Shown here in pieces: positions 1-64,000 of a DNA stretch of 64,000 nucleotides. The stretch's first letter is position 1; each line of letters begins with the position of its first letter. Made by a program: the position numbers and the translations under genes. The notes beneath the pieces were generated by a model. That model was not told the origin of the DNA, made no database searches, and saw nothing but the letters and a program-made list of their open reading frames with translations. Source of the stretch: a virus; the IMG/VR virus record IMGVR_UViG_3300029258_001212, positions 1-64,000 of that record; one strand, 5' to 3'.

Positions 1-74
1 ACGAGCTTGAGGAGATGGGCTCCGAGGCGGCTGACGGTGAGGACATGACGTGGGGTGACGACGATGCGCGATGA
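1..74 (+). CDS. 3' end of an unknown gene (partial)
   Basis: This open frame runs in from the left edge and stops at a TGA at 72-74. The visible C-terminus is strongly acidic, with many Glu and Asp and ending WGDDDAR. It overlaps the next start by 11 bases, as is usual for neighbours in this array. The N-terminus lies outside the window, so no function can be given. Confidence 0.5.
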   Translation, partial: ELEEMGSEAADGEDMTWGDDDAR

Positions 75-546
75 GTACGTGGGGCTCCCCTATGCCAGTG
101 GCTCGGAAACATCCATGGAGGCGGCTAAGAAGTCGGCTGGCAGCAAGAAGACGATGCGGGACCGTGTTGCGATCTTCGAGTTCATTTGCGGCAGCAATGG
201 TGTCTCTGATGATGACATTGACGTGGCGCTAGGGCTCGGCTTGAACACGATCCACGCAAGGCGCCGGGAGCTACAGCTTCACGGGCTGATCTTCCCCAGG
301 GGAAAAGGCTTCACGCGCAAGAACAAGCGGGCCGTACTGTGGCGTCCAACCGGAAAGCCATTTCCGGACCCATGGACAACACCCCCCAGGGCGAAAGCAC
401 AGCGGCCTGAAAGCAAGGCTTTCCGGGCGGCCGTGGCGGAGATCCGGGAGATGTACCTGCGAGACCGCGCAGCCACGGGCAACACGTTGAGCGACAACAC
501 AATCAAGGTTCTCCAGTGGATGGAGGGACCAAAAAAGGAACGGTGA
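64..546 (+). CDS. Winged-helix-like small DNA-binding protein
   Basis: This 160-aa protein starts at ATG 64; an in-frame GTG at 55 would add three residues. The middle (about residues 35-90) reads as a helix-turn-helix or winged helix: a helix ending FICG, an acidic turn, the segment NTIHARRRELQLHGLI as a candidate recognition helix, then a basic wing (GKGFTRKNKR). The C-terminal 50 residues are basic and helical. Such a protein probably binds DNA and may regulate phage or host genes, but no specific family is recognised. Its end overlaps the next gene's GTG start by four bases. Confidence 0.7.
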   Translation: MRDEYVGLPYASGSETSMEAAKKSAGSKKTMRDRVAIFEFICGSNGVSDDDIDVALGLGLNTIHARRRELQLHGLIFPRGKGFTRKNKRAVLWRPTGKPFPDPWTTPPRAKAQRPESKAFRAAVAEIREMYLRDRAATGNTLSDNTIKVLQWMEGPKKER

Positions 547-809
547 ACACGATGGCAGTAGCGAAGAACATCCCCGAAGAGTGCCCCCGGTGTCGGGAGC
601 AGATCCAGACTATGGCCACCATGACAACGGCCGGGGTGAACAGGACGACCGGCATGGTGACCCGCGCGCAACCCAGGTGGCTCTGCTCTGAGTGCGGCCA
701 CCAGTGGGAGGTGGACCCCGACCTGGCGCAGCTCTGGCTCGCCGGTCTCTTCGATGGGCCCAGGAGCGTGGCCCCCAAGCGACACGTGCGGCGCGCGGGC
801 GCAAGGTGA
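543..809 (+). CDS. Small zinc-ribbon protein
   Basis: This 88-aa protein is taken from GTG 543, which overlaps the previous stop (GTGA); ATG 552 is the alternative. Two CxxC pairs, CPRC near the N-terminus and CSECGHQW about 40 residues later, make a classic four-Cys zinc ribbon. A short basic tail follows. The fold suggests nucleic-acid or protein binding. Function is unknown. Confidence 0.65.
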   Translation: MNTMAVAKNIPEECPRCREQIQTMATMTTAGVNRTTGMVTRAQPRWLCSECGHQWEVDPDLAQLWLAGLFDGPRSVAPKRHVRRAGAR

Positions 810-816
810 CCCGAAC

Positions 817-1029
817 GTGAGTGCGACCTGTTGGCGGTGCGGGAAAGCTCCACAGCGAGCTCGCGCCACATGCGACCGGAACGAGGACATGAACGATGCC
901 CTCGAGGGGTGCAGCATCTGGTGGAATTGCTGTGGGGCCTCCTGGCCGGTGGCCGAAGACGAGGTGCCCGATTGGTGCCGGACATACCAGGCGGCCCATG
1001 ACGGCGTACCCTATGACAGCGCGCACTGA
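817..1029 (+). CDS. Small Cys-rich protein
   Basis: This 70-aa protein starts at GTG 817, seven bases after the previous stop. It has a CWRC pair near the N-terminus plus further Cys residues (WWNCCGASW and DWCRT), so metal binding is likely. It is the last gene before the first copy of the recurring 70-bp intergenic element, which begins two bases after its stop codon. Confidence 0.55.
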   Translation: MSATCWRCGKAPQRARATCDRNEDMNDALEGCSIWWNCCGASWPVAEDEVPDWCRTYQAAHDGVPYDSAH

Positions 1030-1030
1030 C

Positions 1031-1103
1031 TTGGCATGGCTGTTGCTTCTGCTTAATTAACCTTATCTCCCTCTGTGGGAGATAAGAGTCAAGAGGGTGT
1101 CCG
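1031..1103 (+). promoter_or_regulatory. Recurrent element copy A: sigma54-like promoter plus hairpin
   Basis: TGGCATG (1032-1038) and TTGCTT (1043-1048) are spaced exactly as in sigma54 -24/-12 promoters, with GG and GC separated by ten bases. A TTAATTAA core (1053-1060) follows. Then comes a perfect 9-bp inverted repeat, TTATCTCCC at 1063-1071 and GGGAGATAA at 1077-1085, around a 5-base loop. On the opposite strand AGTCAA (1087-1092) reads TTGACT, a -35-like hexamer. The gene at 1104 begins directly after it. Four other copies exist at 28.9, 38.4, 49.6 and 53.4 kb. Confidence 0.6.
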
Positions 1104-1385
1104 ATGGCAGACTTTGAAAAACTGGGTCGCGAGATCGGGCGTCTCGTGGAGACAAAACAAAAATCGTATGGCGATGCGTTCGGGCGAAGTGGCCAGGTGA
1201 TGCGTACCCTGTATCCGGAGGGTGTCTCTCCGGACCAGATGGACGATGCCCTGGCAGTGGTGCGCGTGGTGGACAAGCTGTTCCGGATTGCCACGGACAG
1301 GGACGCCCTGGGCGAGTCTCCCTGGAGAGATATTGCAGGGTATGGACTGCTCGGGTGGGCCCGGGTGGAAAGCGAGCGAAGATGA
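1104..1385 (+). CDS. Nmad1/DUF1599-like small protein
   Basis: This 93-aa protein carries the pattern KQKSYGDAF, then VVDKLFRIA, then SPWRDIAGYGLLGWA. That order (KxxxYGD, DKLxRI, D-x-AGYxLL) is typical of DUF1599, also called nucleotide-modification-associated domain 1, an all-alpha MazG-like group. In phages such proteins accompany nucleotide metabolism or base modification. It is the first gene downstream of the sigma54-like element and overlaps the next gene by ATGA. The family call rests on motif recognition only. Confidence 0.65.
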   Translation: MADFEKLGREIGRLVETKQKSYGDAFGRSGQVMRTLYPEGVSPDQMDDALAVVRVVDKLFRIATDRDALGESPWRDIAGYGLLGWARVESERR

Positions 1386-1612
1386 AGTTCAAGATCACGA
1401 TGAAGGATCCGGATGGCGTCTACGAGTGCGTGGAGGATGCTGTCACGATGAGCCTCAAGGGACTTGAGCTCTCCGAAGACGAGCGCGAGGCCGTCATGGA
1501 GAAGCGCAGGGAAGCCGTCATGGAGGCCATCAGCAAGTGGTTCGAATACGGTGAGTGCCTGAACGTGGAAGTGGACACGGACGCTGGAACCATCGAAGTG
1601 CTGTCCAGGTAG
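1382..1612 (+). CDS. Small acidic protein, unknown
   Basis: This 76-aa protein starts at ATG 1382, overlapping the previous stop. It has a beta-rich start (KFKITMKD), a central charged helix (EDEREAVMEKRREAVMEAI) and a beta-strand tail. No motif is recognised. Tight coupling to the Nmad1-like gene suggests co-translation. Confidence 0.65.
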   Translation: MKFKITMKDPDGVYECVEDAVTMSLKGLELSEDEREAVMEKRREAVMEAISKWFEYGECLNVEVDTDAGTIEVLSR

Positions 1613-1644
1613 GACCAGGGCGCGAGCGATGATAGGATCGATCC

Positions 1645-1959
1645 ATGGCAGCTCTACCTCCAAGCCGGACGGTGGACTCGAGCCCCACGGCGCCCCACGA
1701 CTACCAGGTGGTCAGCTACACGTGGAACAGCGAGCCGGAGAGCTCCACCAGTTCCAACACGGTGACGTTCTACGCGGACAGCACGGGGACCACCGTGGAG
1801 CCAGAGCTGGAGCTGCGCCTACCGCCACCACGGCCGCCCGTGTGGGACATGATGCCCCTGGCTCCTCACGTGGAGCCATTGCGCCGTGGGCGGGGGCCAA
1901 TGGACGCACGGCCGGCTATCTGGGCGTGCCGGCCGCGCCATGGGCTTTCCGGAGGGTGA
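1645..1959 (+). CDS. Unknown protein with Ser/Thr/Pro-rich segments
   Basis: This 104-aa frame starts at ATG 1645. The first half looks like a beta-rich segment (HDYQVVSYTWNSEPE, TVTFYADS) and the second half is proline/arginine-rich. An overlapping frame from 1629 is also open. This one is preferred because its composition is more protein-like and its stop sits two bases before the next start. Weak support. Confidence 0.4.
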   Translation: MAALPPSRTVDSSPTAPHDYQVVSYTWNSEPESSTSSNTVTFYADSTGTTVEPELELRLPPPRPPVWDMMPLAPHVEPLRRGRGPMDARPAIWACRPRHGLSGG

Positions 1960-1960
1960 C

Positions 1961-2131
1961 GTGAGCTGGGTTGCCTTACGCAAGCTCCTCGAGGTGTTCA
2001 TTCTCGAGGCGATCATGCTCTACAGGGCATTTTCAAGGATCGGTGAAGTGGTGAGAAACGAGCTGGAGTACCGGCGCAACCGGAGGGCCTGGGAGCGGGC
2101 GATCCGCGATGGAGGGCCGTGGCCATGGTGA
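1961..2131 (+). CDS. Short basic helical protein
   Basis: This 56-aa protein starts at GTG 1961, just after the previous stop and preceded by GGAGGGTGAC. The N-terminal 30 residues are hydrophobic/amphipathic (LLEVFILEAIMLY) and the rest is Arg-rich (ELEYRRNRRAWERAIR). It could associate with a membrane or act as a nucleic-acid-binding helix. It overlaps the next gene by seven bases. Confidence 0.5.
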   Translation: MSWVALRKLLEVFILEAIMLYRAFSRIGEVVRNELEYRRNRRAWERAIRDGGPWPW

Positions 2132-2655
2132 TCCTCGAGTGCCCCAGGTGCGGCGAGCGGATGCGTCCGGTGGTGGCGGAAGGTCGCCTCGGGTTCCAGC
2201 GGGCGCTGGTGCCTGCGTTCCGGTGCGACTGCCATCGGGCGGACTACCCCACCGGGAATGAGGACGAGCTCCGCGGGTGGTGGGCGCTGGTGTTGGCGGA
2301 TGGTTCCCCGGCGGACGTGCCCCCTCGAGCTCGCCGGCCAGGTGGGTCGGTGGTGGTGGGCGAGGGGCAGCCGGATGGCTCCGTGGTGGGCAATTTCGAC
2401 ATGATGATCGGCTCCACGATCCCGGTGTGCCGGGTGTGCCACGATCTCCTCGAGGAGACCTTGAACGTCCAGGAGGACGGCTGGTATTGCCGGCGGTGCG
2501 ACCGGTACGAGATGGACCCGATGACTAGGGCGGAGATTCCTGGTTTCGGGGTGGGCAGTTCCGAGCACATGGGTGCGTGGCCGGTGCCGAAGGCCACCTT
2601 GGAGCTGCGGTGCCTGGACGGCGGCAAGGACAAGGACGATGGCAAAGAAACGTAA
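2125..2655 (+). CDS. Double zinc-ribbon protein
   Basis: This 176-aa protein starts at ATG 2125. The first metal site is CPRCGERM with FRCDCH about 25 residues on. The second is CRVCHDLL with WYCRRCDRYEMD. A Gly/Pro-rich linker separates the two. It probably binds nucleic acid or RNA polymerase-type partners. No specific family is recognised. Confidence 0.7.
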   Translation: MVILECPRCGERMRPVVAEGRLGFQRALVPAFRCDCHRADYPTGNEDELRGWWALVLADGSPADVPPRARRPGGSVVVGEGQPDGSVVGNFDMMIGSTIPVCRVCHDLLEETLNVQEDGWYCRRCDRYEMDPMTRAEIPGFGVGSSEHMGAWPVPKATLELRCLDGGKDKDDGKET

Positions 2656-2812
2656 GCCACCGAAGGCGCCAAAGCGCTACGCTCCCCCGAGGAAGCCGTG
2701 GCGCAAGATGAAGTGCCCCAAGTGCGGCAAGGTGATCTGGCGCAAGCCCTACGTGTCGGACGCAGCCAAGTGCCATGACTGCGGCTTTCAGGGGAACCTG
2801 GTGCTGGCATGA
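2639..2812 (+). CDS. Small basic zinc-ribbon protein
   Basis: This 57-aa protein has a very Lys/Arg/Pro-rich N-terminus (about residues 1-24) and a C-terminal zinc ribbon, CPKCGKVIW and KCHDCGFQG. It resembles minimal ribosomal-protein-like zinc ribbons and so may bind RNA. It overlaps the gene upstream by 17 bases and the next by ATGA. Confidence 0.7.
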   Translation: MAKKRKPPKAPKRYAPPRKPWRKMKCPKCGKVIWRKPYVSDAAKCHDCGFQGNLVLA

Positions 2813-3000
2813 GAGTGGAGCGGATGCCAACGCCACAGGAGCGTGAGAAGCGGCTCAAGACGAGCATCCCGCGAGCTCTCAAGGCGTGGGGTCTCCAGGT
2901 GGACCGTGAGCGACTGGCAGAGCCCCGTGCTTTTGACCGGGCGGTGGCTCGGCTGGCGCGGGTGATCCGGATGATTGAGGAGGGCAAGTCCCATGATTGA
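2809..3000 (+). CDS. Small basic helical protein
   Basis: This 63-aa, Arg/Lys-rich protein is predicted largely helical (REKRLKTSIPRALKAW, DRAVARLARVIRMIEEG). No domain is recognised. Start and stop overlap both neighbours, supporting a real gene in a coupled array. Confidence 0.6.
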   Translation: MRVERMPTPQEREKRLKTSIPRALKAWGLQVDRERLAEPRAFDRAVARLARVIRMIEEGKSHD

Positions 3001-3103
3001 CCCTGTAGTGACTGGATTCTGGAAGCGCCTCCTGGTTGGCGCTGTGCTCCTGGCCGTGGTGGTCGGGATCCTACTGATGGTTTCTTCGATGATTGGAGGA
3101 TGA
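2993..3103 (+). CDS. 36-aa single-pass membrane peptide
   Basis: ATG 2993 lies inside the end of the previous gene and the frame stops at TGA 3101. After a short head (MIDPVVTGFWKR) comes one continuous hydrophobic segment (LLVGAVLLAVVVGILLMV), enough to span the membrane. It is too short for typical ORF callers. Five other small membrane peptides occur in the window. Confidence 0.5.
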   Translation: MIDPVVTGFWKRLLVGAVLLAVVVGILLMVSSMIGG

Positions 3104-3107
3104 CACG

Positions 3108-3425
3108 ATGAGCGAAGAGAACGAGAAAGACCCGAACGCGGACGTGGAGAACCCATGGGAGGTGCCCGTAGGCCACATGGTGCCCACCATCACGGCAGCG
3201 TGCCCCCACTGCAAGGCTACCCTCGGGGTGCCGATCCAGATTCAGCCCGTGGGCGTGAACCAGGAGAACCAGGTGGTGGCCCTCGAGTCCGAGGAGCAGA
3301 TCAAGGCCCTCAAGGGGGTGCTCCTGGTGCTCGCCAGCCCGGTGCAGACTTTCATTTGCCCGCAGTGCAGCGGCCAGGGCGCGCCAGAGGACAATGAGCC
3401 CAAGCGGATCATCACGCTGTCATGA
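3108..3425 (+). CDS. Zinc-ribbon protein
   Basis: This 105-aa protein starts at ATG 3108, preceded by GGAGGATGAC. An acidic N-terminus is followed by a ribbon with CPHCKATLG at about residues 32-40 and CPQCSGQG at about 85-92. The roughly 50 residues between the Cys pairs are beta-rich. It overlaps the next gene by ATGA. Confidence 0.7.
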   Translation: MSEENEKDPNADVENPWEVPVGHMVPTITAACPHCKATLGVPIQIQPVGVNQENQVVALESEEQIKALKGVLLVLASPVQTFICPQCSGQGAPEDNEPKRIITLS

Positions 3426-3766
3426 AACGCACCATCATGACAAAGGAAGAGTGGGAAGCCCGGGGCACCGAGCTGTTCGGGGAGAACCAGATGAAGTGGC
3501 GATTCGTCTGCCCGAGCTGCGGCTACGTCCAGTCCGTGGAGGACTTCAAGGAGCTCCACGATCAAGGGGTAGACGTGCAGCCCAGCACGGCCTACTTCTC
3601 CTGCATCGGGCGCTGGAACGGTCACATGGACAACGATGCGTTCGGCGGCAAGTCCCCATGTAACTACGCGGGCGGGGGCCTACTGCGGATCAACCCCGTG
3701 CTGGTGAAGGATGGCGAGCGTGAGCACCAGGTGTTCGCATTCGATGAGGGACAACATGACGGCTGA
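3422..3766 (+). CDS. VVA0879-like zinc-binding phage protein
   Basis: This 114-aa protein begins with an EEWEARGTELFG helix, then FVCPSCGYVQSVEDFKEL, then AYFSCIGRW and PCNYAGGGLLRINPV. That order matches a small family seen in phages and plasmids (annotated VVA0879-like) with four conserved cysteines. Function is unknown, and metal binding is likely. It is among the better recognised genes of the array, but the family name is from memory. Confidence 0.75.
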   Translation: MKRTIMTKEEWEARGTELFGENQMKWRFVCPSCGYVQSVEDFKELHDQGVDVQPSTAYFSCIGRWNGHMDNDAFGGKSPCNYAGGGLLRINPVLVKDGEREHQVFAFDEGQHDG

Positions 3767-3893
3767 ATACATGGGCTGGCTCAAGGCGGCCGGTCACGTG
3801 TCCAAGGCGGGGCTCTGGTTCGGTCTGGCCGTGGCGCTGTTCCCTGTGGCCCTGGCTCTCACCATGGCGGAGGAGGTGAAGCGGTGCAGATGA
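3756..3893 (+). CDS. 45-aa membrane peptide
   Basis: ATG 3756 lies 11 bases inside the previous gene. The peptide has one strong hydrophobic span (GLWFGLAVALFPVALALTM) flanked by an amphipathic N-terminus and a basic tail (EEVKRCR). It is a likely single-pass inner-membrane peptide of unknown role. Confidence 0.5.
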   Translation: MTAEYMGWLKAAGHVSKAGLWFGLAVALFPVALALTMAEEVKRCR

Positions 3894-4123
3894 AAATGTC
3901 CATGCGGAAGATGACCACCCAGGAGCGGCGCGATGACGTGGTGGGGACCCTGGACGCCTACCTCAAGGGCGGCGCGGAGATCACCGAGGTGAAGGTCGAA
4001 ACCGAGGTGGTGGAGGAGCCACCGGAGGACGGCTCCCCATTCATGCGAAAGCGGCCCGGGCGCGGGCGCATGATCACGATCCAGCTCGAGGTGCCCAAGG
4101 ACGCCGTGGAGCCCACGCCATGA
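3890..4123 (+). CDS. Small unknown protein
   Basis: This 77-aa protein starts at ATG 3890, overlapping the previous stop (ATGA). An N-terminal helix (TTQERRDDVVGTLDAYL) is followed by beta-strands separated by an acidic proline loop. No motif is recognised. Confidence 0.6.
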   Translation: MKMSMRKMTTQERRDDVVGTLDAYLKGGAEITEVKVETEVVEEPPEDGSPFMRKRPGRGRMITIQLEVPKDAVEPTP

Positions 4124-4335
4124 TCGTCGCTGCGGTGCTGATCTTGGTGCTCGCTGCGATGGTGGCTGGCCTGTGGGTGTGGTCCGTGGCGGAGCGGCGC
4201 CGGGCAGAGGCGGTCAAGGACTACCTGGAGCGTGCCGAGAAGCGTGGCTACCAGGTGCTCCGCGTGGGGTCCGAGAGCCGGTACAAGGTGATTGCAGTTC
4301 CACCACCGGAGCCAGACAAGGAGCGATGGAATTGA
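4120..4335 (+). CDS. Single-pass membrane protein with cytoplasmic tail
   Basis: This 71-aa protein has an N-terminal hydrophobic segment (residues 2-21) followed by basic AERRRAEAVKDYLERAEKRG and a beta-rich tail (YQVLRVGSESRYKVIAV). The layout is an N-anchored protein with a small cytoplasmic domain. Role unknown. Confidence 0.6.
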   Translation: MIVAAVLILVLAAMVAGLWVWSVAERRRAEAVKDYLERAEKRGYQVLRVGSESRYKVIAVPPPEPDKERWN

Positions 4336-4628
4336 AACCCAAGCGGCGCACCGTGAGGTGCTGGTTTTGCGGGAACAAGAAGCGGCGCGTGCCGTCCACC
4401 AGGGGGATCCCCCCGAGCTGGCTGGACGAGCGCGGGCGCGTGAAGGTGATCCTCCGCAAGCGGACCGTGGTGCCCTACGGTGCGTGCGGGGCGATGGGCC
4501 ACCCCTGGGAGCCAGATGGGTGCCGACAGCCGATGCTACTGCCCAAGGACGTGCGCTTTGTTCTGCGAGCGGCTCTCCAGTATGACCGGGGCGGCGGCAA
4601 TCACAGGAGCGAATACGATGTGTGCTGA
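4326..4628 (+). CDS. Basic Cys-containing protein
   Basis: This 100-aa protein has CWFCGNKKRRVPS at the N-terminus and two further Cys (GACGAMGHPW, DGCRQ), which could complete a zinc site. Basic and beta-rich. It overlaps both neighbours by about 10 bases. Confidence 0.6.
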   Translation: MELKPKRRTVRCWFCGNKKRRVPSTRGIPPSWLDERGRVKVILRKRTVVPYGACGAMGHPWEPDGCRQPMLLPKDVRFVLRAALQYDRGGGNHRSEYDVC

Positions 4629-4884
4629 GTACGTGATCGATGACCAGGCGCTGTTCGATGCGGCGCTGGCGCGGCTCGAGGGGAAGGAGCCGCCTTCGGT
4701 GCGCGCGGGACAGAGCGGGGCGGTGGGGTTTATCAACAACGTGGAACAGAGATTCGACCACGATGGCGCGGTGGAGTCTATGGACGTGACGATGCGCGTC
4801 CGGTTCACCGACAGGAACGTGATGGCCATTGGCCGGATGCTGGACGCCATGGCCACGGTGGAGATCATGGAGCGAAAGCGATGA
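4618..4884 (+). CDS. Small unknown protein
   Basis: This 88-aa protein starts with a helical segment (DQALFDAALARLEG) followed by a beta-rich half (SMDVTMRVRFTDRNV). No Cys pairs and no recognised domain. It is coupled by ATGA to the next gene. Confidence 0.6.
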   Translation: MCAEYVIDDQALFDAALARLEGKEPPSVRAGQSGAVGFINNVEQRFDHDGAVESMDVTMRVRFTDRNVMAIGRMLDAMATVEIMERKR

Positions 4885-5243
4885 AGTGCTCACAGTGCGG
4901 AGACGATGGCCTGGACACCAAGTGGGACGGCACGTGGGCGGGCGCGCCCGTGTGCGAGACCTGTGCCGGCGTGCTGAAAATGGTGAGCAAGGCCAATACC
5001 AGGTTCGCCAGCGGGGATCTGAGCTCACCCCTCATCGGGATGCCATTCAGCGCGGCCCAGGAGATTGCCGCGGAGGCCACGAAGCGGGCCAGGGAGTGGC
5101 ACGCGGAGAACCCGGGGCAAGGTGTTGGCCCTGGTGACTGGGTTGACGTGGCCCAGAGGGTGTGGGGCGTGGACCTGGTGGCTCACATGGAGCGAGGGAG
5201 GCAGGACGTGTTCACCCCAGGGAGGCGAGACGACGGATGCTGA
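4881..5243 (+). CDS. Zinc-finger protein with helical tail
   Basis: This 120-aa protein has CSQCGDDGL and VCETCAGVL forming one zinc site in the first 32 residues. A helical region follows (AAQEIAAEATKRAREW), with a basic C-terminus. Function unknown. Confidence 0.65.
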   Translation: MKCSQCGDDGLDTKWDGTWAGAPVCETCAGVLKMVSKANTRFASGDLSSPLIGMPFSAAQEIAAEATKRAREWHAENPGQGVGPGDWVDVAQRVWGVDLVAHMERGRQDVFTPGRRDDGC

Positions 5244-5734
5244 TCACCATTACAGAGGGCTGGAACGGCCGCGAGGTGGCGCGTGGGGAGATCCTGGAAG
5301 GCAACGTGGAGGTGGTGACGGCGACGGGCAGGGAGGACAGCTACAGCTCGCCAGAGGAGCTCCTGGTGGCCTATCCGCCGAGCATGTTCTGGATTCTATC
5401 GGCACCAGACCACTGGGAACTCGCCTTGGACCCGTTCCACCCTGATGCGTTCAAGGGGACCCCAGCGGAGGGTCTGGTGGCAGATCCCGAATCCTCGAGG
5501 AGCGTGGTGTGGCTGGCCACCGACAGCTACGGCAACGCGGTGGGCGTGGCCGGGGTCCAGGACCTACATCCGTCCCCGCCGGGCCACCCCTACGCCAAAG
5601 GTGAGCCCAGGGAGCTCGAGTGCGAGGTGTGCGAGCGGGGGTTCCTGAGTGACAGCTACCAGGAGGAGCCGGTCTGTCCGAAGTGCCAGCGGCCCGTGTC
5701 AAGGGTGATGCTGGCGGTGGAGGCCAAGGCGTGA
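5237..5734 (+). CDS. Protein with C-terminal zinc ribbon
   Basis: This 165-aa protein starts at ATG 5237, inside the previous gene's last codons. The first 120 residues are mixed alpha/beta without a recognised motif. The C-terminus holds a ribbon, CEVCERGFL and VCPKCQRPV. Unknown role. Confidence 0.65.
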   Translation: MLITITEGWNGREVARGEILEGNVEVVTATGREDSYSSPEELLVAYPPSMFWILSAPDHWELALDPFHPDAFKGTPAEGLVADPESSRSVVWLATDSYGNAVGVAGVQDLHPSPPGHPYAKGEPRELECEVCERGFLSDSYQEEPVCPKCQRPVSRVMLAVEAKA

Positions 5735-5919
5735 GATCCGAGACCACAGCGGAGGGCCAGTGCTACCCGGCGTGGATCCCATGCAACAACTGCGAGGACT
5801 ACTGGTGCCGGATCCACGATGCCCACGTTTTCGAGTGCGGGTGCTCCCCAGTGGAGGACTGGGGCGACGTGGACCCGTACTGCCAGGGCGGGCCACCGTG
5901 TCCCGAAAGGAGGCCGTGA
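5731..5919 (+). CDS. 62-aa Cys-rich protein
   Basis: The start is GTG 5731 in a GTGA overlap. Eight cysteines in 62 residues (IPCNNCEDYWCR, FECGCS, YCQGGPPC) suggest one or two metal sites. No family recognised. Confidence 0.55.
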   Translation: MRSETTAEGQCYPAWIPCNNCEDYWCRIHDAHVFECGCSPVEDWGDVDPYCQGGPPCPERRP

Positions 5920-6152
5920 TGGCCAAGCGAGGCGTTCACAAGACGCTACAGCGCGGAGGTGTGTGCTGGGACTGTGGGAGACCGGGCGCAAAGCCGGTCT
6001 ACAGCCTGAGCAAGAACAGGGACGTGGATCGCATCGGCTGGGAGTGCGAGTGCGGCCGGTGGTGGCCGGTGAAGGCGGAGGACTTCAAGGCGTGGCACCA
6101 GGCCATCGAAGGTAACCCCCTCGGGCTGCCACCGAGCGGAGGAAAGCCATGA
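5919..6152 (+). CDS. Small zinc-ribbon protein
   Basis: This 77-aa protein has CWDCGRPG and ECECGRWW about 25 residues apart, a compact ribbon with aromatic residues beside the second pair. It is preceded by AAAGGAGG. ATGA overlap with the next gene. Confidence 0.65.
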   Translation: MAKRGVHKTLQRGGVCWDCGRPGAKPVYSLSKNRDVDRIGWECECGRWWPVKAEDFKAWHQAIEGNPLGLPPSGGKP

Positions 6153-6505
6153 ACAGGAAGCTGCTATCCGTGAACATCGGGCCCCTTTCCGTGAACATCT
6201 ACCGCCTGGACGGGTACAACCATCGCCCGGCGCTGTGGTGGAGCCCACAGGTGACCCACCTCCGGCCGCTGCCCGGGGTGACGATCAACATCCCTCGCCG
6301 CTGGTGGCCCGGGCGCAAGGACGGCTACCGCCAGTGTGGGTTCTGTGGCCAGGTGCGCTGGATGGAGGGCCCGCCAAACGGGGCGTGTCCCGAGTGCAAG
6401 CGAACGCTGGACTGCATGGAGACCTACATGAAGGGGCCACCATGGTGGCCTGAGATGGTACACGAAGCCTACCAGCGGGCCACGGGAAGGATGTGGAAGC
6501 GATGA
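6149..6505 (+). CDS. Zinc-ribbon protein
   Basis: This 118-aa protein begins with a beta-rich stretch (LLSVNIGPLSVNIYRLDG) followed by a zinc ribbon (CGFCGQVRW, ACPECKRTLDC) at about residues 63-88 and a helical tail. The N-terminus repeats the string SVNI twice. Function unknown. Confidence 0.65.
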   Translation: MNRKLLSVNIGPLSVNIYRLDGYNHRPALWWSPQVTHLRPLPGVTINIPRRWWPGRKDGYRQCGFCGQVRWMEGPPNGACPECKRTLDCMETYMKGPPWWPEMVHEAYQRATGRMWKR

Positions 6506-8343
6506 GCAAGAAGTGGAGCGGCAAGCAAGCTGAGCCGAGCTGCCCGGAGTGCAGGGTTGAGCTCGAGATCGCCGGACACCTGGACTGGTGGCTGTGCCCC
6601 AAGTGCGGCAAGGAGTGGCGCCAGGCGGGTATGCGCCTTGAGGAGATCCCTCCGCCCCAAGATCACGGTGGCATCACTAGCTTGGCCGACATGGTTCACC
6701 GGGAGCTCTCCGCGGCCCTGAACAGCCCCGAGCTCCAGGCGGCCAGGGAGCACGTTGGCCTCAAGCCCACAGTGCCCGATGAGGAGATCTGGGAGGCGAT
6801 GAACGGGGCGCGCGAGCTGGTGGGCCTCGGGCCCATGGAAGGAATCGCCTACGATCCGCTCAAGGACACCGAAAGCCGATCACACTGCTACCCGGAGCAG
6901 TGCCCAGTGGGGTGTGGGACAACGCTGGCGCGGGTGAGCGAGCCGGGCAAGGAGATCGTGTGGAGGTGCCCGGAGTGTACCTGGAGCGGGACGGACCAGG
7001 ATCGCCTCGAGTACCTGGGCTCCGAGGTAGAGGACGCCGTGGTGGAGCGGCTACACCACAGCGGTGCCCAGGTCGAAACGGTGCGACTGAGCAGATCGGG
7101 CGCCCAGGTGCCTATCCAGGAGCACGGGTACTGCCCGGAGTGCGGCACTGGGATGAACCGCGACAAGTCCCCGCGCGGCTGGGAGTGCAAGTGCGGGTGG
7201 ACCGGCGGGACGCCGCTGGCTTACCAGGTGAGCTTCCCTGTGGACGGGGTGGATTTCGGCATGAAGTACGCACCACAGGAAGACAAAGAGATCCCGGTGG
7301 CGCGAGTGGGCCTCGGGGACGATGGCACCGTGACCCTCGAGGCCAGCAAGATGACCCTGGGAAGCCCGGACGGCGAGCCAGTGGTCAATGTGCCCCTCGC
7401 CATGGACGTAGCCCAGGCGGCGCGCGTGGCCCAGGGCGGCAAGGGTGGCCTGGTGGGCCACGTCGTCTTGGGTGACGGCGTTGTGCTCCCGGTGATCATC
7501 CCGGGTATGGAGCTGGGCATCATGTCGCCCATGACCCCATACACGCCGCTCCAGGCGAGCATCGTGAAGGTGCGGGACGATGGGGGCGCAGACGTGAACT
7601 GGGAGTCAGTGGACCACCTGGTGGGCTACGCCAAGGACCATGACACACTGGAGCTCCACACCCATTCGCGGGGCGGTGAACCCTTGTCCTTTGAGGATGT
7701 GAAGGATGTGGCTGTCCGCATCGTGGAGGAGATGGACCAGGCCACCCGGGACAAGCTCTACCTCACCCACGATGGCCAGCCGTGCCCAGGTACGTGCGTG
7801 ACGCTGGCCACCGAGCTCGAGGATGCCCGGGCCGAGCTCAGGGAAGCCAAGTCGGGCAAGGTGGACTGCCAGGTGTGCGGGGACAACGGCTCCAACGGGC
7901 TCTGTCCAGCGTGTGGCCGGTTCCAGACGCCGGACACGGCTGCCCAGGTGCGCGAGCGGCTGGTCAAGACTGTTGGCCGGCTGTACGAGGAGAACGGGCG
8001 CCTCCGGGATCAGCTCTACCCACCACCCGGAAAGCCGGTGCTGGACGGCGAGCTGGACCCGTACACCCTGGTGGACAGCGTGCTACGGAACGGCTGCCCG
8101 GAGTGCGGCAAGCCGGTGATGATAGAGGCCCAGGTGCCGGAGGGTGGCATTGACTTCGCCTGGGCATTCACGTGCGCGGGCCTGGGGCGCGGGATCGGAA
8201 CGTGCGGCTGGTGGGCCATCAGCGTGGTGAGCCTGGCGGACGCGGCAAGGGTGGCTCTCCGCCACCCGGCGGCAACCAAGGAGGACAGCGATGATCAAGC
8301 AGGCGACGAGCATCATGATGCGCCTGGCCCAGATTCAGATTGA
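6502..8343 (+). CDS. 613-aa protein with about five zinc ribbons
   Basis: This is by far the largest gene of the first 18 kb. Zinc sites are spread along it: CPECRVEL with CPKCGKEW (residues 14-35), a second pair around CPVGCGTT and CPECTW, a third around CPECGTGM and CKCGW, a fourth around CQVCGDNG and CPACGR, and a fifth around CPECGKPV and GTCGWW near the C-terminus. Between the third and fourth lies a roughly 200-residue beta-rich segment without Cys pairs. The C-terminal 20 residues are acidic. The arrangement suggests a modular binding scaffold for nucleic acid or protein. No enzyme motif is seen. Confidence 0.75.
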   Translation: MSKKWSGKQAEPSCPECRVELEIAGHLDWWLCPKCGKEWRQAGMRLEEIPPPQDHGGITSLADMVHRELSAALNSPELQAAREHVGLKPTVPDEEIWEAMNGARELVGLGPMEGIAYDPLKDTESRSHCYPEQCPVGCGTTLARVSEPGKEIVWRCPECTWSGTDQDRLEYLGSEVEDAVVERLHHSGAQVETVRLSRSGAQVPIQEHGYCPECGTGMNRDKSPRGWECKCGWTGGTPLAYQVSFPVDGVDFGMKYAPQEDKEIPVARVGLGDDGTVTLEASKMTLGSPDGEPVVNVPLAMDVAQAARVAQGGKGGLVGHVVLGDGVVLPVIIPGMELGIMSPMTPYTPLQASIVKVRDDGGADVNWESVDHLVGYAKDHDTLELHTHSRGGEPLSFEDVKDVAVRIVEEMDQATRDKLYLTHDGQPCPGTCVTLATELEDARAELREAKSGKVDCQVCGDNGSNGLCPACGRFQTPDTAAQVRERLVKTVGRLYEENGRLRDQLYPPPGKPVLDGELDPYTLVDSVLRNGCPECGKPVMIEAQVPEGGIDFAWAFTCAGLGRGIGTCGWWAISVVSLADAARVALRHPAATKEDSDDQAGDEHHDAPGPDSD

Positions 8344-8719
8344 GCTCATGGAGCTCTCACAGGACTACGCGCGGGACGGATCGAAGCATGGCTCCGAGGC
8401 GTGCGACACGGCTCGGCTGCACGTGAACGAGGCCCAGAGGACGATCCACATGAACCTCAAGCCCCCTGGGTTCCCAAAGCTCTCCACGCTGCCCAGCGTG
8501 GGCGATCCGTATCGGTTCCAGGCGCCGTGGCACACGGGCTACTTCGAGGGGCCGGAGAGCCCTTGCTCATGCCGCGGGATTGTTCACACGACTCCATCGG
8601 TGCAGTCCCAAGAAGTCCAGGTGCAGTGTGGGGCCTGCGGTGGTCGATGGACTTGGAATTCCGATGAGCATAGGTGGTATGTAGACTTGGCGATCATCGA
8701 AACATGGCCGGAGGAGTAG
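8291..8719 (+). CDS. Protein with N-terminal helix and zinc site
   Basis: This 142-aa protein starts at ATG 8291, which has a good GGAGG site eight bases upstream but overlaps the previous gene by 53 bases. Later in-frame ATGs near 8315 would shorten the overlap. The N-terminus is helical. The second half has CSCRG and CGACGGRWTW, a likely zinc ribbon. Confidence 0.6.
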   Translation: MIKQATSIMMRLAQIQIELMELSQDYARDGSKHGSEACDTARLHVNEAQRTIHMNLKPPGFPKLSTLPSVGDPYRFQAPWHTGYFEGPESPCSCRGIVHTTPSVQSQEVQVQCGACGGRWTWNSDEHRWYVDLAIIETWPEE

Positions 8720-8721
8720 TG

Positions 8722-9150
8722 ATGGGACGCAAAGGAAGCAAGACACACAAGTGGACTGACGATGAGCTGAAGCTCCTGCTGGAGACGGTGCAGGAGGCTA
8801 CGCCGATGCTGGAGCACTACCAGCGCCAGGGCTACACGCAGGTGGACTGGTGGGCCTCGGTGAGCGGGATGCTGTTCCAGAGGGGTGGCCCTGTGGTGAC
8901 GGGCAAGGCGTGTGCTCGACAGTTCGAGCTATGGATGGAGAAGCAGGGACCTGAGCCGTTTGAGCCTTCTCCGGAAGAGGAGGACGTGGATAAGTGGACG
9001 CAGATCGCCGTGATGGTGGACGACTATGAACAGGGTCTACTGGAGTCACTGGATGAGCGGTTGGAGCACGTCGAGCGCGGGCTCAAGTATGTGGCGCGAG
9101 TGGTGGACGCGGTGGCCCGGGATCTCGGTGTGAAGGAGTCATGGGAATGA
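8722..9150 (+). CDS. Myb/SANT-like DNA-binding protein
   Basis: This 142-aa protein begins with HKWTDDELKLLLETV, then VDWWASVSGML and CARQFELWMEKQ. The spacing of the tryptophans and helices looks like a Myb/SANT domain (W-T-D-E-E-L, W-x-x-V/I, then a C-A-R-Q-F-E-L-W recognition helix). The rest is acidic, then a helical coiled-coil-like tail. Such domains bind DNA, so a regulatory role is possible. This is motif-level recognition only. Confidence 0.7.
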   Translation: MGRKGSKTHKWTDDELKLLLETVQEATPMLEHYQRQGYTQVDWWASVSGMLFQRGGPVVTGKACARQFELWMEKQGPEPFEPSPEEEDVDKWTQIAVMVDDYEQGLLESLDERLEHVERGLKYVARVVDAVARDLGVKESWE

Positions 9151-9419
9151 TGATGACTTTTGATGAGTACCGGATCAAGTATCCGCATCTAACGAGACCA
9201 GTGGCGCAGAACCTACTCCGCGCTCCAGCATGGCAGCCGACTTGCCCGCAGTGTGGAGCCAGTGCAGAGTGGACGGCTGCACAGGACCTGATTGTGCGTT
9301 GCACGGTTTGTCCACACTGGGCACTTGGGGTGTATCCAGAAGACGGCGGCCACGAGCACATGGAAAAAAGATGGCGGCGAACAGGCGGTGACAATGCACA
9401 AAAAAGACTGGAAAGATGA
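9141..9419 (+). CDS. Zinc-ribbon protein
   Basis: This 92-aa protein starts at ATG 9141 with AAGGAG five bases upstream; ATG 9147 is an alternative. CPQCGASAEW and CTVCPHWALG form the ribbon at about residues 35-58. The C-terminus is basic. Codon use here and in the next two genes looks less GC-biased than in neighbours. Confidence 0.65.
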   Translation: MGMMMTFDEYRIKYPHLTRPVAQNLLRAPAWQPTCPQCGASAEWTAAQDLIVRCTVCPHWALGVYPEDGGHEHMEKRWRRTGGDNAQKRLER

Positions 9420-9660
9420 TGCATGGGTAATCGCACACATGCGCCAGTGGAGGGCGGCTGGCCTGTTCGATTGGCCCAGTGAAGCGTGCGGGGTGGAACA
9501 ACACAAGCGATTCGTGGAGTGGTGCTATAGGCATGGCCATGTGCCCACCGATGACCCAGAGGGTGTTGCCCATGAGTATGCCGACGCCCTGGAGCGAGGT
9601 GATGTTCCCATGTTCTGGGGAATCAGTAAAAATGGATTCCTAGTGAGGGTGCCGGAATGA
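9394..9660 (+). CDS. Small unknown protein
   Basis: This 88-aa protein starts at ATG 9394, overlapping the previous gene by 26 bases. It is rich in Trp and His (DDAWVIAHMRQWRAAGLFDW). A central helical region is followed by a short beta tail. Two lone Cys only. No family recognised. Confidence 0.55.
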   Translation: MHKKDWKDDAWVIAHMRQWRAAGLFDWPSEACGVEQHKRFVEWCYRHGHVPTDDPEGVAHEYADALERGDVPMFWGISKNGFLVRVPE

Positions 9661-10148
9661 AACAAACCAAAACGAATGCCCATCCAATAAATGGCGAACG
9701 ATGCCAGGTGTGTCCGGATTGCGGGGGGAACAAGCGTCTTCCGTGTGAGTGTGTGCCGCGCGATGTTCCCGTGGAAGAGATGGTGAGTGACCCCGGGTGT
9801 CAGGTTTGCGGAGGGGAAGGCGACAATTGGTGTGCAAGGTGCGCTGGGACTGGTGCGGTTTTGTGTGATCAAGATGAGATCACTATTGATGAAGATCTGC
9901 TCAGGGAACAGATTGCCGCAATCAAGATCCCCGGCCTGGATGTGATGGAAAAAGACGTGGCCGATCCGGTGGACGTGGAGAAGTACATCCGCGAGCTCCC
10001 CATGGACTCCCTGAGCGACCGGGAGCGGACCCTGGTGGCCGGCAACATCCGCGGGTTCGCCATGGAGGTGCGCCAGGCGTGCAAGGACAACGGGCCCGGG
10101 AATCTTGAGCCGTGTCCTGAGTGCGGAAGGAGCTGCACCTGCCCATGA
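9657..10148 (+). CDS. DnaJ-type zinc-finger-like protein
   Basis: This 163-aa protein has repeated CxxCxGxG-like motifs: CPDCGGNKRLPCEC, CQVCGGEG and CARCAGTG in the first 70 residues, as in the DnaJ Cys-rich domain. A helical middle follows, then a last CPECGRSCTC at the C-terminus. No J-domain is present, so it is not a DnaJ co-chaperone. It may bind unfolded protein or nucleic acid. Confidence 0.65.
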   Translation: MKQTKTNAHPINGERCQVCPDCGGNKRLPCECVPRDVPVEEMVSDPGCQVCGGEGDNWCARCAGTGAVLCDQDEITIDEDLLREQIAAIKIPGLDVMEKDVADPVDVEKYIRELPMDSLSDRERTLVAGNIRGFAMEVRQACKDNGPGNLEPCPECGRSCTCP

Positions 10149-10444
10149 AAACCATTTTCTGCTACCAGTGCGACAAGAACACGATCCACCTCGCTGCAAG
10201 CCTGGCTTTCATGCGGACAACCAACGTGCGGGACAACAACGGGCGCCCACGGTGGGACCGGGGCGGCCCGAGCTGGGTGTGCGCGGGGTGTGGTGGCGTG
10301 ATTCCGGCCTTGCCAGCAGAGCAAGCCGAGTGGATCAAGGATTGGTTCCTGGACCCAACAGGGGTGGACTCTTGGGGCAAGCTCCGGGAGCCCATGCCGC
10401 GGTTGAGGGAGCGCCCCGAACGCCACAAGGACAAGGAACCATGA
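10145..10444 (+). CDS. Zinc-ribbon protein
   Basis: This 99-aa protein has FCYQCDKNT at the N-terminus and VCAGCGGVI at about residues 46-54, forming one ribbon. The segment between is basic and beta-rich. A charged helical tail ends the protein. ATGA overlap on both sides. Confidence 0.65.
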   Translation: MKTIFCYQCDKNTIHLAASLAFMRTTNVRDNNGRPRWDRGGPSWVCAGCGGVIPALPAEQAEWIKDWFLDPTGVDSWGKLREPMPRLRERPERHKDKEP

Positions 10445-10833
10445 AGCGGCTCTGGTACATCGCCCACCAGGTGGGCGCGCAAACCCATGCGGGTGTGCAG
10501 GTGAACCTGAAGTCCGTGCTGGCCTACCAGCGCGAATTCGTGCGCTCTGGTGTCCATGCCGTGGCCCCTTGGTACGCCATGGCGGCGGGACTGAATGACC
10601 ACGATCCAGAAGACCGTGAGGTGTCTCTGGCCATCGGGCGGCGCTTGGTGGGCCTGTTCGGTGGCGTGATAGCCGTGGGGCCGAAGTGGTCCACCGGTAT
10701 GCGCGGCGAGGTGGACACGGCCTTGGCCAAGGGGCTCCCGGTGCTGGACCTGGTGGGCCTGAGCCCCAAGGACGCGGCGGACCACTTGGTGTTGGAGATC
10801 AGCTTGGTTGAGCCAGACGGAGGGAGCCAATGA
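10441..10833 (+). CDS. DUF4406 / nucleoside deoxyribosyltransferase-like protein
   Basis: This 130-aa protein has the Rossmann-like layout of DUF4406 and nucleoside 2-deoxyribosyltransferases: a first strand (LWYIAHQV), a helix with NLKSVLAYQREF, a strand ending AVAPWYAM, a helix, then FGGVIAVGPKWSTGMRGEVDTALAKGLPVLDL. The MRGEVDTA segment sits where the catalytic Glu helix lies in the family. It probably handles nucleosides or nucleotides. Good fold-level match; substrate unknown. Confidence 0.7.
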   Translation: MKRLWYIAHQVGAQTHAGVQVNLKSVLAYQREFVRSGVHAVAPWYAMAAGLNDHDPEDREVSLAIGRRLVGLFGGVIAVGPKWSTGMRGEVDTALAKGLPVLDLVGLSPKDAADHLVLEISLVEPDGGSQ

Positions 10834-11156
10834 GCAGAACAAGCGGAGCGGACCTGATCGCGGCGGAGCGCCAGCGCCAGGTGACTGCGGAGAACTGGAC
10901 CCCAGAGCACGATGACCGTCACCGGGGCGGACAGCTTGCCATGGCGGCCATCGCCTACGTGGCCAAGGCGGTTGGGGTGGAGGTGCGGGAGGTTCACCTG
11001 GGGCCGATGCGTCACATTTTCACCCAGGTGTGGCCGTGGGGCGACAAGTGGGACAAGCGGGAGAAGCACAGCGCGATGCGGTGCCTGGTGATCGGCGGGG
11101 CACTGATCGCAGCCGAGATTGACCGGCGTATTCGGGCCGGGGAAGGCGAGTCATGA
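10830..11156 (+). CDS. Conserved phage protein (ERQRQ/HDD family)
   Basis: This 108-aa protein has the pattern IAAERQRQVTAENWTPEHDD near the N-terminus, LAMAAIAY, then WPWGDKWDKR and ALIAAEIDRR at the C-terminus. This pattern is common in small phage proteins of unknown function. The conserved Glu, Asp and His residues resemble all-alpha MazG-like folds, but this is inference. Confidence 0.75.
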   Translation: MSRTSGADLIAAERQRQVTAENWTPEHDDRHRGGQLAMAAIAYVAKAVGVEVREVHLGPMRHIFTQVWPWGDKWDKREKHSAMRCLVIGGALIAAEIDRRIRAGEGES

Positions 11157-11368
11157 GCAACGCAACCGAGATGAAGGTGGGACAGATCTGGGAAAACAAC
11201 GATCACAGGGATCACATTCGACTGAAGCGGGTGGTCCGGGTGGAGGGCACGCGAGCCTATATCACCCCCGTGGACGGTGGCCGGATGGTCCAGGTGGACT
11301 GCGAGAAATTTCTCGGGCGCCAGGGGACCAGGAGCGGCTACACGTTGGTGGGGGAATTCGATGAGTAA
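11153..11368 (+). CDS. Small beta-rich protein
   Basis: This 71-aa protein is mostly beta-strands (MKVGQIWENND, IRLKRVVRVEGTRAYITPV) and looks like a small SH3-like barrel. Such phage proteins are common and have no known role. ATGA overlaps on both sides. Confidence 0.6.
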   Translation: MSNATEMKVGQIWENNDHRDHIRLKRVVRVEGTRAYITPVDGGRMVQVDCEKFLGRQGTRSGYTLVGEFDE

Positions 11369-11621
11369 GGCAACCGAGATGCTGGCCGTAGAGGACGTGG
11401 TGGACGCTTTCCTGGACGGGATGCGCCGCGAGATCACCGAGTGGCTCCACACCGAGGCCGTGAACCAAGGGGACCTGATGCGAGAGCTTGGAAACCTCAA
11501 GCTGACGGTCATGTTTCGGCTGTGGGCCGGGGGATTCATGAACACGGTGCTCCTGTCCGACCGAACGGAGACCGTCTACTTGCACAAGGAGTATCCGCCG
11601 GAGACGGGTGGGAAGGAGTGA
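11361..11621 (+). CDS. Small helical protein
   Basis: This 86-aa protein starts at ATG 11361. Mostly helical and acidic (VEDVVDAFLDGMRREITEWL), with a short beta tail. No recognised motif. Confidence 0.6.
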   Translation: MSKATEMLAVEDVVDAFLDGMRREITEWLHTEAVNQGDLMRELGNLKLTVMFRLWAGGFMNTVLLSDRTETVYLHKEYPPETGGKE

Positions 11622-11625
11622 GGCG

Positions 11626-11862
11626 ATGGACCGTCCGAGCTGGCCACTGTGGCCCGGGGCGATGAACGCGCCCCAGTGGGAGAAGCGGGAGACGACGTGG
11701 CACGGGCTCCGCCTAGAGCTCCTCAAGGACTACATCGGGTTCAACGTGAGTGTCTACCGTGGCCAGGAGCGGATCTACTTCGGCCACGGGATGAACATCC
11801 GGAGCGCGAAGTACCAAGCGGAGGGCGCGGCCAGGGATGCCCTCGAGGAAGGCAAGCCATGA
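11626..11862 (+). CDS. Small unknown protein
   Basis: This 78-aa protein starts at ATG 11626, with GGAAGGAG about nine bases upstream. The N-terminus is Trp/Pro-rich (PSWPLWPGAMNAPQW) and the C-terminus is beta-alpha (GFNVSVYRGQERIYFG). No family recognised. Confidence 0.55.
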   Translation: MDRPSWPLWPGAMNAPQWEKRETTWHGLRLELLKDYIGFNVSVYRGQERIYFGHGMNIRSAKYQAEGAARDALEEGKP

Positions 11863-12311
11863 GCGATCACAAGTGGACCGGACACCAGGGCAAGCCGTTG
11901 CCGAGCTCTCTTCGTGGGTTCAACTGGCTGGCTCCAGACAGCGCCCTGATGGCGCCAGGGGATGCGTGCTACGTCACAAAGATGGACCGCGTGGAAGCCA
12001 TGACGGCAAGCGGTGAGATCGTGCCAGTGGTGAGCGGCCAGGTGTGGAGCAGACACAAGAAGCGTTGCGGCGGCCAGGACGTGGTGGAGATCTGCTACGA
12101 CCGGGACACCGGGGAGCTACTCGCTACTGGGAGAGAGGCCAGCGACTACTACCTGAGACACGCCAGGGCGGCGAAGGAGCGGGGGCAGATCATTGCCTAC
12201 GCCAGCGGGGAGACGGACGGGTGGGACGCCATGCGGCTCCTCGAGGATCCGGACTACCGGGTGGCCTACGGCAGGTTCCGGCGCGGGACCGGAACGGGAG
12301 CGAAGCGATGA
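11859..12311 (+). CDS. Unknown protein
   Basis: This 150-aa protein has alternating beta and helical segments (EIVPVVSGQVWSRHKKRC, ASDYYLRHARAAKERG) and a basic C-terminus. One or two lone Cys only. No recognised domain. Confidence 0.6.
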   Translation: MSDHKWTGHQGKPLPSSLRGFNWLAPDSALMAPGDACYVTKMDRVEAMTASGEIVPVVSGQVWSRHKKRCGGQDVVEICYDRDTGELLATGREASDYYLRHARAAKERGQIIAYASGETDGWDAMRLLEDPDYRVAYGRFRRGTGTGAKR

Positions 12312-12679
12312 GCAACCGACCAAAGTGCGCGTTCACGGACTGCGACAACCCCGTGATGAAGGGCGAGACCACCGGGCGGCTCCTGTCCGTCTGCCGGGAG
12401 TGCTACGAGCGGGACCGGATGCTTGAATGGGAGCCATCTCGGGACACGCTGATCCTCTGCACGAAGCAGCGGGCCCATGGGGGCTATGCTCTGTGGTGGG
12501 GCCCGGAGGGCCGGGGCTACTACGCAGAACTCGAGGCGGCGGGGCGCTACACCATGGAGGAGGCGGAGTGGATCTGCCGCGGGATCGATGCCCACCCGGT
12601 TCCGCTTCGAGAGGCTATGGCCACGGCGGTGACCGTGGCCGACTACCCGATGCCACGCCAGGAAGGGAGCAACCGATAA
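12308..12679 (+). CDS. Zinc-finger protein
   Basis: This 123-aa protein opens with CAFTDCDNPV and VCRECYER, a four-Cys site in the first 35 residues. A mixed region follows (ILCTKQRAHGGYALWWG), then a helix (MEEAEWICRGI). Function unknown. Confidence 0.6.
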   Translation: MSNRPKCAFTDCDNPVMKGETTGRLLSVCRECYERDRMLEWEPSRDTLILCTKQRAHGGYALWWGPEGRGYYAELEAAGRYTMEEAEWICRGIDAHPVPLREAMATAVTVADYPMPRQEGSNR

Positions 12680-13119
12680 TGGCGATCAAGATGGTAGTGG
12701 TTTGCGACGTGTGCGGGGACGTGGGATGGAGCCAGGTGGTGACCCCGGGCCATCCGAGCCGGGCCTACGCGGCGGCCAGGGAGGCCATGGCCCTCGAGAT
12801 GAACGGCCGGCGCTGGGAGGTGGTGGACGGAAAGCTCTGTTGCTCCATCCGGTGCCGGCACGAAGCCCGGGAGCCACCCAGGTGCTCCTGCGAGCGGCCA
12901 GTGAACCCGGCGAACGACCGGCGCGGAGATGGACCCAAGTGCCTGGTGTGCGGCGGGGACATGCGGCCCCGGCTGGCCCGGGTGAAGCTGGTGGACAACA
13001 CGCTCCCAGTCGGCCACCAGAGCGAGACCAGGCGGGAAGCCTGGAAGCGGCTTCAGGAGGCCGAGCGGCTCTACAGGGCGGCCGTGGAGCGCAGCGAGGA
13101 GGCGAAGCATGGAGCGTGA
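12679..13119 (+). CDS. Double zinc-finger protein
   Basis: This 146-aa protein overlaps the previous stop by one base (TAATG). Zinc site 1 is CDVCGDVGW with CCSIRC, an arrangement seen in small zinc fingers that end in CxxxC. Site 2 is CSCERP with CLVCGGDM. The C-terminus is a charged helix (RREAWKRLQEAERLY). Confidence 0.65.
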   Translation: MAIKMVVVCDVCGDVGWSQVVTPGHPSRAYAAAREAMALEMNGRRWEVVDGKLCCSIRCRHEAREPPRCSCERPVNPANDRRGDGPKCLVCGGDMRPRLARVKLVDNTLPVGHQSETRREAWKRLQEAERLYRAAVERSEEAKHGA

Positions 13120-13528
13120 CAACCGAGTCCAGGAGCTCCTCGAGTCCATGCGAGGGAAGCCTTTGAACGGCATGTGCCGGGCGTGCTTCCTGGCCAATCC
13201 GGCCGTGGTGGAAGGAGATCCCCCCGTGGCCAGGTGGGAGCCCGGGGGCCAGCGGTGCCCGAGCTGCGGGGCCGAAGGGACACTCCACAGTGTGGCGGAC
13301 CCCACCTGGGAGTCCCCCACCAGCAAGATCATCCGGGAGTGCTTTACCGTCCAGCCCATGGCGGCCCCGGTGGACGGCGTGTTCTTCTACGAGCACAGGG
13401 AGCCAGAAGTCTGGGAGGATTGCATCCGGTGTCACGCCGTCAAGTCTGTAGATCCAATGACGAATCAGTGCCTCAAGTGCCTGAGACGAGACCCGAACAT
13501 GAAGGGTGGAACCGATGGGGCGAAGTAG
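13109..13528 (+). CDS. Multi zinc-ribbon protein
   Basis: This 139-aa protein has MCRACFLAN and RCPSCGAEG (residues about 22-55), then CIRCHAVKSVD and CLKCLRRD near the C-terminus, two zinc ribbons. The N-terminus begins RVQELLESMRG, reminiscent of the leader motif of the internal proteins, but no protease site follows, so it is not counted among them. Confidence 0.65.
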   Translation: MERDNRVQELLESMRGKPLNGMCRACFLANPAVVEGDPPVARWEPGGQRCPSCGAEGTLHSVADPTWESPTSKIIRECFTVQPMAAPVDGVFFYEHREPEVWEDCIRCHAVKSVDPMTNQCLKCLRRDPNMKGGTDGAK

Positions 13529-13844
13529 CGGACCAGGGAGCCCTCTGAGCTTCAGGTGCTGGAAGTGCCGGCGGATGGCGGCGCGGTCCGGGAGAATCCC
13601 CGACTACCGCGGGCTGTACTCGGATGCGCGGGATAAAGGCTGGGCTGGCCGGGTGCTCCTCACCGGGAAGACTAGGCCCAACCCACCCAAGAAACATCAC
13701 GCGCGGGGAGCCCGAAGCAGCGAGCTACAGCGCGAGTACGTGTGCCTGGACTGCCAGCACGTCGGGTGGAGCGCCCACATCGACCTGGCCGGGGAGGCTA
13801 TGGCGCGGGGCGGCGCGCCAGGCGGACAGGGCAAGGAGCCATGA
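13515..13844 (+). CDS. Zinc-ribbon protein
   Basis: This 109-aa protein has RCWKCRRMA at about residues 14-22 and VCLDCQHVGW at about 76-85. The segment between is basic (KTRPNPPKKHHARG) and would make a long loop. ATGA overlap with the next gene. Confidence 0.65.
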   Translation: MGRSSGPGSPLSFRCWKCRRMAARSGRIPDYRGLYSDARDKGWAGRVLLTGKTRPNPPKKHHARGARSSELQREYVCLDCQHVGWSAHIDLAGEAMARGGAPGGQGKEP

Positions 13845-14347
13845 TGAGGTACAACAGCCGAGAGGCGATTCCGAACATGGGAGTGACGGCGATGGATGCG
13901 AGGGTTGAGTGTGATTGGTGCAGCGCCTTCGTGTTGGGGGACCACGCTCCAGATGACTGGGAGGTGATACCGCCAACGCCGGGCGATTCGCTGCTCGGCA
14001 TCGCGAGCTCCCCAGGCGGCCACAAGTGCCCTGCGTGTATCAAGGCGAGCGCCGAGCGAGAGGTGCTGTCCGCTGCGAAGATGTACCCCTACGGGAGCGA
14101 ACTGGAACTCACCAAGGACGTGCGATGCGTCTACAGCGGGGGCGGCCTATCAGCAACTCCGGAGCGCCCCATCCGCGTCCAGACTTCGATGCGTGGGGTC
14201 AACCTGCGTGACGGGACGGCCTACCTGGAGTGGGTAGGCTTCACGTTCGGTGTGAAGCTCCTCGAGCTGTTCACCGGCGGGGTGATGGAGGTAGACCCAG
14301 ACGACCCAAGCAAGCTCACCGAGCTCAAGCTGGCGCCCAAGGAGTAG
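13841..14347 (+). CDS. Protein with N-terminal zinc site
   Basis: This 168-aa protein has CDWCSAFV and KCPACIKA, about 40 residues apart in the first 70 residues. The remaining 100 residues are beta-rich (IRVQTSMRGVNL, AYLEWVGFTFGVKLL). No family recognised. Confidence 0.65.
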   Translation: MMRYNSREAIPNMGVTAMDARVECDWCSAFVLGDHAPDDWEVIPPTPGDSLLGIASSPGGHKCPACIKASAEREVLSAAKMYPYGSELELTKDVRCVYSGGGLSATPERPIRVQTSMRGVNLRDGTAYLEWVGFTFGVKLLELFTGGVMEVDPDDPSKLTELKLAPKE

Positions 14348-14351
14348 ACCC

Positions 14352-14753
14352 ATGGACTGGAGAACCGAACAGCACCAGCACCTGATGGCGGCATTCAAGC
14401 GGCTCCAGGAGGACCACCCAGCGTTCCACATGGAGCTCAAGGTGCGCCTCAAGTCCGAGTACGCAGACCCAAGGCCATCGGGGCCAGACGAGAGGGATGC
14501 GGTGTTCCGTGTCCTGGGGCATGAGCGGCGCGGTGGGCGCATCAGGGTGCGAGTGCCAGACCAGAGCCGCATTGACCAGGTGGGCCTAGTCTACATGCGG
14601 TTCTATGATGGCTGGCGAACCAGGGACCACGTGCGGATCGATGGTATCGGAGACAAGGATGGGGTCTACCGGGTGTTGGGAGCTGGGCCTCACGACGAAC
14701 TTCTACTCGAGGCCATTGACTCCACCGAGCCCACCCATGGGGACACCCCATGA
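14352..14753 (+). CDS. Unknown alpha/beta protein
   Basis: This 133-aa protein has a helical N-terminus (TEQHQHLMAAFKRLQED) followed by beta-strands (RIRVRVPD, VGLVYMRFYDGWRTRDHVRI). No Cys. The start is chosen at ATG 14352, four bases after the previous stop. Confidence 0.6.
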   Translation: MDWRTEQHQHLMAAFKRLQEDHPAFHMELKVRLKSEYADPRPSGPDERDAVFRVLGHERRGGRIRVRVPDQSRIDQVGLVYMRFYDGWRTRDHVRIDGIGDKDGVYRVLGAGPHDELLLEAIDSTEPTHGDTP

Positions 14754-15094
14754 GCAACCCTGACTACAGCCAGGAGACGTGCCTCGGGTGCGTCCACTAC
14801 AGCCCCGCCTGGCCCGAGTGGGCCCGGGCGCGGGTGGACAATCAACTATACCAGCCGTGCCAGGCGCCCCTTCCAGAGCGCCCCAGCACAGACCTGGAAG
14901 ACGAGGCGTTCGATGAGGCCATGGTGGCCTGGGATGACCAGGTGGAGGCCATCAGCGGGGCAGGCCCGGGCTACAAGTGCGACCGGTTCCAGCCTACCCT
15001 CGAGTGCCGTGCGGTCCGGGCATCAGAAGAACGGAACGAAGCCCTCGCCGGGATCCAATGGGAACTCCAGGTCCGGCGTGAAGAGTACAGGTGA
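14750..15094 (+). CDS. Cys-containing acidic protein
   Basis: This 114-aa protein has CLGCVHYSP near the N-terminus and further Cys at QPCQAP, YKCDRF and LECRAV, possibly a single zinc site. The C-terminus is helical and charged. Unknown. Confidence 0.6.
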   Translation: MSNPDYSQETCLGCVHYSPAWPEWARARVDNQLYQPCQAPLPERPSTDLEDEAFDEAMVAWDDQVEAISGAGPGYKCDRFQPTLECRAVRASEERNEALAGIQWELQVRREEYR

Positions 15095-15097
15095 ACC

Positions 15098-15550
15098 ATG
15101 AGAGAGCCACTACACGATGCGGTGCTCGGGGCCTTGGAGCGGATGCAGGGCTACGCCAGGAACTGGGGCGATGGCCACCTGCCCAGCCGGAGAACGATCC
15201 AGGGCTGGGCCGCGTTGCTCAGGGCTGGCCTGGAGCAGTCAACGCTACAAGAGGACGTGAGGCGCCTCGAGGCCGAAAGGGACAGGGCGCGGGCCGCGAA
15301 CGAGCGAGACCGATCCCTGGTAGCCGAAGCGGTATCAGCGGCGCGCAAGGTGATCAAGTCCTACGGCTGGGCAACCGAGAGCAGGGGGCCGTACTCCTGG
15401 GATGATGACGAGTACATGGCAGAATTCGGGCGCTGCCTCACGGCGCTCGAGGCCCCACTTTCGCGCCTGGACAGCGTGATCAAGGACCTATCCGACTGTC
15501 CGCAGACGCAAGCCGAAGTGATCGCAGCTCGGCTCGGAGAACAACCATGA
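15098..15550 (+). CDS. Coiled-coil protein
   Basis: This 150-aa protein has a central charged heptad-like stretch (VRRLEAERDRARAANERDR) likely to form a coiled coil, flanked by helices. The segment KVIKSYGWA is followed by an acidic loop. No domain name can be given. Confidence 0.65.
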   Translation: MREPLHDAVLGALERMQGYARNWGDGHLPSRRTIQGWAALLRAGLEQSTLQEDVRRLEAERDRARAANERDRSLVAEAVSAARKVIKSYGWATESRGPYSWDDDEYMAEFGRCLTALEAPLSRLDSVIKDLSDCPQTQAEVIAARLGEQP

Positions 15551-15915
15551 GACGACACCCCAAGCGAGCCCGGTGCTGCCCGAAGGGCGGGGACTACATC
15601 CGATGGATGACCGCGGGCGAAGCTGATGACGACGTGGACGGCTACTACATCTCCCTCCACTGCGGCTACCCGGACCCGGTGTACGAGCTGGTGACAGTGT
15701 GCCCGTTTTGCGGCGCTTCAGTGGACGTGAAGGACACCGGGACCGTGCCATGCGAGGCGTGTGCCAGCAAGGACACCTACACCGAGGTGACTGTCCCCAG
15801 GCGCGTCGGGAACGCCCAGCTCAAGGGCGGGACCCTGGTGGCGTGCCGAGAGTGCGGCTACGTGCGCCACAGGCCCTGGGGATGGCCGGCGCGGGCCGGG
15901 GAGGCAGGCCAGTGA
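15547..15915 (+). CDS. Double zinc-ribbon protein
   Basis: This 122-aa protein has CPFCGASVD with CEACASKD (residues about 52-75) and a third pair, CRECGYVRH, near the C-terminus, with additional Cys at the N-terminus (RCCPKGG). It is the shape of a two-ribbon protein. Confidence 0.65.
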   Translation: MRRHPKRARCCPKGGDYIRWMTAGEADDDVDGYYISLHCGYPDPVYELVTVCPFCGASVDVKDTGTVPCEACASKDTYTEVTVPRRVGNAQLKGGTLVACRECGYVRHRPWGWPARAGEAGQ

Positions 15916-16208
15916 CACCTACTGACACCAGGCCCCCATGGGAGCCCCCGACCCCAGTGATGTGCTGTCCGCATTGCTTCAAGCCGGTGGTCTGGCGCAC
16001 GGACTTGGCCACCTATGAGACCATCCTGGAGTGCTCTGAGGAGCCAGAGGAACACATGGTGATCCGGTTCAGTGCAGACCTACCGCGGGCGGCTCGGGCG
16101 GAGCTGTACCACCGGTGGGAGCTCGAGATGGTCCGCGTGGGCATGGCCTGGCTGGACCACCTGGTGGCCGAGCGGCGGGGTGCGGAGGAAGGAGAACCAT
16201 GCGAGTAG
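15912..16208 (+). CDS. Small protein with CxxC
   Basis: This 98-aa protein starts at GTG 15912 in a GTGA overlap. It has CCPHCFKPVVW and a single later Cys (LECSEEPEEH), which might form an incomplete ribbon with the His. The C-terminus is helical (ELYHRWELEMVRVGMAWL). Confidence 0.55.
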   Translation: MTPTDTRPPWEPPTPVMCCPHCFKPVVWRTDLATYETILECSEEPEEHMVIRFSADLPRAARAELYHRWELEMVRVGMAWLDHLVAERRGAEEGEPCE

Positions 16209-16486
16209 ACAAGCCAACCAGGGACGCCATCAGGGAGCGCATCACGAAGCTCCGGCCGGGGACCAGGAGAGTCCGCATCAGCTTGGACACCATGCTGGCC
16301 ATGCTGGACGACCTGGACGACTACCAGGAGCGTAGCCGGTTCATGCGGCGCGAGCCGCCGGACGGAAGGCTACGGCCGATGGTGATCCAGGGCCCAATGG
16401 ACGGGCGAGGCCGTGGGAGCAAACCCCTGGCCACAGTCAGCACCAGCAGTCCCCGGGGGCCTGGCCGGCGCGGGGCCGGGGACTAG
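16199..16486 (+). CDS. Small basic protein
   Basis: This 95-aa, Arg-rich protein has helices (TRDAIRERITKL, DTMLAMLDDLDDYQE) and a disordered Gly/Ser/Arg tail. Possibly nucleic-acid-binding. No family recognised. Confidence 0.55.
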   Translation: MRVDKPTRDAIRERITKLRPGTRRVRISLDTMLAMLDDLDDYQERSRFMRREPPDGRLRPMVIQGPMDGRGRGSKPLATVSTSSPRGPGRRGAGD

Positions 16487-16491
16487 AACCC

Positions 16492-16695
16492 ATGTTCAGG
16501 AGTACATTCTGCCGAGCCATCCTGGGTGACTTCCAGTGGTACAGGCGCTGGTACGGCGGGGTGTGGGAGCTCTGGTGGGTGGACTATCCGGTCTGCACAG
16601 CCGTCTGGCACGACGTACCAGAGCCCACCGGGCGGGGGCCAAGGCCAACTCCACTATGCCGGGGGACCCCGGTGGTGGAAGACTACAGGAGATGA
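16492..16695 (+). CDS. 67-aa Trp-rich protein
   Basis: The protein is unusually rich in Trp and Tyr in the first 40 residues (DFQWYRRWYGGVWELWWVDY). No recognised motif. A competing frame is open across the same stretch, so the call is moderate. Confidence 0.45.
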   Translation: MFRSTFCRAILGDFQWYRRWYGGVWELWWVDYPVCTAVWHDVPEPTGRGPRPTPLCRGTPVVEDYRR

Positions 16696-16698
16696 CCC

Positions 16699-16971
16699 AT
16701 GGAATGGGTAGACGAATCATCGTACAGCCGGGGGCAGCGTGGCGAGGTGGAGCCCAGCGTCTGGGAGCTCAAGGGAGCGCCAGGAAGGCTGACCGTTCAC
16801 CGCTACATCGGCCTGGAAGGCTGGTTTGTGACGTGCCGGGACCTGGATCTGGAGCGCCATGAGCTCAGGGCGCGGGGCGCGGAGGAAGCGAAGCAGGAGG
16901 CCCTGGACCTGGCCCTGGACACCATCACCAGGAAGGCAGCGGCATGGCAGCGATGCCTGGCCAGCGGGTGA
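16699..16971 (+). CDS. Small unknown protein
   Basis: This 90-aa protein has a beta-rich first half (RLTVHRYIGLEGWFVTCRDLDL) and a helical second half (EEAKQEALDLALDTITRKAAAW). No recognised family. Confidence 0.55.
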   Translation: MEWVDESSYSRGQRGEVEPSVWELKGAPGRLTVHRYIGLEGWFVTCRDLDLERHELRARGAEEAKQEALDLALDTITRKAAAWQRCLASG

Positions 16972-16974
16972 CCC

Positions 16975-17178
16975 ATGGGACGAATCTACGCCACCAGGGA
17001 GGATACGGGGGAGCGGGTGCTCCTCGAGCTCGAGTGCGATGGGTGCGGGGCGACTATCAAGCCCCACCCGGAGATCTCTTCCTCGGGCTGGGTGAAGCAC
17101 GCGGTGGGCACCACGTCGGTGGGCACCATGGAGTGGTACTACTGCCCGGAGTGCGCCCGGGCGCGGGGGCTCGGATGA
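16975..17178 (+). CDS. Small zinc-ribbon protein
   Basis: This 67-aa protein has ECDGCGATIKP and YCPECARARG about 35 residues apart, a clean minimal zinc ribbon. ATGA overlap with the next gene. Confidence 0.65.
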   Translation: MGRIYATREDTGERVLLELECDGCGATIKPHPEISSSGWVKHAVGTTSVGTMEWYYCPECARARGLG

Positions 17179-17465
17179 GCAACGGACACCAGCCCAAGGG
17201 GCCGTCCACCACGCCGCCAAAGGGATGGTGCCCCAACCCGGGTGGGACCGGCGTGCTATCGCCGGGGGACCAGGTGGCCAAGGGGAAGCGCCCCAGGAAG
17301 GTCCGGGTGGCCGTGACGCTGGACCCGGAGCTCCTCGAGCTGGTGGACCGCTACCAGGTGACCCTACAGCGGGAGCTGCCCCCAGGCGTCCAGACCAGCC
17401 GTTCCCAGGCGTTCGGTGTGCTCATCTACAAGGGCCTCGAGGCGGCCGGGGAAGAGACCCCATGA
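17175..17465 (+). CDS. Ribbon-helix-helix-like regulator candidate
   Basis: This 96-aa protein has a basic strand (RKVRVAVTLD) followed by helix PELLELVDRYQV, a loop and TSRSQAFGVLIYKGLEA. The strand-helix-turn(S/T-R-S)-helix order is that of MetJ/Arc-type ribbon-helix-helix DNA-binding proteins. It lies near the end of the small-gene array, so it could autoregulate it. Inference only. Confidence 0.65.
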   Translation: MSNGHQPKGPSTTPPKGWCPNPGGTGVLSPGDQVAKGKRPRKVRVAVTLDPELLELVDRYQVTLQRELPPGVQTSRSQAFGVLIYKGLEAAGEETP

Positions 17466-17608
17466 GCTATCGCACCAGCACCAGGAGCAACGGGGACGGA
17501 ACCGAGACCACGGCCACCAGGTGGGTCGGGTGGACTCCATGGGACACGGTGGCCACGGTGCTCTGGCTGGGCTACCTGGGGGCCGTCCTGGCCACGGTGC
17601 TTTGGTGA
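17462..17608 (+). CDS. 48-aa membrane peptide
   Basis: A polar, Thr-rich N-terminus is followed by a single hydrophobic span (TVATVLWLGYLGAVLATVLW) that ends at the C-terminus. Overlaps both neighbours by four bases. Role unknown. Confidence 0.5.
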   Translation: MSYRTSTRSNGDGTETTATRWVGWTPWDTVATVLWLGYLGAVLATVLW

Positions 17609-17805
17609 CCGTGGTGGCCGTGGTGGAGCCCGAGTGGATCGGCGGGGGACTGATCGAAGTAACCGAAGAGGACGTGCTACAGGGGGCCGTCCAGGTGGAC
17701 TGCCCGGACTGCTACGGGTGCGGTCTGATCCCTTGGCTGCCATGGGGCGCGGTAGAGGAGTGCGTGGTGTGCAAGGGCACCGGGCGCGTCTACCTGGGCC
17801 TGTAG
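17605..17805 (+). CDS. DnaJ-type Cys-motif protein, last of the array
   Basis: This 66-aa protein starts at GTG 17605 (GTGA overlap). CPDCYGCGL and CVVCKGTGR match half of a DnaJ-like zinc site, as in the gene at 9657. It ends the uninterrupted small-gene array; a 489-base non-coding stretch follows. Confidence 0.6.
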   Translation: MTVVAVVEPEWIGGGLIEVTEEDVLQGAVQVDCPDCYGCGLIPWLPWGAVEECVVCKGTGRVYLGL

Positions 17806-18217
17806 CCCACTGTGGCAACTGATATACACCCCACTGCTACACGTTGGCCGGGACACGAAGGAAACGTCCAGAGTAACCAGGGTGGCGCGGGCGAATCGGC
17901 GGGGACTAGATCCCAAGAACAATACCAGCTATCCTAGAACCATCATGCAGAGCACAGTAGGCACCACCAGCTACAGCTCCACCTTGAGCTCAAGCTCCAC
18001 CTCGAGCCCAGCTACGCCGCCCATGCTGCCCATGCCTACAGCTATGCCTACGCTCTCCCCTTGCCTACAGCTACACCTAACGCCTAACAACCTGCCGCAA
18101 CTGCTATCGTTTCCAGATGACCCCGAGCGTGTTTACAGGGTACGAGATCACCGTAAACCCCCGTTTTCACGTCCTACACCCCCTTTTTTTTACGCACGCT
18201 CTCCCGCGCGGGGCCCG

Positions 18218-18227
18218 GATTCGAATC
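18218..18227. repeat. GATTCGAATC palindrome, copy 1
   Basis: A perfect 10-bp palindrome in non-coding DNA. Six exact copies occur in the window, five of them at or near gene borders. Confidence 0.55.
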
Positions 18228-18264
18228 CCAGATCTGGATCCAGAGGCGCACGTGCGTGCGGGCA

Positions 18265-18274
18265 GATTCGAATC
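18265..18274. repeat. GATTCGAATC palindrome, copy 2
   Basis: It lies 20 bases upstream of the gene at 18295. The longer string GATTCGAATCAGATCC is shared with the copy at 42803. Confidence 0.55.
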
Positions 18275-18294
18275 AGATCCAGTAGGAGGCCCCC

Positions 18295-19125
18295 ATGGTG
18301 ACCATCAGCGACAGAGCGGACGAGGCCCCGAGGCGGCGCGGCCCGGAGCCGGGCCAGCGGATCCGCCAGCTACCGATCCTCCCGGACATTGTGGAGTGGA
18401 TCCGCGAGGGCTACCCGGCGGCGGAGGTGGCCAGGCGGATCCACGCTAACGGCTTCCTCGAGGACGTGGCCCATGACCTGCTACGCCAGGAGATCTCACG
18501 CTACGCCAAGGCGGCCCTCGCCCCCGCGGAGGTGATGAACCCCACCCAGATGAGCGCCATGCAGGTGCGCGCCGCGGGGGCCCTCGAGACGGCCCTGGGG
18601 GAGCTGGTGGAGCTCGGGGAGCTCTACCGCGTTGAAAAAGCTCTGCTATGCGAGGCCACCGGCGTGGCGCCCAGCCCGGGCACCGTGGGCGCGGAGGAGC
18701 TCAGGGACGCGCCCCAGGTGGCGCTACCCAGCCCAGGCGAGGGGGGCCTGGACGGGGACACCGAGCCCACCCAGGCGGGGACTACCAACCCCGGGGTGAG
18801 GCCCAAGACGTTCCGGGACGTGCGCGAGCTCATGGGCGAGATGCGCCAGACCCTGCGTGTCCACGGGGGCCTACGCGAGCGCCTCGGTGGGCTCGGGGGC
18901 GGCCCCGAGGAGCAGCGGGCCACCCTCGAGGAGCGCCTGGCCGGGGTAGTCAAGGGGCGCTTCGCCGGGCGCCAGGACGTTCAGGAGGCCCTCCTGGACC
19001 CCAGGCGGCGCACCAAGGTGCTCGGGGTGCTCCACCGGTTCCTCACCAGCCAGCGGAGCCAGGATGCAGCGGCGGCCAGCTTGGCCGGGGAGCTGGTGGC
19101 CTTCAGTGATGACGAGCCCGAGTAG
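18295..19125 (+). CDS. HTH protein, possible small terminase subunit
   Basis: This 276-aa protein starts at ATG 18295, with TAGGAGG 5 bases upstream. Residues about 20-50 (PDIVEWIREGYPAAEVARRI) resemble a helix-turn-helix, followed by long helices (VRAAGALETALGELVELGELY), an acidic Gly/Pro linker, and a second helical half ending acidic. HTH plus oligomerising helices is the layout of small terminases, and repeats that could be a packaging site lie upstream. However, no large terminase is adjacent, so a general DNA-binding role is equally possible. Confidence 0.65.
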   Translation: MVTISDRADEAPRRRGPEPGQRIRQLPILPDIVEWIREGYPAAEVARRIHANGFLEDVAHDLLRQEISRYAKAALAPAEVMNPTQMSAMQVRAAGALETALGELVELGELYRVEKALLCEATGVAPSPGTVGAEELRDAPQVALPSPGEGGLDGDTEPTQAGTTNPGVRPKTFRDVRELMGEMRQTLRVHGGLRERLGGLGGGPEEQRATLEERLAGVVKGRFAGRQDVQEALLDPRRRTKVLGVLHRFLTSQRSQDAAAASLAGELVAFSDDEPE

Positions 19126-19130
19126 CCTTC

Positions 19131-19175
19131 CACGAAATCATTAAGGAAAGAACGAAAATCACGGGCCTGGGAGCG
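19131..19175 (+). repeat. 45-bp direct repeat, copy 1
   Basis: It begins CACGAAATCATTAAGG and ends ACGGGCCTGGGAGCG. It differs from copy 2 at three positions only. It begins five bases after the stop of the HTH gene. Confidence 0.7.
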
Positions 19176-19291
19176 CCGGGGGCCGGAAGCGCCTGACGGA
19201 ATCATTGCGTTTTTCGGTGCAGCGGGACGCCTCGAGGGGGGCCACCGGGGGCCACCGGGGCCTCGAGGGGCCGAAACCGGGGGTAGCCCGT

Positions 19292-19336
19292 CACGGAATC
19301 ATTGACGAAAGAACGAAAATCACGGGCCTGGGAGCG
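19292..19336 (+). repeat. 45-bp direct repeat, copy 2
   Basis: It begins CACGGAATCATTGACG and ends ACGGGCCTGGGAGCG, 161 bases from copy 1 start to start. The partial copy at 19195 shares only ACGGAATCATTG. Confidence 0.7.
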
Positions 19337-19490
19337 ATGCTCTCCGGGTGCGACGGGGCTTGCCCAGGGGATCGCCCTGGTGTAGCCTGTAGGCCACCCT
19401 GGAGCCCGAAGCGGGGCGGCGGCGGGCCGGGGGAAGGGAGCTCAGGCGGGGCACCTACACAGGGCGCCAGACGCCAGGGAGGTTGAGCAG

Positions 19491-20039
19491 ATGGATTCGA
19501 TGAGACTCAAGGACGGAACCGAGGTGGGCTTGCCGGGGGGCCTGATAGGACTGGACGCAAAGGGGCAGCTCTGGGCGAGCCAGATGGAGGAGCCGTTGCC
19601 CTTGGCGGAGGGTGACCTGGAAGGGTTCCTCGGTGGCCAGGCGGCCCGGGTGGGCCAGGCGATGGCCTACCAGGCGGAGCGGGTAGCGGCGTTGGCGCGG
19701 GGGGCTCACCCGGACGTGGTGATGGACCCAGCGGTCTACCACCGGGGTGGCCAGATGATCATTCCCGCGGTCCAGGTGGGCCAGGTGCAGCTCCGGTTGG
19801 ACGTGCCCCACGGCGTGCTGGCCATCGGTCCCGAGCTGGACGTGTGGCGCCCCGTGGAGAGCCGGCTCCTGTGGAGCCCCACCGATGCGTCCCCCTACAC
19901 GGGTGGCCAGGCGGCTGAGCTGGTCATGGAGGCGGCCAGGCGGTGGCACGGCTTCGTGGAGGAGCAGCTCCGGCTGTGGTGCGCCCCGATGGCTCCCCGC
20001 AATCCGCCCCGGGTCCCCGGCGACTTCCCCGTGAGCTGA
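19491..20039 (+). CDS. Unknown protein
   Basis: This 182-aa protein starts at ATG 19491, with GGGAGG upstream. Beta-rich first third (LKDGTEVGLPGGLIGLDAKG), helical middle (AARVGQAMAYQAERVAAL), then a beta-rich part with several GGQ turns. It is isolated between two repeat-rich non-coding regions. No recognised family. Confidence 0.6.
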   Translation: MDSMRLKDGTEVGLPGGLIGLDAKGQLWASQMEEPLPLAEGDLEGFLGGQAARVGQAMAYQAERVAALARGAHPDVVMDPAVYHRGGQMIIPAVQVGQVQLRLDVPHGVLAIGPELDVWRPVESRLLWSPTDASPYTGGQAAELVMEAARRWHGFVEEQLRLWCAPMAPRNPPRVPGDFPVS

Positions 20040-20190
20040 CCGTTCCGGGCGCGCATCCCTCGCGCCCCTGTCCCGGCCCGGGCCCGCCCCGGGCGTCTCC
20101 ACCTCGAGTTCCCCGAACGTGAGTGCAGCGGGCCCCGGCCCGGGCGGCGCCTCGCCGTTGTGGATCTGGGTCCGGCCACCGGGGGGGGGA

Positions 20191-20285
20191 GTGGATCCGA
20201 CCGGGCTCTGCCCGGGGGCGCCTCGAGGCCACCGGCCCCGGCGGAGCGGAGCGCCTCGCCGTGTGGATCCGACTGTGGATCCGAC
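20191..20285 (+). repeat. GTGGATCCGAC short repeats (three copies)
   Basis: Copies are at 20191-20201, 20263-20273 and 20275-20285. A diverged copy, GTGGATCTGGG, sits at about 20160. The last two copies are one base apart. Confidence 0.55.
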
Positions 20286-20335
20286 CCCCGGGGGTGGAGG
20301 GGGGGGTATTCCGGAGGGATCCAGTCAAGAAAGTG

Positions 20336-20345
20336 GATTCGAATC
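20336..20345. repeat. GATTCGAATC palindrome, copy 3
   Basis: An exact copy within the G-rich non-coding region, 76 bases before the repeated CGCACGTGCGTGCGG string. Confidence 0.55.
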
Positions 20346-20464
20346 CGGTTCCGGAGACCCCGTGCGGACCCCTCTCACATTGGGGGAGTGTTTTTTCCCC
20401 AGAGGGTGTGACGCACGTGCGTGCGGACGGGGTGAACGCGAGTGCGGGGCGCTGGTGCGATGCG

Positions 20465-20700
20465 CTGGTGCGGGGGAAGTGCGGGGGAAAGTCTTGGGAG
20501 TGCGGCGGAAGGTGCGGTGGAAGGTCTGGGGCGTTTCGGGGTTGCTTGTCCAGGTGAGGTGCGAGCGAAGCGAGCGGTAGGTTTCGGGGTACTGGGATGG
20601 GGTTGTGGGCGAGCGTTCTGGTGGAGCTGTGGAAAGCGTGGGGGTAAGCGTAGGAGAGCCGATGAGCGTGTCCAAGCGTGGGGGGAAGCGTGGGGGGGTA
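20465..20700 (+). repeat. G-rich iteron-like units
   Basis: Two tandem GTGCGGGGGAA units (about 20467-20490), two GTGCGGYGGAAGGT units just after, and three AAGCGTGGGGG-like units (about 20635-20700). Runs of four to seven G recur at short spacing, which could form G-quadruplexes. Confidence 0.45.
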
Positions 20701-20816
20701 CGCCGGCCTGGTGGCCGGAGCTGTGGACGAGCCCCCGCGCCTCGCCGCGAAAAAATTGGACCGAAACGGCAACATCTGGTCTGTGGCGCCCATTAGGTAG
20801 GTAGGAGGTGAGCGAC

Positions 20817-20993
20817 ATGGGAGAGCTGGTGGTGCTGTCATGGGAGCGGCTGGCGCGGGAAGTGCGGCGGGAGATGGAGTTGGTGGAGCCGGTGGCCGGT
20901 CCGTTCGGGTGGAGTCCGCGGGCCCCGCGGCTGGACGAGTTGGACGGCGATACAGACTGGATACAGGACCCGTACAGTCTGGATACAGAGTGA
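20817..20993 (+). CDS. 58-aa acidic protein
   Basis: ATG 20817 has TAGGAGG at a normal distance; GTG 20808 is an alternative. A helix (LVVLSWERLAREVRREMELV) is followed by a Pro-rich turn and an acidic tail with DTDWIQDPYSLDTE. The DNA encoding the tail has three GGATACAG-like units. Unknown. Confidence 0.5.
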   Translation: MGELVVLSWERLAREVRREMELVEPVAGPFGWSPRAPRLDELDGDTDWIQDPYSLDTE

Positions 20994-21193
20994 TGTGCTC
21001 CTGGCCGGAGGGGCGCTTCCCCGGGGACGGGGAGGAGGAGGGCCACACCTGGTCCCCCTGAGAGCGCCCCGGAGGCCCGCGCACAAAGTTGCCGGTGTGT
21101 CAGTGACCTTGGCGGTGCCCCGAGGTGCCCCTGGGCGCGCCCCCGAGGTTACCGGTGGGGTCACCTGTGCTATGGTGGAGCCCGGAGGTGAGC

Positions 21194-21772
21194 ATGAGCA
21201 CCATGGACGAGCTCCTCGAGGGCATTCGGCGCGAGGCGGGGCTGGTGGAGGCCAAGGCCACGCGGGAGGAGAAGCTCGCGGCGTGGCGCGCGGGAGCGCG
21301 TGAGCGGGCGCCCGGGGTGGTGCGCGCCATCCGGAGGCACCTAGCTGGGATGGAGTCGTGGTCCGGCTCGCGGTCTCTGGGAAGCGCCATTGTGAGCAAG
21401 GCCGGGGCGAAGCCAGCATTCCAACTGGTGAGCGATGGCCGTGGGTGGGAGGCGGACCATCGTGGCGTGCAACAGCTCCGGCACCCGGCCGTGGCCCACC
21501 TCACGGACCTGGACCGCTACCTGCACCATCAGGACTTTGCCGAGAGCCCCACCGGTGGCGCGTTCGGTTACCTTCGGTTCAACCGGGACGGCGTGGTCTA
21601 CTACTCGGAGGCCATCGGTGGCCGTGGGGGGCCCCTGGTGGTGAGCGTGTGGGGCCCTGGTGACGCTGACCCGCCCACCGTGGCCCGGCGCCTCGGGGCA
21701 TCCGCGGGCTCGGTGGAGGACACCCTGAGAGCGTGGATTCCCGGGAGCAAGAAGCGGCCCTGGCGGACCTGA
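21194..21772 (+). CDS. Leader-bearing predicted internal capsid protein
   Basis: This 192-aa protein starts at ATG 21194, preceded by GGAGG. The first 19 residues (DELLEGIRREAGLVE, then A-K) form an amphipathic leader ending in a T4-type prohead protease site, L-V-E19 before Ala20. The mature part has a basic helical start and an alpha/beta domain (FGYLRFNRDGVVYYSEAI). It is the first of the series. I infer packaging into the prohead and cleavage by the protease encoded at 45076. Enzymatic function is not recognised. Confidence 0.7.
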   Translation: MSTMDELLEGIRREAGLVEAKATREEKLAAWRAGARERAPGVVRAIRRHLAGMESWSGSRSLGSAIVSKAGAKPAFQLVSDGRGWEADHRGVQQLRHPAVAHLTDLDRYLHHQDFAESPTGGAFGYLRFNRDGVVYYSEAIGGRGGPLVVSVWGPGDADPPTVARRLGASAGSVEDTLRAWIPGSKKRPWRT

Positions 21773-21885
21773 CACTCGCCCCCGCGAAAAATGCGGATCG
21801 AATGGCTCAGGTTTTTCCGGCGGCAAAAAATCGTAAACCGGGTCCAAGTGTGCGGGCGGCGGCTCGGCCTGCCAGGTGTCGAGTT

Positions 21886-21895
21886 GATTCGAATC
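21886..21895. repeat. GATTCGAATC palindrome, copy 4
   Basis: An exact copy in the 213-base intergenic gap before the gene at 21986, close to a GTGTCC/GGACAC dyad (21905-21924). Confidence 0.55.
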
Positions 21896-21901
21896 CGTGG
21901 C

Positions 21902-21924
21902 CAGGTGTCCGTGATGTAGGACAC
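21902..21924 (+). promoter_or_regulatory. GTGTCC-N8-GGACAC dyad with TAGGAC
   Basis: CAGGTGTCCGTGATGTAGGACA is nearly the same as 29019-29040 (two differences, both transitions/transversions inside the loop and end). Both copies lie 40-85 bases upstream of the start of a leader-bearing gene. It could be an operator or promoter -10 region. Confidence 0.4.
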
Positions 21925-21985
21925 GAAGGCTTCCCCGTTGGGATCGCCTCTGGTATGGTAATGGGCAATCCCGAGGAGGAAGTCC

Positions 21986-22591
21986 ATGAGCCAGAATCTG
22001 ATCGAATCCATCCGGAGCCAGGCGGGCTTGAGCGAAGCCAAGGGCCTCACCGAAAGCGCCGGCAGGAGCATTGCCAGGAAGCTGGCAACCATTGGCGCTG
22101 GCGCCCTGGACGGCGCAGCCAAGAAGATGGGCCTCAAGCTGTCCCCCGGGCAGCTTGGGAAAATCTTTCAGGCCACCATGGCTGCCGTGATGCAAGAGTT
22201 ACCAGCAGCGGCCGGGCGCTCAGTGGGGACATTCCGCGAGGGTGTGGACACCGAGCTCGAGGCGGACCTGGTGGAAGATGTGCGCCAGGCGGCGGGGCTC
22301 ATCGAGGCGATGGCCAGCCACAACAAGGAGGGCCTCAAGTTCACCATTCAGACCGCCAGCGGCAAGAAGTACACCGGCATGGTCCAGGGCTCCGGTGGCA
22401 CGATCAAGGAGCTCAAGCGCCTCAAGGCTGCCATCCGCATGGCCACCGATGGGCAGGACTTCGAGGACCGACTGAACATCTATTCGCCCAAACCGCTGCA
22501 CGTGAAGGTCTACCGCGGCTCGGACACCGGCTACGGTTCCAAGTTCGACGTGGTGAACCTCGCTGGCGCGAAGATCCTCGCCGCGAAGTAG
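21986..22591 (+). CDS. Two-unit leader-bearing internal protein
   Basis: This 201-aa protein starts at ATG 21986 (GAGGAGG upstream). Leader LIESIRSQAGLSE ends at Glu17 before Ala18, with a second possible site LTE23. A basic Ala/Gly-rich domain follows, then a second copy of the leader (LVEDVRQAAGLIE107 before Ala108) and a beta-rich last domain (LKFTIQTASGKKYTGMVQG). If both sites are cut, the product is two mature peptides. Predicted capsid-internal; function unknown. Confidence 0.75.
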   Translation: MSQNLIESIRSQAGLSEAKGLTESAGRSIARKLATIGAGALDGAAKKMGLKLSPGQLGKIFQATMAAVMQELPAAAGRSVGTFREGVDTELEADLVEDVRQAAGLIEAMASHNKEGLKFTIQTASGKKYTGMVQGSGGTIKELKRLKAAIRMATDGQDFEDRLNIYSPKPLHVKVYRGSDTGYGSKFDVVNLAGAKILAAK

Positions 22592-22598
22592 GAGCGCC

Positions 22599-22898
22599 AT
22601 GAACATCACCGAGGAGATTCGCCGGGCAGCCGGACTCGAGGAGAGCGACTCGTTTCCGGACCAGCGCCGGGACCAGTGGGACGAGACGATCAACAAGCTG
22701 GTCACCGTCAACCTCCCCGCGGCCGTCAAGAACCTCACCGCAAGCCACAAGGCTCTCATGGCCAAGCTGGCGCAGTCCGGCTACGGCACCCCCGACTCGC
22801 AAAAGGCGATCAAGGACGTGTTCAACCAGGCAAACAACGCCATCAGGAAGCTGTCCAACACGGCGGCTCGGATGGAGGCCCTGGCGAAAAAGAAGTAG
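22599..22898 (+). CDS. Small leader-bearing internal protein
   Basis: This 99-aa protein starts at ATG 22599, seven bases after the previous stop. Leader ITEEIRRAAGLEE ends at Glu15 before Ser16. The mature part is a helical, basic bundle (KLVTVNLPAAVKNLTASHKAL, KAIKDVFNQANNAIRKL) ending KK. Size and charge resemble T4 internal proteins. Confidence 0.75.
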   Translation: MNITEEIRRAAGLEESDSFPDQRRDQWDETINKLVTVNLPAAVKNLTASHKALMAKLAQSGYGTPDSQKAIKDVFNQANNAIRKLSNTAARMEALAKKK

Positions 22899-22908
22899 GA
22901 GCTCACCC

Positions 22909-24633
22909 ATGAACATCCTCGAGGACATTCGCTCCGCGGCCGGTCTCACCGAGTCCAAGCGCAAGCGCCGATTCGGAGACCTACAGCGGGACGCGAGCAA
23001 CGTGGCGGCCCTGCAAACCAAGCTGGCGCAGCTCAAGTCCAAGACGGGCGTGGACACCTCGAGCCGGGCGTTCAAGGCCGGCGTGGCCACGGCCAAGGTG
23101 GACATGCGGCGAGGCGGCGCCAAGCTCGCAGTCCAGGTGCCACAGAAGTCCGACAACAAGGACTGGCGTGATGGCTACCTGTCCGCGCTACCCCTCGAGG
23201 TGGCCATCCAGGCCAGGCGGCGCCTCGGGGAGTCCACCGAGCTCGAGGAGGCCAAGGCCAGGCGGTACACGGGTGACCTACAGGCGGCTTACAGCCGGCT
23301 CAAGCGGCACGCCCACATGCCCCCTCTGGTTATCCAGAAGTACGGCGGCAAGCTCTCTGGTGCTCCCATGTTCGGGCTCCAGGACAAGCAAGGCGAATGG
23401 GTGAGCGACGGGCGCACCAAGGTGCTGTTCAATGACCGCAAGGACGCGGAGCGTTTCCATGTCAGGGCCAACTCGCTGGCCATGCAGGCGTATGCTCCAC
23501 GCGAGTCCACCGAGCTCGAGGAGTCCAAAGGTGCCGACTTCGGTGAGAAGCTCAAGGAGAAGCTCAAGGGCACCGGTTCCTGGAAGTACCAGGACACCGC
23601 CGGCCCGATGAGCTACGCCCTCAAGTGCGACGACGTGGGCAACAAGGGCGACGAGGTGCGCCGCAAGGTCAAGCGGTTCCTCCTGAGCCAGGGCTTCAAG
23701 CTCGCCAAGACGACTGGCAAGCCGGACGGTTTCGAGTGGGGTGAGCCCTACCGTCAGATCTACAAGCGGGACCGGGACGAGGTGAGCATCGAATCGTCCA
23801 CCCCGTTCAAGGGGATTCGGATCATCTACTCTCGGAATACTCAACTCCGTGGGCCCGAAGGCCCCGGCAAGCCCCGCGCCCCCAGGCGCGAGTTCACCGG
23901 CCAAGGGGCACTGTTCGGGGAAAGCCGGCCCCTGGTGGAACCGGACGTGGCGTTCGCCATGGCGCTGGCCAAGGCGATCAAGCGGTACGGCCGGTTCAAG
24001 GTGGAGCCGGGCAAGGGCGGCCAAGGCATGGTGCTGTCCAAGGACGAGGTGGGGCGCCCCCACGAGTGCCGGAAGGCCATCATCGACTGGCTCAAGCGCA
24101 AGGGGTTCACCGAGGCGGCGTTCAAGCCGGGCGGCTGGGAGCATCGCAACCGGTGGATCTACCGCAAGGGCAATGCCCAGGTGGAGATCGCTCACCAGGC
24201 CATCTACGATTCCATGACGGTCACCATCAGCCCCGGGGCCGGCGGCTCCGAGGCCCGGCGGCCGGACCCGATCCAGACCGGCATGTTCGGAGAGTCCACC
24301 ACGAACCGGCTCGAGCGGCTCCTCGAGGCCGTCAAGCTGCACCTCCCCTCGGGGGCAGCCCACCAGATCAAAACCAACCCCCTCGAGTACATCACCACGG
24401 CGGCCATGGACGCCCAGGTGGACCTGCGTGGCGCGGACTCCCTGGCGGACCTACTCGGACGCATGGACCCCCCGCCCCCGCGGGCGGCGATGATCGATGC
24501 TCGGAACGCAGCCGAGCTGGTGGGCAAGGCCCGCGCGGGCGCATGGCGCGCGAAAGGGCTCCTCAAGGACCTGGTGCGCCAGCTCCAGAGCCGGCCATCA
24601 GCCCGGGCCATGGCCCTCGAGGACAGCGAGTAG
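22909..24633 (+). CDS. Large leader-bearing polyprotein-like internal protein
   Basis: This 574-aa protein starts at ATG 22909. Leader ILEDIRSAAGLTE ends at Glu15 before Ser16. Further predicted protease sites are LEE114 before Ala, LEE205 before Ser, and LLE473 before Ala. The 114 and 205 sites sit in a duplicated ESTELEE linker (DNA 23230-23255 and 23503-23528). Domain 1 (about 20-105) contains DWRDGYLSALP, also found in the gene at 28486. Domains at about 207-345 and 346-465 look like diverged repeats, each ending in an FGES motif. The last 100 residues are helical. It reads as five packaged domains in one chain. Confidence 0.75.
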   Translation: MNILEDIRSAAGLTESKRKRRFGDLQRDASNVAALQTKLAQLKSKTGVDTSSRAFKAGVATAKVDMRRGGAKLAVQVPQKSDNKDWRDGYLSALPLEVAIQARRRLGESTELEEAKARRYTGDLQAAYSRLKRHAHMPPLVIQKYGGKLSGAPMFGLQDKQGEWVSDGRTKVLFNDRKDAERFHVRANSLAMQAYAPRESTELEESKGADFGEKLKEKLKGTGSWKYQDTAGPMSYALKCDDVGNKGDEVRRKVKRFLLSQGFKLAKTTGKPDGFEWGEPYRQIYKRDRDEVSIESSTPFKGIRIIYSRNTQLRGPEGPGKPRAPRREFTGQGALFGESRPLVEPDVAFAMALAKAIKRYGRFKVEPGKGGQGMVLSKDEVGRPHECRKAIIDWLKRKGFTEAAFKPGGWEHRNRWIYRKGNAQVEIAHQAIYDSMTVTISPGAGGSEARRPDPIQTGMFGESTTNRLERLLEAVKLHLPSGAAHQIKTNPLEYITTAAMDAQVDLRGADSLADLLGRMDPPPPRAAMIDARNAAELVGKARAGAWRAKGLLKDLVRQLQSRPSARAMALEDSE

Positions 24634-24634
24634 C

Positions 24635-25870
24635 ATGAACAAGGCCGTCTACAAACAGCGATACCCGTTAATACTCCTCGAGGAGCTTGCAGAGCTGATG
24701 GAGGGGCTTGGCGGGCCAGACCCGCAAGACATGATGAAGTCCCTCAACTCCCTGGCGAAGTACAACGGGGGCAAATTCAAGTCCCCGGCCCAGGCAAAAT
24801 TTCTCTACCGCAAGCTCCAGGACCGATGGTTCAAACCGAATTCACTGGTGAAGCAGTGGGCCCGGCCGTACCTCAAGGGCCCAAACGACATGGCCGTCAT
24901 GGTGACGGACAGGATCCAAGGCTTTGGCACACGGACGGCAAGCAAGGTCCGCTATTACGGCTTTGCCTTCGTGGTGGACGGCGGAGGCGTGGTGGCCCGG
25001 GCCAAGCTCAAGGTGCGTGCCGGCCGGGGCAAGGAGGCGGACTCGCATCACGGCGGCGAGGTGATCGGTGTTACCCAGACCACCTTCGAGCGCGATGGTG
25101 ATGCGCCTACCCTGTACGATGCCCACGGTGAGCGGAAGGCCAAGGAGGCGCGAGCTCAAAAGAACGCTCCGCTGATTTCCAAGATCCAAGCGATTTCCAC
25201 CTACCAGGACGATGACTTCCTCCAGAGCATCGTGGCGCAGCTCCAGACTGGAGCCACGTTGTCCCCCGGCCAGGAGCGTGTGCTCGCGCAAAAGATGCCC
25301 TATCAGATGAGCTCCAGGGACAAGTACAAGGAGCTCTGGGCAGAGAGTGAAAAGATCCTGGCTCGCATCGCCAAGGAGGTAGCGCAAGGCATGGCTGTGG
25401 TGGCCAAGTCTGACAGCGTGCCCAAGCGGGACAAGGAATCCTCGCAGGTCTACGGGCAGGGCATCCTGGATGGGTGGAGGCTATTCAAAAAGCGGCCCAC
25501 CAAGACGGGGGAGATCGGTGAGACGAGCTCCCTGTCCGGGTTTGTAGGTGATCTGGCTGGATGGGATGAGCAGAAGCAAGGAAGGGCAGGCGGAGGGTAT
25601 TGGACCCTGGCCTATCTTGGGGCGCTTTTTCACCTGGCAACCAAGGGATCAAAGGCGCCAAAGTGGGCCACGAAAATGGCCCGCGGCGGGGAAATGCTGG
25701 CCAAGGAGCTCAAGAAGATCCCGGCCGGCGCCGCCAAACGCGATTACGTGAGCTTCTACTCAGGGGCAGATGACGATCCGTTCGCTGAATTCGAGGACGA
25801 TGATCAGCACCACGTAGGGCAAGGCGTGGACCATGATCGCCTGGTGTCCAAGGTGCTCAACAGGGACTGA
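24635..25870 (+). CDS. Leader-bearing internal protein
   Basis: This 411-aa protein starts at ATG 24635, one base after the previous stop. The leader PLILLEELAELME ends at Glu23 before Gly24. The mature part starts with a small helical domain, then a beta-rich region (VRYYGFAFVVDGGGVVARAKL), a long helical segment, and a C-terminus with GWDEQKQGRAGGGYWTLAYL and an acidic end. No enzyme motif is recognised. Packaging is inferred from the leader and position. Confidence 0.7.
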   Translation: MNKAVYKQRYPLILLEELAELMEGLGGPDPQDMMKSLNSLAKYNGGKFKSPAQAKFLYRKLQDRWFKPNSLVKQWARPYLKGPNDMAVMVTDRIQGFGTRTASKVRYYGFAFVVDGGGVVARAKLKVRAGRGKEADSHHGGEVIGVTQTTFERDGDAPTLYDAHGERKAKEARAQKNAPLISKIQAISTYQDDDFLQSIVAQLQTGATLSPGQERVLAQKMPYQMSSRDKYKELWAESEKILARIAKEVAQGMAVVAKSDSVPKRDKESSQVYGQGILDGWRLFKKRPTKTGEIGETSSLSGFVGDLAGWDEQKQGRAGGGYWTLAYLGALFHLATKGSKAPKWATKMARGGEMLAKELKKIPAGAAKRDYVSFYSGADDDPFAEFEDDDQHHVGQGVDHDRLVSKVLNRD

Positions 25871-25873
25871 GCC

Positions 25874-27217
25874 ATGAAGCAACTTCTCGAGGAGCTCGCA
25901 GAGCTAGTGGAGGCGGCCAACGGGCTCATGAAGTACACCGGCCCCACGTGGGACGTGCAGCGCGCAGCGCGGGAGCTCCAGCGGTTCGATTTCATCGCCT
26001 CCTTCGTGGCTCGGATGACCAGGCGCAAGGCGGGCCGCGCCACCGTCAATGGGATGCAGGTGAAGCGGGTGAAGGGCAAGTGGGTCTACGGCTTCCCTCC
26101 CGAGCTGTGGAATCCCCCCGCCCGGGACGCGGCGGCCCTCTATGACACCATCCGGCGCAGCCCTCTCAACTACTACGTGCGCCAGGCAGAGGATCTCCGG
26201 GACGAGCTCCTGAGCGAGGGGCACCTGGTGGAGGCGCGCATCCGTCTCAACAAGACGGAGCAGAAGATCATGAAGCAGCTCCTGAACCCTGCCAGGGGCT
26301 ACTACACGGCGGAGGCGTGGTCTTACAATGGGCCACGGTCTGCCCACGGAACACGAGGTGGCAGCCGGGATTACAACGCTTGCAAGTCCTTGGTGGATAA
26401 AGGGCTGGCCGTTCTCAGGAGCGCGGACGGCTATCGCGTGCCCAGAGAACCAGGGTACATGGCGCACGTTCAAAGCATTGCGATTGAGCTCGCCCCTGGT
26501 GCCAAGGAGCTCCTGGGCGAAGCGAGCCAGATCGGTCTCGACTTCGCGGCCAGGACGAGCAAGCGCAAGCCGGCGAAACCCCGGCGCACCCGCGGGAAAG
26601 GCGGCCTGGACCCGGACACCATCGTCAAGATCTTGGACGTGGTGGACACTCGTGAGTACGAAGAGATCGATGACCGCTGGGTGCCGATCAAAGGCTCGGG
26701 CACCGAGAGCTGGTGCGCCAGGTGCGGGCGCCCCCACGAAGTCCACGCCACCGTGGAGCTCGCGGACAAGCGCACGGCCGTGGTGGGAACGAGCTGCATG
26801 AAGGGCAGCTCCCTGGAGCGCGAAGCCAAGGCAGGGGCCAGCGCGGCGAAGACCATCGCCAAGTGGGAGCGCGAGCTCGCGGTCAAGCGGGAACAGGCCA
26901 AGAAGTACGCCACGATCAAGGCCCAGGTGGACAAGATGCGCCCCCCGCCTGTGGAGGTGAAGCCCTCCGGCGGGAAGTACGGCACCAACTGGAAGGTGGT
27001 CTGCGGAGACGCCTACGTGTACTCGCGCCAGCGCACCCCAGAGGACGCCCTCAAGGATGGGAAGTTCGGGGTGGAGCGGGAGTGGAGGCGAGGCCGGATG
27101 AACGAGCGCGGAGCGACCCTGAAAATGGCGGCTGCCAAGGAGTGGGTGGACGTGCTCGAGCGCAAGCTCAAGGCCAAGAAAAAGGCCCTCGAGGCCCTCT
27201 TGGCCAAGCGCGCCTGA
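25874..27217 (+). CDS. Leader-bearing internal protein with zinc-binding domain
   Basis: This 447-aa protein starts at ATG 25874. Leader LLEELAELVE ends at Glu13 before Ala14. A middle segment (LNYYVRQAEDLRDELL) contains a possible site LVE-A, then a winged-helix-like domain, then LLGEASQIGLDFAA followed by a basic linker. A Cys domain follows: WCARCGRPHEVHATVEL and VVGTSCMKG, the CxxC...VGxxC pattern found in various phage proteins. The C-terminal half is a basic helical region. The SQIGLDF string is shared with the gene at 34827. Confidence 0.75.
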   Translation: MKQLLEELAELVEAANGLMKYTGPTWDVQRAARELQRFDFIASFVARMTRRKAGRATVNGMQVKRVKGKWVYGFPPELWNPPARDAAALYDTIRRSPLNYYVRQAEDLRDELLSEGHLVEARIRLNKTEQKIMKQLLNPARGYYTAEAWSYNGPRSAHGTRGGSRDYNACKSLVDKGLAVLRSADGYRVPREPGYMAHVQSIAIELAPGAKELLGEASQIGLDFAARTSKRKPAKPRRTRGKGGLDPDTIVKILDVVDTREYEEIDDRWVPIKGSGTESWCARCGRPHEVHATVELADKRTAVVGTSCMKGSSLEREAKAGASAAKTIAKWERELAVKREQAKKYATIKAQVDKMRPPPVEVKPSGGKYGTNWKVVCGDAYVYSRQRTPEDALKDGKFGVEREWRRGRMNERGATLKMAAAKEWVDVLERKLKAKKKALEALLAKRA

Positions 27218-27398
27218 TCCCTACTTCCGGTTTTGGCGACCCGATTGAGGGTTTCATCACACGCCGAAAATCAGGCGTAACTTACTGAAAAGCACTGGAA
27301 AAACCACTGCGGCGTGGCCGGAGGTGGTGAAAATCGGCCGAAAATTATTCCGGGCCGGTCCCCGGGTGGGCTACCCTGGTCTGCACCGGAGGTGAATC
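27218..27398. other. 181-base intergenic gap before lipoprotein-like genes
   Basis: No gene is seen. A small hairpin (ACGCC...GGCGT) lies at about 27260-27280, and TTCCGG-18 bases-TACCCT upstream of 27399 is only a weak promoter-like match. Confidence 0.35.
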
Positions 27399-27872
27399 AT
27401 GAACCGGACCCTGACCCTCATCCTGGTGGCGCTCCTGGCCATCGCCTGGCTCCTTACTGGCGGCGGCTGCAAGCGGTGTGACGTGTTCGGAGGCACCCAG
27501 GAATCCAAGGACAAACCCTACCGCGGGGACCCGGCCCAGGCGAAACCCCACCAAACCGTGGTCAAGAAGCTGTGGATCTTGCCCGGCCAGTGCGACAACA
27601 CCGGCTGCACCTACTTCGTGACCGTGACCGTCTGGCTCCACAACCCCACGGCCAAGGCCGTCACCGGGGACGTGACGTGCCACCTGAAGTTCGATGGCGG
27701 CAGCCACACGGACGGGGACACCACCGTGAGCTCGGAGTACACGGCTTCCACCAACTCCCGAAAGGGGGTGACCGTCAAGCCGGGGAGCTCCAAGGAAGTC
27801 AAGATCCAGCACAACGTCTCGGCCTCGAGGCCCACCGAGCTGGTGCCCGACTGCAACACCGTGTTCCGATGA
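27399..27872 (+). CDS. Exported beta-sandwich protein, possible lipoprotein
   Basis: This 157-aa protein has a signal-like N-terminus (RTLTLILVALLAIAWLLTGGGC). Cys24 follows GGG, which is not a standard lipobox, so it may be a lipoprotein or an anchored/secreted protein. The mature part is beta-rich (YFVTVTVWLHNP, VTCHLKFDGGS) with several Cys that could form disulfides. It overlaps the next gene, a clearer lipoprotein, by ATGA. A cell-envelope role such as superinfection exclusion is possible. Confidence 0.65.
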   Translation: MNRTLTLILVALLAIAWLLTGGGCKRCDVFGGTQESKDKPYRGDPAQAKPHQTVVKKLWILPGQCDNTGCTYFVTVTVWLHNPTAKAVTGDVTCHLKFDGGSHTDGDTTVSSEYTASTNSRKGVTVKPGSSKEVKIQHNVSASRPTELVPDCNTVFR

Positions 27873-28462
27873 AGCGCCTCACCATGCTCCTGGCCGGGGC
27901 CGCGGTGGCCCTGGCGGCGTGCGGCTGCCCGAAGCTGGTCAAGCCCTACAGCGCCTTCCTGTCCAGCCCCACCAGCCACAAGATGCCCCCGTGCAAACAG
28001 TGGCGCGCCACCCCCAAGGGCACCCCCATCTGGACCCCCGCGGACCAGGACACCGAGGCGTTCCGGGCCCGGGTGGACACCCTGGTGGACCGCCTCGAGG
28101 CGTGCCTGGTGGCGGCCGGGGAGCTCAAGGAGATCCGACGCCGGAGCTTCGCCGTCATGGTGCCCTCTGACTGGTACGTGTCCAAGTGCTCCGGGGAGCA
28201 ACTCATCCCCTCGCTCGCCAGGTGTGAGCTCTGCCGGGCCAAGGGGCTCGAGATCAAGGACGAGTGCTGTGGGCTTCGCACGCCTACGCCCGCGTGCCCG
28301 TGCGTGTGTAACTTCCGGGCGACGGTCCAGTGGGGACGCATCGTGGTGACAGCTCCGAACCTCAAGCTGTTCAAGGCCGAGCTCGCCAGGATGGTGCTCT
28401 ACCCGAAGCACAACAACCCCTGGGTCACGCCGGCCGTTGCCGCGTGCGTGCGCCCCGAGTAG
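27869..28462 (+). CDS. Lipoprotein
   Basis: This 197-aa protein has a basic start (MKRL), a hydrophobic core and lipobox LAAC with Cys18. Twelve further Cys, several in a cluster (CELCRAKG, DECCGL, CPCVCNF), suggest disulfides or metal binding in the periplasm. It is coupled to the previous exported protein. Function unknown; envelope modification is inferred. Confidence 0.7.
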   Translation: MKRLTMLLAGAAVALAACGCPKLVKPYSAFLSSPTSHKMPPCKQWRATPKGTPIWTPADQDTEAFRARVDTLVDRLEACLVAAGELKEIRRRSFAVMVPSDWYVSKCSGEQLIPSLARCELCRAKGLEIKDECCGLRTPTPACPCVCNFRATVQWGRIVVTAPNLKLFKAELARMVLYPKHNNPWVTPAVAACVRPE

Positions 28463-28465
28463 AAT
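28437..28465 (+). promoter_or_regulatory. Possible sigma70-type promoter
   Basis: TTGCCG (28437-28442) and TAGAAT (28460-28465) are separated by 17 bases. The start site would fall just upstream of the ribosome binding site of the gene at 28486, which makes the leader very short. Confidence 0.3.
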
Positions 28466-28485
28466 CGGGGGCACAGGAGGAACCC

Positions 28486-28779
28486 ATGCCAGAAGAGACC
28501 GATCCTATTGTCGCAGCGAGAGCCCTACTCGGTGAGCCGGACGAGGCCACCCCGGGCGTCACCAGCATAGCGGACAAGACGATGGCCCAGCGCGAGCAAT
28601 GGATGATCGGGCGCCAGGCGGCCAAGGAGGCAATGCGCCAGGCGGTGCGCCCGGACGGCAACCCCGACGACGTGCTGGCGCTTCCCGCGGAGGGATGTGA
28701 CCAGGACTGGCTCGAGGGATACCTGAGCGTCCTGCCAATCTCCGCCGGTGAGCAGATCACCGAGCGCCTCAATTCCTGA
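28486..28779 (+). CDS. Small protein related to domain 1 of the 574-aa polyprotein
   Basis: This 97-aa protein starts at ATG 28486 with ACAGGAGG. Its C-terminal half (CDQDWLEGYLSVLP, then a helix ending ERL) matches the DWRDGYLSALP segment of the protein at 22909. The N-terminus (ALLGEPDEATPG) may hold a weak cleavage site. It is likely a stand-alone version of that domain. Confidence 0.65.
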   Translation: MPEETDPIVAARALLGEPDEATPGVTSIADKTMAQREQWMIGRQAAKEAMRQAVRPDGNPDDVLALPAEGCDQDWLEGYLSVLPISAGEQITERLNS

Positions 28780-28907
28780 TGCCATGGTGGGGATGGCTTC
28801 TCGCAGGGACGGCCACCGTGGCTGTGGTGGGCGCCATGGTATGGCTCCTGTGGGCCGGCGCCAGGCGCGCCATGGCTCGCATCGGAAGCAGCTTCAAGCG
28901 CCGCTAG
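28779..28907 (+). CDS. 42-aa membrane peptide
   Basis: ATG 28779 overlaps the previous stop by one base; TAG at 28905. A hydrophobic span (WLLAGTATVAVVGAMVWLLW) is followed by a basic tail ending SSFKRR. Single-pass membrane peptide, role unknown. Confidence 0.5.
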   Translation: MPWWGWLLAGTATVAVVGAMVWLLWAGARRAMARIGSSFKRR

Positions 28908-28910
28908 CCC

Positions 28911-28985
28911 ATCGGACACCCTCTTGACTCTTACTCTCCAAAGGGAGAGATAAGGTTAATTAAGAAGAAGCAACAGGCGTGCCAA
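28911..28985 (-). promoter_or_regulatory. Recurrent element copy B (reverse orientation)
   Basis: On the minus strand: TGGCACG (28978-28984), TTGCTT (28968-28973) with GG and GC ten bases apart, TTAATTAA, then the imperfect inverted repeat 28930-28954 (CTTACTCTCC / GGAGAGATAAG). On the + strand, TTGACT at 28924-28929 with GATAAG 19 bases later is a weak sigma70-like pair facing the gene at 29077. Its outer end (AAGAGGGTGTCCGAT on the minus strand) matches copy A. Confidence 0.55.
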
Positions 28986-29018
28986 AACCGGGGGGGTCCA
29001 AAAATCCGCGTGACTTGT

Positions 29019-29050
29019 CAGGTGTCCGCCATGTAGGATATGCAGGACAC
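29019..29050 (+). promoter_or_regulatory. GTGTCC-N17-GGACAC dyad with TAGGAT
   Basis: CAGGTGTCCGCCATGTAGGATA resembles 21902-21923. GTGACT (29010-29015) and TAGGAT (29034-29039) are spaced 18 bases, a possible promoter for the gene at 29077. GTGTCC and GGACAC flank the TAGGAT. Confidence 0.4.
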
Positions 29051-29076
29051 TATGCAGAACACACCAGGAGGCGACA

Positions 29077-29448
29077 ATGCCCACCGAGACCGGAAGAGAC
29101 CTGATCGAATCCATCCGCTCCCAGCTCGGACTCGAGCCCGAGGAGACCAATGAGCCCGCGGAGGGCTTCGATGCCTGGCTCCAGGAGTACGAGCCCGAGA
29201 TGTTCGGGGAGGACGAGGAGCTCGAGGAGGGGCGCAACCCCACGCGGGACAAGTTGAGCAGCCTGGCCCTTCGGTCTAGCTTCGTTGCCACCCAGGCCCA
29301 GGCTTTGAGCAAGTGGGCGGAGGAGTACATGCGGAAGGATCCGTCCCTGTACGCCGGCAAGGAAGCGGCCATCAAAAAGATGCTCAAGGCTGCCCAGGAT
29401 GCGTACAAGATCCTCGAGCCCGCCCTTGGCGAGCTCAAGCGCCGCTAG
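29077..29448 (+). CDS. Leader-bearing internal protein
   Basis: This 123-aa protein starts at ATG 29077 (CAGGAGG upstream). The leader LIESIRSQLGLE is followed by an acidic propeptide and a predicted site LEE51 before Gly52. The mature 72 residues are a basic helical bundle ending KRR. The long acidic propeptide plus basic mature part fits a packaged DNA-associated protein. Confidence 0.7.
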   Translation: MPTETGRDLIESIRSQLGLEPEETNEPAEGFDAWLQEYEPEMFGEDEELEEGRNPTRDKLSSLALRSSFVATQAQALSKWAEEYMRKDPSLYAGKEAAIKKMLKAAQDAYKILEPALGELKRR

Positions 29449-29457
29449 GAGAACGCC

Positions 29458-30276
29458 ATGCCCCTCAAGCCCAAGGACAAGAAAGTCATTGCCGCGTTTG
29501 CGGACAAGAAGCCCCTCGAGGGCAAGCTCCTCACAAGTGACGGCAAGACCCTCGAGAAGCTCGGCATGGGCCGCCAGAAGATCGCCTGGTGGGAGGGCCA
29601 CTACGTCAAGGTGTTCCCCACCCTGCCCCACGTGAAGTCCGATGAGGTGATCCTCCGGGCGCTTCGCAGGGCCATTCCGAAAAACTGGCTCAAGGAAGGC
29701 TCCGAGAGTGGCATCGAAGAGAAGCTACGCAATCTCCTCGGTGAGCTCCGCGAGGGGCACGACGTGGAGATGGATCCAGCGGACGAGACCGAAGCCGTCC
29801 TGGACGAGGCCACGGCTGGCTCATTGCGTGCCAGGCGCGAAGCCATGATGGTGGACTTCCTCGAGGAGGCGGCGCGCCGGCTCCAGGGTCCGTTATCCAG
29901 TGCTGCGAAGCTCTCCCTGGCGAAGTACAAGTGGGGGGTGAAGGGGAAGATCCTCCGAGTGCGCGCGAGCGGGCGCTACGGTGGCAGCTACACCATGGCC
30001 GTGGAGCTCCAGTGGTGGGACCGTGAGCCGGTGCTCAAGTACCGTGCCACCGGGAAGACCATGAAGGGGAAAAGCATCTACACGACGGGCGAGCAAGCCA
30101 TGTCCGATGACAGCACCCCCGCGGACATTGCCGGGCAGATCGGCACCTTCGTGACCATCGTGGACACCGAGATGATCGAAGGCTACACCACCGGCGCCCT
30201 TCAGATGTACGGCGACAAGAAGACCGGCCGGGCGCCCAAGGACAGTTTTCAAATCCGCGGTGGCAAGTACCGGTAG
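29458..30276 (+). CDS. Multi-domain internal protein with internal leader
   Basis: This 272-aa protein has a basic N-terminal domain (about 1-80) and then an internal leader, KLRNLLGELREG, and predicted sites LDE117 before Ala and LEE137 before Ala. The C-terminal domain (about 138-272) is beta-rich (VKGKILRVRASGRYGGSYTMAV). The leader DNA nearly repeats that of the gene at 30286. If processed, it yields two mature domains. Confidence 0.7.
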   Translation: MPLKPKDKKVIAAFADKKPLEGKLLTSDGKTLEKLGMGRQKIAWWEGHYVKVFPTLPHVKSDEVILRALRRAIPKNWLKEGSESGIEEKLRNLLGELREGHDVEMDPADETEAVLDEATAGSLRARREAMMVDFLEEAARRLQGPLSSAAKLSLAKYKWGVKGKILRVRASGRYGGSYTMAVELQWWDREPVLKYRATGKTMKGKSIYTTGEQAMSDDSTPADIAGQIGTFVTIVDTEMIEGYTTGALQMYGDKKTGRAPKDSFQIRGGKYR

Positions 30277-30285
30277 GAGGACACC

Positions 30286-31308
30286 ATGAACACCGACAAG
30301 CTACGCAACCTCCTCGGTGAGCTCCGGAGTGGAGATCTCGAGGAAGGCATGGCCAAGTATTCCGCCTACTGGGTGAAGCAGCTCCCCACGGACCTGATGA
30401 CCCAGACCATGCGGACCATCACGGAGCTCGGCGGCGAGACGGATCGGTTCGGTGTGACGATGCGCGACGATGCGCCGATGACCACTGGGAAGATCCACAT
30501 CCATGAGGCCAGCCTGGCCTACCAGGTGCAGAAGAACCCGAACGCGAAGCTCCTCAAGGCGTTCATGCCCGAGCTCCGCAAGTGGGGGCTCAAGAAAACC
30601 GAATCCAAGGCCCGCGGCAAGCGCCGCGAGGTGCGATTCGAGGGGGCGAACAAGGAGCGCGTCAAGATCACTTTCGAGTACGAGCCCAAGCGCGAGTGGG
30701 GCTGGGTGAACGTGCAGAGCTACGATGCTCGCAGCCGGCTCACCGAGGACACTCTCGAGGAGCGTGCGCCCCTTCCGCGCCCCGGAGACCCCTTTGAGGC
30801 AGACGGGCAGACCTTCAAGATCGTCCGCGTCTATCCCACACGGGACTGGGCGCAAGGGCCGATTTCAGTGCGCCTATGGCGCCTCCTTTCGAGGAACGGC
30901 GCAGCGGCCATCGGGAAGCAGATCAAAGGCACCCAGGACAAGGGCCACTACCTCATCCTGTTCAACAAGCATGGCGACCTGGAGGGCCACCCCGTCTGGA
31001 TGAAGCCGGCCCAGGTGAAGCGTGCCATGAGGTATGAGTCCGTGGAGCTGGACAGCGAGCTCCTGGACGAGGCGAAGTACCCCACCACGGCGGCGGGAGA
31101 CCTACTCGAGAAGATGGCAAACCGGGTTATCCCCATGGTGGCCAGGAGTGTGGGCGCGGTGGATGATGTGCTCCCCTACTTGAGCGGCCAGAAGTCCAAG
31201 GAGATGGTGGCCAAAGCCAGGCAGGCGGCAACGCTGATCACCCAGGCGAACACCAAGCTCTACGAGGCACACGGGCTCCTGAACGAGATCAAGCGGGCAG
31301 GCAAGTAG
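30286..31308 (+). CDS. Three-domain leader-bearing internal protein
   Basis: This 340-aa protein starts at ATG 30286. Leader KLRNLLGELRSGDLEE ends at Glu20 before Gly21. Internal sites: LEE159 before Arg, and LLDE262 before Ala263. Domain A (21-150) is basic alpha/beta, domain B (160-255) is beta-rich (FKIVRVYPTRDWAQGPISV), domain C (263-340) is a helical bundle. Predicted packaged polyprotein. Confidence 0.75.
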   Translation: MNTDKLRNLLGELRSGDLEEGMAKYSAYWVKQLPTDLMTQTMRTITELGGETDRFGVTMRDDAPMTTGKIHIHEASLAYQVQKNPNAKLLKAFMPELRKWGLKKTESKARGKRREVRFEGANKERVKITFEYEPKREWGWVNVQSYDARSRLTEDTLEERAPLPRPGDPFEADGQTFKIVRVYPTRDWAQGPISVRLWRLLSRNGAAAIGKQIKGTQDKGHYLILFNKHGDLEGHPVWMKPAQVKRAMRYESVELDSELLDEAKYPTTAAGDLLEKMANRVIPMVARSVGAVDDVLPYLSGQKSKEMVAKARQAATLITQANTKLYEAHGLLNEIKRAGK

Positions 31309-31317
31309 GAGAGCACC

Positions 31318-32244
31318 ATGAAACAGCGTTCGATCAAGGACAAGCTCAACAGCCTGCACGTATCCATTCAGCAAATGGAGACGGACCCGGACTACCGAAA
31401 GGGGCAGCCGGTAAGCGGGCGCATCGCCGGCAACTACGTGGACAACCTCCACGCTCACGTGCGCGAGCTCAAGGACGTGTCCAAGGAGGTTGGGCAGCTC
31501 GAGTGGGCGGCCGGGATGCTGGAAAAGGCGGCCAGCAAGGGCGATGTGTCCGCCCAGCACTTCGGCCAGGTGATCAAGATGCTCCGCGCCATCGAAAAAG
31601 GGATCAAGCGGGACGCGCGCAAGGTGCGCGAGGACACCGATGCTCTGGGCGAGCTCCTCGAGGGGCTCCAAGTGGAGGCCGGCCTGGTGGAAGCCAAGGC
31701 AGTCCGAGGCAAGGCGCAGAAGTTCGTGATGAAGGCTTTGCAGGACCTTGGCGGCGAGGCGGAGCTGACCAGCCTGGCTCGCCACCCCGGAGGACGCGGC
31801 ATTCACTTCGCCCAGATCATGAAGTCCGTGGAGGCCCTCGCCAAAGTCGGCCACGTGAGCTTCAATCCGCAAACCCAGATGATCAAGCTCCGCCAGGACG
31901 AGAGCATCACCGAGGCCCGAAAGGCCGTGAAGCGGTCCAAGTCCAGGGCCATCGTGGACGTGATGGACAAGGTGAAGGACTACCTTACCGGGGCCGGGTG
32001 GAAGCATCGCCAGATGGGCAACGCGGACACCTACACGCGCCGGGTGTCCGACAAGGAAAAGGCGATCAACTTCGTGACGGCGGCCCTCAAGGCCAACGGT
32101 CTGGTGGGCTACCACAACAAGGTGGAGCAAGACGGGCTCACCGAGTATCACTTCGAGCACCGGCGCTACCGCAAGCTGGTGGCCACGCTCGAGGACTGGC
32201 ACGACACCCCTGAGATGGTGCTGAGAGTACAGGACCTGGCGTAG
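31318..32244 (+). CDS. Three-domain internal protein
   Basis: This 308-aa protein has an N-terminal helical domain (1-105) without its own leader, then DALGELLEGLQVEAGLVE ending at Glu125 before Ala126, then a winged-helix-like domain (FVMKALQDLGGEAELTSLAR, ending IKLRQ), then ITE199 before Ala200 and a third alpha/beta domain with GLTEYHFEHRRY. Predicted processing gives three mature pieces. Confidence 0.75.
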   Translation: MKQRSIKDKLNSLHVSIQQMETDPDYRKGQPVSGRIAGNYVDNLHAHVRELKDVSKEVGQLEWAAGMLEKAASKGDVSAQHFGQVIKMLRAIEKGIKRDARKVREDTDALGELLEGLQVEAGLVEAKAVRGKAQKFVMKALQDLGGEAELTSLARHPGGRGIHFAQIMKSVEALAKVGHVSFNPQTQMIKLRQDESITEARKAVKRSKSRAIVDVMDKVKDYLTGAGWKHRQMGNADTYTRRVSDKEKAINFVTAALKANGLVGYHNKVEQDGLTEYHFEHRRYRKLVATLEDWHDTPEMVLRVQDLA

Positions 32245-32245
32245 C

Positions 32246-32608
32246 ATGAGCTGGTTTCTCGAGACATACCGCGAGCTCTCTGGCCTGATGGAGGCCACGG
32301 CGTTCCGCGGCCTGAGCAAGGCAGAGCTCAAGGAGCTCATGGCCGAGCTCAAGTCCAAGTTCGGTCCGCTCCGGGCCAAGTATTGGACCACACCGAAGCA
32401 CGCCACCGGACAGGTAACCCTGAAGCCCTACAGGCGGGACCAGGACGCCTGGGGCGAAGACCTGGACCGATGGGTGCGCCTGGTGGACCATCTCATCGCC
32501 TGGGGCGCATTCAGCCCCACGGTGAGCCTCGAGAAGCAACGCGGCGAGCCTGGCGTGTGGGGTAACCAGTTCCCCCTCGCTGGATTGACGTTCTATAGGA
32601 GAGCCTGA
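32246..32608 (+). CDS. Small leader-bearing internal protein
   Basis: This 120-aa protein starts at ATG 32246. Leader FLETYRELSGLME ends at Glu16 before Ala17. The mature part is basic and alpha/beta with DRWVRLVDHLIAWGAF. The last base of its stop is the first base of the next ATG. Confidence 0.7.
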   Translation: MSWFLETYRELSGLMEATAFRGLSKAELKELMAELKSKFGPLRAKYWTTPKHATGQVTLKPYRRDQDAWGEDLDRWVRLVDHLIAWGAFSPTVSLEKQRGEPGVWGNQFPLAGLTFYRRA

Positions 32609-33519
32609 TGCGGAAAAATCATCCCTATCGTGCCACCATGCTGGCCATCAGCCGGCGGATGCAGCGCAGCGGCTACAGCGTGGCCTACACGAAGCATGGG
32701 GACCATGAGCTCGGGGTGCCGGACCCACCGGCCGGGGCGGCGTGGATCTCGTTCACCGAGAGCGAGGACTGCCAGGGCTTTGCCCATGCCCTCGGGTTGC
32801 TCGGGCTCGAGGAGTCCGTGAGCAAAAGCGGCCGGACATGCTTCGAGCTCCCGGACGGCGGCGCCGCGTGCGTGGTCGAGTCCGGTGACGGTACAGGGTA
32901 TCTGTACCTGAGCGAGCTGGGCCCGGTGGAGGAGACCAGGGCGGCCAAGCTGGGCACCCTCCTAGAGACCATCCGCGCGCCGCGCGTCAGCGAGCCAGAT
33001 CCGCTCACCGAGGCCCGCGCGAGCCGGCCAGGGATGACCCAATTCCGCGATCTGACCCTCCGCAAAAAGGTGGTGGACCAGATCATGAAGGCCGTCATGC
33101 AGGACATTCCGATCATCCTCACCGGCCAGCCCGGGTCCGGGCGGATCATGATCGCCCGACGTATTGCCCAGATGGTGAAGGGGCCCCTCCGCGCTCCGCA
33201 CTACACGGTGAGCATGAAGGGCCTGACCGGGACGGTGCGGAACGGCCGTTACGTGGAAGGCGATCTCACCATGGCCAACCAGGGGGTGCTCCTGTTGGAC
33301 GAGGGGGCGGAGATGCGGCGGCCGGCCCTCGAGGCCATCGGCCAGGCGGTGCGCTTGAAGCAGGTGCAGCTCCCTGGGATGCAGGAGCCCCGCCAGGCGG
33401 ACTTCCACCTGGTGATGACGGCTCCGGATGCCTCCGGGGCCAAGCGCGCATTGAAGTTCATGGGGCTCACCAAGGTGGCCACCATTCACATTGCCAAGGG
33501 TGACTTGGCGGTCAAGTAG
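32608..33519 (+). CDS. Predicted packaged protein with ComM/Mg-chelatase-like AAA+ domain
   Basis: This 303-aa protein has a domain of about 110 residues, then an internal leader (KLGTLLETIRAPRV) and a site LTE135 before Ala136. The following 165 residues match the ComM/Mg-chelatase (ChlI) AAA+ core: IILTGQPGSGRIMIARRIAQ (Walker A, residues 172-179) and GVLLLDEGAEMRRPALEAI (Walker B, 226-232), then FHLVMTAPD. In Walker A the invariant Lys is Arg179 and the next Ser/Thr is Ile, so ATP hydrolysis is doubtful. The C-terminal lid is truncated relative to full-length relatives. Function unknown; it may act by competition or binding. Confidence 0.75.
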   Translation: MRKNHPYRATMLAISRRMQRSGYSVAYTKHGDHELGVPDPPAGAAWISFTESEDCQGFAHALGLLGLEESVSKSGRTCFELPDGGAACVVESGDGTGYLYLSELGPVEETRAAKLGTLLETIRAPRVSEPDPLTEARASRPGMTQFRDLTLRKKVVDQIMKAVMQDIPIILTGQPGSGRIMIARRIAQMVKGPLRAPHYTVSMKGLTGTVRNGRYVEGDLTMANQGVLLLDEGAEMRRPALEAIGQAVRLKQVQLPGMQEPRQADFHLVMTAPDASGAKRALKFMGLTKVATIHIAKGDLAVK

Positions 33520-33531
33520 CAGGAGAACACG

Positions 33532-34155
33532 ATGAGCATCAGAACCCAGAAGCTGGCCCGGCTACTCGAGCAGATCCGCGGCGGCTCGGACGAGCCCCTG
33601 GACGAGACCATGTACGCCATCGGGTCCGGCGGTCTCCGCAAGCTCGGCGGGATGACCATCTTCCCGAACCAGGTGTATTTCATGGGCGCCTCGAGCTCGC
33701 CCAGTGGCATTTTCGTGACCCGGGTGACGGACGATGCGGTGACCTACAAACAGCTCTATTCGATGGGCAAGGAGCAGCGCATTCAGCGCCCCATCGCGGA
33801 CGACTTGGTTCGCCAGGGCACCGAGACCTGGCTCAAGTCCGGTTACCAGAAGTACCAGCCGGAGCGAGCTCGCAAGCTCAAGGCTCTCCTGGCGGGCAAG
33901 AAGCAGCCCCCGGAGAAAGAGGAGGACTACGTGCGGTGGCGCGTGGAGGTGAAGGCGGTGAACCCGCCCACCGGCAAGATGACCAGGGAGACGGATCCCT
34001 GGTATCGCGCGGAGGAGTACGGCAACGTCGGCTCGCGCGAGGACCCGAAGCACGGCACCGTCTACGAGATCACCAGCGTGACCGGGAAGGCTCTCAAGGA
34101 GCTTCGCAAGGACAAAGCATTCAAGGTGCTCAAAGCCACCCGCGAGAAACGGTAG
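33532..34155 (+). CDS. Leader-bearing internal protein
   Basis: This 207-aa protein starts at ATG 33532. Leader QKLARLLEQIRGGSDEPLDE ends at Glu25 before Thr26. The mature part is beta-rich at first (VYFMGASSSPSGIFVTRV), then a basic helical segment, then VRWRVEVKAVNPPTGK and a basic end. No known domain. Confidence 0.7.
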   Translation: MSIRTQKLARLLEQIRGGSDEPLDETMYAIGSGGLRKLGGMTIFPNQVYFMGASSSPSGIFVTRVTDDAVTYKQLYSMGKEQRIQRPIADDLVRQGTETWLKSGYQKYQPERARKLKALLAGKKQPPEKEEDYVRWRVEVKAVNPPTGKMTRETDPWYRAEEYGNVGSREDPKHGTVYEITSVTGKALKELRKDKAFKVLKATREKR

Positions 34156-34164
34156 GAGGACACG

Positions 34165-34824
34165 ATGACCCCGACCCAGTACATGCTCCCCGTCCCTTAC
34201 GAGACCATCGAAGTGGACGGCCAGGAGTGGGAGGTGGTGACCGCGGGAGCGGATGCCAAGTCCTACGTGGTGAGCCTCAAGAAGCCCGGCAAGGGTGGCA
34301 ACCTCTACTACCTCGAGCTGGACCTGGAGAGCGGGGAGCCGAAGGGGTCCCCGCGCAAGATTGGCAACATCGAAATGCTCGAGGGTGATGCCCTTGGTGG
34401 GCTCCTCGGGCAGCTCCGCGAGGAGTCCGGTTTGGCGGAGGCGCGCCCACGCCTTGCCGATCAGAGATCGGTGGTCAAGATCGGCCGCTCCGGGAAATCC
34501 TACAGCTACTTCTACCAGGGTTCCACGGCGGGGCGCTGGGATGAGCTCGAGGGGCTGGACGCCCAGGAGGTGTTTCGCAAGACGCTGGCCGTTCTCAAGA
34601 TGTACCCGCAGACCACGGTGCTCCTGCCCAACAGGTGGAGCTTCGGGCGGCGATCTGAAGCTGTGCGGAGCCAGCGCCTCCCCTTTGTGCTCCTGGCGAA
34701 GCAGGGGCAGGAGGTGGACGCCACCGACAGCCCAAAGGACTTCTGGACCGAATACGGGATGCAGCTCCTACGCGGCCAAGTGAAGCTCAAGCCGCGCGAG
34801 ACGCGCCCGGCGCCGGGGTGGTAG
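34165..34824 (+). CDS. Two-domain internal protein
   Basis: This 219-aa protein has an N-terminal beta-rich domain (WEVVTAGADAKSYVVSL), then an internal leader (LGGLLGQLREESGLAE) with cut after Glu92 before Ala93. The C-terminal domain is basic alpha/beta (SYSYFYQGSTAGRWDELEG). Predicted to yield two mature pieces. Confidence 0.7.
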   Translation: MTPTQYMLPVPYETIEVDGQEWEVVTAGADAKSYVVSLKKPGKGGNLYYLELDLESGEPKGSPRKIGNIEMLEGDALGGLLGQLREESGLAEARPRLADQRSVVKIGRSGKSYSYFYQGSTAGRWDELEGLDAQEVFRKTLAVLKMYPQTTVLLPNRWSFGRRSEAVRSQRLPFVLLAKQGQEVDATDSPKDFWTEYGMQLLRGQVKLKPRETRPAPGW

Positions 34825-34826
34825 GG

Positions 34827-35726
34827 ATGAACCTCGAGGCGATCCAGGGGCTCCTCATGGAGCTCAGGTCCCAGGTGAGCCAGATCGGGCTCGACTTCAC
34901 TGGTGCGGCAGAGCGAAAGCGCGCCAGGCGCACCCGCACGCGCGTGCGACGTGTGCCCAACCCACGGAAGCCCCGGCGCCCGTCTCCGGCCCGGGCCGAA
35001 CCAGTGCCCCTCGAGCCCCCGCCAGAGCCAGCTACCCCACGGGTCAAGCTGGCTGACTTCCGGTTGCCACCTACGCGCAAGGAGGCCCACACCGGCGAGC
35101 TCCTGGGGCGCTGTATCGACTGCAAGCGCAAGCTGGCCAAGACGGCCGGCAAGGGCACGAAGTGGTGTCCACGGTGCAACAAGCTCCACCAGCAAAGCAT
35201 CCCGGTAGACCTGGGCAGCGGGGAGCGCAAGGTCAAGAAGCGGACCAGGTGCCCCACGTGCGGCGGTGTGAAGCGCAAGACGGACTACCAGTGCCAGAAG
35301 TGTTTTCAGGCCAGGCATACCCGGTTCGCCCAGATCGAACACATCGTCCAGGCGATCCGTGAGCTCGGCAGTCTGATCCTCGAGGCCAATGCCCAGCGGC
35401 GCGACCCGTGGGAGCTCATGCCGATCCTGGACCAGTGGCTCAAGGACAAGGGATGGCGCCGCAACACGAAGGCCCCTCACTGGGTGAAACGGGCCTGGTA
35501 TAAACCGGTCTACCGCGAGGCCAAGGGAGACCAGTGGGCGAACCTTCGGAGCGCCCTCCGCAAGCTCGCCCCGAAGCTGGGCGGCAAGTACATCGAACAG
35601 CCGGCGCTGGCGGACGAGGAGGACACCCTCCTGGTGACCGTGCCGGGCTACTTCACCATCACGGCCCAGGTGCCCAACGTCCAGTTCGGCGTGGCCAAGC
35701 TGTCCGTGACGACGCGCAAGAGGTGA
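34827..35726 (+). CDS. Internal protein with two zinc fingers
   Basis: This 299-aa protein starts at ATG 34827; a GTG at 34818 would overlap the upstream stop. The leader-like start (AIQGLLMELRSQ) is followed by SQIGLDFTG, also seen in the gene at 25874, but no clear protease site. A very basic Pro/Arg linker precedes CIDCKRKL with WCPRCNK and then CPTCGGVK with CQKCFQAR, two zinc sites. The C-terminus is alpha/beta. Nucleic-acid binding is likely. Confidence 0.7.
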   Translation: MNLEAIQGLLMELRSQVSQIGLDFTGAAERKRARRTRTRVRRVPNPRKPRRPSPARAEPVPLEPPPEPATPRVKLADFRLPPTRKEAHTGELLGRCIDCKRKLAKTAGKGTKWCPRCNKLHQQSIPVDLGSGERKVKKRTRCPTCGGVKRKTDYQCQKCFQARHTRFAQIEHIVQAIRELGSLILEANAQRRDPWELMPILDQWLKDKGWRRNTKAPHWVKRAWYKPVYREAKGDQWANLRSALRKLAPKLGGKYIEQPALADEEDTLLVTVPGYFTITAQVPNVQFGVAKLSVTTRKR

Positions 35727-35730
35727 CAGG

Positions 35731-37983
35731 ATGAAAACGCTGGACAAGATCGCTCGCAACGACAAGACGGGGTTCATGAAGTGGTGGGGCGAGGTTGCCG
35801 GCCTACTGAACGGCACCATGGGCGCCAATCCGGGCTACTCCAAGATCAAGATGAGCGACACCATCGGGGTCAACGTGCCCACCGGTGTGATCTACGTTTC
35901 GCCCATGCGTAGCGGGAGCGACTTCCGCGCGGAGTCCTGGATCGACAGCGAGACCGAACAAGGACACAACGCCTTCAAGTGGCGTTCCAAGGGGCTCACT
36001 CCTCGCAAGGTGGCAGCCGACATTCAACGAAAGTGGGGAAAGCATCTCTGGGAGAACACGGACGAGCAACGGATGGGTGCCATCATGGGCGTGGTACTCG
36101 AGGAGTCGGACAATATTTTGTTCCACGCGGGGCTCCTCGGGGAGCGCCAGAAGCGGCCGGGGACGGGTGACTTCCCGGACGAGTCCAAGGTGCGTCAGGG
36201 TTCCTTCAAGATCGGCCAGGACTTCATGAAGCTGGTGAAGCAGGAGAAGCTCGACGGGCCTCACATGCTTCTGTTCAGGGAGGTGCGGGACCACATCAAC
36301 AAGATCCCCAGGGAGAAGCTCCCGGAGATCTGGGGCCTGGACAACATCCCGGATGCCCAGGACGAGATCGCCCGAGCTCCACGCAAGGCGTTCCAGGCGT
36401 TCCTGCGAAACGTCCACAAGGTGGACCGCAAGCTCGCCGGGTACATCCGGCGCATCGCGGACAACGTACCGCTGGTCTGGTACATGATCATGCAGAGGAT
36501 CAGCGGCAAGGACATGGCGGACATCATCCTGAACCGCTACTTCACAACCAAGAATTACTACGAGCCGTCGCAGCGTGTGAAGATGCGCGACAAGCGGCGC
36601 CGTAAGGCAAGCAAGATGCCCTCCGGCAGCCAGCCCGGACTGTTTCCCGAGGGGCAGGAGCTGGACGAGGGCATTATGAAAAAGCACGCGGGCCTCTACA
36701 AGGCGCCGGACCGGGGAAGCTCGCAGAGCTATGTGCTGGTGAAGCGTGGTTCCGAGGGCTATCTGAAAAAGTGGGCCGAGCGCCAAGGACTCGTGTTCCA
36801 CGGCGGCCACGGCCTGAGCGGGGAAAAGGGTTACTTCGAGGACCCGAACACCGGGAGCTACTACGTGCTGGGCACGGGCAACAAGCGCAGCCCGTTCGCC
36901 GCGAACGAGGATCAGGACTCCCTCGGTGAGCTCCTCGGTGAGCTCGAGGAGGCCAAGGGCAAGTGCGGCCGGAAGCCTCGAGGCGGTGGTGTCCAGGACG
37001 GCAAGGGCCCGCATGGGGCCGGGCGCGGGCGCGGGCGGATGGAGCTCGAGGACCAGGAGCTCGGGGAGGCGGCCAGCCCCGAGCAGCTCCACCAAGCCAA
37101 GATGATGATCATCAAGATGCTGGACCAGGCGGTCCGCAAGGCCATCGGTGGCAGCGTCAAGGGCTTCACCGGTGACAAGGGCGGTGCCGTCATGGGCCGG
37201 TGGGTCACGAAGTCCAAGCTCGGGGAGCACACAATGATCGTTCGCATCCCGCCCAGGATGACCGAATTCAGTGTGTCCACTTACACGAAGCACAAGAACG
37301 CCAACATCAAACCCAAGGTGCTGGACGAGACCATGGTGGACATGCGGAAGGTGTGGAAGGGGGACAAGAAGTACGATTGGCGCCCCATCACAGATCTGTT
37401 CAAGCAAGAGATCGCCACCGGCGGCAACCGCAACGTCGTGTCCGTGGAGGACCAGGACAACCTCGGTGAGCTCCTGGGCGAGCTCCGCCAGGCGTCCGGG
37501 CTCGAGGACCTGGACGAGGCGGCGCGCCCCAAGCTGATCAAGGGTGACACGGTGCCCAAGGACCTGGCGGCCCTGTGGCCAGTGCTCCGGCGGTTCGGCT
37601 TCAAGCGCCCCAAGCTCAAGCGGACGGTGGAGTACGAGGGCACGCCTCACCAGTACACCATGGTTATGCCGGCCAGCGGGATCTGGGAGCGCAGCGGGAG
37701 CCGCAAGAAGTCCGCGTTCACGTCCAAGGAACGCTGGGAACTCTCCAAGGCGATCAAGGAGTGGGCCGCGAAGCACGGATGGACCCACAAGATGGGTCCG
37801 CGGGGGTTCCACGGCAATGAAACGGACACCTTTGCGAAGATGCAGCCCAAGCTCCCGACCCACAAGGTGCCCAACGAAGCGCACCTCACCATGCGTACTT
37901 CCGGGCGCCTCAAGAGCGGTTACGCCCCCGGCGAGGACGTGCTCCAGAACGTCTACTTCAATCTCAGCTACGCCACCAGATAG
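35731..37983 (+). CDS. 750-aa polyprotein-like internal protein
   Basis: This is the largest protein of the block. The N-terminal domain (about 1-300) is alpha/beta. Predicted protease sites are LDE313 before Gly, LEE407 before Ala408, LGE446 before Ala447 and LDE596 before Ala597. Two internal leaders (LGELLGELEEAK and LGELLGELRQASGLEDLDE) precede the 407 and 596 sites. Pieces of roughly 90, 40, 150 and 155 residues would be released. The last domain is basic (FKRPKLKRTVEYEG). No enzyme motif is recognised. Confidence 0.75.
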   Translation: MKTLDKIARNDKTGFMKWWGEVAGLLNGTMGANPGYSKIKMSDTIGVNVPTGVIYVSPMRSGSDFRAESWIDSETEQGHNAFKWRSKGLTPRKVAADIQRKWGKHLWENTDEQRMGAIMGVVLEESDNILFHAGLLGERQKRPGTGDFPDESKVRQGSFKIGQDFMKLVKQEKLDGPHMLLFREVRDHINKIPREKLPEIWGLDNIPDAQDEIARAPRKAFQAFLRNVHKVDRKLAGYIRRIADNVPLVWYMIMQRISGKDMADIILNRYFTTKNYYEPSQRVKMRDKRRRKASKMPSGSQPGLFPEGQELDEGIMKKHAGLYKAPDRGSSQSYVLVKRGSEGYLKKWAERQGLVFHGGHGLSGEKGYFEDPNTGSYYVLGTGNKRSPFAANEDQDSLGELLGELEEAKGKCGRKPRGGGVQDGKGPHGAGRGRGRMELEDQELGEAASPEQLHQAKMMIIKMLDQAVRKAIGGSVKGFTGDKGGAVMGRWVTKSKLGEHTMIVRIPPRMTEFSVSTYTKHKNANIKPKVLDETMVDMRKVWKGDKKYDWRPITDLFKQEIATGGNRNVVSVEDQDNLGELLGELRQASGLEDLDEAARPKLIKGDTVPKDLAALWPVLRRFGFKRPKLKRTVEYEGTPHQYTMVMPASGIWERSGSRKKSAFTSKERWELSKAIKEWAAKHGWTHKMGPRGFHGNETDTFAKMQPKLPTHKVPNEAHLTMRTSGRLKSGYAPGEDVLQNVYFNLSYATR

Positions 37984-37999
37984 CACTCCTCTGAGGCAT

Positions 38000-38017
38000 A
38001 AGCCCTTGACAGGGCTT
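38000..38017. terminator. Inverted repeat after the 750-aa gene
   Basis: AAGCCCT, TGAC, AGGGCTT is a perfect 7-bp stem with a 4-base loop, 17 bases after a stop codon. No T-run follows, so termination is uncertain. Confidence 0.35.
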
Positions 38018-38066
38018 GTATCCCCTCCATATTTCGGGCACGATAAGGGTAGTTAAGGGCAAGCAA
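38006..38066 (+). promoter_or_regulatory. TTGACA promoter-like box plus element-like tail
   Basis: TTGACA (38006-38011) is followed after 17 bases by ATATTT (38029-38034), and then by GATAAGGGTAGTTAAGGGCAAGC (split here: GATAAGGGTAGTTAAG then GGCAAGC), which resembles the GATAAGGTTAATTAAG-AAGAAGC part of the recurring element in reverse orientation. It precedes the gene at 38093. Confidence 0.4.
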
Positions 38067-38092
38067 GCGAAAGCGGCCCGACGAGGTGTACC

Positions 38093-38356
38093 ATGAGCTA
38101 CGCGGCGCAGTTGAAAGAGGAGGTTCGGATGCGGGCGGACGTGCCCACTGTCCGGCCGGCGGCCGGCGAGGACCGCGAGAGTGCCGTCTCGGCCCTCCGC
38201 GCCCTTGGGGCCCAGGCCACCCAGCTCGCAACTCAGCTCGAGCGAGGCCAGCTCTCCGAGGCCACGCTGGACGGCGTGTGGGAGCACATCAACGGTGCCA
38301 CCAGGGCGATGGTGGAGGCCACCCGTGCGGCCTTCGATGCCCAGCGGCGCAAGTAG
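38093..38356 (+). CDS. Small helical protein
   Basis: This 87-aa protein starts at ATG 38093 with GAGGTG upstream. Almost entirely helical and Ala/Arg/Glu-rich (SALRALGAQATQLATQLERG). No leader. It is the last gene before element copy C. Unknown. Confidence 0.6.
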   Translation: MSYAAQLKEEVRMRADVPTVRPAAGEDRESAVSALRALGAQATQLATQLERGQLSEATLDGVWEHINGATRAMVEATRAAFDAQRRK

Positions 38357-38365
38357 CACCTCAAC

Positions 38366-38436
38366 CTTGGCACGGCTGTTGCTTCTTCTTAATTAACCTT
38401 ATCTCTCTCTGTTAGAGGAGAAGAGTCTTGAGGGTT
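38366..38436 (+). promoter_or_regulatory. Recurrent element copy C
   Basis: TGGCACG (38368-38374) and TTGCTT (38379-38384), GG and GC ten bases apart, a consensus sigma54-type match. TTAATTAA follows (38389-38396), then an imperfect inverted repeat (CTTATCTCTCT with AGAGGAGAAG). It faces the membrane-protein gene at 38475. The opposite-strand TTGACT seen in other copies is AAGACT here. Confidence 0.6.
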
Positions 38437-38474
38437 TGATTTGCGGGCCGTGGTGGCCCGGGGAGATTGGAGCC

Positions 38475-38738
38475 ATGAAACAAGATCGGAAACCGAAGAT
38501 GATCGGGTGGGTGTTCCTGGTGTTCGGGGGCATGTTCCTGTTGGGGACGGTGCTGTTCGGAATCATGGACCGCACCATCATGGACAACATCGCTGCGGCC
38601 GTGTGCGCGTGCGGGATGGTGTTGTCGGTGGGGTTCTGGGCGCACGTGTGGGTGGCGCGCCAGCGGCTCCGCCAGAGCGAGCTCCTGGAGATCCGGCTGC
38701 AACAGCTCGGTGAGCACTGGAAGGCGAGCGCCCGGTAG
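38475..38738 (+). CDS. Small two-pass membrane protein
   Basis: This 87-aa protein starts at ATG 38475. A basic start (KQDRKPKM) precedes a hydrophobic span (IGWVFLVFGGMFLLGTVLF), a short loop and a second span (IAAAVCACGMVLSVGFW), then a basic helical tail. Size and topology fit small holins, but phages have many other two-pass proteins and no endolysin is nearby. It is the first gene after element C. Confidence 0.6.
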   Translation: MKQDRKPKMIGWVFLVFGGMFLLGTVLFGIMDRTIMDNIAAAVCACGMVLSVGFWAHVWVARQRLRQSELLEIRLQQLGEHWKASAR

Positions 38739-38803
38739 TGCTAGGATAGGGGCGCGAATCCAAGCAAGCCCCGGCCATCGTGCCGGCGAACAAGGAGGCA
38801 ACG

Positions 38804-39241
38804 ATGGATCGGCTAGACGCATTGCTCCAGGAGGAGCGGGGGCACCAGGGCCTGGTGGACCTTCCGGCCATTGGTGGTCCGGTGGTGGACGAGGGGGCAG
38901 ACCGGCACGCAGTCCATGAGCTGGAGCTCTATATCGACAACACTCACCAGCTCTACAAGGACAAGTGGGAAAACTTCTTCTCGAGTCTCACGCGCAAGGT
39001 GGCGGCCGGGAAGTATGATCGCAAGCGGGCGCTCAAGATGATGGGCTACCTGGTGGACCGCGCGGCCAAGGAGTACGCCAAGGAGTTCGGGGGCACTTGG
39101 AATCAGATCTTCTCGGTGCCCACCCGCAAGGCCGTGGCGGCGTCACAGGTGGAGGAGTTCGAAGATGTGGTGAAGGACTCTCCGGAGGACTTGGCCAAGT
39201 GGGTCCCCAAGAAGTACGCGAAGAACAAGCTCAAGATCTGA
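38804..39241 (+). CDS. Leader-like internal protein candidate
   Basis: This 145-aa protein starts at ATG 38804 (AAGGAGG upstream). The N-terminus (DRLDALLQEE) is leader-like with a possible cut after Glu. The rest is helical and basic (YDRKRALKMMGYLVDRAAKE) ending KKYAKNKLKI. Charge and position agree with the other predicted internal proteins, but the protease site is weak. Confidence 0.6.
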   Translation: MDRLDALLQEERGHQGLVDLPAIGGPVVDEGADRHAVHELELYIDNTHQLYKDKWENFFSSLTRKVAAGKYDRKRALKMMGYLVDRAAKEYAKEFGGTWNQIFSVPTRKAVAASQVEEFEDVVKDSPEDLAKWVPKKYAKNKLKI

Positions 39242-39305
39242 GCTCCCTTCCATCGTTCGATCTGTCCGTGGTAAGCTGCCCTCCTCGCTGTAGGAGGAAC
39301 GCAGC

Positions 39306-39581
39306 ATGGCAGACACCAGGACCTATACGGCCGTCACATCCGAGGTGATGGACGCCATCCGTGCCGGCCTCGAGGCGGCAGCCATCGACATGCCAGATAC
39401 GCCAGATGGGGAGGTGACGTTCTTCGGCACCCTCCGGTTCAAGTTCGGGTACACCTGGGATGACCAGGCAGAGACCCTCGAGCTCGAGATCCTGGACAAG
39501 CCGTTCTTCGCCCCGGCGGACAAGCTGTGGGAGTACGCAGACGCGGGGGTGAGTGCGTGCGGGGGGACGCCTCCGGCATAG
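39306..39581 (+). CDS. Small unknown protein
   Basis: This 91-aa protein starts with a helix (TSEVMDAIRAGLEAAAIDM) and a beta-rich part (EVTFFGTLRFKFGYTW). Acidic. No recognised family. Confidence 0.55.
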   Translation: MADTRTYTAVTSEVMDAIRAGLEAAAIDMPDTPDGEVTFFGTLRFKFGYTWDDQAETLELEILDKPFFAPADKLWEYADAGVSACGGTPPA

Positions 39582-39619
39582 CAAGCGTGGCCCGGGGCTG
39601 GGCCACCAGGAGGGAGCCG

Positions 39620-39895
39620 ATGGCGAGCTCGTTTCGCGTTGGCGAAGCAGATCTGAATTCGTTGGCCAGGTTGGTATTCGAGAGCCCAACTCACTCCAGG
39701 CGCGTGTACGCGAAGCAAGGCGATGAGCTCAAGTACATCGAACGCAATGGGCGCGGAGGCCCGCGCGTGGGCGCGTGTACGGCGGAGGAGTTCCGGCTGT
39801 GGTGCTCGAGGCGCCAGGTGCGAAGCCGGCCAGCCACCAGGCGCGAGACGGCGCGGGACTGGAAGATCATCCGGGCGATGCCCGGCGAACCATGA
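39620..39895 (+). CDS. Small basic protein
   Basis: This 91-aa protein starts at ATG 39620, with AGGAGGGAG upstream. Alternating beta and basic stretches (SRRVYAKQGDELKYIERNG), Arg-rich C-terminus. No known domain. Confidence 0.5.
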   Translation: MASSFRVGEADLNSLARLVFESPTHSRRVYAKQGDELKYIERNGRGGPRVGACTAEEFRLWCSRRQVRSRPATRRETARDWKIIRAMPGEP

Positions 39896-39926
39896 ACGGC
39901 CCCGAGGGGGCCAGGAGGAGTCCAAG

Positions 39927-40541
39927 ATGAAACGGATGATGCGAGTGCTCCCGGCAGTGCTGGCGGTGATGCTGGTGACCGGATGCGCGGACAAGTTCTT
40001 CGCGGCCAAGGTGGCCGTCCAGTCGGGCCGGGCGGCCCTGAGCATGGCGAACATTGGCCTGACCACGGCGGATAAGGCAAAGCAGGATGCGTGCAAGATC
40101 CCGATATGCGAAAAGGTGGACAAGCCGGGGACGGTGAAGTACCGAGCCTGCATGGGGCAGGACCACAGCGCGGATCCGACCTGGGTGAGCTGCTATGCCA
40201 AGTTTAAGCACTTCATGACGGTCACGTGGCCCCAAGCCGAGAAGACGGCCAACGCCGGGTTCACCACTGCGGAGGCGAGTATCACCTTGGCGGAGGCCCA
40301 GAAGTCAGGTCTCCCCTTGGACGTGCTACCCGTGGTGAAGGCCAGCGCCTGTTTCGTGGCCCAGGCCCTCGAGTTCCTACCCGAGAAAGCGAAAAAGACC
40401 GTTCAGATGTTCCTGGACATGATGAAGGCGTTTGGCTGCCAGGCGCCCCCGGCCCCGGCGGCAGCTCCGCCGGCCCCGGCGCCAAGACCCCCGGCGGCCC
40501 CTCCGGCAACCGATTCACGTCCAGCCCCCGCGCGCCCGTGA
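39927..40541 (+). CDS. Lipoprotein with Pro/Ala-rich tail
   Basis: This 204-aa protein starts at ATG 39927 (CAGGAGGAG upstream). Signal peptide MKRMMRVLPAVLAVMLVTGC has a clear lipobox with Cys20. The mature part is helical with about seven Cys (DACKIPICEK, YRACMG, VSCYAK), ending in a roughly 30-residue Ala/Pro tail. The tail suggests a flexible spacer crossing the periplasm or cell wall. Possible spanin-like or exclusion role, not proven. Confidence 0.7.
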   Translation: MKRMMRVLPAVLAVMLVTGCADKFFAAKVAVQSGRAALSMANIGLTTADKAKQDACKIPICEKVDKPGTVKYRACMGQDHSADPTWVSCYAKFKHFMTVTWPQAEKTANAGFTTAEASITLAEAQKSGLPLDVLPVVKASACFVAQALEFLPEKAKKTVQMFLDMMKAFGCQAPPAPAAAPPAPAPRPPAAPPATDSRPAPARP

Positions 40542-40774
40542 CTGCGGCGCGGGATCCCTTCGATCTGGTGTTCCCCCTGGCGGGCCAGGAGGAGGAGCCA
40601 GAGGAGCTGGTGTGGCCCCAGGCGCCTCGGAATTGCCCCACCTGTGGAAGCGGTAGGCTTCGCTCTGGTGAGGACGGACAGGGGCGCTACTGGCGGTGCC
40701 TGACGTGCAAGCGGACGGGCGCCATCGAACCCCGCTCAGAGCAGCCGCGTCGGTATCGGATCCGCAAGCGATAG
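40538..40774 (+). CDS. Zinc-ribbon protein
   Basis: This 78-aa protein starts at GTG 40538 in a GTGA overlap. CPTCGSGRL and RCLTCKRTG form a compact ribbon, basic C-terminus (YRIRKR). Same style as the proteins of the first 18 kb. Confidence 0.6.
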   Translation: MTAARDPFDLVFPLAGQEEEPEELVWPQAPRNCPTCGSGRLRSGEDGQGRYWRCLTCKRTGAIEPRSEQPRRYRIRKR

Positions 40775-40823
40775 ATTTCTCACGCGATCCCGGCTAGTAT
40801 CTTGGGGTGAAAGCGACACCAGC

Positions 40824-40976
40824 ATGGCTCGCATCAGTGGAATACTGTGCCGGATCTTCGGCCATTCGTGGTACACGGCCCGGGGGCAGAAGTTCCGATA
40901 TTGCCGGAGGTGTCGGCGCGTTCAGACAAGATCCCAAGCCAGCGATGAGTGGCAATGGATGAAGCAGTACCCATGA
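40824..40976 (+). CDS. 50-aa basic Cys protein
   Basis: ATG 40824 to TGA 40974-40976. It contains CRIFGHSW and FRYCRRCRRVQTR, possibly a CxxC-His zinc site. No good ribosome binding site is seen (GGGGTGAAAGCG upstream). It overlaps the next small gene by four bases. Confidence 0.45.
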   Translation: MARISGILCRIFGHSWYTARGQKFRYCRRCRRVQTRSQASDEWQWMKQYP

Positions 40977-41083
40977 TGCCCGTAGCGCCTAACTTCGTGT
41001 CCGGGGCCAGCCTTGGCTTCGTGATCGGTTTCATGCTCGGGCTTCTGGTGGGATTCAATGCAGGCCAGGGGCCGCGAGGATGA
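40973..41083 (+). CDS. 36-aa membrane peptide
   Basis: ATG 40973 (or 40976) to TGA 41081-41083. A hydrophobic span (GFVIGFMLGLLVGFNAG) makes it a likely single-pass peptide. The ATGA overlap upstream supports it. It lies eight bases before the portal gene. Confidence 0.45.
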   Translation: MMPVAPNFVSGASLGFVIGFMLGLLVGFNAGQGPRG

Positions 41084-41091
41084 GGTAACAG

Positions 41092-42804
41092 ATGGCGAAC
41101 CTGGGCAATCGGATCGTCAACTACGTTCGGGGGATTTTCAGCCGCGACACCGAGGAGCGGATTGAGGCAGCCGGAGGGGTGAACGTCGGGGACTTCCCGA
41201 TGGATCCATTCGGAAACCTGCAAGTCCAGCACATCGGGCAGAACGTGGTCCAGGACGCCCTGATGGTGTCCAATGCTCTGATGGCGCGGATGATCGACTA
41301 CGAGCGCATGGATGAGTATCCGGACTGCAATGCCGCGTTGAACATCTACGCGGACGATGCAACGGTTCCAGATCCGAGCACAAACCATGTGATGTGGTCC
41401 GTGTGTCGGGACGAGCAGATCCGCGGGATGCTCGACACCATGCTACACAGGCGGCTCCACGTGGACGATGAAGCGTGGGAAGCGATCCGGATGCTGGTGA
41501 AGTACGGAAACGACTTCGAGGAGATCCTGGTCAACTCCCGCGGTGTCCAAGGACTCAACTTTCTTCCAGCGCCTACGTGCCGACGCCTCGAGGGGAAACA
41601 GGGCGAGCTCAAGGGCTTCGTGCAGAGCTTCAGGGGCAACTTCACGGTGAACCCAGGCCAGCTCCAGGGGATGCAGTTCCGCCAGGGCGTGGGGCGTGAG
41701 CCACGCAGCGGCGTGGCCCTCTTCGAGCCGTGGCGTGTGGTTCACATGCGGCTCCGGAGCAACCGGCGCCGGGCGATGTACGGGATCGGGATCCTCGAGG
41801 CGTGCAGGTGGGTCTGGAAGCGCCTCATTCTCCTCGAGGACGCGGCGCTGATCAGCCGGCTGGCTCGAGCTCCCAGTCGCTTCGCGTTCTACGTGGACGT
41901 GGGCAAGCTGTCCACCGAGAACGCGGAGAAGTACCTGGACGAGATGCGCCGGAAGCTCAAGAAAAAGAAGTTCGTGAACCCACGGACCGGCCAGCTCGAT
42001 CTACGATTCAACCCTCTGTCCACGGATGAGGATTTCTTCCTCCCGGTGCGCGACAGCCGGGAGGTGGTCCGAGCGGACGTGCTCAACACGCCCACCTGGA
42101 CGGGCGTGGAAGATGTGGCCTACTTCCGCGACAAGCTCCACGCCAGTCTGATGATCCCGAAGGCGTACCTGGGCTACGATGAGAATCTCCCGAGCCGCGC
42201 TACGCTCTCCCAGGAGGACGTGCGGTTCGCCCGGACGGTGCTCCGGGTCCAGCGCGAGTACAAGGCGGGGATGCGGAAGGTGGCCAAGGTACACCTCGCC
42301 AGTCAGGGGATCGATCCGGCCTATGTGGACTTCGATCTGGCCATGACGGTGCCGAGCTCCATCTTCGAGCTCGCACGCCTCGAGATCCAGAACACCCGAG
42401 CCACGTTCGCTGCCCAGATGGGTGAGCTCGTTTCGAAGCACTGGCTTCTCGCCAACGTGTTCAACTTCTCGGACGCTGAGATCGAAAAAGTGATGGTGCA
42501 GCGGCGCGAGGAGCTCACCGAGGAAATGAAGATCCAGCAAGGGCAATTCGAATCCAGGGCCCTCCCCGTCAGAAGCCCGAACCGAATGCTCACGGACAAC
42601 CGTTCCGCGCCAGCGCGCACGCGCGAGCTGTACGGCGTGGAGCGGGATCTGTTCGCAGGAAGCCGCGAAGCGGAGAAACGCCTCGAGGGACGACTGGACC
42701 AGATGCTCACCGAGAACAGGCGTTTCGGAATGCAGCTCGCGCAGATCCAATCCTTCCTGGGCGAGGTGCGCGGAGCCATTCGCACCTCCCAGATGCCTCG
42801 CTGA
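41092..42804 (+). CDS. Portal protein (T4 gp20-like)
   Basis: This 570-aa protein starts at ATG 41092. Portal hallmarks of the T4 gp20 type: a helical N-terminal part with YERMDEYPDCNAALNIYADD, a mid-region (WKRLILLEDAALISRLARAP), and FRDKLHASLMIPKAYLGYDE followed by SRATLSQEDVRFARTVLRVQ. It would form the dodecameric ring at the packaging vertex through which DNA enters. It opens the head module: core proteins, protease/scaffold and capsid follow. Length is close to T4 gp20 (524 aa). Confidence 0.9.
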   Translation: MANLGNRIVNYVRGIFSRDTEERIEAAGGVNVGDFPMDPFGNLQVQHIGQNVVQDALMVSNALMARMIDYERMDEYPDCNAALNIYADDATVPDPSTNHVMWSVCRDEQIRGMLDTMLHRRLHVDDEAWEAIRMLVKYGNDFEEILVNSRGVQGLNFLPAPTCRRLEGKQGELKGFVQSFRGNFTVNPGQLQGMQFRQGVGREPRSGVALFEPWRVVHMRLRSNRRRAMYGIGILEACRWVWKRLILLEDAALISRLARAPSRFAFYVDVGKLSTENAEKYLDEMRRKLKKKKFVNPRTGQLDLRFNPLSTDEDFFLPVRDSREVVRADVLNTPTWTGVEDVAYFRDKLHASLMIPKAYLGYDENLPSRATLSQEDVRFARTVLRVQREYKAGMRKVAKVHLASQGIDPAYVDFDLAMTVPSSIFELARLEIQNTRATFAAQMGELVSKHWLLANVFNFSDAEIEKVMVQRREELTEEMKIQQGQFESRALPVRSPNRMLTDNRSAPARTRELYGVERDLFAGSREAEKRLEGRLDQMLTENRRFGMQLAQIQSFLGEVRGAIRTSQMPR

Positions 42805-42812
42805 TTCGAATC
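42803..42812. repeat. GATTCGAATC palindrome, copy 5
   Basis: It overlaps the portal stop codon. GATTCGAATCAGATCC is identical to 18265-18280. Confidence 0.55.
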
Positions 42813-42823
42813 AGATCCTACAC

Positions 42824-42841
42824 AACACTTATATAAGTGTT
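42824..42841. promoter_or_regulatory. 18-bp palindrome, operator or terminator stem
   Basis: AACACTTATATAAGTGTT is perfectly self-complementary. A T7 run lies 12 bases downstream (42854-42860). It could act as an operator for the promoter at 42864 or as a weak terminator stem for the portal transcript. Confidence 0.45.
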
Positions 42842-42863
42842 CGACCCTCCTTGTTTTTTTCCC

Positions 42864-42893
42864 TTGACCCGTGTAGAACCGTGTATTGATAAT
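42864..42893 (+). promoter_or_regulatory. Sigma70-type promoter candidate
   Basis: TTGACC (42864-42869) and GATAAT (42888-42893), 18-base spacing, in an AT-rich gap between portal and the gene at 43015. The predicted transcript would start about 42900 with a leader of roughly 115 bases. Among the best promoter-like matches in the window. Confidence 0.5.
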
Positions 42894-43014
42894 GACAAGG
42901 ATTCAGAGGCGATCCGATGCGAAAAGGTGATCTCTCCACAGAAGTGAGACTCTCCTGGTATTTCACCGGATCTCTCTGCCCTGAGCCCACCGTTACTGGG
43001 AGTGGACGGCCACG

Positions 43015-43947
43015 ATGAGCGGACTGATTCCGGCCAATGTGCTCGCAGGAGTGACCCGCGGATCTCTCGAGGATCACGTGGGTCGAGTGATCCAGGCGGT
43101 AGAGGACAGCCACGCAAGATTCGAATCCGAGACCGGGCAGGACCTGAACGTGATTGCGACGTTCAATGAGCATGTGGTGGTGGCCAACGGGGACGGCAAC
43201 GTCTACCGCGCCAGCTACCAGCCGGCCGGTGACGGGTTTTCCATCACGAAGGTGGAGCCAGTGGAGCTCCCGGTGATTCGCGGGCGCCAGGATGGCAGGC
43301 GCTTCGTGGAGCGCACTGCATCGGAGGCGGTGGAGGCTCTGGTGGCCGGGGACTTCTCATCGGCCCGTGATCAGATCCGCACCTTGATCGAAGCGGCTCC
43401 CATGGTGGCCCCGGCGGACCAGCTCCGCGAGCTCCGCGAGCACCTCTCCGGGATGTTCGATCCGGATCGCCCATGGCGCGCGTTCTACGCGGAGGACCAT
43501 GAGCGCATTCAGCGCCTGGTGTGGGGCACCACCGGCTCCGCCCTTTCCTACACCCCTCAACCCCGCTACCAGCCCCTGTACCGTGACGGTCTCCTCGAGG
43601 ACGCCAGCGAGTACGCTTCCGCCGTGGAGGCGGACGTGGGCGTGATGGCCGAGCGCCTGGAGAAGCTCTGGGAGCAGACCACCGAGGCGTGGGGCGAGTA
43701 CCAATCGACTGGTGCCTTCAAGGCTTCGGGCATCGCCCGGCCGGCCGAGCATTTCGAGACCATCGCTTCCGATTACCTGGTGGAGCTCAAAGCTCTCTGC
43801 CACCTGATGAGCGAGGCGGCCAAGGACAACGATCCGGATACTGTGGCGGCGCGCGGCTGGCTGTTTGACCAGGTGGCGCGGCAGTATCCCCAGGTGGAAG
43901 TGACGGCCCGGCTAGTGCGTCGGGTGGCCACTGAATTTGTGAGCTAA
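43015..43947 (+). CDS. Head-module protein, unknown
   Basis: This 310-aa protein starts at ATG 43015, with GGGAG upstream. N-terminal half alpha/beta (NVIATFNEHVVVANGDGNVY), then helical (ARDQIRTLIEAAPM, LREHLSGMF) with a helical C-terminus (EKLWEQTTEAWGEY). It lies between portal and core protein, where T4-like phages carry prohead core or head accessory genes. A GATTCGAATC site lies inside its coding region at 43118. No family recognised. Confidence 0.7.
   Translation: MSGLIPANVLAGVTRGSLEDHVGRVIQAVEDSHARFESETGQDLNVIATFNEHVVVANGDGNVYRASYQPAGDGFSITKVEPVELPVIRGRQDGRRFVERTASEAVEALVAGDFSSARDQIRTLIEAAPMVAPADQLRELREHLSGMFDPDRPWRAFYAEDHERIQRLVWGTTGSALSYTPQPRYQPLYRDGLLEDASEYASAVEADVGVMAERLEKLWEQTTEAWGEYQSTGAFKASGIARPAEHFETIASDYLVELKALCHLMSEAAKDNDPDTVAARGWLFDQVARQYPQVEVTARLVRRVATEFVS
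43118..43127. repeat. GATTCGAATC palindrome, copy 6
   Basis: The only exact copy well inside a coding region, about 100 bases after the start codon at 43015. Confidence 0.5.
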
Positions 43948-43992
43948 AACGACGCCCCGGCTGGGGCTCAACGAATATCACGGAGGAGCACG

Positions 43993-45066
43993 ATGCAAAA
44001 CCGACCGATCCACACCCTGGCCGAGGACTTCCAGTACCTGGGTCTTCCGGTGGACGAGACGGACCACCTGGACGAGATGGACGCCCCGCCCGCGCCCGAC
44101 AAGAAGCAGGCGGCCATGCAGAAGAAGATGAACGTGGCCAAGACGAAGATGGCGGCGCTTCAGAAGAAAGCCCTCAAGGCCGGTGTGCCGGCGGAGGACG
44201 TGGAGCTGGCCATGCTGTCCGTCACCGAGGACGAGCTGGACGAGCTCCCCGAGGACATGGAGACGCTGGACGAGTTCAAGATCGTCAAGTTCTTCAAGAA
44301 CCTCCTCAAGAAAGGCAAGAAGAAGCCGTCCCGCGCCGAGCGGCTCAAGAAGGCCAAAAAGGCGAAGCAGTACCGCAAGGGCCGGGGCCGGTCCCAAGCC
44401 AAGCGGTATCGCAAGAGCTCCCGCTTCAAGAAGCTCAAGAAGCTCTACGCCAAGGCCAAGAAGATGGGCAAAAAGGCCGTGAAGGGCGCCCGGCGCAGCT
44501 TCGCGTCCATGCTCGGCTCGAGCACCGAGTACCCAGGTGGCCAGGAGCTGTCCGAGCTCGGGTCCATCATCAACGCCCTCGAGCACACCGAGGACAGCTC
44601 CCAGTACGCGGCCGGCTACGCCAACATCGCCAAGGCGGCAACGGCCACGGCCGGCGGTCTCCGCGAGCTGGACGAGAGCTACGTGGACATTCACTTCCCG
44701 CTGGACGAGGCGGCCGACTACTGCGAGCTCATCGCCGCGGAGGCCCGGGAGTTCCTGGGCGCCCTCGAGGAGCGCGACGGCACCATCAGCGTGGAGGACC
44801 AGCGGCTCCTGGACGAGCACCTCGCTGAGCTCCACGCGGAAGCCCTCGCCATGGCCAACTACGCCGACGACACCAACATCCTGGTGGCGCTGGACGAGGG
44901 GCGGATGCCCTTCGAGCAGGAGGTGGTGGAGAGCGAGGGTCTGTTCGGCGCGGAGCTGGACGAGGACGAGGACCTGTTCTTCGAGGACGAGGACGAGGAC
45001 GAGGAAGATCCCTTCGAGGGGATCCGCGGCGAAGTCGCCCTCATGTTCGGTATCCGTCACCGCTAG
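43993..45066 (+). CDS. Prohead core protein candidate (basic and acidic halves)
   Basis: This 357-aa protein starts at ATG 43993 with GGAGGAGCACG. Residues about 100-180 are extremely Lys/Arg-rich (KNLLKKGKKKPSRAERLKK, RSSRFKKLKKLYAKAKK). The C-terminus is very acidic (DEDEDLFFEDEDEDEEDPF). Such charge segregation is typical of T4-type core/scaffold components (gp67, gp68) that fill the prohead and are later degraded. Its place between portal and protease supports this. Sites such as LSE and LEE that could be cut are present. Confidence 0.7.
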   Translation: MQNRPIHTLAEDFQYLGLPVDETDHLDEMDAPPAPDKKQAAMQKKMNVAKTKMAALQKKALKAGVPAEDVELAMLSVTEDELDELPEDMETLDEFKIVKFFKNLLKKGKKKPSRAERLKKAKKAKQYRKGRGRSQAKRYRKSSRFKKLKKLYAKAKKMGKKAVKGARRSFASMLGSSTEYPGGQELSELGSIINALEHTEDSSQYAAGYANIAKAATATAGGLRELDESYVDIHFPLDEAADYCELIAAEAREFLGALEERDGTISVEDQRLLDEHLAELHAEALAMANYADDTNILVALDEGRMPFEQEVVESEGLFGAELDEDEDLFFEDEDEDEEDPFEGIRGEVALMFGIRHR

Positions 45067-45075
45067 GAGGCCACC

Positions 45076-46644
45076 GTGGACCAGGTACTCACAGACTGCC
45101 AGCTATTCCGATTCGAGCTGGTGGAGGACCGGGAGGGCTCCGGGGGCATGGTAGCCCGCGGGCCCTTTGCCCGGGCAGGAGTGCCGACGGCCAACGGCCG
45201 GGTGTACTCCGGCAAGCTCTGGGAGCGAGAGCTGTCCCGGCTCCAGGACAAGATCAAGACGAGCAGCTTGTTCGGACTCCTGGACCACCCACAGGACGGC
45301 AAGACCACGCTCAAGGAAGCGTCTCACCTGATCACCAAGCTGACCTTCGATGGCACCAACGTCATCGGGGAGATGCGAGTGCTCGACACCCCCAACGGGC
45401 GCATCCTGAAGTCCATCATCGAAAGCGGAGGCGTTGTGGGCGTCTCCAGCCGTGGCGTGGGGACCACCCGCAAGAACCAACAGGGCATGAGCGAGGTTCA
45501 AGACGACTATCGGCTCCTGTCCTTTGACGCCGTGGCGGACCCGGCGAACGCTACGTCTTGGCCGAAGTTCACCACCGAGGCCGACGATCCGGAGGAGAAC
45601 ATGCCCCTCACCCTCGAGCAACTGAAGGAAACGCACCCCGAGCTGGTGCAGATGATCCAGGCGGAGGCCGTGGCAGACGTGGAGCCGGCCCCGGCGGCGC
45701 CCGACACCGAGGACATGCGCGAGAAGCTCTTGTCCATGGTGCAGGAGCAGCGCGCGGAGGTGGAGAGCCAGGTGCGGAGCGAGCTCCTGAGCGACCCGTC
45801 CGTGGGCGGCTCGCGGCTCGCCCTCGAGGGGGTGATCAAGCTCCTCCGGCCCCTGATGCTCACCGAGGATCAGCACGCCGTCCTGGAGAACAAGGAAGAG
45901 GAGCTGGCGGACACCCGGGCCAAGCTCGAGGAGGCACAGGAGCAGATCTCCCAGCTCGAGGCGGCCGTGGAGGAGCTGGTGGGCATCACCGAGGAGCTCT
46001 CCTGTCGCTACTACGCCGAGCGCGCCCTGGGTACACTCGAGGAGGTGGACACGAAGGAGCACATCCTCGGGATGCTCGGGGACCTGTCCCGCTTCGGATC
46101 CATCGAAGAGTTCAAGGAGGCCCTCGCTTCCACCGTGGAGTCGGTGCTCACCGAGACCACGCGCCAGGAGGAGGAGAACGCAGAGCTCGCGGCCATGAAG
46201 GCCGAGAACGAGAAGCTCCGCAAGGCCCTGGGCAAGTCTGTGGAGCTCGGCAAGGCCCTGGGCACCAAGGCGTACCTCGAGCAGCGCCTGAACGCTCATC
46301 CCCAGGCCAGCGCCATCCGCGAGCAAGCGGAGAACGTGCGTCTGGAGGGCAAGCGTGCCGTGGATCGCCTGATCGAATCCTTCGAGGCGGCCAACCCCTT
46401 GTCGGACGAGTTCGATCAGATCTCGTCCGAGTTCGGCGGCGGCCTGTCCCACCTCACCGAGGGGGACGAGGATCCGCAGGACTTCACCGAGGGGTTCACG
46501 GGCGCCATGCACATGCCGGAGGGTGGCGGCGGCCAGGTGCCCCTCACCGAGGACGGCTACGATCTGTTCGGTGTGGGCCAGAAAGAGCTCCGGAAGCTCT
46601 GCGGCCTGTCCGAGGGACGCGACGACGACAAGGGGCCCTACTAG
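45076..46644 (+). CDS. Prohead protease fused to scaffold (T4 gp21/gp22-like)
   Basis: This 522-aa protein starts at GTG 45076 (TAGGAGG upstream). The first 170 residues match the gp21-type serine protease: LFGLLDHPQDG with His71, VVGVSSRGVG with Ser124/125, and LLSFDAVADPANAT with Asp151, the expected His-Ser-Asp order. From residue 176 the chain is a scaffold, with a Glu-rich start (MPLTLEQLKETHPELVQMI) and long coiled coils (ELADTRAKLEEAQEQISQLE). It is expected to process capsid and internal proteins at [L/I]-x-E sites and its own scaffold part. Confidence 0.85.
   Translation: MDQVLTDCQLFRFELVEDREGSGGMVARGPFARAGVPTANGRVYSGKLWERELSRLQDKIKTSSLFGLLDHPQDGKTTLKEASHLITKLTFDGTNVIGEMRVLDTPNGRILKSIIESGGVVGVSSRGVGTTRKNQQGMSEVQDDYRLLSFDAVADPANATSWPKFTTEADDPEENMPLTLEQLKETHPELVQMIQAEAVADVEPAPAAPDTEDMREKLLSMVQEQRAEVESQVRSELLSDPSVGGSRLALEGVIKLLRPLMLTEDQHAVLENKEEELADTRAKLEEAQEQISQLEAAVEELVGITEELSCRYYAERALGTLEEVDTKEHILGMLGDLSRFGSIEEFKEALASTVESVLTETTRQEEENAELAAMKAENEKLRKALGKSVELGKALGTKAYLEQRLNAHPQASAIREQAENVRLEGKRAVDRLIESFEAANPLSDEFDQISSEFGGGLSHLTEGDEDPQDFTEGFTGAMHMPEGGGGQVPLTEDGYDLFGVGQKELRKLCGLSEGRDDDKGPY
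45591..46644 (+). CDS. Nested scaffold gene from an internal start
   Basis: GGAGGAG at 45591-45597 lies five bases before an in-frame ATG at 45601. From there the 347-aa product is exactly the scaffold half (MPLTLEQLKE onward), starting after the protease domain. Nested scaffolds of this kind are known from lambda (Nu3 within C) and related systems. It could supply excess scaffold over protease. The coordinates given include the ribosome binding site. Confidence 0.5.
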
Positions 46645-46705
46645 GGGATCTCTTCCAGGAAAACCAACGCGCAATGAGCGCGTGAACCGGATTTAGGAGG
46701 CAGAA

Positions 46706-48205
46706 ATGCAGGCAAGAGACATGGTGAAGGCCCCGGGCGGCTTCGGAGGCCAGGACCGGGTGGACGAGATCCTCAAGCAGAAGTGGGCGTGGCTCCTCGA
46801 CGGAATCGAGGAGGACTGGGATCGGCGCAACCTGGCGCGCCTCTTCGAGAACCAGATGAACCACCTCCGCGACGAGGTGCGGAAGTCCGGGATCATCAGC
46901 GAAGCCACCACCAAGGCGGCCGTGCCGGACTACGTGAAGTTCATCTTCCCGCTGGTCCGCCGCGTCTGGGCGAGCCTGTTCGCCAACGGCCTGGTGAGCG
47001 TCCAGCCGATGAGCGCCCCCATCGGCGGGATCTTCTTCTTCGAGTACAAGTACGGCACCACCAAGGGATCGGTCACCGCGGGTCAGAACATGATCCAGAA
47101 CTTCGACCGGTTCTACAGCTCGGAGCGCGTGTACCACGAGCTGGTGGACACCGGAGACGGTGCCACGGCCAACTACACCGGGACCCTGGACTGGTTCCCG
47201 GTGGTGCCGAAGGACAACTTCGGCCGCGCGGGCCTCGAGTTCACCACGGTGGACGTGTCCGACAACGTGCTCCGGATCTACGATGCGGACGGATCCGGCA
47301 CCCTGGCCGGTGACACGGGCGGCGCGTCCACGGTCACCTACGCCAGCGGCGACTTCAACATCACGTTCTCCGCGAACGTGAAGAACCTCACCCCCATCTA
47401 CGCCAACTACTGGTTCAGCATGGAGGCGGCCAGTGCCAACGTGCCGGAGGTGAACGTCGAGATCTCCCTCGAGCCCGTCCAGGCGTGGAGCCGCAAGCTC
47501 AAGGCGCTGTGGAGCTCGGAGGCGGCCGACGACATGCGCGCCATGCTCGGGCTCGACATCGAATCCGAGCTGGTGGGCGGCCTGGCCAGCGAGATCGGGC
47601 TGGAGATCGACCGCGAGATCATCCAGGACCTGTACGTGGCGGCGGACGCCGGCACCAACAAGGACACCTTCGACGCGACGGTGCCCCCCGGCCGGAGCCC
47701 GGTGGAGCACTACTCCGGGATCCTCACCAAGCTGGACAAGATCGCCACGGAGATCCACACCCGCACCAAGCGCGGTCCGGGCAACTTCATCGTGTGCGCG
47801 CCCGACGTGTCCACGGTGATCTCGGCCCTGAGCCGCCACGGCGACTTCAAGGGCGTGTTCTCCCAGACCGATCCCGTCCAGGGCATCGGCACCGGCGGGC
47901 GCCCCGGCTTCCCGCTCCCGAACGCCCCGCAGGGCTACGGGATCTTCGAGGCCGGCACGCTCCAGAACCGCTGGCGCGTGATCGTGGATCCGTACTTCGA
48001 GTCGGGCAAGGCCGTGGTCGGGCTCAAGGGGAGCACCTTCCTCGACAGCGGCTACGCCTACGCCCCCTACGTGGGGCTCCAGATCACCAGCACCTGGCTG
48101 GATCCGGGCAACTTCCAGGCCCGCAAGGGCCTCCGGACCCGGTACGCCACGAAGCTGATGAACAGCAACTTCTACGGCGCCCTCGAGGTGAACAACACCC
48201 CGTAG
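46706..48205 (+). CDS. Major capsid protein (T4 gp23-like)
   Basis: This 499-aa protein starts at ATG 46706 with TTAGGAGG. N-terminal propeptide of 66 residues, with a predicted prohead cleavage I-S-E66 before Ala67, close to the position in T4 gp23 (Glu65). The mature start (TKAAVPDYVKFIFPLVRRVW) and later SAPIGGIFFFEYKYG and YFESGKAVVGLKGSTFLDSG follow the gp23 HK97-like pattern. It would form the head shell. A strong hairpin follows at 48222. Confidence 0.9.
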   Translation: MQARDMVKAPGGFGGQDRVDEILKQKWAWLLDGIEEDWDRRNLARLFENQMNHLRDEVRKSGIISEATTKAAVPDYVKFIFPLVRRVWASLFANGLVSVQPMSAPIGGIFFFEYKYGTTKGSVTAGQNMIQNFDRFYSSERVYHELVDTGDGATANYTGTLDWFPVVPKDNFGRAGLEFTTVDVSDNVLRIYDADGSGTLAGDTGGASTVTYASGDFNITFSANVKNLTPIYANYWFSMEAASANVPEVNVEISLEPVQAWSRKLKALWSSEAADDMRAMLGLDIESELVGGLASEIGLEIDREIIQDLYVAADAGTNKDTFDATVPPGRSPVEHYSGILTKLDKIATEIHTRTKRGPGNFIVCAPDVSTVISALSRHGDFKGVFSQTDPVQGIGTGGRPGFPLPNAPQGYGIFEAGTLQNRWRVIVDPYFESGKAVVGLKGSTFLDSGYAYAPYVGLQITSTWLDPGNFQARKGLRTRYATKLMNSNFYGALEVNNTP

Positions 48206-48221
48206 CGTGAGATCGTGTCAA

Positions 48222-48272
48222 GGATCCCAACGGGGGTGACCACCTCCCGCGGCAGTCACCCCCGTTGGATCC
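48222..48272 (+). terminator. Long hairpin after the capsid gene
   Basis: GGATCCCAACGGGGGTGAC and GTCACCCCCGTTGGATCC pair over 18 bp with one bulged C around a 14-base loop. No T-run follows, so it may be an RNA-processing or attenuating structure rather than a classical terminator. It begins 17 bases after the capsid stop. Confidence 0.6.
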
Positions 48273-48311
48273 GACTTCAGGTTTCAGGCTACTGCGGAGG
48301 AGGATTCCAAG

Positions 48312-48872
48312 ATGAAAATCACCTGTGTGAATCGCAGTGCAGACCCCGTTCCGATGCCCGGAGCGGTGAGCTGTGCAGCGGGCACCACGAAGGCCCTCAC
48401 CGGTCGCACGGTGGACGAGGCGGCCCAGATGCAGGAGCTGTACGCCAGCTCCACCGTCCAGATCGTCTGCGAGCTCGAGGACGACGACTATCCGCCCATC
48501 GTCTGCGTGGCCAAAGCCCCGGCGGACCCGGCGGCGGACGCCACGGACCTGGCGGCCGTGGGGTTCGACCTTCAGGACCTGTACGGCAACGCCTACAGCA
48601 GCGACATGGCCATGTACTTCGGCGTGTTCGATGATGAGGACTGCCTCATCCCGTCCGAGGATGCCACGCTGGACACGGCGGCCACCGGCACCATCGACGC
48701 GGGCGCCGGGACGAATCTCCTGACGGTGACCCCCGACGCTGGCGTGCTTTCCGTGACGGTGAGCATCCCGGCGGCGGCCGATCAGGTGGTGTACCTGAAG
48801 GCGTGGGTTGTCGGCGGTCGCCGCATGGTGGACACGTCGGACCAGCACGCCGCGACGTTCAGCGTTTCCTAG
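48312..48872 (+). CDS. Head decoration or accessory protein candidate
   Basis: This 186-aa protein starts at ATG 48312, with GGAGGAGG upstream. The N-terminal 65 residues are a small beta domain with VNRSADPVPM and the C-terminal 110 are Ala/Thr/Val-rich beta-strands (LLTVTPDAGVLSVTVSIPAA), like an Ig-like or bulb domain. Located right behind the capsid gene, where decoration proteins are common. No family match. Confidence 0.65.
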   Translation: MKITCVNRSADPVPMPGAVSCAAGTTKALTGRTVDEAAQMQELYASSTVQIVCELEDDDYPPIVCVAKAPADPAADATDLAAVGFDLQDLYGNAYSSDMAMYFGVFDDEDCLIPSEDATLDTAATGTIDAGAGTNLLTVTPDAGVLSVTVSIPAAADQVVYLKAWVVGGRRMVDTSDQHAATFSVS

Positions 48873-48946
48873 CATCTGGCGGAACACGCCGGTGCCCGGC
48901 CTACCTCAGATTGGACATTCGATGAGAACGTAGGGAGGAGTATGCC

Positions 48947-49585
48947 ATGGCCACCCGAGCCAACGCACGGAAGTACAAACGCAACCCCGAGTACCCCGCG
49001 GAGCGGTTTAAGCTCAACGGGGTGCTGTTCACCGATGAGACCGTGGTGGAGGGAGACCACTGGGAGAAGTACACCACCCAGCTTTTCCCCAACATCCCCC
49101 CGCAGCTCGTCTACGCGCCCTCGGGTGACCAGGTGACCACCGGGGGCACGGCCCGGGCCGAGCGCCCCCAGCGCGACGTGGAGCCCCCCAAAGGCACCAC
49201 CACGGCAGCCTTCAAGCGCAGCGAGGAGGAGCCGGCGGCCGGGGACGGCAAGAAGACCCTGGTAGAGACCGGCTCCAAACCCAAGCCGGCTTCGAAGCAG
49301 GCCATCGTTCCCCCGGAACCGGAACCGGAACCGGAGCCCGAGCCCGAGCCCGAAGAGGAGCTCGAGGACGATGTGGAGCCGGAGGACCTGACGGTGATCA
49401 ATGGCGTGGGCGACAGCCGGGCCGAGTCCCTGGCGGAGGCAGGCTTCCCCACGGTGCAATCCGTGGCCAACGCGGACCCGGCGGTGCTCCTCCATGGTGT
49501 GCGTGAGACCGGGGCTCGCATGAACCTCGCCACGGCTCGCACCATCGTGCGCCAGGCCAAGGTGGCGGCCGGTCGGAAGGAATAA
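48947..49585 (+). CDS. Virion-like protein with Pro/Glu linker and helix-hairpin-helix tail
   Basis: This 212-aa protein starts at ATG 48947. N-terminal beta domain (ERFKLNGVLFTDETVVEGDHWE), then basic/acidic linker, an EPEPEPEPEPEP run, and a C-terminal helix-hairpin-helix segment (DLTVINGVGDSRAESLAEAG, then VRETGARMNLATARTIV). HhH domains bind DNA non-specifically. A tethered HhH could touch DNA or another head protein. Ends the capsid module before element D. Confidence 0.7.
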   Translation: MATRANARKYKRNPEYPAERFKLNGVLFTDETVVEGDHWEKYTTQLFPNIPPQLVYAPSGDQVTTGGTARAERPQRDVEPPKGTTTAAFKRSEEEPAAGDGKKTLVETGSKPKPASKQAIVPPEPEPEPEPEPEPEEELEDDVEPEDLTVINGVGDSRAESLAEAGFPTVQSVANADPAVLLHGVRETGARMNLATARTIVRQAKVAAGRKE

Positions 49586-49604
49586 AGCAAGAGGGGCAGC
49601 GAAT

Positions 49605-49672
49605 ACCCTCTTGATTCTTATCTCTGAAGGATAGAGATAAGGTTAATTAAGAAGAAGCAACACCCGTGCCAA
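49605..49672 (-). promoter_or_regulatory. Recurrent element copy D (reverse orientation)
   Basis: Minus-strand TGGCACG (49665-49671) and TTGCTT (49655-49660), ten bases GG to GC. Perfect 9-bp stem CTTATCTCT (49617-49625) with AGAGATAAG (49633-49641) around a 7-base loop whose sequence differs from other copies. On the + strand, TTGATT (49611-49616) with GATAAG 19 bases further could be a sigma70-like pair reading toward the gene at 49686. Confidence 0.6.
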
Positions 49673-49685
49673 AGTGGAGGCACCC

Positions 49686-50486
49686 ATGATCTGGCCGACT
49701 CGCCCCCGACTTTGGGGCACCTACCTGGACGAGGTTGCGGTCCACAGTGACCCGGCCAAGCGGTTCCCTCCGCCCAGGGACCTGAACAACATCATCCAGG
49801 CCCATGCCTTCAAGACCTACGGCCAGGACAACAACACCAAGCGGGTGGCGATCAAGGGCTTCCAACGGCTCCTCAAGGGGCTCCGCTACAAGTACCGGAA
49901 CGATCCCACCATGGACCTGCACAGCGAGGAGTTTTTCACTCGTCTGGCGCGGGCCTCGAGGCGCTGGTGGGAGTCCAAGGGCCAGGCGGAGTACGAGAAG
50001 CTCATGGGCTTCCGGAAGCGCAAGCGGCGCAACATCAGGGCCGGGCGCGCACGCAAGCGCGCGGAGCTCATGGCCAAGGCCGAAAAGGAAGCGGCAGCGG
50101 CGGCGGCGAACGAATGGAGAGATCCGCTGTTCGGTGTTGTCCAGGACGTGATCACCGGCAACACCTGGGAGGGCGAGTACGCTCGCACCGTGCTGGGCGA
50201 GAAGCGCAAGGCGCCGAAGGTCCGCGGCAAGGTGAAGCGCGGCTCCACGGTGGAAGTGGTGGCTGCCAGGGGCCAGGACAAGCCGTTCCACGGAATGCGT
50301 GGTGAGGTGGTAGGCACCCGCCCCCATTTCGTCACCGTCAACTTCCCGGCCCTCGGTGAGATCGATGTGTTCACCGACAGTGTGCGCCTGGTGGAGCACA
50401 CCGAGCTCGAGGGGTGGCCGGCATGGGTGGTACAGGAAGATCTCGACGCTGTGGAGCTCGAGGGGGACCTGGATACGGGGTACTAG
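49686..50486 (+). CDS. KOW-like domain protein of the neck module
   Basis: This 266-aa protein starts at ATG 49686 (GTGGAGG upstream). The N-terminal half is basic and helical (FKTYGQDNNTKRVAIKGFQR). The middle is very Lys/Arg/Ala-rich (AELMAKAEKEAAAAAANEW). The C-terminal part (GSTVEVVAARGQDKPFHGMR, then a beta strand) looks like a KOW/SH3-like beta barrel found in RNA-associated proteins. Located between capsid and neck genes; specific role unknown. Confidence 0.65.
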   Translation: MIWPTRPRLWGTYLDEVAVHSDPAKRFPPPRDLNNIIQAHAFKTYGQDNNTKRVAIKGFQRLLKGLRYKYRNDPTMDLHSEEFFTRLARASRRWWESKGQAEYEKLMGFRKRKRRNIRAGRARKRAELMAKAEKEAAAAAANEWRDPLFGVVQDVITGNTWEGEYARTVLGEKRKAPKVRGKVKRGSTVEVVAARGQDKPFHGMRGEVVGTRPHFVTVNFPALGEIDVFTDSVRLVEHTELEGWPAWVVQEDLDAVELEGDLDTGY

Positions 50487-51242
50487 ATGGCCACACTGGG
50501 CATCGAAAATATCCGCTCGTTCATTATGCGGAAGCTGGGTCACCCGGTGGTCTGCGTGGAGCTGGACGAGGAGCAGGTGGACCAGGCGATCACCGATGCG
50601 TTCATCTGGTGGAGCGCCTACAGGGGTTGGTACAAGGAGGCCGAGCTCCAACTGGTCATTGACCAGTCCGAGTACGATCTGAGCGCGGTAGATCCGCCCG
50701 TGGTGGGCATCATCGACATTTACTTCGTGGCGGACTACGGGTGGGACTTGGAGTACCTGTGGGAGGGGTTCCTGGACGTGAACGGTTACCCCTATGACTG
50801 GTATCTCCAGAATGAAGGCCAGGGTGGTTTCTACAGTGGGATCGTCCAGTGGCAACAGATGAGGGAGACGGGCGCGCGGGTGCTGTCCGTGGACGCGGAC
50901 TGGATTTTCAACTCGCAAACGAAGGTGCTCACCATCACACCGCGTCCGAGCGACAATATGGTGGCACAGAAGATCGTCTACAAGTACGAGACCCCGTTCG
51001 ATTCGAAGTACCTATCCATGGTGCCTCCCCAGGATGCGTTCCTGATCAGAGAGCGCGCACTGGCGGAGTCCAAGTACATCTTGGGGCGCATCCGAGGCAA
51101 GTACACCGGGGGCTTACCGGCGGCTCAAGGCAACGTGAGCCTGGACGGCGACAACCTACTCCAGGAGGCCCAGGCGGACTTTGACCGGCTGGACAGGGAG
51201 CTCATGGCCCTGATGCCTCCGCCGGCCATCATCACCGGGTAG
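50487..51242 (+). CDS. Neck/head-completion protein (T4 gp13-like)
   Basis: This 251-aa protein starts directly after the previous stop. It begins with a helical segment, then VVCVELDEEQVDQAITDAFIWW, a segment typical of gp13-type neck proteins (E-L-x-x-x-Q-I/V-x-x-x-I-x-x-A), and a beta-rich centre. It probably sits between portal and tail. Family named on the basis of that motif and its position. Confidence 0.7.
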   Translation: MATLGIENIRSFIMRKLGHPVVCVELDEEQVDQAITDAFIWWSAYRGWYKEAELQLVIDQSEYDLSAVDPPVVGIIDIYFVADYGWDLEYLWEGFLDVNGYPYDWYLQNEGQGGFYSGIVQWQQMRETGARVLSVDADWIFNSQTKVLTITPRPSDNMVAQKIVYKYETPFDSKYLSMVPPQDAFLIRERALAESKYILGRIRGKYTGGLPAAQGNVSLDGDNLLQEAQADFDRLDRELMALMPPPAIITG

Positions 51243-51253
51243 AGGAGACCCAC

Positions 51254-51568
51254 ATGGCGAAAAAGATCACCGAGGACTTCCAGGAGCTCCAGGAGATGGT
51301 GCTCGGGACCACGCAGCCCCAGCAAAGGGTCTACGGGGTGCAACCCTACGAGCATCCGACCTACAAGGGCATGAAGTGGAGCTGGGGCCACCTCGGGTTC
51401 CTGGATGGGCACGAATACTACCTCCGGAACGGCGCCCTGTATCGCGCCCCGGTGTACTCCGCTTTCGACTTCGAGACGGGGTGCCGGTGGGGCGAGCTGG
51501 TGGCCAAGGGCAAGGGCGTGAAGCCCTACATCGCGTCCCTGTGGGATCGCGGGATGGTGGAGGCGTAG
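51254..51568 (+). CDS. Small connector-region protein, unknown
   Basis: This 104-aa protein starts at ATG 51254 (AGAGGAGACC upstream). Tyr/Gly-rich middle (KWSWGHLGFLDGHEYYLRNG). No family recognised. Position suggests a structural role. Confidence 0.6.
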   Translation: MAKKITEDFQELQEMVLGTTQPQQRVYGVQPYEHPTYKGMKWSWGHLGFLDGHEYYLRNGALYRAPVYSAFDFETGCRWGELVAKGKGVKPYIASLWDRGMVEA

Positions 51569-51569
51569 C

Positions 51570-51977
51570 ATGTTCGCAATCACCCAGGTCATGGACGTTG
51601 GCGACAACTTCGATGGGGCCCTCCCGGGCACTGATCCGGTCACCACAAACGGTGTGAAGGTGTACCCCAAGGACGACGTGGACAGCCATGGTGGTCTGTT
51701 CGAATTCACCGGCTCGGAGAACCGGGCTGTGGACGTGCGGGGGTTCCAGTTCAAGGGCGCCGGGCAGTCCACCTGGACTCTCAACATCGTGGACCCGGTG
51801 GCCGGGGACATGGCGTGGCTCACGGGCACCTCGAGCGTGGTGTACGTGCTCCTTGCTGCGGATCGGATCACCCTCCTGCCCGGCCAGAAGCTCAAGCTGG
51901 TGACCACGGGCACGCCCAGCACCACCGAGCTCCGGGCCACCGTGATGTTCGCCCCGGCGGCCCTCGGGGAGACCTGA
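51570..51977 (+). CDS. Small beta-rich virion protein
   Basis: This 135-aa protein is almost entirely beta-strand (FEFTGSENRAVDVRGFQFKG, STWTLNIVDPVAG). Its size and composition resemble the gene at 58614. Probably a decoration or fibre-associated protein. It overlaps the next start (TGATG). Confidence 0.6.
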   Translation: MFAITQVMDVGDNFDGALPGTDPVTTNGVKVYPKDDVDSHGGLFEFTGSENRAVDVRGFQFKGAGQSTWTLNIVDPVAGDMAWLTGTSSVVYVLLAADRITLLPGQKLKLVTTGTPSTTELRATVMFAPAALGET

Positions 51978-52897
51978 TGCAGCTCCGCGAGCGTCTACAC
52001 GCGGCCGGCGCCTTGGTGACCGAAGCCAAGGCGCGGTTCATCGGCGGGAAGTACAGGGCCACGCTCAGGAAAGACCAGTACGATCCGGCAGACTACCGCT
52101 ACAGCCCTCCCCCGGAGGACATTGACTCGCTTCTCAAGCGGGCCGAAAGGCACCTCACCAGGTGGGGCTCCTGGGGAGATCTCAAGTACGGCTACGATGG
52201 GCCGATCCAGGACGATGGAAAGGCGTGGGAGACCCACGGCAAGGCCGAGCGCATGATCGACTCTTGGGCCCGGGCGGCGAAGTACCGGCGCGAGAGCTCA
52301 CCGAACGGTGTCGTGTGGGTGCGGGGTGCCACGGATCCCGTGATTCGGCTCACCAGGGAGCACTCGGACGAGACCGCGTGGCGCGACGATGAGCGCGCCT
52401 ACCGGATGTACCTGCGTGACGGTGGAGAGCCCGGCTACTACGCGCGGATGACTCTCCTCATGTACGATAGCCCCGAGGGGTCTCGCCTCCTAAGCCACAT
52501 CAGTGACCGACAGGACAAGACGGTCATGGACTGGGAAACGGACGCCAGCAAGCTCCGCGACTGGTTCAAGAAGCTCAGGATGCGTCACCAGAAGCGCGTG
52601 TCTATTTCGGGCATCCGGGACAAGGCCCATCGGTTCAACGCTGACATGGATACGGCGCAGCTCCAGAAGCTCCTGGGAGTGGTAACGCGGTTCGCCAGGC
52701 GCTACCCCCAGCTTCAGGACGCCACCGAGCAACAGCCAGGTGAGCGCGAATTCGTCAAGGCCGTGTTCAGGCGGTGGGAGATGCCAGACCGTTCGGCTGG
52801 CATCGTGGTGCGCGCGGACGAGTACAACCCCAAGAACAAGCAACGGCGGCGCAAGGATCACAACGTGACCATTCTCCTGTGGCCGTCTCTGGGATGA
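51977..52897 (+). CDS. Leader-bearing internal protein
   Basis: This 306-aa protein starts at ATG 51977. Leader LRERLHAAGALVTE ends at Glu16 before Ala17, then a basic alpha/beta mature part (FIGGKYRATLRKDQYDPADY) with YYARMTLLMYDSPEG and a helical C-terminus. Its position inside the neck module shows that the leader-bearing family is not limited to the 21-39 kb block. Confidence 0.7.
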   Translation: MQLRERLHAAGALVTEAKARFIGGKYRATLRKDQYDPADYRYSPPPEDIDSLLKRAERHLTRWGSWGDLKYGYDGPIQDDGKAWETHGKAERMIDSWARAAKYRRESSPNGVVWVRGATDPVIRLTREHSDETAWRDDERAYRMYLRDGGEPGYYARMTLLMYDSPEGSRLLSHISDRQDKTVMDWETDASKLRDWFKKLRMRHQKRVSISGIRDKAHRFNADMDTAQLQKLLGVVTRFARRYPQLQDATEQQPGEREFVKAVFRRWEMPDRSAGIVVRADEYNPKNKQRRRKDHNVTILLWPSLG

Positions 52898-52902
52898 GGA
52901 CC

Positions 52903-53358
52903 ATGAACGACACCATTGACAGAATTCGCCAAGTGGGAGCTCTCACCGAGGAGGCCGAGAACCTGTTTGAGGGGCGCCCGAAGCCCGGCCCGATGTGCCG
53001 GAAGATCGTCAAGGGTCTCCTGGCGGCCGGCTTCACCAAGTCCAAGTCCCGGATGGGGATGGGCGCCACCGGCGCCACCTACACCAACCCCCAGGGGGAC
53101 ATTTTCTCCAAGGATGTGCAGGTGCCACAGGATCCGGTTTCGGTGCTCGGCGGCTCGCGTCCACAGGCGGACCCGAAGCGCGTCCAGGCGGCCGAGAAAA
53201 CCGTCCGGAAGATCGCCGGCCAGGTGGGCGTCACCGAGAAACAGAACATCGGCAACCGGGTGGCCCTGAGCGAGCCAGGCGGCCACCCCAAGGTCTGGTA
53301 TCACACCACGCCGGGCGGCACGTTCTACGTGGACGTGGACTACACCACCGACTACTAG
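52903..53358 (+). CDS. Small leader-bearing internal protein
   Basis: This 151-aa protein starts at ATG 52903. Leader IDRIRQVGALTEE ends at Glu17 before Ala18. The mature part is basic and Gly/Ser-rich (SKSRMGMGATGATYTN) with a helical segment and a beta-rich end (FYVDVDYTTDY). Last gene before element E. Confidence 0.7.
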   Translation: MNDTIDRIRQVGALTEEAENLFEGRPKPGPMCRKIVKGLLAAGFTKSKSRMGMGATGATYTNPQGDIFSKDVQVPQDPVSVLGGSRPQADPKRVQAAEKTVRKIAGQVGVTEKQNIGNRVALSEPGGHPKVWYHTTPGGTFYVDVDYTTDY

Positions 53359-53360
53359 AC

Positions 53361-53430
53361 TTGGCACGGGTGTTGCTTCTGCTTAATTAACCTTATCTCT
53401 CCCTTTGGAGAGTAAGAGTCAAGAGGGTCT
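53361..53430 (+). promoter_or_regulatory. Recurrent element copy E
   Basis: TGGCACG (53362-53368), TTGCTT (53373-53378), consensus sigma54-type spacing. TTAATTAA follows, then the stem CTTATCTCTCC / GGAGAGTAAG (53392-53416), identical to copy B in reverse. AGTCAA (53417-53422) reads TTGACT on the other strand. It starts two bases after a stop and faces the gene at 53443. Confidence 0.6.
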
Positions 53431-53442
53431 CCGGAGGACAGA

Positions 53443-54147
53443 ATGGAAATCAAGGACCGATTGCAGAGCGCAGTGGACCAGGTGAACGAGGCGGAGCACT
53501 TCGGGGAGATGGCCCAGTCAACGCGGGAGGCGCTTCCGGACAAGGACTTCGCCATCCCCGGTGAGCGGCTGTTCCCGATTCAAAGCGCGAAGCAGGCGAT
53601 GACCGCGCTGACCTACGCCACGTGGCCCGACAACAAGAAACACAAGGACCAGGTGTTCAAGGCCGTCAAGAAGCGGTGGCCCAAGGTCTGGGAGCGGTTC
53701 CGTGGCAAGGGGAAGCGCAAGGGGAAGCGGCGCGGGCGCACCGAGTCCATCGGCACCCTCGGGGATCGCGCGGACGTGCGCGAGCGACTGGGTGCGATGC
53801 GTGGTCTCCTGGCGGATGGCCAGCGCCTCGGTGGCGGGAAACCACAGGGCGTGCCTGGTGCCCCGGAGGATCCCAACAGCATCGCGGCCATGTTCGCCCA
53901 TGAGAGCGAGGATCTCACCGAGGCACGCAGGAAAGGAGACCCACGCCGTGCCCTCAAGGTGTGGAATGACTTTCTATCCAAGATCGCCATGAGCGACGAC
54001 TTCCCCAGGGAGAGGCGGAAGCACCTCAACCCGGCCCAGCAAGCCACGGTGGATCAATTCCATGGCTCTCTCCGCCAGGCCCATGCTGCACTGAACAACT
54101 GGGTACACCAGGTGTCCACTGGCTCCTGGGAGCGAGGCGACCGATGA
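53443..54147 (+). CDS. Leader-bearing protein with DUF6582-like segment
   Basis: This 234-aa protein starts at ATG 53443 (CCGGAGG upstream). Leader KDRLQSAVDQVNE ends at Glu16 before Ala17. Residues 33-85 (DKDFAIPGERLFPIQSAKQ, then QVFKAVKKRWPKVW) fit a DUF6582-like segment seen in phage proteins. A very basic stretch and an internal site LTE160 before Ala161 separate a C-terminal helical domain. First gene after element E. Confidence 0.7.
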   Translation: MEIKDRLQSAVDQVNEAEHFGEMAQSTREALPDKDFAIPGERLFPIQSAKQAMTALTYATWPDNKKHKDQVFKAVKKRWPKVWERFRGKGKRKGKRRGRTESIGTLGDRADVRERLGAMRGLLADGQRLGGGKPQGVPGAPEDPNSIAAMFAHESEDLTEARRKGDPRRALKVWNDFLSKIAMSDDFPRERRKHLNPAQQATVDQFHGSLRQAHAALNNWVHQVSTGSWERGDR

Positions 54148-54560
54148 GCATCCGCGAGCTCTATGAGGACTTGTCCCACCAGCTCGAGGACGAGGGGGAG
54201 TGGGAGCTCTGGACGCACCCGGAGCCGGAGATCACCGGGGAGCCGTCCTGGGTGTTCGATGGTGGCAAGCGCCTGGTGCCCATCCGCGAGAAGAAAGACG
54301 CGGAGGGTAAACTGGACAGCAAGAACCCCCGTGGGATCCGCCGGTGCGTGGTGGACGTGTACCAGAAAGGCGAAAAGGGCAAGGAGGGCCTATCCCGAGC
54401 GTTCGCCATCTGCACGGCGGCCATGCAAAAGGCTGGACAGGTACGCAAGGGCTCCCGCAAGCTGACAAGGAAGGGAACCGGCCGCGCTACCTACTTCGCT
54501 CGCCAGGGTGACGCGGCTGACAAGGATGCGGAGTACGAGAAGATCGTGAAAGGTGTGTAG
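54144..54560 (+). CDS. Unknown phage protein with AFAICTA motif
   Basis: This 138-aa protein starts at ATG 54144 (ATGA overlap). An acidic N-terminus (IRELYEDLSHQLEDEGE) may be leader-like. The middle contains CVVDVYQKG, then LSRAFAICTAAMQKAG and a basic end, a pattern seen in other large-phage proteins. Function unknown. Confidence 0.65.
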   Translation: MSIRELYEDLSHQLEDEGEWELWTHPEPEITGEPSWVFDGGKRLVPIREKKDAEGKLDSKNPRGIRRCVVDVYQKGEKGKEGLSRAFAICTAAMQKAGQVRKGSRKLTRKGTGRATYFARQGDAADKDAEYEKIVKGV

Positions 54561-54563
54561 CCC

Positions 54564-55151
54564 ATGAGCGGCAAAAAAGGCCCCCACCACGCTACGGCCA
54601 AGACGGCCAAGCTCCCCAAGATGAGTCACAGGTATCTCACCTGGGGGGCCGTGAAGGGGGTCAAGCCGTCGAAAAAGGTGTCCGCTGCTACCAAGCTCGG
54701 GCACAGAAAGCGCGCCCTGGGAACAGCGGTGCAGAGAATCCGCGGTGAGTCCGCGGCGGAGGAAAGAACCATGTCCGATGCCCAGAAGTCCGTGATGAAG
54801 GGTGATTTGAAGGATCGTCTGAGCAACGTCCTGTCCCTGGTGAGTGAAGCCGGCGCGGCCGGAAAGAAGTGCTCCAAGGACAAGCCGGGGAGCAACGGCA
54901 GCTCCAAGCCGAAGAACGTGCCGGAGGCGGACAGCCTGGGCCTCGAGCTCGAGGACGATGGCAACGTGGCCCTCAACACCGAGCACTGGAAGCGCCTGGT
55001 GGGCGCGGCCGTGGGCGCGGTGAACGCGGAGCTCGCCACCATGGGTCTCCTCGAGGCCGGCGGCCAGGTGGATCTGTCCAGTGAGACGGCGGAGACGATG
55101 CTCGAGGCCGTGCGCCAGGTGGTGGACGACTCCGGGGTGCTCGAGGAGTAG
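54564..55151 (+). CDS. Two-part protein with internal protease site
   Basis: This 195-aa protein has a basic N-terminal part (about 1-68), then an internal leader (LKDRLSNVLSLVSE) with cut after Glu95 before Ala96, then an acidic, helical C-terminal domain. A Met at residue 70 could be a second start. Predicted capsid-internal. Confidence 0.65.
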   Translation: MSGKKGPHHATAKTAKLPKMSHRYLTWGAVKGVKPSKKVSAATKLGHRKRALGTAVQRIRGESAAEERTMSDAQKSVMKGDLKDRLSNVLSLVSEAGAAGKKCSKDKPGSNGSSKPKNVPEADSLGLELEDDGNVALNTEHWKRLVGAAVGAVNAELATMGLLEAGGQVDLSSETAETMLEAVRQVVDDSGVLEE

Positions 55152-55152
55152 G

Positions 55153-56055
55153 ATGCTGGTTCCCCTTTCCAGGCCCAACCCCATCGCCTCGCGTGCGCGA
55201 GCGATGCGTGCCATGGCGGAGAGCTCTGCCCCGGTGCCAGTGGCCACCTACGGCCAGGAGGTGCTGGACGAGCGGCTCGGTGATGTGTTGCGGGGGGCCC
55301 GGAAGGTGGCCAGGTCGGCTATCCAGCGCGCCAGGGATCTCAAGTCCAAGGCGGCCCAGCGGCTCAAGGACCTGTTCAAGAAGCGCAAGGAAACCAAGAA
55401 GCCCACCACGAAGCCGGCGGCGGCTCGGCCACAGCCACCGAGCACCAGGGTGGGCATTCCCAAGAAGCAGCCCAAGGACGAGCCTGGTGGCCGGGTGAAG
55501 ATCCCGACCCAGCGCCATGCAGGTGGAGCTCCTCCGAAGCCAGGCAAGGAAGGCCCGCGATTCGATTCGAAGGGCATCCCGATTCCCGGCCCACCTGGTC
55601 CCGAGTACCCGGAGCCGTGGCCGGCGAACCTGGACACCACCTCGCGGAGCGCGGGGGGCAAGCCGGTCAAGCCGAAAAAGGGCCAGCCCCCAGAGGCGGT
55701 GCTCCGCCGCAAGGGGCCGAAGGGCAAGCCAGGGAAGTACAAGGCGGCCGTATCGCACGCCAATATGTATAAGCACATGGTTCGGGCGATCTACGTGCGT
55801 GGAAAGCGCACCGGGTACAAGTTCCACCACAGCCCGGCGAAGAGTTCTCAGATGATCGCCAGGCGCAAGATGGTCCAGTGGCAGTACGCCAAACGGCGGA
55901 AGTCCAAAGGTGGCGTTCCGGACCGGCGGATGATTGAGCTCACGGGGAAGGGACGCACCCGTGACTGGCAGCGGCACACCCAGGGCGAGCCCTACGCGGT
56001 GCGGGTGGCCAAGGATCGTGACTACTACGCGATCACGGGCCGAGACCCGTACTAG
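55153..56055 (+). CDS. Basic, Pro/Lys-rich protein
   Basis: This 300-aa protein starts at ATG 55153, one base after the previous stop. The first 80 residues contain a basic coiled-coil stretch (LKSKAAQRLKDLFKKRKETK), then a long Pro/Lys/Gly-rich segment, then a folded C-terminal domain of about 100 residues (VSHANMYKHMVRAIYVRGKR, RKMVQWQYAKRRKSK). Its charge suggests DNA contact inside the head. No recognised family. Confidence 0.65.
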   Translation: MLVPLSRPNPIASRARAMRAMAESSAPVPVATYGQEVLDERLGDVLRGARKVARSAIQRARDLKSKAAQRLKDLFKKRKETKKPTTKPAAARPQPPSTRVGIPKKQPKDEPGGRVKIPTQRHAGGAPPKPGKEGPRFDSKGIPIPGPPGPEYPEPWPANLDTTSRSAGGKPVKPKKGQPPEAVLRRKGPKGKPGKYKAAVSHANMYKHMVRAIYVRGKRTGYKFHHSPAKSSQMIARRKMVQWQYAKRRKSKGGVPDRRMIELTGKGRTRDWQRHTQGEPYAVRVAKDRDYYAITGRDPY

Positions 56056-56064
56056 GAGACTGTG

Positions 56065-56652
56065 ATGGCAAAGCGGAGCGACACCGAGCACCTGATGAAC
56101 GAGCTGGCGCACCTGAGCGGCCTTACGCGCGAGGTGATCGGGGAAGAGGTGGACTGGTTTGGGGCCGAGCTCGCTAGTATCACCGGAGACGCGCCACAGC
56201 TCCAGGAGGGATCCAAGGCCAAGCTGGCGGCCCAGCGCGAGACGATCAAGGGAGAGCTCGAGACCCTGGCCAAGCGGATGGGCGGCGTGCTGGAGATGGT
56301 GGACAACGGCAAGGCGGACCAGGCGGCGGTGAGCCTCGAGAAGATTCTGGCCGATGGAGCCAAGATCCTCGAGCGGCTCCCCAAGGCCAAGGCCCCTGAG
56401 AAGCCGAAGCCGAAGCCACAGGCCCAGGTGACGCAGCCTGGCCAGGACCAGGGCGGAGAACCGAAGGGACCCGGGGCACCACAGCCAGATGAGCGCAAGG
56501 AAGTCGGAGCACCTTCGGCCAAGGCGAACGAGGCCCTTTTCGTGGACGGCTACCTGGTCACCGAGGAGGAGCAGCGTGACCCGTTCGGGTTCGGCCAGGG
56601 CCTCATCGACTCGGTGAAGGGTGCCCTGGGGCTCGGGAAGCGGGGGCGGTAG
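56065..56652 (+). CDS. Acidic helical protein
   Basis: This 195-aa protein starts at ATG 56065; an in-frame GTG at 56062 is possible. Helical N-terminus (EHLMNELAHLSGLTREVIG), a possible site LQE before Gly, then KAKLAAQRETIKGELE and a Pro/Lys linker. The C-terminal part is acidic then basic. Unknown. Confidence 0.6.
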   Translation: MAKRSDTEHLMNELAHLSGLTREVIGEEVDWFGAELASITGDAPQLQEGSKAKLAAQRETIKGELETLAKRMGGVLEMVDNGKADQAAVSLEKILADGAKILERLPKAKAPEKPKPKPQAQVTQPGQDQGGEPKGPGAPQPDERKEVGAPSAKANEALFVDGYLVTEEEQRDPFGFGQGLIDSVKGALGLGKRGR

Positions 56653-56655
56653 TTC

Positions 56656-57165
56656 ATGGGCCGGCTGATTCACACCAAGGACAAGCTGTTCATGCAGTGT
56701 ATCGCCCAGGAGGTGAATGACTTGGCCGGGATGATCGCCTACTACTTCCGCTTGGACAAGGCCAACAGCGACACCAGGAGCGGAACGTCGGCCCTGTACG
56801 ATGAGCCGGCGGCGCTGGTCTGGAAGGATCTGCCCAGTGGGCTCCGGATGCCATGCTTTGGCGTGAACCCACAGAGCTCTCTGACCACTGGTGAGGAGGG
56901 GCGCCGGAAGCAGTGGGACGGCGAGATCAACATCGCGGTGCGCGACTGGGAGGAGCAGACCCAGGGCACCGAGCGCCCGCGCGAGGGCGATGTGGTGTTC
57001 GCCTGGGATCAATACTACGATGTGACGAAGGTGAGCCGGGATGGGATCATTGACGACTCCCGGTTGGATCATACCGGATGGACCTTGACCCTCCGGCGGA
57101 ACACGAAATTCGAGGCGTGGCGGCGTGGAATCGTGGCGTCTCATGGCGGACCTGATACGGACTAG
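56656..57165 (+). CDS. Head-closure/neck protein candidate
   Basis: This 169-aa protein starts at ATG 56656. Its N-terminus is helical. The pattern SALYDEP, then a beta-rich core with GEINIAVRDWEEQ and PREGDVVFAWDQYYDVTKVS, then HTGWTLTLRRNTKFEAWRRG, resembles head-closure or neck proteins of the gp14 or stopper type in large myophages. The family is inferred from pattern and position only. Confidence 0.6.
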   Translation: MGRLIHTKDKLFMQCIAQEVNDLAGMIAYYFRLDKANSDTRSGTSALYDEPAALVWKDLPSGLRMPCFGVNPQSSLTTGEEGRRKQWDGEINIAVRDWEEQTQGTERPREGDVVFAWDQYYDVTKVSRDGIIDDSRLDHTGWTLTLRRNTKFEAWRRGIVASHGGPDTD

Positions 57166-57600
57166 ATGATGCGAACCGTCCATGATGAAAACGAGCCCAT
57201 GGCCGAGCCGGTGGAAGCTGACGGCCGGAAGATTTCGAGGGGCATCCTCGAGCTATTCGGAGAGCCGTCGCCGGAGGCGGTTGCCGAGCTCCGCCAGGTG
57301 GCGGAGGCGGTGGACCGCGCCCACATGAAGGAGCTCAAGCCAGATCTCAAGTTCTTCCCCAACCTCATGGACTGGCTGGTGATGCTGTTCATGGTGGGGA
57401 TTCGGCACGCGCTTCCGGATGCTACCGAGGAGAGCGCCAAGGACCTAGCGATGGTGCTGGCGCGCCAGTTCGCCGTGCCAGGCAACAAACACCTCTGGGT
57501 GACCACCGACTGGTTCCTCCGGCGCCATGGGATGAAGATGGCGATCAATCGGATCCAGCTCGAGCTACGAAGGGGGCTGATGCGTGAAAAGCTCAAGTAG
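57166..57600 (+). CDS. Unknown helical protein
   Basis: This 144-aa protein starts at ATG 57166, directly after the previous stop. Mostly helical (EAVAELRQVAEAVDRAH, LMDWLVMLFMVGIRHAL), Trp-containing and moderately acidic. No recognised motif. Overlaps the next gene by 17 bases. Confidence 0.6.
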   Translation: MMRTVHDENEPMAEPVEADGRKISRGILELFGEPSPEAVAELRQVAEAVDRAHMKELKPDLKFFPNLMDWLVMLFMVGIRHALPDATEESAKDLAMVLARQFAVPGNKHLWVTTDWFLRRHGMKMAINRIQLELRRGLMREKLK

Positions 57601-58027
57601 ACCAGACGGCGCGTTCACCATCGGCCCCGAAGACGTGGCGGCGGCCATGAAGGCTGGATTCAGCTTCGTGTGCGCCATGTGCGTGAAGCTCCACGCTGGC
57701 AAGGAGGCCAGGGGCACCACGGACTGGCGCCTGGTTGAGTGCCTTGGCGAGGACTGCGGCGGACCCATGGGCGGGCGCGGTTACCCGGAGTACCGTGGCC
57801 CCCTGGGTTCCGTGAACCTCCCCCAGTATTGCTGGCGGTGTGGCCGTGATGCAGACGCGGCTGTGGAGTCAATCAAGGACAAGCGCATGGTGGGGAGCTG
57901 CGAGAAGCACCTCGAGCTCCTCAAGCCGGATTTGTACGAGCGGCGCCCGGCCGGGACACCACGGAAGCCGGCTCCACGCAACCCCATCGCGGAGCTGATC
58001 AACGGCCCAAGGGGAGACCAGGCATGA
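57584..58027 (+). CDS. Zinc-ribbon protein in the tail/neck region
   Basis: This 147-aa protein starts at GTG 57584. CAMCVKLHAG with a later CLGEDCGG and YCWRCGRDAD make one or two zinc sites. The C-terminus is basic and Pro-rich. It is the same type of protein as those of the first 18 kb but placed among structural genes. Confidence 0.6.
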   Translation: MKSSSRPDGAFTIGPEDVAAAMKAGFSFVCAMCVKLHAGKEARGTTDWRLVECLGEDCGGPMGGRGYPEYRGPLGSVNLPQYCWRCGRDADAAVESIKDKRMVGSCEKHLELLKPDLYERRPAGTPRKPAPRNPIAELINGPRGDQA

Positions 58028-58614
58028 GCTACCTCAAGGAGAACCTCGCCCAACTCGAGGAGGCCGTGGCCGGTTTGGACGAGGGGGCGAAGTTCAAGAA
58101 CGTCACGTTCAAGGGCACCGATTTGAAGGTCAAGGGCGGCAAGCGCCCGGAGGTGAAGCTCCGAAGCGCGGCCAGGCGCGGGAAGGTGAAGCCGTCCACC
58201 ATCGAAAAGCATCTGGGCGACAAGGGCCAATGGGTCACGATCAACGGCGTCCACGTGCTGATCAACAAGGACACCGGTGAGCCCATCATCGGCCCGCGCG
58301 ATCTGACCAGCCAGCGCAAGGTCGGGCAGCGCAACCTGGACAAGGTGATGGGCGACAAGAAGCACGGTTTCGAGGTGCAGGAAAACGAGGGGAAGGGTCG
58401 AGACGAAAAAGGGCGCTTCACAATGAAGCACAAGCCCTCCGGCATGGATATTCCCCTGAGCGGCGTGGGACTCGGATCGGTTCTCCTGGGCCTCGCCATG
58501 TTCGTGGACGCAGCCAAGGCCATGGCCGTCAAGGCCGGGGCAGCCCTGGCAGACAAGCTCGAGGGCGCCATCCGCCAGGCGGACGAGGCCCTTGGGATGT
58601 GGACGATTGACTGA
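58024..58614 (+). CDS. Leader-bearing internal protein
   Basis: This 196-aa protein starts at ATG 58024 (ATGA overlap). Leader YLKENLAQLEEAVAGLDE ends at Glu13 before Ala14, or at Glu20 before Gly21. The mature part is very basic (KGGKRPEVKLRSAARRGKVK) then beta-rich with WVTINGVHVLINKDTGEP. A hydrophobic/Ala-rich C-terminal helix (GVGLGSVLLGLAMFVDAA) might insert into a membrane. Confidence 0.7.
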   Translation: MSYLKENLAQLEEAVAGLDEGAKFKNVTFKGTDLKVKGGKRPEVKLRSAARRGKVKPSTIEKHLGDKGQWVTINGVHVLINKDTGEPIIGPRDLTSQRKVGQRNLDKVMGDKKHGFEVQENEGKGRDEKGRFTMKHKPSGMDIPLSGVGLGSVLLGLAMFVDAAKAMAVKAGAALADKLEGAIRQADEALGMWTID

Positions 58615-59012
58615 TGGCCCTCTATCTACAGCGACAGTTTCGGCTCATCGTTTCGGCGGTGCAGAACATGGTCAACCCCCTGGTGGAACGCGGCGGCTCT
58701 GGTCTGGAGCTGATCAACAGCGTGGACGAACTCGCGGAGGCCAGTGGCAACAGCGTGCTGGTGCCAGCATCGCAGACAGACTACCAGCTCGCCATGCCAG
58801 CCAGCATCAGCACCGGGCGCCTCCTGTACCTCGAGACGGACCAGGACCTGGTGATCAAGCTCGGGGGCACCGAGGCGGATCGCGCCATCAGCTTGAAGGT
58901 GCCGAGCACCACGATCAAGGCGGTGCTCTACCTGGACGCGGAGGTGACCAGTATCTACGTCACCACTGGCGTTACGGCCACCAACGTCTACTACGCCGTG
59001 GTGGGGGACTAG
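58614..59012 (+). CDS. Small beta-rich virion protein
   Basis: This 132-aa protein starts at ATG 58614, overlapping the previous stop by one base. Helical N-terminus, then beta-strands (RLLYLETDQDLVIKLGG, TIKAVLYLDAEVTSIYV). Similar in size and layout to the protein at 51570. Possibly a decoration or fibre-associated protein. Confidence 0.6.
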   Translation: MALYLQRQFRLIVSAVQNMVNPLVERGGSGLELINSVDELAEASGNSVLVPASQTDYQLAMPASISTGRLLYLETDQDLVIKLGGTEADRAISLKVPSTTIKAVLYLDAEVTSIYVTTGVTATNVYYAVVGD

Positions 59013-59013
59013 C

Positions 59014-59820
59014 GTGAAGCTCGCGGTGAAGCCAGCGGGCCGGTGGAAGCGGCTCCGCAAGCTGACGGGCACCTGGGAGGAGCGCAACAAGCGCGTCCAG
59101 GAGGTGTTCCTCCGCACGTTCATGGACAAGTTCCGCGAGCTGGTGGTTTCACAGCTCCCCGAGGACAAGTGGGGTCGCGCTTACCGGGACGCAATCCAGG
59201 AGCGAGAGGTTGCCACCTCGCTGCGTCCAGGGCAGCACGCCTACGCCCTGATCGCCGTTCCGAAGGCTGTGAAGCTCGAGGACGAGCCGAACGAGACCAC
59301 GGCCGTCTACGTGGTCCAGGAGCGCGAGACCATCACGGTGCTGGGGACCCTCCTGGTACAGCACGGGCCGTGGACCATCGACCGGCTCCCGCGCGAGGCC
59401 AAGGGCGTGGAGGGGGTGAAGTACGTCCACCGGAAGGTCACCGAGGACGAGGTGGTGCGCCTCCGAAAGCGCAACGATGAGATCCTGGACGAGTACCGGG
59501 ACAACTTCAAGGTGGCCGGCGCGACCTACGATAAGGACCACCAAGACGACGTGGAGAAGCCGGCTTCGATTCCAGATCTACTTTTCACTGCACTGCGTCT
59601 CGAGTTCGGGATCAAGATGAAGCGCCTGGCACACTGGGGCTTCGCCTACCGACTCAAGGAGCAGACCATGAAGGGGATGGTGAGAGATCCGCAGTGGGAA
59701 AAGTACCTTGGGGATCCCAACTTCACCAAGTGGGTGAGCCCGTTGCCCAACCTGAAAAAGATCCCAGGGCAACAGGTGAAGGTGATGATCAAGGCATTTC
59801 AGGCTAAGATTGCACAATGA
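59014..59820 (+). CDS. Unknown structural-region protein
   Basis: This 268-aa protein starts at GTG 59014, one base after the previous stop. Basic helical N-terminus (GRWKRLRKLTGTWEERNKR), a beta-rich centre (TTAVYVVQERETITVLGTLL), a charged linker and an alpha/beta end. No recognised family. Coupled to the tail terminator candidate by ATGA. Confidence 0.65.
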   Translation: MKLAVKPAGRWKRLRKLTGTWEERNKRVQEVFLRTFMDKFRELVVSQLPEDKWGRAYRDAIQEREVATSLRPGQHAYALIAVPKAVKLEDEPNETTAVYVVQERETITVLGTLLVQHGPWTIDRLPREAKGVEGVKYVHRKVTEDEVVRLRKRNDEILDEYRDNFKVAGATYDKDHQDDVEKPASIPDLLFTALRLEFGIKMKRLAHWGFAYRLKEQTMKGMVRDPQWEKYLGDPNFTKWVSPLPNLKKIPGQQVKVMIKAFQAKIAQ

Positions 59821-60560
59821 GTCCGACCGTCACACCGTTTGTCCAAGCTGCGCCCACGGGGGACGTGTGGATCTCGGACTTCGATCTGGGCGTGGTGCGT
59901 CACCTGGGCGCGCAACAGATCGATGACGACTGGTGGGTAAACATCGACGGTGTGGATCCGCCCCCCTACCCTGGGTCCTACCGAGTGGCGGAGCTCCGTG
60001 GCCAGGCGATGCCTGGGATCCCAGTGATCTGGAACGCGCCAGACGACCGGTTCCAGAGCTTCGTTCTTCCCTGCATCGTGGTGCGCCGCGACAGTGTGGA
60101 TCCGGCCCCAGAGCGGTGGCCTAGCGTCCACCTGAAGTACAGGGCTGGCCAGGGTGAGCAGGTCACGTCCACATGGGGCAGGACCGAATTCACCGGCGGC
60201 TACGAGGAGTACGAGGAGCAGTACGGCAGTTTTCCGTATAATCTCATGTATATGTTCTCTGTGCTCACGGCCGGGGTGAAGGCGGAGTCCAATGCCCAGC
60301 GGATGCTGAAGCATGTGATGAAGCGTTACCCTCCCCAGGGGTTTACCCGGATCCCTGTCCTGGACAGCCTGGGGGATGAGCGCACCTACGATTGCACGGC
60401 AGAGGGGCCAACAGATCTGAAGGATGCGCTGGACATTGTGGATCGCCAAGGCGGATTCGCCTTGAACGTGACGGTGCAAGGTGAGATAGACTTGAACGAC
60501 CCGCTCCTGGTGAAGGCTGCGAGATCGCTTGCAATCGAAGATCATGTAGGTGTACCATAG
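59817..60560 (+). CDS. Tail terminator/completion protein candidate
   Basis: This 247-aa protein starts at ATG 59817. It carries FPYNLMYMFSVLTAGVKAES followed by MLKHVMKRYPPQGFTRIPV and VDRQGGFALNVTVQGEIDLN. The helix (with AES...MLKHV), Y-P-P and terminal beta-strand pattern is seen in tail terminator proteins of large myophages. It lies two genes before the sheath, as expected for this role. Family assignment is tentative. Confidence 0.65.
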   Translation: MSPTVTPFVQAAPTGDVWISDFDLGVVRHLGAQQIDDDWWVNIDGVDPPPYPGSYRVAELRGQAMPGIPVIWNAPDDRFQSFVLPCIVVRRDSVDPAPERWPSVHLKYRAGQGEQVTSTWGRTEFTGGYEEYEEQYGSFPYNLMYMFSVLTAGVKAESNAQRMLKHVMKRYPPQGFTRIPVLDSLGDERTYDCTAEGPTDLKDALDIVDRQGGFALNVTVQGEIDLNDPLLVKAARSLAIEDHVGVP

Positions 60561-60582
60561 GGCGGATCCCGGAGCTGAATAG

Positions 60583-61089
60583 ATGGCCAGATTCCGCAAC
60601 ACTCAAAATCGTCCCCTACCCGTGGACTTCGCCAACGGCGATTCCATGTCCGTTGCCCCCCTGGCCGAGTTCCCTGTGGATCGGCAGACTGCGAACAGCA
60701 GTCCGTTCCGTGCGCTGAAAAGAAAGGGTCACGTGGTCGAGGTGGGAGTGGATCCAAAGCCTGTGAAGGTGCCGGCCGCTCCCGCTCCTCTGCCACCTCC
60801 CCCGAAGCATACCCCGGAGCCAGTGAAGGCCCCGGAGCCCAAGCCTGAGCCCCAACCCGAGCCCGAGCTCGAGGTGGAGCTAGAGGCGGAACCGGCTCCA
60901 GAGCCTCCGCCAGTTCCCTCCGATGACCCCGGGCAGCCTGTTACTGAGCCCGGAGCCGAGTCTTCTGATGCTCACGAGTCCGAGCCCCCCGCCGATGACG
61001 GCGAGGAGAGCGGCAAGGATGAGCCCCCGCCCGGGGAGACTCCGACTCCGAAGCGTACCTCCAAGCGCAGACGCAAGCGCAAGGGGTAG
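60583..61089 (+). CDS. Virion-like protein with long Pro/Glu tail
   Basis: This 168-aa protein starts at ATG 60583. The first 60 residues form a small beta-rich domain (RPLPVDFANGDSMSVAPL). The rest is disordered and Pro/Glu-rich (PEPKPEPQPEPELEVELEAE), ending in a strongly basic KRTSKRRRKRKG. It resembles the linker of the gene at 48947. It might tether tail or head parts. Unknown. Confidence 0.55.
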   Translation: MARFRNTQNRPLPVDFANGDSMSVAPLAEFPVDRQTANSSPFRALKRKGHVVEVGVDPKPVKVPAAPAPLPPPPKHTPEPVKAPEPKPEPQPEPELEVELEAEPAPEPPPVPSDDPGQPVTEPGAESSDAHESEPPADDGEESGKDEPPPGETPTPKRTSKRRRKRKG

Positions 61090-61187
61090 CAGGATCGGTA
61101 ACATGCGGCTGCCCAGGCGGTAGCTGTTCAAAAGATTCATGAACGGATCGCCGCTCCGATGGAGTGGCACATCGGAGGAGAACCATC

Positions 61188-63353
61188 ATGGCGGAATACC
61201 TGAGCCCGGGCGTCTACATCGAGGAGCGAGCGGCGGGTCCCGCGGTGGTCAGCGGCGTGAGCACGTCCACGTGCGCCACCGTGGGCTGGCTCCAGCGCGG
61301 ACCGGTGGGGAAGGCCACCCTGGTCACGGGGTTCGATGACTTCGTGGACAAGTTCGGCTCCTACTGGAGCAACAGCTACGTGCCCTACGCCATGGCGGCG
61401 TTCTTCTCCAACGGTGGCTCCCGCGCGTACATCGTGCGCGAGGTGCCGGCCAACGCGGTGAAGGCGGACTGCGCCATCGAAGATGCGGACCAGGCGGCCT
61501 ACGTGCTGGGCTGGCGCATCCCGGCGGCGGGCATCACCATCACGGCCACCACCGATGACGGGCTCAAGGTCACGGACGAGGCGGCGGCCTACGATGACAT
61601 TGACCTGACCGCGGGCGGTGGCACCGGGACCTACACGGCCACCCAGATCGCCGCTGCGATCAACGCGGACATTTCCGCCACGTCCACGGCCTCGGTGGTC
61701 ACCGACACGGACGGCTACCAGCGGATCAAGATCACGTCGGACCAGACCGGCGGCACGGGCGCGAGCTCCTCGGTGGCGGTGGAGGCCCCCACCACCCTGG
61801 GCGATGGCACCCAGCTCATCTTCGGTGGCACCCCGAGTGCCACCGGGTCGGACCAGGCGGATCGCTGGTCGATCACGGCCGAGAACGAGGGCGCCTGGGG
61901 CAACCTGGTCAAGGCGTGCCTGATCGGCAACGATTCCTACCGGGACACCACCAACGGCGGCTACACCAAGTTCGACATGCTGGTGTACGAGGAGAGCTCC
62001 CTCGGGGCCGGCGACTACGTGGTGCAGGAGCAGCTCGGGCCGTTCAACCTCACCACGGCGGGTGATCCGGACTACTTCGTGGACGAGGTGAACGCCAAGT
62101 CGGACCTGGTGCGCGTGGCGGCCGGCGCCAGCCCGGGCGTACCCTGGGAGCTCCAGCCGGCCACCTGGACGGCCGAGCCGCTGTTCCTCGAGGACGGTGC
62201 CAGCTTGGCCTACACGCTCTATCTGGCGCACCCGGAGGTGCTCCGGAGCTCGGTGAGCATCACCGATGGCACCGAGACGTTCACCGACGACGGCAATGGC
62301 ACCCTCACGGGTGACCAGGGCGGCGACGGGACGATCAACTACACCACCGGGTACGTGACCCTCAACTTCAACGCCACGGGTACGGCGGTGGTGACGGCCA
62401 CCTACAAACAGGTGAGCCATGACACCGAGGCGTGCTGCACCCTGTCCGGCGGCTCGGACGGCACGGGCGGTCTGACCCGTTCCCTGGTGACGGACCCGGC
62501 GCTCCAGTCCAGCCGGCGCGGGATCTACGCCCTGGACCAGATCGAAGAGATCCTCCAGGTGTTCCTCCCGGACTTCGCGGGCTCGGTGATCGTGGCCAAC
62601 GACCTGATCGCCTGGGCGGAGGACGGCAAGGACCGGTTCATCCTCCTGGATCCGGCTTCGGATCTCACCCCCCAGGAGGTGCTCGAGTACCGGCAGTTCA
62701 CCGGGGCGTTCGCCAGCTCCTACGCGGCGCTGTACTACCCCTGGGTGACCATCGCCAACAGCCTGGCGAACAACCGGCCCATGAACATGCCCCCCTCGGG
62801 CTTCGTGGCCGGCGTGTTCGCCCGGACGGATCAGCAGCGGAACGTCGGAAAGGCCCCCGCGGGCATCAACGACGGGAAGCTCCTCCTGGCCATCGGGCTC
62901 GAGTACGACACGAGCAAGGGCGAGCGGGATCTGATCTACCCGGCGAACATCAACCCCCTGGTGGACAGCCCCCAGACGGGCCGGGCTGTATGGGGCGCTC
63001 GGACCATGAGCATCGACGCGGAGTGGAAGTACATCCAGGTCCGCAGGTTGTTCATGTTCCTGGAGAAGTCCACGTTCCTGGCCACCCACTGGGCGGTCTT
63101 CGAGTCCAACAACGCGGGGCTGTGGGCGCGGATCTCCGCGAGCCTCAACTCGTTCATGCTCAACCTCCACAACGAGGGCTACTTCGCCGGGCAGGATCCG
63201 GACGAGTCCTTCAAGGTGGTGTGCGACAGCACCAACAACCCCCAGGAGAACATCGACCTGGGCCTGGTGACGTGCGACATTTACGCCGCTCCGAACAAGC
63301 CCGGCGAATTCGTGCGGTTCCGGTTCCAGCAAAAGGTCAACCAGAGCGCCTAA
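61188..63353 (+). CDS. Contractile tail sheath protein (T4 gp18-like)
   Basis: This 721-aa protein starts at ATG 61188, with GGAGGAG eight bases upstream; an in-frame GTG at 61164 lacks a site. The start MAEYLSPGVYIEERAAGPAV, GVSTSTCATVGWLQRGPVG, and FFSNGGSRAYIVREV are classic sheath signatures. The conserved C-terminal core includes YYPWVTIANSLANNRPMNMP and RRLFMFLEKSTFLATHWAVF. A middle insertion with DLTAGGGTGTYTATQIAAAI is an extra beta domain, making it longer than T4 gp18 (659 aa). It forms the contracting outer tube. Confidence 0.95.
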   Translation: MAEYLSPGVYIEERAAGPAVVSGVSTSTCATVGWLQRGPVGKATLVTGFDDFVDKFGSYWSNSYVPYAMAAFFSNGGSRAYIVREVPANAVKADCAIEDADQAAYVLGWRIPAAGITITATTDDGLKVTDEAAAYDDIDLTAGGGTGTYTATQIAAAINADISATSTASVVTDTDGYQRIKITSDQTGGTGASSSVAVEAPTTLGDGTQLIFGGTPSATGSDQADRWSITAENEGAWGNLVKACLIGNDSYRDTTNGGYTKFDMLVYEESSLGAGDYVVQEQLGPFNLTTAGDPDYFVDEVNAKSDLVRVAAGASPGVPWELQPATWTAEPLFLEDGASLAYTLYLAHPEVLRSSVSITDGTETFTDDGNGTLTGDQGGDGTINYTTGYVTLNFNATGTAVVTATYKQVSHDTEACCTLSGGSDGTGGLTRSLVTDPALQSSRRGIYALDQIEEILQVFLPDFAGSVIVANDLIAWAEDGKDRFILLDPASDLTPQEVLEYRQFTGAFASSYAALYYPWVTIANSLANNRPMNMPPSGFVAGVFARTDQQRNVGKAPAGINDGKLLLAIGLEYDTSKGERDLIYPANINPLVDSPQTGRAVWGARTMSIDAEWKYIQVRRLFMFLEKSTFLATHWAVFESNNAGLWARISASLNSFMLNLHNEGYFAGQDPDESFKVVCDSTNNPQENIDLGLVTCDIYAAPNKPGEFVRFRFQQKVNQSA

Positions 63354-63383
63354 TCGGCACTGGATCCGGAAAGGAGATAGAAC

Positions 63384-63857
63384 ATGGCGCGTTCCATTGC
63401 TCTCGACTACTACCAGGCGTTCCGGTTCGGTGCATCGTTCACCTGGAACGGCACGGCCTACGTCCAGGAAGGGACGGGGTTCAACAACATCACGATCCCG
63501 GAGACCAGCCAGGAGGCGGCCGAGTACCGCGAGGGGAAGGACACCTGGACCAAGAAGCAGCCGGGTCCCCCCACCGTCTCCGAAGTCACGCTCCAGCGTG
63601 GCGTCACCAAGGCGTTCACCGGGTTCTGGGACTGGATCATCGGATCCATCCGCGGTGCGGAGTACCGCGTGGATCTGATCATCCACCACTTTCACCGTGA
63701 GGACGACATTCAGGGCGCCGCCAGCTTCCGCGTGGAGCTCGGCCAGGCGTTCCCGAGCCGGGTGAAGCCCACGGGTGACCTGGACGCCACCAGCTCGGAG
63801 ATCTCGCTGGCGGAGCTGGAGCTCACCTGCGAGGAGATGGACATCGCCATCGCGTAG
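63384..63857 (+). CDS. Tail tube protein (T4 gp19-like)
   Basis: This 157-aa protein starts at ATG 63384, with AAAGGAG upstream. The pattern LDYYQAFRFGASFTWNG, GFNNITIPETS, VTLQRGVTKAFTGFWDWI and a C-terminal beta end is that of gp19-type tail tube proteins (T4 gp19, 163 aa). Directly behind the sheath, as in most myoviruses. It builds the inner tube through which DNA passes. Confidence 0.9.
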   Translation: MARSIALDYYQAFRFGASFTWNGTAYVQEGTGFNNITIPETSQEAAEYREGKDTWTKKQPGPPTVSEVTLQRGVTKAFTGFWDWIIGSIRGAEYRVDLIIHHFHREDDIQGAASFRVELGQAFPSRVKPTGDLDATSSEISLAELELTCEEMDIAIA

Positions 63858-63896
63858 GCGGTGGACACCATGACCCCTCTTCGGTAGGATCGTCAC

Positions 63897-64000
63897 ATGC
63901 CCCGGCTCCGTTTACTGGACCGGCTCCAGGTGTACCAGTTTCACCTGATGGACGTGTCCTACAGCTTGGCGTTTCCCCCTTGGGCCCTGGACCCGCTCCT
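63897..64000 (+). CDS. Tail protein, 5' part only
   Basis: ATG 63897 opens a frame that runs off the right edge. The 34 visible residues (MPRLRLLDRLQVYQFHLMDV, then PPWALDPL) resemble the start of a second tube-like or baseplate-associated protein often found after the tail tube gene. Start preceded by a weak GGTAGGATCG. Not enough sequence to be more specific. Confidence 0.6.
   Translation, partial: MPRLRLLDRLQVYQFHLMDVSYSLAFPPWALDPL

Follow-up and report, generated by a model that had tools for sequence, protein, structure and literature searches.

The window analysed here, a stretch of 64,000 nucleotides from an uncultured T4-gp23-type myovirus of about 153 kb (G000), contains a row of 51 small same-strand genes (543..17805, +, about 17 kb) which we read, with somewhat better than even confidence, as a hypervariable accessory operon that serves as a bank of cassettes for zinc-knuckle microproteins directed against host or rival-phage targets, some of them mimics of the major capsid protein (MCP). 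The array is a variant of known phage accessory regions, hypervariable in its gene content. Such regions are where new anti-host and anti-defence proteins mainly arise, yet little is understood of their construction. At this locus cassettes turn over gene by gene while translational coupling is preserved and one cheap fold dominates, and in a sister phage capsid-protein pieces have been recruited into small ribbon genes.

The Gp23-family MCP (46706..48205, +; PF07068, 6.7e-69) and a contractile sheath gene found in the genome (PF04984) make the phage a T4-type (Gp23) myovirus. The portal protein is encoded at 41092..42804 (+) and the terminase at 140996-143059 of G000. On the circular map the terminase lies 51.6 kb upstream of the portal with the array in between, and in nine relatives these two genes adjoin each other.

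The preliminary description had given the array the same limits and had called its genes tightly packed and diverse, which proved correct, although it counted 53 genes. Exact 4-bp overlaps, nearly all ATGA or GTGA, join 21 of the 50 neighbouring gene pairs, in agreement with the chaining it reported. Its estimate that about half of the genes have paired CxxC motifs holds for single knuckles (at least one CxxC in 27/51) but not for strict pairs (two CxxC, 4-70 residues apart), which occur in 17/51 after one start was moved to 13515; CxxC is wholly absent from half of the genes. About 23 of the 51 proteins pass a relaxed rule in which CxH, HxC and similar knuckles also count. The array is thus rich in putative ribbons as described, but the figure of about 26 becomes an upper bound, 17-23 being better supported. 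The density is indeed unusual: when each protein was shuffled only 0.8 +- 0.9 paired proteins were obtained (maximum 5 in 1000), and in the rest of the genome pairs occur in 12/185 (Fisher p = 1e-5, calculated with the uncorrected paired count of 16). Moreover, ribbon density is 5-15 times that of the rest of the genome, of most relatives and of the small-gene region of phage phiCbK, and there were never more than four paired-CxxC proteins in any of 120 viral stretches picked for containing a ribbon-like DNA pattern. Of the further CxxC pairs claimed outside the array (40538, 57584, 25874 and 34827), pairs were found in the called genes at 40538 and 57635 and in 34827, whereas 25874 has a single CxxC. 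Features of the array are listed below, the ribbons being predicted from their motifs.

543..809, +, 88-aa ribbon (CPRC..CSEC), kept at about 91% in the sister phage G001
817..1029, +, 70-aa protein rich in Cys, with 5919-6152 as a relative (E 3e-4)
2125..2655, +, 176-aa protein with three CxxC
2639..2812, +, 57-aa basic zinc ribbon with a weak, below-cut-off resemblance to the Zn-ribbon RNA-binding protein PRK14890
3108..3425, +, 105-aa ribbon
3422..3766, +, 114-aa VVA0879-family (NF041591) CxxC protein (NCBIfam, E 3.3e-29)
4326..4628, +, 100-aa Cys protein, G001 copy identical
4881..5243, +, 120-aa ribbon
5237..5734, +, 165-aa protein with C-terminal ribbon
5731..5919, +, 62-aa Cys-rich protein with 8 Cys
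5919..6152, +, 77-aa ribbon (CWDC..CECG)
6149..6505, +, 118-aa protein with a ribbon module that is a free-standing 41-aa protein in the relative G009 (E 4e-10)
6502..8343, +, 613-aa multi-ribbon protein with 7 CxxC; G001 lacks about 125 of its residues, two ribbons among them
8291..8719, +, 142-aa protein with C-terminal ribbon, G001 copy without the ribbon end
9141..9419, +, 92-aa ribbon, missing in G001
9657..10148, +, 163-aa protein with 15 Cys and CxxCxG repeats like the DnaJ zinc domain (pattern judged by eye)
10145..10444, +, 99-aa ribbon, perhaps a distant paralogue of 543-809
12308..12679, +, 123-aa protein, N-module (1-47) common to the chimeric G001 gene S_127561
12308..12311, +, ATGA junction, site of the G001 capsid-fragment/ribbon cassette S_128016
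12679..13119, +, 146-aa protein with two CxxC and 9 Cys
13109..13528, +, 139-aa protein with four CxxC, dN/dS 0.08, residues 80-97 like MCP 98-115 (suggestive)
13515..13844, +, 109-aa ribbon whose start was moved from 13575
13844..14347, +, 167-aa ribbon, missing in G001
14750..15094, +, 114-aa CxxC protein, missing in G001
15547..15915, +, 122-aa protein with three CxxC, C-module common to the chimeric G001 gene S_127561
15957..16208, +, 83-aa CxxC protein
16975..17178, +, 67-aa ribbon, 97% in G001
17175-17465, repressor-like gene
17605..17805, +, 66-aa ribbon with a weak, below-cut-off resemblance to anti-TRAP/DnaJ zinc domains, missing in G001

Recent tandem duplication, already doubted in the preliminary description, was rejected as the origin of the array because paralogy is almost nil above noise. 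Nearly all array proteins were without a match in the curated families searched. The gene at 3422-3766, the only one in the array covered by the VVA0879 family, encodes the only array CxxC protein over a curated cut-off; for zinc-ribbon families Pfam gave sub-threshold matches only and NCBIfam this one member, and no array ribbon matched a family of tested function. Among isolated phages no DNA relatives of the array were found except a Pantoea phage gene with a 1% match, the bacterial genomes searched for a host gave no match, and a search for sigma70-like promoters found none.

Host RNA polymerase, ribosomes or nucleic acid are the targets of many T4 early proteins, and T4 keeps such genes in a similar dense small-gene region. 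The array could likewise be, as a strict reading of the preliminary description would have it, a host take-over set of early ribbon proteins with these targets, an explanation that is possible though somewhat unlikely. It is consistent with the weak likeness of 2639-2812 to a Zn-ribbon RNA-binding family and of 17605-17805 to anti-TRAP, both below cut-offs, and with the single repressor-like gene at 17175-17465. However, no RNA polymerase- or ribosome-binding family was matched significantly by the array proteins, and the array occupies the gap between terminase and portal, two genes that adjoin in relatives. Moreover, ribbon genes of the sister phage G001 contain capsid pieces, which suggests capsid-protein partners, in part at least, instead of nucleic acid.

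These capsid pieces are found in two G001 genes. S_128016 matches MCP 128-243 (E 3.7e-18; 4.5e-19 with a clean MCP profile) and groups with the MCP of its own phage (support 87/99), and S_136621 matches MCP 24-88 (E 5.9e-8; clean profile 2.9e-7). The matches cover the N-terminal region of the MCP and its beta part and, judged by sequence, the source of the captured fragments is the phage's own T4-type MCP. Both firm chimeras are in G001 and neither is in the window, where gene 13109-13528 may hold a third piece; this is suggestive only, as its match to the MCP has E 0.0025-0.04 in searches (7e-6 one-to-one) and one profile search gave shuffled decoys as good as 3e-4. Among the genomes compared, N-terminal MCP pieces occur only in the array of G000 and G001, and a search of 13 other relatives with S_128016 gave no free capsid fragments. 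Apart from the MCP and its beta domain, which recurs in sheath and tail proteins, no captured core protein in the array rose above shuffled decoys. The gene at 85741-86775, which a contaminated profile had suggested as a paralogue of the MCP N-terminal half, was rejected as such, since in pairwise comparison the beta domain alone is common to both.

Late virion or capsid-associated proteins, attached to the head lattice or scaffold and possibly packaged, might explain the location between TerL and portal, the parts of the MCP represented, the recurrence of the beta domain in sheath and tail proteins, and the CxxC knuckles of the non-array protein at 34827. This explanation is nevertheless unlikely, given that the CxxC genes of the two phages together yield only two firm cases and that virion genes would hardly show such high turnover.

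In comparison with G001, which has about 90% amino acid identity to the phage of the window, the array genes are under purifying selection: dN/dS is 0.24 for CxxC genes and 0.34 for other array genes, compared with 0.20 in the remaining genome. The knuckle cysteines are kept in 82/84 cases against 2217/2480 for other residues. With the motif density, these values support the earlier proposal in part: the array is a dense, fast-changing row of diverse, selected and probably metal-binding small proteins, whose roles in host interaction or nucleic-acid binding are an inference.

Array genes are gained and lost as whole cassettes at ATGA junctions. The flanks are conserved between the two phages and the gene content differs, with 24 lineage-specific array genes, of which 12 have CxxC (33/185 in the comparison set; p 9e-4). 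Relative to the window, S_128016 and S_132522 are clean insertions at ATGA junctions, the G001 cassette S_125141 is bounded by an exact 32-bp repeat, and S_126385 lies within a 12-bp repeat pair, the core of which, ACCGATGGGG, is present once at the window site. Modules are also exchanged, G001 S_127561 being composed of the N part of W_12308 and the C part of W_15547, and the 613-aa gene has a ribbon block indel between the window and G001. The full array is carried by these two genomes only, so the turnover rests on one pair.

As an accessory operon the array would be translationally coupled, its small genes joined by stop/start overlaps (ATGA) at which cassettes would be gained, lost and fused singly; recombination between short repeats near start codons probably drives the exchange. 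Zinc-ribbon microdomains, a stable fold at 30-40 residues, would be the main building unit. Most likely each product is a small binding protein with its target in the host or in a rival phage. Some, combining a ribbon with an own-MCP piece, would compete for the binding partners of the MCP. The rapid turnover, the MCP fragments and the truncated ribbons present in G001 could also suggest a gene nursery, with most members functionless at present and recombination debris under weak constraint. This is quite improbable, being already strained by the purifying selection on both classes of array genes and by the conserved knuckle cysteines.

Some known members of T4-type hyperplastic or early small-ORF regions inhibit host functions or defences. 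The accessory operon proposed here resembles these regions in its dense same-strand small genes, mostly unmatched and variable among close relatives. It differs from the early regions of T4, where no single fold dominates, in having zinc knuckles in a third to a half of its genes and, in the sister phage, two genes that carry own-capsid fragments. The approximately 87 small genes of Caulobacter phage phiCbK (JX163858) are also tightly packed with start-stop overlaps, but paired CxxC occur in 2/87 only. In concept the chimeras can be likened to satellite capsid-remodelling proteins (e.g. from PLE, PMC10945586), small proteins acting on capsid assembly, although the chimeras take their pieces from the MCP of the phage itself.

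The Gol region of T4 gp23, the homologue of the MCP, is a capsid segment that is active on its own and activates Lit (PMC3014915), and capsid proteins activate CapRel (PMC9712102). The segments in the array, unlike Gol within gp23, sit in separate ribbon genes. MCP 78-107 is, by alignment, the putative Gol equivalent; S_136621 (to MCP 88) and 13109-13528 (MCP 98-115) would overlap its two ends. That the capsid pieces are decoys which titrate or block host sensors, for example Lit or proteins of the CapRel type, has nonetheless a low probability, because an expressed trigger could switch the sensor on instead of blocking it and because the 13109-13528 match is weak beside the shuffled decoys. 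Similarly, we give little credence to a scheme in which cassette exchange at ATGA junctions fuses ribbons to own-MCP pieces and yields changing capsid mimics that block capsid-sensing immunity or rival head assembly. Should capsid-derived proteins indeed have capsid sensors or the capsids of rivals as their targets, this would define a new class of phage effectors that are self-derived.

The AlphaFold (AF2) model of 13109-13528 had a pLDDT of 57.8, too low for zinc sites to be either recognised or ruled out. In the predicted model of S_128016 the ribbon part was poorly modelled and Foldseek returned nothing at E < 0.001; the P1 head protein (E 0.056, TM 0.44) was a mere hint.

The best explanation of the array at 543-17805 is a cassette bank of small, putative binding proteins, with the zinc ribbon as their preferred scaffold. 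It holds 51 genes, all on the same strand; the calls come from a caller trained on codon use, and three of the genes were added back by hand. At least one CxxC knuckle motif is present in 27 of the 51, and two strict CxxC within 70 residues ("paired" genes) in 17, one start having been corrected to 13515. Shuffled array proteins gave a mean of 0.8 paired genes (maximum 5), and outside the array 12 of 185 genes in the same genome are paired (Fisher p 1e-5, calculated with 16 paired array genes, prior to the start correction). The unusual density of CxxC proteins in the preliminary description is thus real and quantitatively extreme; its figure of about 26 zinc ribbons was generous, as about 23 genes pass even a relaxed knuckle rule. 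No curated ribbon family in Pfam was matched above threshold by the array proteins, the ribbon matches being sub-threshold, and the AlphaFold model of 13109-13528, built on two sequences, was of poor quality. Gene 3422-3766 encodes a VVA0879-family member. A DUF7768 protein without CxxC (10441-10833; Pfam 2.1e-11) also lies within the array.

In 120 viral stretches (1.08 Mb), chosen for containing a ribbon-like DNA pattern, 130 of 1528 genes are paired, with a maximum of 4 per stretch of up to 15 kb. The early region of phiCbK is packed as tightly as the array, yet 2 of its 87 genes are paired. Relatives were compared by their best 17.3 kb, counting automatically called paired genes: 13 were found in this phage, 17 in its sister G001 (IMGVR_UViG_3300028920_000034; 153,114 bp, orthologues about 90% identical), 8 in G011 and G014, 6 in G012 and 0-5 in the other relatives. 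A ribbon-rich trend is present across the wider group, and this phage and G001 are its extreme.

Between these two phages, CxxC array genes have a dN/dS of 0.24, compared with 0.34 for the remaining array genes and 0.20 outside the array. Of all residues, cysteine shows the strongest conservation among orthologues, knuckle cysteines being kept in 82/84 cases versus 2217/2480 for other residues. The small genes are under purifying selection, and the proposal of a set of metal-dependent factors for host interaction or nucleic-acid binding is partly supported.

The record (153,540 bp, the window being its first 64 kb) carries a 144-bp exact terminal repeat (1-144 and 153397-153540), so it probably represents a whole genome that was assembled in circular form. 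The window start falls within a small-gene region carrying on from the other end of the record. Judged by its genes for a Gp23-family major capsid protein (MCP), head maturation protease, portal and contractile sheath, the phage is a T4-type myovirus. The terminase (L004:16996-19056) and portal (41092) are separated by about 51.6 kb in this phage and G001 versus 0-7 kb in nine relatives, and the array plus an 18-41 kb block lies between them; early expression of the array is therefore not simply to be assumed. Near the array end, the small protein 17175-17465 matches a transcriptional-repressor PHROG (7.9e-7) and is a candidate regulator, and the 490-bp gap before the next module (17806-18294), with imperfect repeats, is a possible control region. 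Three Cys-rich proteins 3' of the array (27399-27872, 27869-28462 and 39927-40541) have, by eye, lipoprotein-like signal peptides.

The array proteins of both phages were compared with every core protein, using reversed and shuffled sequences as controls, and one clear source emerged, the MCP of the phage itself:

S_128016, G001, L019:14146-14604, 152 aa; residues 2-110 match MCP 128-243 (E 3.7e-18, 39% identity), C-terminal end a CxxC ribbon
S_136621, G001, L019:5541-5963, 140 aa; residues 76-136 match MCP 24-88 (E 5.9e-8), after a Cys-rich part

A clean MCP profile was run against proteins called in 13 related phages; N-terminal MCP pieces were found only in the arrays of this phage and G001 (4.5e-19 for S_128016, 2.9e-7 for S_136621, 0.0025 for window gene 13109-13528). 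In the tree S_128016 sits on a long branch and clusters with the MCP of its own phage (87/99); no placement was obtained for S_136621. Sheath and tail proteins also contain the domain that makes up the beta part of S_128016, but its first 20 residues are MCP-specific. This beta-rich domain is shared by the capsid protein (46706-48205), the tail sheath and two tail-region proteins; the last three are among 61188-63353, L001:18910-19872 and L002:1741-2775. Window gene 13109-13528 has, between two ribbons, 18 residues around QPM.AP that are 55.6% identical to MCP, a decoy-level match when taken alone; on MCP it falls between the S_128016 and S_136621 pieces, and it is only suggestive of an origin from MCP. 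The alignment and the limits of Gol suggest that a segment of the MCP may be equivalent to the Gol region of T4 gp23. From the capsid pieces it appears that some array-type proteins may compete for what the capsid protein binds. Candidate partners are capsid lattices, the phage's own or a rival's, host factors, and immunity that senses capsids, such as Lit and CapRel (PMC3014915, PMC9712102).

What goes beyond the preliminary description is cassette turnover at gene junctions and the fusion of capsid fragments. The 24 lineage-specific genes of the two-phage comparison are CxxC-rich (12/24 versus 33/185 elsewhere in the genome, p 9e-4), which argues that new ribbons come from a ribbon-rich pool and not from local copying. 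In G001, S_128016, bordered by ATGA on both sides, sits exactly at the ATGA overlap joining window genes 11859-12311 and 12308-12679, and S_132522 begins at the ATGA overlap preceding the 6502 orthologue. S_125141, also of G001, has an exact 32-bp repeat, ATGA included, on both flanks. S_126385 of G001 lies between copies of the 12-bp repeat TGACCGATGGGG; the core of this repeat occurs once in the window. Recombination at junction repeats would be the simplest reading of this one genome pair. Exchange also reaches inside genes, at the level of modules. In S_127561 of G001 the N-module known from 12308-12679 is joined to the C-module known from 15547-15915. The distant relative G009 has the ribbon of 6149-6505 as a separate protein of 41 aa, and G001 lacks about 125 residues, a block containing two ribbons, of the 613-aa gene. 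At the site corresponding to 1382-1612 of the window, G001 carries genes that by eye are DNA-methyltransferase-like and phosphoribosyltransferase-like (L019:2399-4365; G001 139763-137797).
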